Origin: a virus
Virus record (IMG/VR): IMGVR_UViG_3300034072_001035
Coordinates: 1-23,315 of that record
DNA length: 23,315 bases
Direction: 5' to 3' (one strand)
A program made the position numbers and the translations under genes. Shown here piece by piece: positions 1 through 23,315 of the stretch; within the stretch, counting starts at the first letter, position 1; each line of letters begins with the position of its first letter. The notes beneath the pieces were generated by a model that did not search any database, was not told the origin of the DNA, and saw only the letters and a list, made by a program, of their open reading frames with translations.

Positions 1-654
1 TGGGATGAATTCGTGGCGCTGGTCGATCGCGAGATGGCGTTCCACAATGCGCGCGAGGGCCGGAAAGGCCGCGACTATGCCGGGCGCAGCTTTGATCAGG
101 TGTTTGCCGAAGGCTGGAAAACGGCGAACATCAAGAGTCCGAGCCAGCAGCAGCTGCGTGACAGTCTGCTGGCAGTCGACCGCAAGCGCGGTGACGCCAA
201 GAATGGCGAGATCAGCCTGTTCGGCAATCGCTACTGGACGACGGAATGCCGCGAGATCGCGGGCAAGTATGTGACCGTCAGGTTCGATCCCGACGATCTG
301 CACACCGCCATCCATATCTACGGCGAAGACGGGACCTTCATGTTCACGGCACCGATCATAGAAGACTTCGGCTTCAGGCAGGCCGAGGGCTCCAAGGTTG
401 TCAGCAAGCGCCGTGCGCATGTGAACAAGCTGGCGAAGCTGCACGCCGAGGCCGCAGCCCTGCTTGATCCGGCCGAGGTCGCCCGGATCAAGGCGGGCCT
501 GCCTTCGGCACCGGCCAAGCCGCTTGGCGAGCCCGCTGCAAAGATCGGCTATCTGCCGCGCAAGTCGTCTGCAGCGCACAAGCCGGTGGCTGCAACCAGC
601 CCAGCATCATCAAGGATTTTCGCCGCGCTCGGCAAGCCCAAGCTGGTGAAATGA
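1..654 (+). CDS. MuA-like transposase, C-terminal part (5'-truncated by window)
   Basis: The frame is open from base 1, so only the last 217 residues are visible; the GTG at 13 is just the first start-like codon. The segment with NRYWTTE, followed by GKYVTVRFDPDDLH and VHIYGEDG-like strands, matches the beta-barrel Mu-C domain that follows the RNase H-like DDE core in MuA transposases. This protein pairs phage ends and carries out strand transfer during replicative transposition. The DDE catalytic residues would lie upstream and cannot be checked. The last 60 residues are rich in Ala, Lys and Pro, as in the MuA tail that contacts MuB and ClpX. A long hairpin (658-696) and then the MuB-like gene follow, as expected for an A-B operon. 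Confidence 0.9.
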   Translation, partial: WDEFVALVDREMAFHNAREGRKGRDYAGRSFDQVFAEGWKTANIKSPSQQQLRDSLLAVDRKRGDAKNGEISLFGNRYWTTECREIAGKYVTVRFDPDDLHTAIHIYGEDGTFMFTAPIIEDFGFRQAEGSKVVSKRRAHVNKLAKLHAEAAALLDPAEVARIKAGLPSAPAKPLGEPAAKIGYLPRKSSAAHKPVAATSPASSRIFAALGKPKLVK

Positions 655-657
655 AGT

Positions 658-696
658 GGTGCGCGGGGGCCGCCTAGGAAACCGTCCCCGCGCACC
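658..696 (+). repeat. Strong 11-bp inverted repeat between transposase A and B genes
   Basis: GGTGCGCGGGG at 658-668 is a perfect reverse complement of CCCCGCGCACC at 686-696, with a 17-base loop. It starts four bases after the transposase stop codon and occupies most of the gap before the B gene. No T-run follows, so it is not a textbook intrinsic terminator. It could be an attenuator between A and B, an mRNA-stabilising hairpin or a protein-binding site. The repeat is directly visible; its function is inferred. Confidence 0.6.
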
Positions 697-727
697 TGTC
701 CCCCAACGAGAGACAGGAGTTCTCTAC

Positions 728-1684
728 ATGGAACATGGTACTGAAACGAGTCCCTACATCGAGGAGCAGCGCAGCTGGCTGATCCTCTTCAAGGAAGAGA
801 CCAACCTTCCCTGGTCGCAGCTGGCCAAGCGGACGGGCATTCCTCAGGGGACGATCAGCAATTTTGGCGGGCCGAACGGGTACAACGGCAAAAAGATCAG
901 CAGCGAGATGCCGATCGCCGAGAAGGTGGAGCGCTTCCGGCTTTCGCTTGTCCAGCAGGCCGATCTTGATGCTGAAGTGCCCGAAGTTCCGGAGTTCTAT
1001 GCCACCGAAACGACTGAGCAGCTGGAACGGATGCTCGGCTTCGCCCAGCGCGGGCAAATCGTCATCGCGGCTCTGGAGGCAGGATGCAGCAAGACGACAG
1101 CCGCCAAACGGTACGCTGTGCAGTATCCGAATGTGTTCTATGTCGAGGTGCCGCGATCTGCAGGTGCGCCCAATAACTTGTTCAAGCTGATTCTTGCAGC
1201 ACTTGGCGTTCGAGATCCTTCGGGCGGGACATTCGATCTTTCCCGGCAGATCAGTGACCAGTTCAGGAAGGTCAGCAAGCCTCTCCTCATCATTGACGAG
1301 GCTCAGCACCTTGCTGAGGCGACGCTGGATGAAATCAGGTACTGGAATGATGCGACCGACGTGGGCATCGCCCTGTTCGGAAACGTGGGCATTCTGCAAA
1401 AATTCTCTCGCTTTGCCCAGCTCGACAGTCGCCTTTCGCTGCAGTTGCACCGCCGACGTCCGCTGCCTGCAGATGTCGAGGCGATGGCTGATGCCTGGAA
1501 GATCACAAATGTGCAGGTACGCAAGGAGCTGCAGGGCATCTGCGCCAAACGTGGCGGGCTGCGCAAAGGCACAAAGGCACTGCAGCTGGCGCGTATGATG
1601 GCCACCGCCGAGCAGTGCGAACTGAACCTTGATCACCTGCGCAGCGCTTGGAGCGAACTCGATGCCCCCTTGGTGGCAGCATGA
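728..1684 (+). CDS. MuB-like ATP-dependent target DNA activator
   Basis: 318 aa. An N-terminal helix-turn-helix (about residues 28-48, WSQLAKRTGIPQGTISNF) precedes an AAA+ ATPase core, the MuB arrangement. Walker B is clear (LLIIDEAQH, about 185-193). The Walker A region (LEAGCSKTT, about 115-123) is degenerate: both glycines of GxxxxGKT are replaced, by Leu and Ser. A sensor-like segment (ALFGNVGI) and a helical C-terminal region similar to the MuB C-domain follow. MuB binds DNA with ATP, chooses the target site and stimulates the transposase. The ATG at 728 is chosen because CAGGAG lies just upstream and the frame's longer start at 656 would run through the inverted repeat. The stop overlaps the next start. 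Confidence 0.9.
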   Translation: MEHGTETSPYIEEQRSWLILFKEETNLPWSQLAKRTGIPQGTISNFGGPNGYNGKKISSEMPIAEKVERFRLSLVQQADLDAEVPEVPEFYATETTEQLERMLGFAQRGQIVIAALEAGCSKTTAAKRYAVQYPNVFYVEVPRSAGAPNNLFKLILAALGVRDPSGGTFDLSRQISDQFRKVSKPLLIIDEAQHLAEATLDEIRYWNDATDVGIALFGNVGILQKFSRFAQLDSRLSLQLHRRRPLPADVEAMADAWKITNVQVRKELQGICAKRGGLRKGTKALQLARMMATAEQCELNLDHLRSAWSELDAPLVAA

Positions 1685-2067
1685 TGGCCGCGCTGATCGA
1701 CGCTGCCGATCGGGCAGCCGCCGCCTGTGACCAGGTACAGACGATCTTCGTCGGCCTGCGTGGCAATGGCTTCGTGGTGATGGGGCGGATTGAGACGCCG
1801 CTGCTTGGCTATACGCACGAGCTTACGGTGCCTTATGCCACGGCCGAGCTTGAGCCGACGGCGCTGCCCTTCGCGGTGGAGCGGATGGAGCGGGCGCTGG
1901 AAAAGCGCCGCAGCGAAATCCCGACGTTCATGATCGACAGCGCGGAGCAGCCGCCAGTGCGAGTCATCGAGCGCAGCGACTGGAGCTTCTGGGACCAGGC
2001 CGTGCGCGCAGTAGCGGTGCTGGCGCTGATCGTGTGCCTGCCGCTGGCATCGGGGATCTGGCCATGA
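1681..2067 (+). CDS. Hypothetical protein with C-terminal membrane anchor
   Basis: 128 aa, not recognised. The ATG at 1681 overlaps the MuB stop (ATGATG), so translation is probably coupled. The first 95 residues look globular, with strands around IFVGLRGNGFVVMGRIETP and a charged helix (VERMERALEKRR). The last 20 or so residues (AVRAVAVLALIVCLPLASG) form one hydrophobic helix that could anchor the protein in the inner membrane, N-terminus in the cytoplasm. Its position between B and the DnaA-like gene marks it as an early-operon accessory gene. Mu carries unrelated small non-essential genes in this interval. No enzymatic motif is visible. Confidence 0.7.
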   Translation: MMAALIDAADRAAAACDQVQTIFVGLRGNGFVVMGRIETPLLGYTHELTVPYATAELEPTALPFAVERMERALEKRRSEIPTFMIDSAEQPPVRVIERSDWSFWDQAVRAVAVLALIVCLPLASGIWP

Positions 2068-2495
2068 TCGGCGGGGCACCCTTCTGGCGGGACGGCGACG
2101 ATCGCCGTCCGCGCCTTCCCGCGCTGCGCCCGGTGGAAAGCCGGCCGGTGTGGGTCTCGCCCTCGCACGTCATCACCTTCGTCTGCCGGTTCTACCGGAT
2201 CGAGGAGGCAGCGTTCTTTGCGCATCGCCGGGCCGACGAGCTGGTCTCAGCGCGTGCCCTGGTTGTCTGGCTGCTGCGCACGGTCCCGGCGCAGCCGATG
2301 AACTATTGCCAGATCGGCCGCGCGATCGAGCGACACCGCACGGACGTGATGCACCTGCACAAGACGGTAATCGCGCTGCGGCTGCAGGACCGCGCGTTCA
2401 AGCGCGTGGCCGAAGCGATGCGGTTCCACTTCCAGCAATCGGCCAAAGCACCCGGCCACACCGGCAATGGAGGGCACGATCATGCCAGCCTCTAA
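2064..2495 (+). CDS. Stand-alone DnaA domain IV-like DNA-binding protein
   Basis: 143 aa, starting at an ATGA overlap with the previous gene. Residues about 34-105 read like the C-terminal domain of DnaA: a first helix (VITFVCRFYRIEEAAFF), a basic turn and helix (RRADELVSARALVVWLLR), then CQIGRAIERHRTDVMHLHKTV, which aligns with the DnaA signature G-x-RDHTTV-x-x-A-x-x-KI. In DnaA this domain binds the DnaA box. The AAA+ and domain I regions are absent, so it cannot be a full initiator. Candidate roles are an early-operon transcription factor, a competitor for host DnaA boxes, or a replication-recruitment factor for transposition. The assignment rests on my pattern match; the role is unknown. 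The last 14 bases overlap gemA. Confidence 0.7.
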   Translation: MIGGAPFWRDGDDRRPRLPALRPVESRPVWVSPSHVITFVCRFYRIEEAAFFAHRRADELVSARALVVWLLRTVPAQPMNYCQIGRAIERHRTDVMHLHKTVIALRLQDRAFKRVAEAMRFHFQQSAKAPGHTGNGGHDHASL

Positions 2496-3234
2496 TGCAG
2501 CGCGGGCTGTGCCCGCCCAGTTCGACAAGAGCAGCCAGCACCGCCGTGCGATGATCGCGAAGATCCAGATCGCGCGGCAGCAGCTCGGCATGGTCGAGGA
2601 CGATTATCGCCAGATCGTGTTCGAACAGACTGGCAAGACGAGCCTGAAGGATGCGAGCGAGCCGCAGCTTGCCCGTGTCCTGGACGTGATGAAGGCCAAG
2701 GGCTTCAAGCCGCTGCCGGGGAAGAAGGCGGCAAGCCATCCCATGGCGATGAAAGCCCGCGCGCTGTGGATCTCGCTCTATCACCTGAACGCGGTCCACA
2801 ATCCGGCCGAGGAGGCGCTGGAAGCCTTCGCCAAGCGCCAGTTGGGTTGCGACCGGCTGCAGTGGGCCAAGCAGTCTGATGCTTTCCGGCTGATCGAAGC
2901 GCTGAAAAACATGGCAAGCCGCAATGGCTGGCTGCAGCACAACCGGGCCACCGGCAAGGCGTTCGGTCCGGTTGAGCTGCAGGCATCGCTGTGCGCGGCA
3001 ATCCTGATCAAGCTCAAGGATGCCGGCATCGCACCCGCTGACTGGCTGCTGCACGATGCCGCGTGGAAGCTGTGCGGCATCGAGAACAAGAAGGCCGATC
3101 CGTGGACGGCGAGCGATTACGAGCACCTGGCCAAGGCGCTGGGCTTCAAGCTGCGCACCCACGGCAAGGCGTTCGCCAGCCCGGCATCGTGGGGAAGCTC
3201 CGATGGCAAGACGGATGGAGGCGAAAATGGCTAA
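2482..3234 (+). CDS. gemA: GemA-like protein (Mu gp16 family)
   Basis: 250 aa. The N-terminal half (HRRAMIAKIQIARQQLGM, then DDYRQIVFEQTGKTSLKDAS and a helix through LDVMKAKGF) is the characteristic opening of the Mu GemA/gp16 regulatory family (DUF1018). In Mu, GemA is an early product reported to affect host gene expression and DNA topology; its biochemical action is not well defined. The ATG at 2482 is preferred to the one at 2467 because GGAGGG sits 7 bases before it; the 2467 ATG lies within or next to that Shine-Dalgarno. The stop overlaps the next gene's start. Its place between B and the Mor-like gene matches Mu order. Confidence 0.88.
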   Translation: MPASNAARAVPAQFDKSSQHRRAMIAKIQIARQQLGMVEDDYRQIVFEQTGKTSLKDASEPQLARVLDVMKAKGFKPLPGKKAASHPMAMKARALWISLYHLNAVHNPAEEALEAFAKRQLGCDRLQWAKQSDAFRLIEALKNMASRNGWLQHNRATGKAFGPVELQASLCAAILIKLKDAGIAPADWLLHDAAWKLCGIENKKADPWTASDYEHLAKALGFKLRTHGKAFASPASWGSSDGKTDGGENG

Positions 3235-3451
3235 GCCCGCCACAGCCTTTGTCGACAACCAGGGCAAGCTACACGCGACGGCAGATGCCGCCGTGCTGGC
3301 CGACCTGCAGGCGATCCTTGGCCGCATCGGCGCCGAAGGTGGCCTGACGGCGGGCCTTGCCCAGCTGGTGCTGGAAAAGCGCCCCGAGATCGAGGCGGTC
3401 TTTGCCGACCTCGACGCGATGACGGGAGGCCGCCATGCAAAAGCGGCATGA
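3227..3451 (+). CDS. Small hypothetical early protein
   Basis: 74 aa, not recognised. The ATG at 3227 overlaps the gemA stop and has GGAGG (3217-3221) at good spacing. A short N-terminal strand region (FVDNQGKLHAT) is followed by amphipathic helices rich in Ala and Leu (ADAAVLADLQAILGRIG, then LAQLVLEKRPEIEAVFADL). No membrane segment, cysteine motif or catalytic motif is visible. It is probably a small helical protein of the early operon. Its last 17 bases overlap the next small gene. Confidence 0.65.
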   Translation: MAKPATAFVDNQGKLHATADAAVLADLQAILGRIGAEGGLTAGLAQLVLEKRPEIEAVFADLDAMTGGRHAKAA

Positions 3452-3572
3452 CAGCCTGGCCGAGCAGCAGGCCCGCATGGAGCGCTGGGAACACTGGCGC
3501 ATCCTGCGCGAGCTGGCGTTGATTGCGGCCTTCGTCGCATTGATGGTCCTGCTGTTCCGGGCGGTGATGTGA
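3435..3572 (+). CDS. 45-aa single-span membrane protein
   Basis: This gene is short but well supported: GGAGG at 3425-3429, an ATG at 3435, and a TGATG junction with the next gene. The product has a charged N-terminal half (MQKRHDSLAEQQARMERWEHW) and one hydrophobic helix (LALIAAFVALMVLLFRAVM) reaching the C-terminus. By charge it should sit in the inner membrane with its N-terminus in the cytoplasm. The function is unknown. Tail-anchored microproteins like this occur in phage early regions, and superinfection exclusion is one possible role (speculation). Confidence 0.7.
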   Translation: MQKRHDSLAEQQARMERWEHWRILRELALIAAFVALMVLLFRAVM

Positions 3573-3922
3573 TGGGACGGCACCAGGACAAACGGCCCCA
3601 GTCCAGAAAAGGCGGCCAAGGATTTCGCGCGACGGCAGCCCGGCAATCTGGCCTGATGCCGGTTTCCGATCATGCGCTACTGCGATTCCTTGAACGCGCT
3701 GGCGGGATGGACGTGGAAAGCGTGCGGCAGAGCCTGCAGATCGGGCTTGCACGGTGTGCCGCCGCAGCGCGTTCGATGGGCAGCGCCGATTTCGTCATCA
3801 AGATGGACGGCCACCTCTTCGTAGTGCGCGGCGATATCGTGACTACCGTTCTCGATGACAGCGCGCAGTTCGGGGAAAAGCCGCTGCCGCTTGGTCGTCC
3901 GCTGGCGGAAAGCGCCGAATAA
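3572..3922 (+). CDS. Hypothetical early protein
   Basis: 116 aa; family not named with confidence. The first 25 residues are strongly basic (RHQDKRPQSRKGG and ATAARQ). The globular part starts with VSDHALLRFLERAGG, a helix type I associate with uncharacterised proteins of alphaproteobacterial Mu-like phages, and continues with a strand pair (DFVIKMDGHLFVVRGDIVTTVLDD). The ATG at 3572 overlaps the previous stop (TGATG) and is preferred to the GTG at 3569. The stop overlaps the start of the Mor-like gene, so this is the last gene before the middle regulator and is probably co-transcribed with it. Confidence 0.7.
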   Translation: MGRHQDKRPQSRKGGQGFRATAARQSGLMPVSDHALLRFLERAGGMDVESVRQSLQIGLARCAAAARSMGSADFVIKMDGHLFVVRGDIVTTVLDDSAQFGEKPLPLGRPLAESAE

Positions 3923-4311
3923 TGGAACTGCCGGGCGTCCTTTCAACAATCGCGAACGTGGCGGGCGAAGACGCCGCGCTCGCGGTTGCGGACGCCCGCG
4001 GTGGCACACAGATTTATGTGCCGCCTGCGCCCGATGCCGACCATTGGCTGTCCAAGCTGATCGGCGTCAAAGCGGCCAAGGCCGTGGCGGAAGAACTGAC
4101 CTGCGGCTTTGCCGGTGTGCGCATCGACGTGCCGCTGGGGCCGAACGGTCCCTACCTGCAGCGCCAGGCGACGGTGGACCGGATGCTGCGCGAAGGCCGG
4201 TCAGAACGTGACATCGCGCTTGCCACGGGCTACAGCATGCGGCAGGTCCGACGCCGCCGCGCCAACATCATGCCAGCGCAGGATGACAGGCAGCTCGATC
4301 TCTTCAGCTGA
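3922..4311 (+). CDS. mor: Mor/C-type transcription activator
   Basis: 129 aa, the usual length for Mor/C proteins. The N-terminal dimerisation region has the family pattern: helix, GGTQIYVPP turn, a second helix pair (LSKLIGVKAAKAVAEEL) and another strand (GVRIDVP). A C-terminal helix-turn-helix follows (about 84-112; GRSERDIALATGYSMRQVRRRR), with a basic recognition helix. Mor activates Mu's middle promoter and C the four late promoters; both bind dyad sites and recruit RNA polymerase. Only one family member is seen here, directly upstream of the lysis operon, so it may do both jobs. Its last six residues, QLDLFS, match the bacterial sliding-clamp-binding motif QL[SD]LF, which is unusual for this family. 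The best candidate operators are the dyads at 4329, 12079 and 19856. Confidence 0.82.
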   Translation: MELPGVLSTIANVAGEDAALAVADARGGTQIYVPPAPDADHWLSKLIGVKAAKAVAEELTCGFAGVRIDVPLGPNGPYLQRQATVDRMLREGRSERDIALATGYSMRQVRRRRANIMPAQDDRQLDLFS

Positions 4312-4326
4312 CCTTGCGCGAAGCCT

Positions 4327-4347
4327 CACGGACAGGTGTCCGGGGCG
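4327..4347 (+). promoter_or_regulatory. Late-operon operator candidate, copy 1 (before lysis genes)
   Basis: This 21-base block has the perfect dyad CGGACA-GG-TGTCCG at 4329-4342. The same 21 bases recur at 12077-12097 and 19854-19874. It lies in the 69-base gap between the Mor-like gene and the endolysin gene, centred about 45 bases before the endolysin ATG. No clear -10 or -35 hexamer is visible, which would fit an activator-dependent promoter. Binding by the Mor-like protein is inferred from the Mu precedent. As RNA it could also form a 5-bp hairpin with an AGGT loop. Confidence 0.6.
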
Positions 4348-4380
4348 ATAGACCGGCTCCCAAGCCGTCAAAAGCGGGCC

Positions 4381-5079
4381 ATGACAGGCCCTTCTCAACA
4401 GCTCCCCAGCACTCAGGAAAACACATCAAACGATGTGGCCATCGTGGTGCAGGCCTACAGCCCGCGCTATCGCAAGGCGGTGCTGCACGTGCTCGGCATC
4501 GAGGGCGGGCATGTCAACGATCCGGTCGACCGTGGCGGCGAGACAAAGTTCGGCATTTCGCTGCGCTTCCTGAAGGCGGAAGGCGCAATTGACGAAGACG
4601 GCGACGGCCTCGCTGACTTCGATCTGGATTTCGACGGCGATATCGACGGTACCGACATTCGCGCGCTGACGATCGGCGATGCGATCTTCCTCTATCATCG
4701 CTGCTTCTGGCTACGCCTCCAGGCCGAGACCTTCCCGCTGCCGATCGGCGAGATGCTGTTCGACCAGGCGGTGAACGGTGGCCTTGTGGCGGCACGCAAG
4801 CTGCTGCAGCGGGCAATCAATTCCTGCATCCTGCTGATGCCGGCCAGTAAGACGCGGATCGCGCTGCTGAAGGTTGACGGCGTGATCGGCAATGCCACGC
4901 GCCATGCCATGCTTGAGGTCATCCAGTGGCCGAACCTTGGCCTGGCGGCGCTGGTGACAGCCTACCGCGATGCCGCGCGCGAGCGATATCGCGCGATCGC
5001 GCGCCAGCTGCCGAGCCAGCGCAAGTATCTCAATGGCTGGCTGGCGCGCGCCGACAAGCTCGGAAAGGGCTTGTCATGA
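4381..5079 (+). CDS. Endolysin, GH108-type N-acetylmuramidase
   Basis: 232 aa. The GH108 (formerly DUF847) signature is clear: EGGHVNDPVDRGGETKFGIS (residues 41-60), where the first Glu (E41) is the expected catalytic acid. An acidic insert at 71-92 (DEDGDG and DLDFDGDIDG, then TDIRAL) resembles dockerin/EF-hand calcium loops. The C-terminal half (KVDGVIGNATR, about 164-174) is the peptidoglycan-binding segment usual for the family. It would cleave the glycan backbone of host murein. No signal peptide or SAR helix is visible, so release should need a holin. The ATG at 4381 is chosen because the longer start (GTG 4336) lies inside the repeated operator. The stop overlaps the inner spanin start. 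Confidence 0.9.
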   Translation: MTGPSQQLPSTQENTSNDVAIVVQAYSPRYRKAVLHVLGIEGGHVNDPVDRGGETKFGISLRFLKAEGAIDEDGDGLADFDLDFDGDIDGTDIRALTIGDAIFLYHRCFWLRLQAETFPLPIGEMLFDQAVNGGLVAARKLLQRAINSCILLMPASKTRIALLKVDGVIGNATRHAMLEVIQWPNLGLAALVTAYRDAARERYRAIARQLPSQRKYLNGWLARADKLGKGLS

Positions 5080-5705
5080 GCGGGTTTGGCGTGGGCGCCG
5101 CCTGGTCCCTCCTGAAGCTGCTGGGCGCGCCGATCGGCGCGGTGCTCAAGTGGCTGTTCGCCGACTGGCGCAATCTCATGATCACGGTTCTAGCGCTTGA
5201 CCTGTGCAACCTGGCGTTCCGCGTTGCGCCGAGACTGCGCGACGAGATCGCTGCGGTCACCAAGCAGCGTGATGCCGTGCGCGGCACCGTCGCTAACCTG
5301 CGCGAAGAAGCGCGACAGGCCGCGATCCGGCAGCAGGCGAACCTGCAGCGCGTGGGCGCCGCCCACGAATCCATCAACCGGGAGAACGTGAGTGCGTTGC
5401 AATTGGAAGTGGCGGCATTGCGCCACCGCGCTGAGCTTCTTTCTGGCCGCTTGCGGACAGGCGAAGGTGGAGCCCATCCCGGCAGCGCCGCTGGAGCTGG
5501 TCTGTCCGGCACCGTTCCGGCCCGCACCGGAATTGCTGAAGCGTCCGCTGATCAAGGATTTCCTGCAGCCACTGGAAACACCTGCCCAGTCGCCAGTGGG
5601 GCAATGAGCATCCAGGAGCGGCTGATTGCCAGCGAGCAGGCCTATCAGCTCGATCGGCTGATCGACGCCGTGGTCGCCTCGTCACAGGTGAGCACTGCAC
5701 CATGA
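5076..5705 (+). CDS. Inner-membrane spanin (Rz-like)
   Basis: 209 aa. A hydrophobic helix at about 33-50 (NLMITVLALDLCNLAFRV), preceded by a weaker hydrophobic stretch, should anchor it in the inner membrane. Residues about 53-127 form a long charged coiled coil (LRDEIAAVTKQRDAVRG, then LQLEVAALRHRAELLSGRL). This is the Rz build: a cytoplasmic membrane anchor with a periplasmic coiled coil that bridges to an outer-membrane lipoprotein and fuses the two membranes at lysis. The C-terminal third is Gly/Ala/Pro-rich and partly constrained by the outer spanin gene nested within it (5392-5607). The call rests on architecture and position, since spanins diverge too far for sequence recognition. It starts at an ATGA overlap with the endolysin gene. 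Confidence 0.8.
   Translation: MSGFGVGAAWSLLKLLGAPIGAVLKWLFADWRNLMITVLALDLCNLAFRVAPRLRDEIAAVTKQRDAVRGTVANLREEARQAAIRQQANLQRVGAAHESINRENVSALQLEVAALRHRAELLSGRLRTGEGGAHPGSAAGAGLSGTVPARTGIAEASADQGFPAATGNTCPVASGAMSIQERLIASEQAYQLDRLIDAVVASSQVSTAP
5392..5607 (+). CDS. Outer-membrane spanin lipoprotein (Rz1-like), nested in Rz frame
   Basis: 71 aa, lying wholly inside the inner spanin gene in the +1 frame, the lambda Rz/Rz1 arrangement. It starts at GTG 5392 with GGGAG at 5380-5384. A short basic N-terminus and hydrophobic core end in a lipobox, LAAC (residues 18-21), so Cys21 should be lipidated and the protein sorted to the outer membrane. The mature part is about 51 residues with 11 prolines (EPIPAAP, CPAPFRPAP), the typical Rz1 composition. 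Lipobox, proline content, own ribosome site and nested position together make chance unlikely. Confidence 0.85.
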   Translation: MRCNWKWRHCATALSFFLAACGQAKVEPIPAAPLELVCPAPFRPAPELLKRPLIKDFLQPLETPAQSPVGQ

Positions 5706-6181
5706 TCGAGCCAGCGGTTTCCATCAAGCAACTGGCCGCGTTCTACGGTCCGTGGGCGATGTCGGTCCTGGCGGCGGCGATCGGTGAACCGCGCCTGACG
5801 GCGCACGCCGCGCCGGGGATCGTGGTGCATATCGACAGCCTGGCTGTGCCACTGCTGCAGGGCGTGCTGGCGCTGGTTGGTGTCATCATGGCCCGCCCGC
5901 TGGCACCGCGCCGCGAGACCGAAGTGGGCTGGCTGCGCTTTGGCCTGGTCACTGCGATCATGGCGATCGTCGCCGTGATCTGGGTCGGGCAATCGCATCC
6001 CGGGCCGCTGCTGACTTTCGTGGTTTCACTTGGCCTGGGCTTCTCCGGCTATTCGCTGATCGAGTTCGCCGGGCGCGAGATCGAAGGCATGATCAAGCGC
6101 CTGATCGGGCTGTCCACCGGCACCACGCCGGGCAGTGCCGGCACTGGCGGCAACTCCAAGCAGACGGGGACAGACCAATGA
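5702..6181 (+). CDS. Multi-spanning membrane protein, holin candidate
   Basis: 159 aa with three clear hydrophobic helices: about 47-64 (LAVPLLQGVLALVGVIMA), 80-96 (FGLVTAIMAIVAVIWVG) and 103-121 (LLTFVVSLGLGFSGYSLI), plus a weaker one near 11-28. The C-terminus is polar and Gly/Thr-rich. Its position right after the endolysin and spanins, and the lack of a secretion signal on the endolysin, make a holin the simplest role: timed pores in the inner membrane. It is longer than many holins and I cannot name its family. The start overlaps the spanin stop (ATGA) and the stop overlaps the next gene. Confidence 0.65.
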   Translation: MIEPAVSIKQLAAFYGPWAMSVLAAAIGEPRLTAHAAPGIVVHIDSLAVPLLQGVLALVGVIMARPLAPRRETEVGWLRFGLVTAIMAIVAVIWVGQSHPGPLLTFVVSLGLGFSGYSLIEFAGREIEGMIKRLIGLSTGTTPGSAGTGGNSKQTGTDQ

Positions 6182-6519
6182 CCGGCAGTTGGCTGGAATG
6201 GGCCATCATCATCTTCATCGTGTTCTCGATCGGCACCGTGGTGTGGCGTGGCGGCGCGGCCAATCCGGAAGGGACCGGCAAGCTGCGCATAACGGTGAAC
6301 CAGTTGCGCGGTGACGTTTCCGTCATTTCGCAGCGGGTCGGCCATCTCGAAACGGAAGTGGCCGAGCTGAAGGATGAAGCTGCAACCGCCAAGGATATCC
6401 AGCGGATCGAGCAGCTGATCGATGAACGCACCGCCGCGCAGAAAAACCTGATCGAGCGTCAGGCACACCAGCTCGACCGGATCGAGCGGCTCATTCTTGC
6501 CAAGGGGCTAGGGCATTGA
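6178..6519 (+). CDS. DUF2730-type protein (Mu gp25-like)
   Basis: 113 aa. One N-terminal membrane helix (WAIIIFIVFSIGTVVW, about 8-23) is followed by a coiled coil over most of the rest (LRGDVSVISQRVGHLETEVAELKDE, broken here only by numbering, then IQRIEQLIDERTAAQ). Membrane helix plus coiled coil just before the gp26/gp27/terminase genes is the position and build of Mu gp25 (DUF2730). Its role in Mu is not established. A second spanin-like role could be argued from the architecture alone, but a spanin pair is already present. Confidence 0.7.
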   Translation: MTGSWLEWAIIIFIVFSIGTVVWRGGAANPEGTGKLRITVNQLRGDVSVISQRVGHLETEVAELKDEAATAKDIQRIEQLIDERTAAQKNLIERQAHQLDRIERLILAKGLGH

Positions 6520-6809
6520 CCGACATTGTAACTGAAGACGCCCGCCTGTGGACGCTCCGTGAGCTTCAGAAGCAGGTTGACGGTCGCCTGAACGAGATCC
6601 TGATCCGTGGGATTCTCGACAAGAAGTACGGCATCAACCGCGATCGCGATTGGGTGGTGACGCAACTGCGCAAGCTGGAAATGCTGGGCGTGATCGAGCT
6701 GATCCCGACCGGCACGGTGCTCGTGGCGAAGATCACAGCGTTGGGCCGCGACTTTCTGGACGAGCGCGTGGTGGTCGAAGGCATCACGCTGCCTTCCGAG
6801 GCGCGGTAA
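6516..6809 (+). CDS. Mu gp26-like small winged-helix protein
   Basis: 97 aa starting at TTG 6516, which overlaps the previous stop (TTGA); no other in-frame start exists until codon 56, so the rare start is well supported. The protein alternates helices and strands (LWTLRELQKQVDGRLNEI, DRDWVVTQLRKLEMLGVIEL, then a hairpin around PTGTVLVAKIT), a winged-helix pattern. Mu-like phages carry such a protein between gp25 and gp27, sometimes annotated as a VpaChn25_0724-type phage protein. The exact function is unknown. Its place in the packaging block suggests a DNA-handling or structural accessory role. Confidence 0.7.
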   Translation: MTDIVTEDARLWTLRELQKQVDGRLNEILIRGILDKKYGINRDRDWVVTQLRKLEMLGVIELIPTGTVLVAKITALGRDFLDERVVVEGITLPSEAR

Positions 6810-6810
6810 C

Positions 6811-7398
6811 ATGAGCGGGGCTGATGAAGCCGCTCAGAACCGGCGCGAGGGGCGCGGTCGGCTGTCGTCGATCGACCAGCTGCCGGACGAGGCCGAACAG
6901 GATGTAATCTGGGCGCTGGAGCAGCTGCGCGAGCGCAAGCTGCCGCAGAACGCGATCCTGATGGAGTTCAACGAGCGGCTTGCCGACAAGGGTATCCCGC
7001 CGATCTCCAAATCTGCCTGGTCGCGCTATGCCGTGCGCAAGGCCATCCAGTTCCGCAAGCTTGACGAAGTGCAGCGCATGTCGGGCGAGCTGGTCAACTC
7101 GCTGGGCACTGATGGGCCGGACCAAGTGACCGTGGCCGTGGCCGAAATGCTCAAGACGGCGATGTTCCAGCTGCTGGAAGGCGGCGAGGTTTCGACCAAG
7201 GGCATCATGGAACTGAGCCGCGCGCTGCAATCGGCCGTCTCTGCCCAGAAGGGTTCGGACGAGTACCGCCGCCAGCTGGAGGCGCGCGTGAGTGCGCAGA
7301 TGGCCAAGGCTGCCGAGGAAGTGACCGAGAAGGTCAGGAAGGCCGGTGTTTCTGCCGAGACGCTGGCCGAGATCAACCGTGCGCTGGGCGTTGCGTGA
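6811..7398 (+). CDS. DUF3486-type protein (Mu gp27-like, terminase small subunit candidate)
   Basis: 195 aa. The N-terminus carries the family's conserved features: a basic start (NRREGRGRLSSIDQLP), acidic helix (DEAEQDVIWALEQLRERKLPQ), a helix-turn-helix-like segment (LADKGIPPISKSAWSRYAV) and then long helices to the C-terminus. DUF3486 proteins sit directly before the terminase large subunit in Mu-like phages and are thought to be the DNA-recognising small terminase. Such a protein would bind the phage pac end and dock the motor. A short extra ORF separates it from the large subunit here. Confidence 0.82.
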   Translation: MSGADEAAQNRREGRGRLSSIDQLPDEAEQDVIWALEQLRERKLPQNAILMEFNERLADKGIPPISKSAWSRYAVRKAIQFRKLDEVQRMSGELVNSLGTDGPDQVTVAVAEMLKTAMFQLLEGGEVSTKGIMELSRALQSAVSAQKGSDEYRRQLEARVSAQMAKAAEEVTEKVRKAGVSAETLAEINRALGVA

Positions 7399-7574
7399 TG
7401 TCACAGATTGATCTGATCGATGCAGTTGCGTTTGCGTTTGCCGCACCCTTGGGCCCGACTGTGATCGGCTGCGACCTATCGTCTGGCCGCGATGTGTGCG
7501 TTGAAGCTGAGTTCGATAGCTCCGGACGTCTTATGGCGGTCCGCGAACTACCGCTGGAGGTCCCAGCAACCTGA
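7398..7574 (+). CDS. Small hypothetical protein between terminase genes
   Basis: 58 aa. The ATG at 7398 overlaps the gp27-like stop (TGATG), and its TGA overlaps the terminase ATG at 7574 (TGATG). This exact fit at both ends is the main evidence that it is real. The product begins SQIDLIDAVAFAFAAPLGP and has two strand-like segments (VCVEAEFDSSGRLMAVRELP). No known motif or membrane helix is visible. It uses slightly more A/T third positions than its neighbours, which may mean separate acquisition. Confidence 0.6.
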   Translation: MSQIDLIDAVAFAFAAPLGPTVIGCDLSSGRDVCVEAEFDSSGRLMAVRELPLEVPAT

Positions 7575-8974
7575 TGGGCAACGCGCGCATCATCCCGGCC
7601 AATCCGGACGCGATCTTCCTGCCTTACCAGGGCAAGTGGATTGCTGACGATGCGCGGCTGAAGCTGATGGAGAAGAGCCGCCAGATCGGCATCTCCTGGT
7701 CAACCGCCTATGCCGCCGTGGCGCGCACCGGAAAGGAAGGCGCGCGGCACGATCAATGGGTGAGCAGCCGTGACGACATCCAGGCACGCCTGTTCCTGGA
7801 AGACTGCAAGCTGTTTACCGGCATTCTCGACATGGCGGCGCAGGACCTGGGCGAGCGCATCGTCGACGAGGCAACCAAGCAGACCGCCTATGTCCTGAAC
7901 TTTGCCACGGGCAAGCGCATCAATTCGATGTCGTCCAATCCCGATGCGCAGGCGGGCAAACGCGGCGGGCGCATCCTCGACGAATTCGCGCTGCATCCCG
8001 ATCCGCGCAAGCTGTGGGCGATTGCCTATCCGGGTATCACCTGGGGCGGCAACATGGAGCTGATAAGCACGCACCGCGGCAGCCACAACTTCTTCAACCA
8101 GCTGGTCCGCGAGATCAAAGAACAGGGCAACCCGAAGAAGATCAGCCTGCACACGGTGACGCTGCAGGACGCGCTTGATCAGGGCTTCCTCTACAAGCTG
8201 CAGCGTTCGCTTCCTGACGACGCCGAACAGCAGGCAATGACCGAGGCCGATTACTTCGACTTCGTCAAAGGTGGCTGCGCGGACGAGGAAAGCTTCCTCC
8301 AGGAGTACATGTGTCAGCCCGCCGACGATGACGCGGCGTTCCTCGAATATGACCTGATCGCGTCGGCCGAGTACGCCGCAGGGACCGACTGGGGCCGGAT
8401 CGAGGGTGGCACGCTGTTCGCAGGCGTGGACATTGGTCGCAAGCAGGACCTGACCGTGCTGTGGATCGTCGAGCTGCTCGGCGACGTGCTCTACACCCGC
8501 CACGTCGAGACCATGCGCAACATGACCAAGGGCGACCAGGAGAAGATCCTGTGGCCTTGGTTCGAACGCTGCCAGCGGGTTTGCATCGACAGCACCGGCC
8601 TTGGCATTGGCTGGGCCGACGACGCGCAAAAGGCGTTCGGCACCTATCGCGTCGAAGGGGTGAACTTCTCCGGCCGGGTCAAGGAAGAGCTGGCCTATCC
8701 GTTGCGGGCGAAGATGGAAGATCGGCGCCTGCGCATCCCCTACGACAAGAACATCCGCGCCGATCTGCGCGCCGTGACGAAAACCACCACCGCTGCCGGC
8801 AACATCCGCTTCACGGCCGAGCGCACCAAGGATGGGCACTCCGACCGCTTCTGGGCGCTGGCTCTGGCGATCCATGCGGCCGGCAATGGCCAAGGCCCGG
8901 CATGGAAGCCGCTGATCGAACCAAAGCGGCCCGGCGCGCCCCGCACTCTCGATGATGACTGGATCCCCGCATGA
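7574..8974 (+). CDS. Terminase large subunit (Mu gp28-like)
   Basis: 466 aa, a usual length for this family. The ATPase half has a variant Walker A (SRQIGISWS, 35-43) and Walker B (GGRILDEFAL, with D136-E137). The nuclease half has RNase H-fold acidic residues: D286 in AGVDIGRKQDL, D339 in CIDSTGLGIG and D424 in KDGHSDRFWALALA. This is the packaging motor that pumps DNA into the prohead and cuts host-joined phage DNA by the headful mechanism of Mu-like phages. GGAGG upstream and a TGATG overlap fix the start at 7574. The stop overlaps the portal gene start (ATGA), so motor and portal are translationally linked. Confidence 0.92.
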   Translation: MGNARIIPANPDAIFLPYQGKWIADDARLKLMEKSRQIGISWSTAYAAVARTGKEGARHDQWVSSRDDIQARLFLEDCKLFTGILDMAAQDLGERIVDEATKQTAYVLNFATGKRINSMSSNPDAQAGKRGGRILDEFALHPDPRKLWAIAYPGITWGGNMELISTHRGSHNFFNQLVREIKEQGNPKKISLHTVTLQDALDQGFLYKLQRSLPDDAEQQAMTEADYFDFVKGGCADEESFLQEYMCQPADDDAAFLEYDLIASAEYAAGTDWGRIEGGTLFAGVDIGRKQDLTVLWIVELLGDVLYTRHVETMRNMTKGDQEKILWPWFERCQRVCIDSTGLGIGWADDAQKAFGTYRVEGVNFSGRVKEELAYPLRAKMEDRRLRIPYDKNIRADLRAVTKTTTAAGNIRFTAERTKDGHSDRFWALALAIHAAGNGQGPAWKPLIEPKRPGAPRTLDDDWIPA

Positions 8975-11076
8975 GCTGGCTTCAATCCTTCAAGTCCTTC
9001 GGCATGAAGGCCGCCGAGACCTGGCGCGAGATGCGCCATGGCGGGCGGGTGCCGTTCCTGTCGGGCCTCTTGCGCCGGACGCGGTTCGACTATCGCAAAG
9101 AAGTGGGCGACTGCCTCGATTCCTCGGTGGTGACCGCGCCTGCCATGTGGATCGGCCGCGCGCTGCCTGAGGCCGAACTGGCGCTGAAGCGCAAGGATGC
9201 CAAGGGGAACGTGACCGAGGTGGACAACCACCCGATGCTCGAGCTGATCCAGACGCCCAACCCGTTCTATGGCGATATCGCGCTGTGGATGGCGACGATC
9301 GTGTCGTTCGTCATCACCGGCAATGCCTACTGGCTGATCATGCGCAACAGCTACGGCCAGCCTGCCGAGTTGTGGTTCGTGCCGAGCTGGAACATGGAGC
9401 CGTGCTGGCCGCAGGATGGCAGCGAGTTCATCCGGCACTACCACTACCGGCCCGGGGGCAGCAGCGGCGAGACGTTCCATATTCGGCCCGAGGACGTGGT
9501 GCATTTCCGCTATGGCATCAATCCGCGCAATCCGCGCATGGGCTTGTCACCGCTGGAAGGCGTGATCCGCGAGATCTTCATTGACCTCGAAAGCAGCAAC
9601 TTCGTTGCCAGCCTGCTGCGGAACATGGGCGTGCCGGGCGTGGTGATCAGCCCCAAGGCCGGCGCTATGCCGGCACCCGAGGACGTTCAAGCCACCAAGA
9701 CATGGTTTGCCCAGGCCTTCGGCGGTGACAACCGTGGCGGGCCGCTGGTCATGGGCGCGCCGACCGACGTGCAGGCCTATGGCTTCAACCCGCAGCAGAT
9801 GAACATGAGCGAAGGCCGCGACGTGGCCGAGGAGCGCGTCTGCGCCTGCCTTGGCATTCCGGCCGCAATCGTCGGCTTCGGCGCCGGCCTGCAATCGACC
9901 AAGGTTGGCGCAACCATGGAAGAGCTGCGCAAGCTGGCCTGGAACAACGGCGTGCTGCCGATCGGCCGGATGCTGGCCGACGAGCTGAAGCGTTCGCTGC
10001 TGAGCCAGTTCGCCGGTTCGGAAGGCTTGCATGTCTTCTGGGATACGGACGATGTGCCGGCGCTGCAGGAAGACGAGGACAAGCGCAGCGACCGGGCGAT
10101 CAAGCAGTTCAAGGAAGGGCTGATCAGCCACCACCAGGCGCTGCGCATCGTGGGCGAGGAGCCGCTGGCAACGGCCGACTTCTATCTGCGGCCGATATCG
10201 GTGAACGAAGTGCCGGTGGCCGAGGTCGGCATTCGCGTTGAACCGCAGTCCACGCTGCCGCTGCTGATGCCGCCAAAGGGCGCCAAGGCGCAGGCGACGG
10301 ACGCGGCGTACAAGAAAGGCTATGCCTGGGCGTTGCTGTTGCAGCGGCAGTCGACCGGCCTTCAAGCGAGCGCTGAGAAGTCTCTCAGCCGCTTCTTTGT
10401 CGGCCTTGGCATGCGCGCCCGCCACGAGGCGATGCCGTTCCTCGAACGCGATCCGACCATTGCGGGCAAGGATGCCGGGAAGGGTGAGAAGTCAGACGAG
10501 CTGCTGGCACAACTGATCCTGGACAAGCTGGGCATCGCGCAGTTCCAGGCCGATCTGCGCCATATCTACGAGGCGCACTATCTTGAAGTGGCCAAGGCGA
10601 CCAACGCCGCTGCCGAGCATGGCGGCATTGGCGTGAACCTGTCGGACACGGTCACCCAGGCGATCCTTGCGGCGGGCGGCAAACGGGTCGGCCTGGTCGA
10701 TCTGGAAGGACAGACGCGCGATGCGCTGTTCCAGTCGCTGGCGCAGGGCCGCGCCGAGGGTGAAGGGCCGATCAAGCTGGCGATGCGCATCTCGGACCTG
10801 GTCGAGGCTGGGCCCAGCACTTCACCGCTGCTGCGCGCGCGCCGGATCGCGCGGACGGAAACCGCCTATGCCCAGAACGTGGCGACGATCGAGCGGGCCC
10901 GCGAGGCCGGTTACGGCACCCTGATCATCTACGACGGGCTGCTCGGGCCTGGCCGATCGTCCGAAGAGCACATGGCCCGCAACGGTTCGATTGTCTCGAT
11001 CGAGCAGGCACTGATCATGGCCGACGAAGAGCATCCCAACGGGACGCTGAGCTTCGCGCCGAATTTCGAGGAGTGA
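8971..11076 (+). CDS. Portal protein fused to a C-terminal MuF-like domain
   Basis: 701 aa, well above the 400-500 aa usual for an HK97-type portal. Residues about 1-420 are an HK97-type portal: VGDCLDSSVVTAP, the stem-region ITGNAYWLIMRN, VVHFRYGINPRNPRMGLSPLEG, and an LGIPAAIVGFGAG segment. Residues about 560-701 match the MuF/SPP1 gp7 head-morphogenesis pattern: ARRIARTETAYAQN (623-636), then IIYDGLLG and finally DEEHPNGTLSF. In the usual MuF motif the end reads HPNC with further Cys; here the Cys is replaced by Gly691. Mu has separate gp29 (a different portal family) and gp30, so this is a fused, mosaic version. The portal forms the 12-mer DNA gate; MuF proteins help assembly or enter with the DNA. 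Confidence 0.88.
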   Translation: MSWLQSFKSFGMKAAETWREMRHGGRVPFLSGLLRRTRFDYRKEVGDCLDSSVVTAPAMWIGRALPEAELALKRKDAKGNVTEVDNHPMLELIQTPNPFYGDIALWMATIVSFVITGNAYWLIMRNSYGQPAELWFVPSWNMEPCWPQDGSEFIRHYHYRPGGSSGETFHIRPEDVVHFRYGINPRNPRMGLSPLEGVIREIFIDLESSNFVASLLRNMGVPGVVISPKAGAMPAPEDVQATKTWFAQAFGGDNRGGPLVMGAPTDVQAYGFNPQQMNMSEGRDVAEERVCACLGIPAAIVGFGAGLQSTKVGATMEELRKLAWNNGVLPIGRMLADELKRSLLSQFAGSEGLHVFWDTDDVPALQEDEDKRSDRAIKQFKEGLISHHQALRIVGEEPLATADFYLRPISVNEVPVAEVGIRVEPQSTLPLLMPPKGAKAQATDAAYKKGYAWALLLQRQSTGLQASAEKSLSRFFVGLGMRARHEAMPFLERDPTIAGKDAGKGEKSDELLAQLILDKLGIAQFQADLRHIYEAHYLEVAKATNAAAEHGGIGVNLSDTVTQAILAAGGKRVGLVDLEGQTRDALFQSLAQGRAEGEGPIKLAMRISDLVEAGPSTSPLLRARRIARTETAYAQNVATIERAREAGYGTLIIYDGLLGPGRSSEEHMARNGSIVSIEQALIMADEEHPNGTLSFAPNFEE

Positions 11077-11081
11077 GAGCA

Positions 11082-11828
11082 ATGAAAATCAAGGGCATGA
11101 CGATCGAAAAGATGGACGAAGCCGGAACCGGCCGCGCCCGCATTGCCCAGCTTTCCGCCGTGGACAGCGACGGCGATACCTACGCGCCCGGTGCCTTCAG
11201 CTGGGGCCAGGGCGGCGGCCAGTGGGTCAACATGATCCCGGCGCACGATCGGCGAGCCATGCCGTTCGGCAAGGCCTGGCTGCACGAGGAAGGCGACTGG
11301 TGCATTGCCGATCTCTACCTCAACCTCGACACACAAGCCGGCAAGGACTGGCACGCCACGCTGAAGTTCGACCTGGCCAAGGGCCTGCCGGTGCAGGAAT
11401 GGTCCTATGGCTACCAGGTGCTCGATGCCGTCCAGGAGCAGCGCGACGGGAAGTACGTGCAGATCCTGAAGAAGCTCGATGTCGACGAGATCTCGCCAGT
11501 GTTGCGCGGGGCTGGTGTCGGCACGGGAACGCTGTCGATGAAGTCGGCCGAATTGAAGGCGGCGAAGTTCGCGCCGCTGATCGGCAGCCTGACCGAGATG
11601 GCGGTGGCGATCGGCGACGATCCGGCGGCGCTTTCTGCCACGGGCCTGAAGCAGCTGGGCGAGATCCACAGCGCGATTACGACAGTGCTGGAGAAGGCAG
11701 TCCAGCTCGATCCCAAGGCAGAAGCGCGGATTGCGGCGGAGCACGATCAGCTTATCCAGAACGCCTTGGGGGGATGGCTTGAGCACATGTCCCGCGGCCA
11801 TCTTCCGCCCCACAAGCCGACAGTATGA
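11082..11828 (+). CDS. HK97-type prohead maturation protease
   Basis: 248 aa. The HK97 protease pattern is clear: AVDSDGDTYAPGAF (27-39), the catalytic His region NMIPAHDR (H55), the catalytic Ser region QEWSYGYQ (S108), then KLDVDEISPV (131-140) carrying the third, acidic residue. It cleaves the N-terminal delta region from capsid subunits, and itself, to allow head expansion. The ATG at 11082 is preferred to the GTG at 11073 because GAGGAG (11068-11073) lies 8 bases before it. The C-terminal third (about 150-248) is helical and may act as a scaffold or be removed. It is the last gene before the 334-base gap. Confidence 0.88.
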   Translation: MKIKGMTIEKMDEAGTGRARIAQLSAVDSDGDTYAPGAFSWGQGGGQWVNMIPAHDRRAMPFGKAWLHEEGDWCIADLYLNLDTQAGKDWHATLKFDLAKGLPVQEWSYGYQVLDAVQEQRDGKYVQILKKLDVDEISPVLRGAGVGTGTLSMKSAELKAAKFAPLIGSLTEMAVAIGDDPAALSATGLKQLGEIHSAITTVLEKAVQLDPKAEARIAAEHDQLIQNALGGWLEHMSRGHLPPHKPTV

Positions 11829-11834
11829 CATTTG

Positions 11835-11865
11835 CCGTCAGGGCGCTGTGAGAGGCCCCTGACGG
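11835..11865 (+). terminator. Terminator-like hairpin after protease gene
   Basis: CCGTCAGGG (11835-11843) and CCCTGACGG (11857-11865) are perfect 9-bp arms with a 13-base loop, beginning seven bases after the protease stop. No T-run follows directly, but a second hairpin with TTCTT (11889-11911) lies just downstream. The position suggests an end for the packaging and protease operon. It is a prediction from structure only. Confidence 0.5.
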
Positions 11866-12076
11866 TCCTGCCCCCGGTAAAATGGCCGGGCCTGCCTTCT
11901 TAGGCCTTCTTAAACCGCGAAATGGGGCAATTGGTTGCCCACTCTCGGCAACGATCTGCACCTGTTGGCGGTGCACGGTTGTCAGAAGCCGGTTTGATCG
12001 TTTAGACCCGCCGTCGGTGGCAGGCGATGCCTGATCCACATCGGCTGCCACTTCACCCGACATTCTCGCGCGCCGC

Positions 12077-12097
12077 CACGGACAGGTGTCCGGGGCG
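12077..12097 (+). promoter_or_regulatory. Late-operon operator candidate, copy 2 (before major capsid gene)
   Basis: The 21 bases are identical to 4327-4347, with the dyad at 12079-12092, about 77 bases before the capsid ATG. It shares three further 5' bases (CGC) with copy 3. It follows the hairpins at 11835-12051, so a terminator-then-promoter arrangement is likely. In Mu one of the C-activated late promoters (PI) also drives head genes. The binding protein is inferred, not shown. Confidence 0.6.
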
Positions 12098-12162
12098 AAG
12101 GCGCGCGCAAGCTCCTGCCACATGGCCCGAGATTTTGGTCTCAGGCTTGAGGAGCGACGGGT

Positions 12163-13479
12163 ATGTCCGAACTGAATTTGACGCAGCTGCGCGAGAAGAT
12201 GGCTGCAAAGCAGGAGCAACTTGGCAAGGTGTTTGCCGAAGCGCTGATCAGCGATGCTGGCGAAAAGAAGTACGACTTCAACCGGGTCACCGTCCTGGGC
12301 GCAGACGTAAAGGGTTCGATCGCTGTGGCCGAGAAGGTCAAGCAGATGAACGACGAGCTCAACGAACTGGGCGAGAAGGCCGACAAGCTCGATGCTGCGG
12401 AAAAGGCGGCGATGCAGCATGCCGAACGGTCGAAGGCTATTCGCGACCTCCCACTGCCGGGCGGCAAGGGCAACCACCAGGATGAGCGTCAGCGCTTCAA
12501 GTCGCTTGGCGAGATGCTGGCCGAGCACAAGGATTTCATCGACTATGTCGGCCGCAAGGCCGCCGGCGGCATCGATCTTTCGTTCCCGGACCTGGCGCTT
12601 TCGGACCTGCTTGCCAGCGCAGACCGCTTTGCCACGCTCGGCGCCAAGACGCTGATGACCACTTCGGCGGGCTTTGCTCCGGAAAGCATCCGTTTGCCGG
12701 GCTTTGTCGAGGCGGCAACCCGTCCGATCCAGATGCTCGACATCATGCCCATGTTCCCGACCAGTCAGTCGTCGATCAAGTACATGGAAGAAACCACCCG
12801 TACCCACTCGGCTGCAGAGACGGCCGAGGGTGGCGACTACGCAGAAAGCGCGTTCGCGTTCACTGAGCGCAACGTCTCGGTCGCCAAGATTACCGACAGC
12901 CTGCCCGTCACTGACGAGCAGCTGGAGGACGTGGCCATGATGCAAGGCTACATCGCGACGCGCCTGCCTTTCGGCGTGCGCCAGCGGATGGATCGCCAGG
13001 TGCTGATCGGCGATGGCTCGTCGCCGAACATGCGCGGTCTCAAGAACGTGTCGGGCATCCAGACGCAGGCGCGCGGTGCCGACCCGGTTCCCGACACTTT
13101 CTTCAAGGCGATGACCAAGATCCGCGTGACGGGGCGCGCGATCCCGACGCACCACATCATGCACCCGACCGACTGGCAGGGCGTCCGCCTGCTGCGCACG
13201 GCTGACGGCGTCTACATCTGGGGCTCACCGGCCGAGAGCGGTCCGGAGCGACTGTGGGGCCTGCAGGTCGTACAGAACGATGCCGACAGCGCGGGCACCG
13301 GCTACACCGGTTCGTTCCAGCCCGCCTGGTGCGGTATCTTCGAACGTCGCGGTGTTGAGCTGGCCATCGGCTATGTCGGCAGCCAGTTCACCCAGGGTAA
13401 GCGCACGGTGCGCGCGGATGCCCGCGCCGCAGCGGTCTGGATGCGCCCTGCCGCGTTCTGCGCAAACACCGGTCTCTGA
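12163..13479 (+). CDS. HK97-fold major capsid protein
   Basis: 438 aa. Residues 1 to about 110 are charged and helical (REKMAAKQEQLGKVFAEAL, then KQMNDELNELGEKADKLDA), typical of the scaffolding delta domain that the adjacent protease removes. The shell-forming part follows: TLMTTSAGFAPESIRLPGF, strands around MEETTRTHSAAETAEGG, the VSVAKITDSLPVTDEQLED helix-strand, LIGDGSSPNMRGLKN (a very typical HK97 capsid segment), and HHIMHPTDWQGVRLLRTADG. It forms the icosahedral head. GAGGAG before 12163 supports the start. An internal GSPAESGPERLWGLQVV segment also fits the family. It is the first gene after the second operator copy, as expected for a highly expressed late gene. Confidence 0.93.
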   Translation: MSELNLTQLREKMAAKQEQLGKVFAEALISDAGEKKYDFNRVTVLGADVKGSIAVAEKVKQMNDELNELGEKADKLDAAEKAAMQHAERSKAIRDLPLPGGKGNHQDERQRFKSLGEMLAEHKDFIDYVGRKAAGGIDLSFPDLALSDLLASADRFATLGAKTLMTTSAGFAPESIRLPGFVEAATRPIQMLDIMPMFPTSQSSIKYMEETTRTHSAAETAEGGDYAESAFAFTERNVSVAKITDSLPVTDEQLEDVAMMQGYIATRLPFGVRQRMDRQVLIGDGSSPNMRGLKNVSGIQTQARGADPVPDTFFKAMTKIRVTGRAIPTHHIMHPTDWQGVRLLRTADGVYIWGSPAESGPERLWGLQVVQNDADSAGTGYTGSFQPAWCGIFERRGVELAIGYVGSQFTQGKRTVRADARAAAVWMRPAAFCANTGL

Positions 13480-13610
13480 TGCAGGCCCAAAGGGGCGTGG
13501 CTGACATCCGGGTCGGCGCGCCTCTGGCCATCACCGTGAGTGGGCGGATCGGCGGGACCTGCAGCGGCAGTAATCGCCTGATCCAGGGCCGCTCGCCCGC
13601 CGCCGGGTAG
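13479..13610 (+). CDS. Possible 43-aa ORF after capsid gene
   Basis: The ATG at 13479 overlaps the capsid stop by one base (TGATG) and the frame runs to a TAG at 13608. The product starts MQAQRGVADIRVGAPLAITV and has no recognisable motif. Evidence for: the coupled start and the otherwise unexplained 162-base gap. Evidence against: no clear Shine-Dalgarno and an ordinary composition for GC-rich non-coding DNA. An inverted repeat (GCCCGC/GCGGGC) sits near its end. I regard it as unproven. Confidence 0.3.
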   Translation: MQAQRGVADIRVGAPLAITVSGRIGGTCSGSNRLIQGRSPAAG

Positions 13611-13641
13611 AGCGGGCAAACTCTTCAGAAGGATTGGTCCG

Positions 13642-14190
13642 ATGGGCAAGATGAGTGGCGCGGGTTCGCGCATCATTTCGGTGGCGCTGGGGGCAGCGCT
13701 GCTTGGCGTCAATTCTCGCGTGCTGGGCGATACGGCGATGGCCAACGGGGCCACCACCGAAGTCACCAGCTTCGCTGCGCAGCCGGACGTGCCGCGCAAC
13801 CTGACAGTGACCGGCAACGGCGCGGCGGTGGCGGGCGACGTGGTCATCGTCGGCACCAATGCGGGTGGCGAGACGATCACGGAGACGATCGTCGCTGCCG
13901 GTGCCGCCACTGTGGTTGGAAACAAGGCGTTCAAGACGGTCACCTCGATCACGCTGCCGGCCTACGTGTCGGCGGGAACCGAGCGCATCCGCGTGGGCAC
14001 CGGGGCCAAGCTTGGCCTGCTGCACAAGCTTTCCCGCAACAGCGTGGTCGCCGCCTTCCTGGCGAACGTGCGCGAGACCACCGCGCCTACGGTCGCGTTC
14101 TCGGCCAGCGCGCTGGAGAGCAACACGATCACTCTCAACTCTGCGCTCAACGGGACGGCGGTGATCGTCGACCTGTACGAGACGCTCTGA
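13642..14190 (+). CDS. Candidate head decoration or minor structural protein
   Basis: 182 aa, starting after AGAAGGA. Most of it is predicted beta: NGATTEVTSFAAQPDVPRN, LTVTGNGAAVAGDVVIVGTN, GGETITETIVAAGAATVVG and a C-terminal strand NGTAVIVDLYETL. This Thr/Val/Gly-rich pattern with DVPRNLTVTG is common in phage structural proteins that coat the capsid or form short fibres. Its place right after the capsid gene suggests a head decoration (cement) protein. No catalytic motif is visible. The N-terminus (IISVALGAALLG) is mildly hydrophobic, but I do not read it as a signal peptide. Confidence 0.6.
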   Translation: MGKMSGAGSRIISVALGAALLGVNSRVLGDTAMANGATTEVTSFAAQPDVPRNLTVTGNGAAVAGDVVIVGTNAGGETITETIVAAGAATVVGNKAFKTVTSITLPAYVSAGTERIRVGTGAKLGLLHKLSRNSVVAAFLANVRETTAPTVAFSASALESNTITLNSALNGTAVIVDLYETL

Positions 14191-14207
14191 CCGAAAGGCA
14201 CCCTGAC

Positions 14208-14669
14208 ATGGGCAACGTGATTGCAAGGCAGCGGCTGTTCCTGAACGCCGAAAAAACGAAGCTCGTGGGCGAAGGCGATACGGAGGGCGCGTTTCTCTAT
14301 GTCGCGCCCGGCGATGAAATCCCCGAGGACGCGCACGAGAAGTTCGGCCTGGAGGACGGTGCGCTGCCCGACTTCAAGCCTGCCGATCCCGGCGAGGTCG
14401 CTGGCAAGGTGCCGAACGTTGCCCCGCCACCGGGCCCGAAGGAAAAGGCGGCGCAGCGCGCGGCCAAGGCTGAGGCAAGCGCGAAAGCCAGGGAGCAGGC
14501 CAAGGTTGGCACCCAGGCCAAGGCCGATAAGGGCGCTTCGATCACCAAGGAAGCCGGTCCTGGCAAGAACAAGGAAGCTGCGCCTGGTCCTGACAAGTCG
14601 GACGGCAAGCCTGCCGATGGCGCTGGCGGCGATGCTGGCGGCGCTCCTGGCGAAGGCGGGCAGGCCTAA
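14208..14669 (+). CDS. Hypothetical protein with disordered Ala/Lys/Gly-rich tail
   Basis: 153 aa. The first 60 residues look folded (ARQRLFLNAEKTKLVGEGD and EGAFLYVAPGDEIPED). From about residue 65 to the end the sequence is low-complexity: PPPGPKEKAAQRAAKAEAS, then GPGKNKEAAPGPDKSDG and a Gly/Ala run. Such tails are expected to be disordered. Small proteins of this type sit between capsid and connector genes in many siphophages with no known function. GAAAGG upstream supports the start. The tail's repeats are a consequence of composition, not of exact DNA repeats. Confidence 0.65.
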   Translation: MGNVIARQRLFLNAEKTKLVGEGDTEGAFLYVAPGDEIPEDAHEKFGLEDGALPDFKPADPGEVAGKVPNVAPPPGPKEKAAQRAAKAEASAKAREQAKVGTQAKADKGASITKEAGPGKNKEAAPGPDKSDGKPADGAGGDAGGAPGEGGQA

Positions 14670-14672
14670 GCC

Positions 14673-15239
14673 ATGGCACTGATCGACCGGGTCAAGGAAC
14701 GCACGGGCAGCGACCTTTCCGATACCGAGCTGCAAGCGATGATCGACGGCATTGCCGACGAGATGGAGCTGCGGTTCGGTCCGGCAGGGCCGGTGCTGGT
14801 GCTGTCCGGCGACCCGGCCGATCCGGCGACGCAATATCGCCGCACGCTGCGCCTGGTGCGCGCGATCGACACCACCGCGGATATCGAGATCGTCGAGATC
14901 GATCCCGGCAACAGCGGTGATGCCAGCGCCCGCGTGACGCTGGCTGCGGACGATTATCGGGTGCTCGATGGCGGGCGCACGCTGCAGCGCCTGATCAGCG
15001 GCACGAACGGGCGCGAGTTCTGGGCGCCGATGGTCGAGCTTACCTACACGCCCAAGGGCGAGCAGGCGGCGCGCGACGAGGCGACGATCCAGCTGATGCA
15101 GCTGCAGCTTTCCTATCGCGGTGGCCTGAAGTCCGAACGGGCGGGTGACTACAGCTTCACCCTTTCCGGCGACATGGGTGCAGACCGCGAGAGGATCTTC
15201 GAAGGGCTCGCGCAGCGGCGCGGGATGGTGATGGCATGA
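14673..15239 (+). CDS. Head-tail connector (adaptor) protein, gp6-like
   Basis: 188 aa. The N-terminal helix (ALIDRVKERTGSDLSDTEL) followed by an acidic second helix (QAMIDGIADEMELRFG) and then a strand domain (VTLAADDYRVLDGGRTLQRL) matches the phage head-tail adaptor family (gp6/phiE125 gp8-like). It forms a ring under the portal and helps close the DNA-filled head. A C-terminal helix (EATIQLMQLQLSYRGG) and a short tail (YSFTLSGD) complete the family pattern. In most siphophages the head-closure gene follows at once; here about 2.3 kb of small genes comes between them. Confidence 0.75.
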   Translation: MALIDRVKERTGSDLSDTELQAMIDGIADEMELRFGPAGPVLVLSGDPADPATQYRRTLRLVRAIDTTADIEIVEIDPGNSGDASARVTLAADDYRVLDGGRTLQRLISGTNGREFWAPMVELTYTPKGEQAARDEATIQLMQLQLSYRGGLKSERAGDYSFTLSGDMGADRERIFEGLAQRRGMVMA

Positions 15240-15505
15240 TCCTCAAAGGTATCGGCAAGATCGATGGCGACGGATGGAAGGACACCACCCGAAAGGGCGA
15301 GGTGATTTTTGCGTACAAGCCGACGCTTCCAAAGCCCTATGCGGAAGGGCAGCACGAGCGTGTTGGCAACATCGGGTGGACCGCCAGCGAGAAGCAGTAC
15401 GACTTCGTGCCGGCATCGATCTGGGAAATCATCCGGCTGCTTCCTGCAATCCTGCGTGATGCGCACCATCGCCGCCGTTACTACGCTTTCAGGAAGCCTT
15501 GCTGA
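15236..15505 (+). CDS. Small hypothetical protein (accessory block)
   Basis: 89 aa, starting at an ATGA overlap with the connector gene. Not recognised. It starts with strands (ILKGIGKIDGDGWKD and RKGEVIFAYKPTLP), continues with a Trp-containing segment (VGNIGWTASEKQYDFVP) and ends in a basic helix (LRDAHHRRRYYAFRK). No Cys pair, membrane helix or catalytic motif is visible. It opens the run of accessory genes between connector and head closure. Confidence 0.6.
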   Translation: MILKGIGKIDGDGWKDTTRKGEVIFAYKPTLPKPYAEGQHERVGNIGWTASEKQYDFVPASIWEIIRLLPAILRDAHHRRRYYAFRKPC

Positions 15506-15765
15506 TGCGCGGCTTCTTTCCTCGCATCGCGCTGGCAGCAGCATTCGCCTTGGGCATGACGCCAACAGGCGCGCTGGCCGAAAAAGGGCTCGCCGTAGAG
15601 GTCGCGCCTCGTGCCACGACGCGCCGGCAGAAGGCGCGTCGGCTTGTGCATAGCGGGTGGCGGCGTCGGCGCAGCCGTGGCCCTGCCTCGCATCCGCGCC
15701 GCCGTTCGAACCGGCTGCATGTCAGTCGCCGCGTGCGCCGGCGCAATCGCAGGCGGGCGGCATGA
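15505..15765 (+). CDS. Possible secreted arginine-rich small protein
   Basis: 86 aa. The ATG at 15505 overlaps the previous stop (TGATG) and the TGA overlaps the next ATG (ATGA), so the frame fits the operon exactly. Residues 1-25 look like a Sec signal peptide (MRGFFPRIALAAAFALG, cleavage probably after ALA). The remaining 61 residues contain 22 arginines, in clusters such as WRRRRSR and VRRRNRRR. Arg-rich reading frames are often shadows in GC-rich DNA, and the overlapping +1 frame gives a hydrophobic Gly/Ala-rich sequence (GLCIAGGGVGAAVALP). A frameshifted membrane protein is therefore an alternative. The frame is visible; the product is uncertain. Confidence 0.45.
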   Translation: MRGFFPRIALAAAFALGMTPTGALAEKGLAVEVAPRATTRRQKARRLVHSGWRRRRSRGPASHPRRRSNRLHVSRRVRRRNRRRAA

Positions 15766-16040
15766 CGCGGGCTCGCTCTCCCAAGCTCGTGCGCAAGCAG
15801 CTGAAGGTGACGCCTGAACTTCAGGCGTTCGCCCAAGAGCACTATCCGATCCCGCAAGGTGCGAAAATCTGGCAGGCGTTCGGTTGGAGCGATGCCAAGG
15901 GCAACCGCCGCCGCATGCGCCTGTACTTCGACGATGGGCTGCAACTCGACGCCAGCTTTAGCGCGCCGATCGACGGCATGCAGGCGATCGGCAACTTCAG
16001 CCTGAAGTTCAACCTGGTCACCGAAAGGAAGGCAGCGTGA
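15762..16040 (+). CDS. Small hypothetical protein (accessory block)
   Basis: 92 aa starting at an ATGA overlap. A basic N-terminus (TRARSPKLVRKQLKV) leads into a compact mixed domain: helix TPELQAFAQEHY, then strands RMRLYFDDGLQLDASF and NFSLKFNLVTE. No family is recognised. An upstream in-frame GTG at 15657 would add a Pro/Ala-rich extension overlapping the previous gene; the shorter form fits the operon spacing better. Cytoplasmic by appearance. Confidence 0.6.
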   Translation: MTRARSPKLVRKQLKVTPELQAFAQEHYPIPQGAKIWQAFGWSDAKGNRRRMRLYFDDGLQLDASFSAPIDGMQAIGNFSLKFNLVTERKAA

Positions 16041-16252
16041 TCCTGACGCTCTTCCTCGTCTGGCTTGCTGGCCTGTGCATGGGGTTGCTGATGACCTGGC
16101 TGAAAGTGCGCAAGCCGATGGACCCGATCGGCCGGGCAATCACCCTGATGTTCGGCGTGGTCTTCTCGATCTTCTGGCCGGTGGTCGTTGTCTACTGCGT
16201 GGGCATGGGATGCTGGTGCCTTGCGCGTTGGCCAGAGGAGATCGAGCCGTGA
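16037..16252 (+). CDS. Two-span small membrane protein
   Basis: 71 aa starting at GTG 16037, which overlaps the previous stop (GTGA) and is preceded by GGAAGG. Two hydrophobic helices (ILTLFLVWLAGLCMGLLMTWL and ITLMFGVVFSIFWPVVVVYC) are joined by a basic loop (KVRKPMD), giving a hairpin with both ends probably in the periplasm. The C-terminus is short and acidic. The function is unknown. It is not next to the lysis genes, so I do not call it a holin, though an antiholin or superinfection-exclusion role is possible. Confidence 0.65.
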   Translation: MILTLFLVWLAGLCMGLLMTWLKVRKPMDPIGRAITLMFGVVFSIFWPVVVVYCVGMGCWCLARWPEEIEP

Positions 16253-16890
16253 GCCTGGCCGATCCCGTCAACGGGCCGATGCCAGGCCGGGTGCTGTGCA
16301 AGGATTGCGAGCACGTCAGCGGTGGCACGTGCGTGCGGCCGATCGGGCTGCACTTCGACGCCGGCATCAACGGCTTTCGCAAGCGGCTGCACGTGAGCGC
16401 GGCGCTGGAGCGCAGCAGGACCAGGACACTGACCAAGCGCGCCTGTTGCGGCCCGGATGGGCAGTTCTTTGAGCCCAAGGGTTCGCTCGATCCAATCGTG
16501 GCATTGGAAGCTGAGCCTAACGACAGTGAATTCGACATTCCGGCCGATCCAGTAGCCACCGTGATGGACGCGCTGTGGCACAACTCGCCCGAGGTCATTG
16601 CGTGGGCGCGGAAGTCACTAGCCATGGGAAGAGACCCGATCATGACCGACGAGCAGATCAAGCACATGGTCAATCGCTTCCTGAGCTGGAAGCTTCCTTC
16701 GGACTTTGCGCCTGACGGTGGGATCACTTTCCATCGCGGGCCCGTTCAGGGTGCGAGCAACTCGCCCGTCGGGACCAACCTCCTTTCCGCCGTCCAGGCC
16801 GAGGCGATGATCCGCCACATGCTCGTCGGCGTCCCGGAGCACCGCCAGCATGACACGATCGCGGACAGCGACGGGGGTGACGGAGCGTGA
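16249..16890 (+). CDS. Two-part hypothetical protein with Cys-rich N-terminus
   Basis: 213 aa from GTG 16249 (overlaps the previous stop; AGGAG at 16236-16240). The N-terminal part has a Cys cluster, C17-x2-C20-x7-C28, and a later CC pair (66-67), suggesting metal binding. The C-terminal part (from Met132, ATG 16642) begins MTDEQIKHMVNRFLSWKLP and continues with PDGGITFHRG and VGTNLLSAVQAEAMIRHML. I associate this segment with stand-alone small proteins in alphaproteobacterial phages, so the gene looks like a fusion, or it may make a second product from the internal ATG. The function of both parts is unknown. Confidence 0.6.
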   Translation: MSLADPVNGPMPGRVLCKDCEHVSGGTCVRPIGLHFDAGINGFRKRLHVSAALERSRTRTLTKRACCGPDGQFFEPKGSLDPIVALEAEPNDSEFDIPADPVATVMDALWHNSPEVIAWARKSLAMGRDPIMTDEQIKHMVNRFLSWKLPSDFAPDGGITFHRGPVQGASNSPVGTNLLSAVQAEAMIRHMLVGVPEHRQHDTIADSDGGDGA

Positions 16891-17030
16891 GCGCTGACAT
16901 GATCCTGCTGAGCCTGCTTGTGGCAGCTGCGCTGCTGCTGGCGCCGTTCACCTCGACCGGTCGTGGCGGACATAGACCGCAGGTTCCACCCGACTCTCCG
17001 AAATCACCGCCACCCCCGCAGAGGAAGTAG
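16887..17030 (+). CDS. 47-aa single-span proline-rich protein
   Basis: It starts at GTG 16887 (GTGA overlap, GGGGGTGA upstream); the ATG at 16899 is an alternative. A hydrophobic helix (MILLSLLVAAALLLAPF, residues 5-21) precedes a basic, proline-rich tail (RPQVPPDSPKSPPPPQRK). There is no lipobox cysteine, so it is not an outer-spanin copy, although the build is reminiscent of one. It was missed by a simple length cut-off but fits exactly between neighbours. Function unknown. Confidence 0.55.
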   Translation: MSADMILLSLLVAAALLLAPFTSTGRGGHRPQVPPDSPKSPPPPQRK

Positions 17031-17031
17031 C

Positions 17032-17337
17032 GTGAACCTCGCCAATGTTTCCCCGATGCTCCGCGCCCTGGTCGAGTGGCGCGACGATCTGGCCAAGGCG
17101 GCAGAAGCGCGCGGGGACGAGATGTTCATGGGCGTGCCTGATGCATGGTTCGAGGAGCCGCACTGGTTCTGCACCAAGGGCCATGTCTCTCGCGTCTACC
17201 TGCGATCGGAAAGCGGCTCGCGGTGCATGGCCTGCCATGAGGGAACCATTCTTGGCCCAAGGATGACCGAGGCGGACTTTGCACAGGTGCTTGGCGGGCT
17301 TGCGCTGAAGGTGGCGCAGGAAGGCTCGCTGTCATGA
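17032..17337 (+). CDS. Small hypothetical protein with zinc-ribbon-like cysteines
   Basis: 101 aa from GTG 17032, with GAGGAAG just upstream. Helix one (MLRALVEWRDDLAKAAEARG) is followed by a Cys/His set: C47 and H51 in WFCTKGHVSR, then C65-x2-C68-H69 in RCMACHEG. This spacing could hold one zinc ion. A last helix (EADFAQVLGGLALKVA) follows. Such small ribbon proteins often bind nucleic acid or act as adaptors, but no family is named here. The stop overlaps the next start (ATGA). Confidence 0.6.
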   Translation: MNLANVSPMLRALVEWRDDLAKAAEARGDEMFMGVPDAWFEEPHWFCTKGHVSRVYLRSESGSRCMACHEGTILGPRMTEADFAQVLGGLALKVAQEGSLS

Positions 17338-17537
17338 GCCGCGGGACAACCTTCGTCACACTCGACATGCACGAAGCGGCGCTGTGTGCCATGGCGTTGG
17401 CATACGAGCTGAAGGCGCTTCGCCAGATGGCGGCTCGGCAGCAGATAAGTCCTGACCTGCAGGCGGCGCTTGATCGTTCCGAGGCCCTTTACCAGCGGTT
17501 GGCCAAACGGCTCGCGTCGAAGGGGATCAAGGTATGA
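17334..17537 (+). CDS. Small helical hypothetical protein
   Basis: 67 aa from an ATGA overlap, with GGAAGG upstream. It is almost entirely helical (MHEAALCAMALAYELKALRQMAAR, here a single long helix, then LQAALDRSEALYQRLAKRLAS), suggesting a coiled-coil hairpin or dimer. No motif is recognised. It is the last gene of the accessory block; its stop overlaps the head-closure gene. Confidence 0.6.
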   Translation: MSRGTTFVTLDMHEAALCAMALAYELKALRQMAARQQISPDLQAALDRSEALYQRLAKRLASKGIKV

Positions 17538-17881
17538 TCTCCGGACGGCTGACCATGCGGGCGCAGATCGAGCGCGAGACGGCAACCGGCAGCGATGCCT
17601 GGGGCGGGCCGAACGCGGGCACGTTCGCGCCGCTGGGGAATCCGGTGGCGTGCTTTGTCTACTCGCAGCAAGCGAGCCAGCTGATCGACGGGCAGAAGCA
17701 GGCGCAGATTGAAGTGACGCGCGCATTGTTCGCGCTGGGCACGGACGTGCGGCCGGGCGACCGCCTGGCGAGCGTGACGGATCGCAAGGGCGTGGTGCTG
17801 CATGCCGGGCCGCTGAAGGTCGAAGGTCCGGTGCAGTTCAAGCATACGCACCTTGAAGCGACGTTGGAGAGGATCGGCTGA
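17534..17881 (+). CDS. Head closure (head-tail joining) protein
   Basis: 115 aa. The opening GRLTMRAQIERETATGSDAW resembles the start of SPP1 gp16/HK97 gp7-type head-closure proteins (PF05521), and the beta-barrel strands follow: CFVYSQQ, TRALFALGTDVRPGDRL, and a C-terminal HTHLEATLERIG strand typical of the family. It forms the stopper ring below the connector and docks the tail. It starts at an ATGA overlap and ends in a TGATG-like overlap with the next gene. Confidence 0.75.
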   Translation: MISGRLTMRAQIERETATGSDAWGGPNAGTFAPLGNPVACFVYSQQASQLIDGQKQAQIEVTRALFALGTDVRPGDRLASVTDRKGVVLHAGPLKVEGPVQFKHTHLEATLERIG

Positions 17882-18111
17882 TGTTCCGCTTCATCCGTTC
17901 ACTGTTCGCGTGGAAGGTCTGCGGCATCAAGGGATGCTGGCAGTATTCCGAGAACACGGTCACCGGCCAGCGTGCTGCCGATCTGGTTAGCAGCAGGCTT
18001 TATGGGCCGGTCGATTGGGCATGGCTGGATGCCGGGCGCGGCCATCCCCGGATCAATGGGCGGCCGGCGTGGCGCAGTGCCGAAGGTCAGATCAGCGGGA
18101 GGTACTGCTGA
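17881..18111 (+). CDS. Small hypothetical protein
   Basis: 76 aa; GGAGAGGA lies just before the ATG. Not recognised. It has a hydrophobic, basic N-terminus (MFRFIRSLFAWKVC) with four cysteines in all (KVCGIKGCW and the C-terminal residue among them), a Trp-rich middle (GPVDWAWLDAGRGHP) and a basic end. It separates the head closure and gp10-like genes, which are normally adjacent, so it is probably another accessory insertion. Confidence 0.55.
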   Translation: MFRFIRSLFAWKVCGIKGCWQYSENTVTGQRAADLVSSRLYGPVDWAWLDAGRGHPRINGRPAWRSAEGQISGRYC

Positions 18112-18713
18112 TGGCGCAAAGCTCTCTCCGCTGGAACGGCAAGGCCGTGAAGGCACGCATGCTTGCGGCGACGATCAGGGGCGTCAACGACACGATGGCG
18201 GCCGCGGCAAACCATGCCAAGGCGAACCACGACTGGGACAATGACACCGGCAACCTTAACCGCGGCATCGTGATCCTGGGCAACGCTGCGCCCGACGAGA
18301 AGGGTGTGAGCGGCACCTGGGGCGTGGTCGACGTGGAGTATGCGCTGATCCACGAGCTGGGCGGCGTGATCGAGCCGAAGAATTCCAAGTTCCTGGCAAT
18401 TCCGGTGACAGACCTTGCGCGCAAGGCAGGGTCACCGCGCAACCTGGTTGGCCTTGCCTATGTGCAGAGCATCAAGGGCCAGCCCATGCTGGTCGATGAT
18501 GAAAGCGGCGAGGTCCACTACATCCTCAAGCGCAGCGTGACGATCCCGGCGCGGCCATACCTGCGCCCGGCAGCCGATGCGAAGTACCCCGAGCTGGGGG
18601 CAAATATCCGCAAGGCCTGGGACAGGCTGAAGCCGGGTGAAGCTGGCGGTGCGCCCAGCGGCTCGCCTGGTAGTTCGGGGGGCGGATCGGCGGGAGGTGA
18701 CGGCGATGCCTGA
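18111..18713 (+). CDS. HK97 gp10-like tail completion protein
   Basis: 200 aa, GGGAGG at 18097-18102. The family pattern is visible: an N-terminal helix (ATIRGVNDTMAAAANHAKA), DTGNLNRGIVI, a beta stretch with VVDVEYALIHELGG (the conserved Y-A-x-x-x-E-x-G element) and the C-terminal PARPYLRPAAD, characteristic of HK97 gp10-like proteins. These sit between head closure and tail terminator and are needed for head-tail joining. The last 25 residues are Gly/Ser-rich and disordered. The stop overlaps the next gene by 8 bases. Confidence 0.82.
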   Translation: MAQSSLRWNGKAVKARMLAATIRGVNDTMAAAANHAKANHDWDNDTGNLNRGIVILGNAAPDEKGVSGTWGVVDVEYALIHELGGVIEPKNSKFLAIPVTDLARKAGSPRNLVGLAYVQSIKGQPMLVDDESGEVHYILKRSVTIPARPYLRPAADAKYPELGANIRKAWDRLKPGEAGGAPSGSPGSSGGGSAGGDGDA

Positions 18714-19137
18714 CGTTCCTGCCGATCCGATTGGCGCGATCGTGGCGATCCTGCTGGCCGATGCCGACGTGGCGGCGCGGGTTGGCACGCGCGGGTTCGG
18801 TGGCGAGCTGCCTGCGGCCGAGACCGATGACATGCCGCGCGATGCCTTCGTGGTGAAGGCGTCGGGCGGCGCTGCCGTGAACGGGCGCGGCTTTGCCGAG
18901 TACGATACCCAGCGGGTGGACCTGTACGCTTTCGGAAAGACGCCAGCGCTGGCCGCATCGCTGGCCGATCTGTGTGCGCTGAAGCTGCGGCGGGCGCGGT
19001 CACAGGTGGCGGATGGCACGTTCGTTCACTGGATTCAGAGCGCCGGGGGATTTTCGAGTGGGCGGGAGCCGGTGACCGATTGGCCTCGCGCGTGGCGATC
19101 GTTCCAGATCCAGTACGCGCTGGTCAAAGTAAGCTGA
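18706..19137 (+). CDS. Tail terminator-like protein (DUF3168/gp11-like)
   Basis: 143 aa from ATG 18706, with GGGAGG upstream; the longer upstream frame overlaps the gp10-like gene and is rejected. DPIGAIVAILLADADVAARVG is the typical first helix, FVVKASGGAAV a strand, TQRVDLYAFGKTPALAASLAD the characteristic strand-turn-helix, and a final strand FQIQYALVKV closes the fold. This pattern, in this position, matches tail-terminator/tail-completion proteins that cap the tail tube and meet the head-closure ring. Confidence 0.75.
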   Translation: MPDVPADPIGAIVAILLADADVAARVGTRGFGGELPAAETDDMPRDAFVVKASGGAAVNGRGFAEYDTQRVDLYAFGKTPALAASLADLCALKLRRARSQVADGTFVHWIQSAGGFSSGREPVTDWPRAWRSFQIQYALVKVS

Positions 19138-19150
19138 AGAGGAGGTTTAG

Positions 19151-19747
19151 ATGGAACCGTATGAAATCGTAGGACAGCCGTTGACGCTGTGGCTGGCTCC
19201 GGTCGGGACGGCGTTCCCGGATATCGATGCAGCGCCGGGCAGCCCGTGGGTGCTGGTTGGCACCAGCGGCGACCGCAGCGAGACCGAGGAAGGCGTGACG
19301 GTGACGCACAGCCAGACGCTCAACAAGGTTCGCGCAGGTGGCTCGGTCGGCGCGGTCAAGGTATTCCGGCCTGAAGAAGACCTGATGTTCCGCGTGACGC
19401 TGATGGATGTCAGCCTGGAGCAGTACAAGCTGGCGGTGAACGGCAATGCGCTGACCACCGTGGCGGCGGGCTCGGGTACGCCGGGCACCAAGTCCATGGG
19501 ATTGAGCCGCGGCAAGGACGTGACGCTCTATGCGCTGATCGCACGCGGCGTTTCGCCATATGACCCAACTTTTGCCGCGCAGTATCAAGTGCCGCGCTGC
19601 TACGTTTCTGGCAGCCCGGCGATCGCCTACCGGAAGGGCCAGCCTGCCGGCATCGAGCTGACGTTCGAGGCGCTGGAAGACCTGGAAGCGGTGACCGAGG
19701 ACGAGCGCTTCGGCAGCCTGATCGCGCAGCACCAGGCGGCGCTCTGA
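19151..19747 (+). CDS. Major tail tube protein
   Basis: 198 aa with a strong ribosome site (AGAGGAGG ending 5 bases before the ATG). It is beta-rich: PLTLWLAPVGTAFP, WVLVGTSGDRSETEEGVTV, VFRPEEDLMFRVTLMDVSLEQY, and a C-terminal IELTFEALEDLEAV. The order strand, EEGVTV, then DLMFRVTLMDVSLEQY helix is usual for siphophage tube proteins that stack as hexamers to make the tail. Its position after the terminator gene and before the tail chaperone and tape measure supports this. A 161-base gap with hairpins and the third operator copy follows it. Confidence 0.82.
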   Translation: MEPYEIVGQPLTLWLAPVGTAFPDIDAAPGSPWVLVGTSGDRSETEEGVTVTHSQTLNKVRAGGSVGAVKVFRPEEDLMFRVTLMDVSLEQYKLAVNGNALTTVAAGSGTPGTKSMGLSRGKDVTLYALIARGVSPYDPTFAAQYQVPRCYVSGSPAIAYRKGQPAGIELTFEALEDLEAVTEDERFGSLIAQHQAAL

Positions 19748-19756
19748 CGAGCATCC

Positions 19757-19783
19757 CAGCGGCGGCGTTGCGCGACGCCGCTG
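19757..19783 (+). repeat. Inverted repeat after tail tube gene
   Basis: CAGCGGCG (19757-19764) and CGCCGCTG (19776-19783) are perfect 8-bp arms with an 11-base loop, ten bases after the tail tube stop. It may cooperate with the hairpin at 19800-19827 in ending transcription or in protecting the 3' end of an abundant mRNA. Confidence 0.45.
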
Positions 19784-19799
19784 CATGACATAAGAGGCT

Positions 19800-19827
19800 G
19801 GAAGGCGCACCGAATGCAGCGCCTTCC
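19800..19827 (+). terminator. Terminator-like hairpin before tail chaperone operon
   Basis: GGAAGGCGC (19800-19808) and GCGCCTTCC (19819-19827) are perfect 9-bp arms with a 10-base loop, followed by a pyrimidine run (CGTCTCTC) rather than a pure T-run. It lies between the tail tube gene and the third operator copy, where one transcription unit would end and the next begin. Function is predicted from structure. Confidence 0.5.
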
Positions 19828-19853
19828 CGTCTCTCTGCAATCTCACATGTCGC

Positions 19854-19874
19854 CACGGACAGGTGTCCGGGGCG
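19854..19874 (+). promoter_or_regulatory. Late-operon operator candidate, copy 3 (before tail chaperone)
   Basis: The 21 bases are identical to the copies at 4327-4347 and 12077-12097; the dyad is at 19856-19869. Its centre lies about 46 bases before the tail chaperone ATG, nearly the same distance as copy 1 to the endolysin ATG. It follows the hairpin at 19800-19827. Together the three copies mark lysis, head and tail units. Confidence 0.6.
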
Positions 19875-19908
19875 CAGCTGGCGTTGGCGCGCGGGCATAT
19901 CGGCCTGC

Positions 19909-20436
19909 ATGGACAAGCCCGAAACCCCTGCACCAGCGCAAGCAACCGGCAGCGCCGATGGGCCGCTGCTCGATCTCACCACGCTGATCACCAGGCCGAC
20001 GATCAAAGTCGACGGCGAGATCTTCGAGATCCTTTCTCCCGATGAAGTTTCGATCACCGACAGTCACCGGTTCGGGATGTGGGGCCGGCGCATTCACGCC
20101 CTCAACGACATGGAGGGTGAGGAAGCAGAGAAGGAACTCACCGCACTGGTGAGCATGGTCGCGCGCAAAGCGGCAGTGGGGATGCCCGACGAAGTCTTCG
20201 CCAAGCTACCCGGTGCGCATCGGCAGGCGATCAGCGATGTTTTTACCGGGCTCTTGCTGCGCAATCGTCTCGGCGTGGCAGGAGCGATCGCGAAGGCGGC
20301 GGGCCTGGGGACGACGGAGACCAGCGAAAGCCTGCCGACTGGGGAGAGACCATCCCGCGCCTCGTCCGCTTCTTTGGCGGGGACCCGCGATGGTGGCTGG
20401 ATGAAGCCCCTGCGGCGCTGGTTCGGGCGTTCATGA
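19909..20436 (+). CDS. Tail assembly chaperone G
   Basis: 175 aa; the ATG at 19909 has no clear Shine-Dalgarno. The N-terminal domain (PTIKVDGEIFEILSPDEVSI) and following helices (EKELTALVSMVARKAAVGMP, then FAKLPGAHRQAISDVFTGLLL) fit the small chaperone lying between tube and tape measure genes in siphophages. It coats the tape measure protein during tail assembly. From about residue 138 the frame becomes Ser/Arg-rich and shadow-like (ERPSRASSASLAGTRDGG), while the -1 frame becomes clearly protein-like. This is the lambda G/G-T situation, in which some ribosomes slip back one base. Whether the 175-aa form or the fusion is dominant cannot be told. Confidence 0.75.
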   Translation: MDKPETPAPAQATGSADGPLLDLTTLITRPTIKVDGEIFEILSPDEVSITDSHRFGMWGRRIHALNDMEGEEAEKELTALVSMVARKAAVGMPDEVFAKLPGAHRQAISDVFTGLLLRNRLGVAGAIAKAAGLGTTETSESLPTGERPSRASSASLAGTRDGGWMKPLRRWFGRS

Positions 20437-20693
20437 CAATGTTGCCGCGCCTTCAGGCGGAAGAGCAGCTGGACGCGATCCGCGCGGGCGGACTGGCGTT
20501 CGGCGGCTATAAGCCCGAGGTGTCGCGTGAAATGCTGGCCCGGCTGCACAAGGCGGCAAACGGCCATGAGCGGCGTCCGCGTGCGCGCAAGCCCAAGCCT
20601 GCCATGCTCGGATCGATGGGCATCGGCATGAAGCTGGTGCCGATCAAAAGCGCCGGCTCGGAAGCTTCTCATGGGCAGGTGAGCCATGGCTGA
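20310..20693 (+). CDS. T domain of G-T chaperone, probably made by -1 frameshift
   Basis: In the -1 frame the sequence is open across the end of G and reads ADWGETIPRLVRFFGGDP and RWWLDEAPAALVRAFMTML before it reaches the only ATG (20433). That Trp-rich stretch is far more protein-like than the overlapping G frame, so the ORF probably continues from G. A possible slip point is GGGG at 20307-20310 (CTG GGG ACG), where Gly-tRNA can re-pair; no classic X XXY YYZ heptamer is visible. A slip there gives a 261-aa fusion. The C-terminal end is basic (RRPRARKPKPA). A separate gene starting at 20433 (ATGA overlap with the G stop, 86 aa) is the alternative. The stop overlaps the tape measure start. Confidence 0.65.
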   Translation, partial: DDGDQRKPADWGETIPRLVRFFGGDPRWWLDEAPAALVRAFMTMLPRLQAEEQLDAIRAGGLAFGGYKPEVSREMLARLHKAANGHERRPRARKPKPAMLGSMGIGMKLVPIKSAGSEASHGQVSHG

Positions 20694-23115
20694 GAAGCTC
20701 GGCGAGGCGGTACTGGAGCTGCGCACTGTCGGCACGGAGTTCAACACCGGTGTCGACAAGGCAGAAGGGCGCGCCAAGCAGCTGGGCGCAACCCTGGACA
20801 TGACCGCTGGCAGCGCCTTGGAGCTGGCTGACAAGATGGCAGCGGCGGGCCGTGAGGGCGGCCAGAGCGCTCAGGTGTGGCAGCGGGCGTCGGCGTCGAT
20901 CGACTTACTGGCGCAGGCGCAGGCGCAGTCGAAGATCGAGATCGACAATGCCAGGGCTGCGCTCAACGCAGCGAAGATCACGCAGGAGGAGTACAATCGC
21001 ACTGTCCTGCTTTCAAAGGCGGCGGTAACCCAATTCGAGGAAAGTCACCGTCAGGCGCAGGCCGAACTGCAAAAGCACATCGCGCGCACCAAGGAAGCGA
21101 CCGGCGCCACCGGCACCCAACGCCAGGGTCTGCAGCAGCTTGGCTATCAGCTCGGCGACGTCTCGACGATGTACGCCCTGGGCATGAGGCCTGCGCAGAT
21201 CTTCGCCAGCCAGATCTCGCAGACGACAGCGGCGATCCAGTTGCTGGCCGGCGAAACGTCCAAGTTTGCGATCTTCCTCCGCAGCGGCCTCGGCATCGCG
21301 CTGGTGCTTATCGTGCAGCTTTTGGGGCCACTCATCGGCAGGCTGTTCGAAACGGCCGATGCCGCCGACGAAACGACCAAGGCCTTGGACAAGATGCAGT
21401 TCGCCACGAGCGCCGTCGGCGATGCCCAGGGCATTCTCGGCAACGTGATGGACCTGACCACCGGCAAGATGAAAACCCAGACGCAGGCGCTGATCGCGCT
21501 GGCGCGGGCACAGATTGCCGTGGCGCAGATCGAGTCGCGCGAGCGCCAGGCCAAAGCTGGCGACACCATCGCGGAACTGACCACGAAGTACGGTCCCAAC
21601 TACAACGCAGCAGCAGCGCGCGGCGAACTGCAACAGGACCGCCCCCTGTCACGGCTGCAGAGTGAGCTGCGTAGCGGGCAGAAGTCTGCCGATGATGTTG
21701 TGAAATCACTTCAGGGCATGGTTGCCACCGGCCAGCTGAGCCAGGGCATGTTCGTGGATCTCGCCAAGGCTTATGCCAACTATGGTGTCGAGACCGAAAA
21801 CCAGAAGATCTTCGAGGACGCGCGCAAGCTGCTTGACGGCACTGGCGGCAAAAATCTCCTGAAGCCCGACACGCCGGACAAGAAGCGCGACGGCAAATCC
21901 CAAGCCGAGATCGAGCAAGCCTATCAGCGCGATCTCGCCTCGCTCAACCAGGAAGAGCTGCAGGCCAAGCTTTCCCTCGCCACATCGGCGCAGGAACGCG
22001 CTGATATCCAGTACCAGATGCTGGCCGACCAGCGGGCACAGCGCGAAGCCGAGATCAACGCCAACAAGGATTATAGCGAGGCGCAGAAGAAGCAGCTCCT
22101 CGCGGCGCTCGATGCGCTCTACGGCAAGAAGTCTGCGGACGGCACCATACTTGTCAGTGGCGGCCTGCTGAAAGACCGCATTGCCCGCGATCAGATCGAG
22201 GCGGAAAAGCGGCTCGATGCCGAGATGCTGAGCCGCCAGCAGCAGACGCTGGAAGCCTGGGCGCGGGTTGCGGGCAGTTCGAAGGATCGCGCGGCGCTGG
22301 AGTTGCAGGCGCTGCAGTTGCAGCAGCAGATCGAGCGCAACCTGCTGGAGCAGCAGATCGCCACCGGCCAGATCGCCGACGCGGCGCAGGCGCGCGCCTT
22401 GCTGGAAAGCCGACAGGCGGCCGAACGCGAAGGGTTGCGCCAGGCCAATGCCGGACCGCTGGAGCGGTACACGGACGAGCTGCGCCGGAACAAGCTGGAG
22501 AGTGGCGAGCGGGTGGAAGAGCTGATGGTCGAGGAACTCGACTATGTTCACCAGTCGCTGACCGACACGATATCTTCGCGCCTGGGCGTGAAAGACCCGT
22601 TCCTGCGCGGGCTGATCGACATGTTCGTGGAAGACGTGTTCATCCGGCCGATGGCCGAGGCGCTGGAGCAAGCGCGGGGCAGCGCAGGCGGTGGCGGTGG
22701 TGGTTTCTTCGGTTCGCTGCTCGGGTCGCTCTTTGGCGGCGGTGGCGGTGCATCGCCATTGGCATCGCTTTCGAGCAGCGCTGCCTCGACGATTGCCGAT
22801 CCAGCCTATGCCGGGCTGTTCGCCACAGGCGGCACGATCCCCGCAGGTAGTTGGGGCATCGCCGGGGAAGCGGGGCCCGAGCCGGTTTTTGCAGGTGCCG
22901 GTGGCGCGGTGGTGATGCCCAACTCGACGGCGGGCAGCCGCCTGAGCGGTGGCGATCAGCCGATCATCCTGTTCGACTTCCGCGATGCCGTCGTCACCGA
23001 GGAACTCCTGCGCCGGGCCGACCAGAACGCGCAGCAGATCATGACCAGCGGTCTTTCCCAGTACGATTCGGTGGTTGGCGATCGCGTCAAAGAGCACCTG
23101 GAAAGGCGCGGCTGA
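20686..23115 (+). CDS. Tail tape measure protein
   Basis: 809 aa, the longest gene in the window, in the expected place after the chaperones. The N-terminal half is helical (AALNAAKITQEEYNRTVLL, LGYQLGDVSTMYALGMRPAQ with QIFASQISQTTAAIQLL), followed by a hydrophobic segment (about 195-222, around GLGIALVLIVQLLGPLIG). Long charged coiled-coil segments come next (QAEIEQAYQRDLASLNQEE, ALELQALQLQQQIERNLLE). The C-terminal part has a Gly-rich linker and the typical ending GGTIPAGSWGIAGEAGPEPV then VVMPNS. It sets tail length and passes through the host membrane at infection. Length predicts a tail of roughly 120 nm by the usual rule of about 1.5 angstrom per residue (inference). Confidence 0.9.
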   Translation: MAEKLGEAVLELRTVGTEFNTGVDKAEGRAKQLGATLDMTAGSALELADKMAAAGREGGQSAQVWQRASASIDLLAQAQAQSKIEIDNARAALNAAKITQEEYNRTVLLSKAAVTQFEESHRQAQAELQKHIARTKEATGATGTQRQGLQQLGYQLGDVSTMYALGMRPAQIFASQISQTTAAIQLLAGETSKFAIFLRSGLGIALVLIVQLLGPLIGRLFETADAADETTKALDKMQFATSAVGDAQGILGNVMDLTTGKMKTQTQALIALARAQIAVAQIESRERQAKAGDTIAELTTKYGPNYNAAAARGELQQDRPLSRLQSELRSGQKSADDVVKSLQGMVATGQLSQGMFVDLAKAYANYGVETENQKIFEDARKLLDGTGGKNLLKPDTPDKKRDGKSQAEIEQAYQRDLASLNQEELQAKLSLATSAQERADIQYQMLADQRAQREAEINANKDYSEAQKKQLLAALDALYGKKSADGTILVSGGLLKDRIARDQIEAEKRLDAEMLSRQQQTLEAWARVAGSSKDRAALELQALQLQQQIERNLLEQQIATGQIADAAQARALLESRQAAEREGLRQANAGPLERYTDELRRNKLESGERVEELMVEELDYVHQSLTDTISSRLGVKDPFLRGLIDMFVEDVFIRPMAEALEQARGSAGGGGGGFFGSLLGSLFGGGGGASPLASLSSSAASTIADPAYAGLFATGGTIPAGSWGIAGEAGPEPVFAGAGGAVVMPNSTAGSRLSGGDQPIILFDFRDAVVTEELLRRADQNAQQIMTSGLSQYDSVVGDRVKEHLERRG

Positions 23116-23315
23116 TGGCGACGTTCGATTGGCCTGCCACGCTGGTGCCACGCAACATGCAGATCCAGCCACCGCGCCGGACGCAAAGCATGACCACGAG
23201 CCTGACCGACTTCACGCAGGCTGTCCCGGTCATCCGTCCGCCTTTCACCGTCACCCTGGAATTCGACCAGCTCGAAGGCGGGGAAGTTCTGGCCTGGCGC
23301 GCGATGGAAGCGCTG
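23115..23315 (+). CDS. Distal tail protein, N-terminal fragment (cut by window)
   Basis: The ATG at 23115 overlaps the tape measure stop (TGATG), with GGAAAGG upstream, and the frame is open to the last base (67 residues seen). It starts ATFDWPATLVPRNMQIQPPR and continues with a strand (PPFTVTLEFDQLEGGEV). The gene after the tape measure in siphophages usually encodes a distal tail or tail-tip assembly protein. Too little is visible to name a family. Confidence 0.7.
   Translation, partial: MATFDWPATLVPRNMQIQPPRRTQSMTTSLTDFTQAVPVIRPPFTVTLEFDQLEGGEVLAWRAMEAL

Follow-up and report, generated by a model that had tools for sequence, protein, structure and literature searches.

The window, by which we mean the whole stretch of DNA analysed here, is a 23.3 kb IMG/VR record with the gene content of a transposable siphophage, and its genes follow one another in the order Mu-type transposase (its end), MuB, GemA, a Mor-like protein, endolysin, terminase, portal, protease, capsid and tail. 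The genes and hairpins that frame the three gaps considered here are as follows:

3922–4311, plus strand, predicted Mor-like late transcription activator, 129 aa (phrog_836)
4381–5079, plus strand, endolysin (GH108; PF05838, PF09374), which opens the lysis-terminase-portal-protease operon
11834–11866, plus strand, strong terminator-like hairpin just 3' of the protease gene and before copy 2 of the repeated block (folding energy)
12163–13479, plus strand, major capsid protein of HK97 type (phrog_10, E 4e-41)
19757–19834, plus strand, two strong terminator-like hairpins 3' of the major tail protein gene and before copy 3 (folding energy)
19909–20436, plus strand, gene after copy 3, named tail assembly chaperone solely for its position ahead of the tape measure gene (synteny with L007–L009)

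The hairpin behind the protease gene folds with -26 kcal/mol over 11829–11880 (z -3.4), and the two behind the major tail protein gene with -21.9 and -25.9 kcal/mol (z -2.7 and -3.7). The gene at 19909–20436, flanked by those for the major tail protein and the tape measure, has no PHROG match and is named by none of the profile libraries searched. This ORF and the next (20433–20693) overlap by ATGA (window 20427–20440); in tail chaperone genes the frameshift often lies at such an overlap. Past the endolysin, a small nested ORF in another frame, at 5392–5607, has a lipoprotein-like start (LAACG) and, by its sequence, looks like a member of an Rz/Rz1 spanin pair.

A block repeated in three late gaps

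A scan of the window sequence finds the 21-mer CACGGACAGGTGTCCGGGGCG three times, always on the plus strand, and no other 21-mer occurs three times; across 30 order-4 Markov simulations of the window, words present three times reached no more than 11–14 bases. The 14-base dyad within it, CGGACAGGTGTCCG, lies at 4329–4342, 12079–12092 and 19856–19869 with no mismatches, and a dyad search that tolerated up to two mismatches returned a single further match in the window, at 23227. The three copies, which occupy the gaps 4312–4380, 11829–12162 and 19748–19908, are predicted to be:

4327–4347, plus strand, copy 1, dyad for the activator at the lysis/packaging promoter (sequence and relatives' gaps)
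12077–12097, plus strand, copy 2, dyad for the activator at the head promoter (sequence, relatives' gaps and a type-blind search)
19854–19874, plus strand, copy 3, dyad for the activator at the tail promoter (sequence, relatives' gaps and a type-blind search)

A first-pass annotation had reported an identical block at three places, and its positions were reproduced without a mismatch. It had put the copies in the few non-coding gaps of the window, which is where they lie, with the small correction that more junctions are gapped than it allowed, 13480–13641 being one. It had also placed them ahead of the endolysin, major capsid and tail chaperone genes: PF05838 and phrog_10 bear out the first two, and the third name is one of position only. 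Its near-equal spacing to the next ATG for copies 1 and 3 was measured, from the centre of the dyad, at 45.5 and 46.5 bases. The single Mor/C-type gene that it saw just before copy 1 is the phrog_836 match at 3922–4311, which is the only gene of this kind in the window and ends 15 bases ahead of the block.

The Mor-like protein

The protein encoded at 3922–4311, the sole Mor-profile match in the window, resembles phrog_836, 'late transcriptional activator', over residues 2–128 (E 5.8e-20). Against Pfam Mor (PF08765) it scores 21.8 bits, under the cut-off of 24.9, and 35 of the 40 Mor-like proteins of relatives match that family, with E up to 0.01. Compared with Mu Mor itself, its profile gives a probability of 89% and E 2e-6, confined to the C-terminal half. 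An AlphaFold2 model (pLDDT 82.6) contains a helix-turn-helix, and the residues that covary with the dyad fall on its helix 106–116:

4237–4269, plus strand, stretch that encodes the predicted recognition helix (residues 106–116), in which 107, 108, 110 and 111 covary with the dyad (AlphaFold2 and covariation)

A fold search of the PDB gave no strong match; the helix-turn-helix resembles those of many proteins, including the Mu Mor complex 9l0y (Z 4.7). Class- and order-level genome searches added few close Mor homologues.

Just one match to phrog_836 was found in the window and one in each of 12 relatives (31–67 kb), and a Mu C query found no match in the window. Since one Mor/C-type gene per phage was found, the sequences suggest that the cascade probably has one tier, with a single activator switching on all late operons, unlike the succession of Mor and then C in Mu.

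Dyads in related phages and host genomes

The closest relatives of the window are the IMG/VR contigs L011–L013 and prophages of Sphingobium, Novosphingobium, Sphingopyxis, Erythrobacter and some Rhizobiales. Both a count of the dyad in host chromosomes and an alignment of the same gaps in related phages had been put forward as checks by the first-pass annotation, and dyads of like layout do recur at the same gaps. In L011–L013 the dyad is present in all three corresponding gaps, its centre flipped or altered (AGGT, ACCT, AACA, AGCG) and its arms and trailing GGGGCG kept; in the prophages the arms vary yet stay paired, as GGAC/GTCC or GGAA/TTCC. In 763 kb from 43 distinct phages, the dyad in its strict symmetric form occurs 69 times on the plus strand, every time in one of the three late-operon gaps: gaps 1 and 2 have 34 copies each, and one is in gap 3, which is undersampled in this set as most stretches end before it. 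Strict matches on the minus strand number seven, six of them full palindromes read backwards. In eight whole host genomes (~33 Mb), dyads with a symmetric fourth base are nearly confined to prophage, so that the chromosomes outside prophage are almost free of them.

In Sphingobium AS12 a symmetric dyad lies at 80928–80945 of contig 16 (G001), ~13 kb past the capsid-gene site of the L018 prophage and beyond the usual distance of a tail site; it is perhaps an additional late promoter.

Covariation of recognition helix and dyad

Judged by comparison of their sequences, the dyad and the recognition helix of the Mor-like protein encoded just before it vary as a matched set across ~40 related phages. 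Among distinct proteins that keep R107 and R110, Arg at residue 111 goes with GTCC half-sites in 22 of 22 and Lys, Leu or Met with TTCC in 17 of 17 (39/39 together). The rule was framed on 12 phages, in which GGAC sites accompany R111 with Q, T or A at 108 and GGAA sites accompany K, L or M111 with G108; further phages came from an independent, protein-only search, and in the distinct proteins not seen before the rule held 27 times out of 27 (Fisher p 8e-8, uncorrected for kinship among phages). Residue 111 is a better predictor than 108, because L087 and L112 combine G108 with R111 and have GTCC. The recognition helices of L108 and L092 differ solely by T108G and R111K, and their sites read CGGAC/GTCCG and CGGAA/TTCCG, respectively.

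Departures from the common helix come with departures in the site. L093 has R110H and CTGAA-N4-TTCAG sites, and L094 and L114 have R107S and GACC half-sites (TCC to ACC). In L114 (K111, S107) the switching base is G, not T, an exception to the residue-111 rule in an altered helix. Two phages with K111, L081 and L083, have mixed sites, GGAC on the left and TTCC on the right.

In a tree built from the N-terminal region of Mor, parsimony requires ~10 changes of site type and ~10 of the residue, which change together; the independent switches on supported branches agree in four of four cases, too few for p<0.05 by a sign test. Distal sites, 7–15 kb away and counted by a type-blind search, are of the same type as the proximal one in 33 of 33 second sites and five of five third sites, and with 38 of 38 matching over that distance, a local exchange of the gene end together with its adjacent site is insufficient on its own.

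Layout of the predicted promoters

In all three gaps an A/T-rich peak lies 28–31 nt past the last base of the right arm, and the putative -10 elements of the window are:

4369–4374, plus strand, -10-like hexamer CAAAAG of copy 1, 27–32 past the right arm; putative start 4381, the endolysin ATG (leaderless)
12119–12124, plus strand, -10-like hexamer CACATG of copy 2, from sequence; putative start near 12131
19896–19901, plus strand, -10-like hexamer CATATC of copy 3, found also in L012, L013 and L023; putative start 19908–19909, the ATG of the next gene (leaderless)

All three hexamers are weak matches to the sigma-70 -10 element, and the -35 region is taken up by a conserved GGGCG. If the hexamer at 27–32 is the -10, transcription would start near 39, with the centre of the dyad at about -45.5 and a lysis leader of 0–2 bases. 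The ATG of the lysis gene lies 38–41 nt past the right arm in 29 of 41 phages (shuffles, mean 2.3 and maximum 10), and the tail gene has a like placement in three of the five phages whose third site was mapped, among them the window. The lysis-gene mRNA is thus probably leaderless, and copies 1 and 3 would be equally far from the ATG because the start codons sit at the putative start of transcription. The capsid gene would have a 32-nt leader, with GAGGAG at 12149–12154 ahead of the ATG at 12163, and the capsid genes of relatives likewise have longer predicted leaders than their lysis genes. The downstream layout differs in the first gaps of L028, L033, L113 and L119.

Interpretation and alternatives

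The three blocks are, very probably, binding sites for a dimer of the Mor-like activator at the lysis, head and tail late promoters. The protein would be produced at the end of the early operon and would bind each dyad with its centre ~45 bp ahead of the start, where it would substitute for the apparently absent -35 element and recruit the host polymerase, so that all late genes would be switched on in one step. Lysis and tail transcripts would begin at, or within two bases of, the ATG and carry no leader, and the capsid transcript would carry one with a ribosome-binding site. That these are late sites bound by the Mor-like protein, as the first-pass annotation had proposed, is supported above all by covariation, and also by confinement to the gaps, spacing, phylogenetic footprinting and near-absence from hosts. 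Where it spoke of operators, they appear to be sites of an activator and not operators of the repressor type.

An arrangement of this kind is known from Mu, in which Mor occupies a pair of 5-bp repeats, set 6 bp apart and centred at -43.5, in place of a -35 element (PMC4390567), and four late promoters carry related dyads to which C binds (PMC4287176). Mu Mor, like the protein here, has 129 aa and a DNA-binding C-terminal part (PMC4390567, PMC4287176). The 16-bp element of Pm, two 5-bp inverted repeats and a 6-bp spacer, has its counterpart here in (C/A)CGGA-N6-TCCGG, and Pm lacks a -35 element and the promoters here seem to lack one, the centre lying at -43.5 in Mu and at about -45.5 from the putative start here. 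The first-pass annotation had thought the sequence unlike the Mu sites; the letters are indeed different, the site here being GC-rich with an extra conserved GGGGCG after the right arm, but the geometry of 5-bp arms and 6-bp spacer is that of the Mu Mor sites. As at Plys, PI, PP and Pmom of Mu, the dyads of one activator stand before lysis, head and tail operons (PMC4287176). In Mu, however, that activator is the second one, C, made from Pm, and Mor serves one middle promoter, whereas here one Mor/C-type gene was found and its product would serve three late promoters directly.

It might be argued that the dyad acts at the RNA level: it would form a tight hairpin, closed by a four-base loop, at either end of a transcript and serve there as a terminator or translational operator. 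The spacer of four bases and the compensatory arm changes that keep pairing (GGAC/GTCC, GGAA/TTCC, GGTC/GACC) would suit this, as would the T runs behind the palindrome in some distant relatives (L161, L173), but changes in the arms track residues in the recognition helix of a protein that binds DNA, and use of the fixed -10-like element would leave the dyad upstream of the transcript. Moreover, copies 1 and 3 fold like shuffles (z +0.7 and -1.0) and have no T run, and separate, stronger hairpins stand before copies 2 and 3; on these grounds of folding we rejected the hairpin, which we regard as very unlikely. The case for the Mor-like protein as the binder rests on sequence comparison, which leaves some room for a host regulator or a phage repressor in its stead; yet the covariation is with the Mor-like helix, symmetric dyads are nearly missing from host chromosomes outside prophages, and a dyad is found behind Mor-like genes class-wide, so this seems still less probable. 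Least probable of all is that the Mor-like protein binds the dyad and mainly represses or silences, as at a strict operator. Evidence of binding does not by itself give the sign of regulation, but a centre near -45.5 with no evident -35 element is the activator layout of Mu Pm (-43.5; PMC4390567, PMC4287176), and the matched profile family is that of a 'late transcriptional activator'.

Beyond activation by the Mor-like protein as such, we consider it reasonably probable that there is a Mor-family recognition code, in which residue 111 with 108 would set the inner base pair of each half-site and 110 and 107 other pairs, combined with repeated switching of all promoters, perhaps to avoid cross-activation of co-resident prophages, and with leaderless lysis and tail mRNAs.

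Mor-like genes across the class and in B3-like phages

In a class-wide set of 24 Mor-like genes picked regardless of sites, a few of them close or repeated copies, 15 have a palindrome no more than 60 nt past the stop codon, compared with 9% of control windows; the core GACA-N2-TGTC lies behind nine of 24, compared with 0.07%. Such GACA-N2-TGTC palindromes follow the Mor-like stop in distant alphaproteobacterial prophages (L160–L183), for example GGGTGACACGTGTCACCC in L182 and CCATGGTGACAGGTGTCACCATGG in L166. Some are trailed by a T run, and in relatives such as L161 and L173, which have one, the palindrome could double as a terminator. Judging by these sequences, a target site immediately after the gene for its activator seems to be a general feature of the Mor-like family in alphaproteobacteria. 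Mor/C-family activators outside enterobacterial Mu thereby gain a defined predicted site and a one-step late switch, and the naturally matched variants of protein and promoter make up a testable lock-and-key set. In L108 and L092, a two-residue difference in the helix goes with matching changes at promoters kilobases apart, which makes the pair well suited to asking how a phage regulator might shift its specificity and still keep late genes expressed, and matched pairs could become orthogonal expression switches in alphaproteobacteria.

The transposable siphophages that resemble B3 (Pseudomonas phage B3 itself, Sinorhizobium phages Aussie and StopSmel, and Mwe-Yong1) have a terminase 72–76% identical to that of the window. 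Aussie, StopSmel and Mwe-Yong1 also have the capsid protein in common with it (62–67%), and Aussie and StopSmel the same gaps, whereas B3 has other capsid genes and an inverted early block. The window dyad was not seen in the gaps or repeats of B3, Mwe-Yong1, Aussie, StopSmel or Lsp-JY19, and in the literature searched, which took in few subscription journals, we found no description of it. A different dyad, CGCA-N2-TGCG followed by G/CATG, precedes the capsid gene in Aussie, StopSmel, Mwe-Yong1 and contig L014 (L008:20970–21130, L009:19270–19430, L007); going by its sequence, it is probably the site of those phages' own Mor-like protein. Two phages deposited as infecting Microcystis (L007, MZ436628) and Leptolyngbya (L010, PP438411) have terminases 72–73% identical to that of the window. 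They are thus close kin of proteobacterial transposable phages, and their cyanobacterial host labels may be worth checking against co-cultured bacteria.
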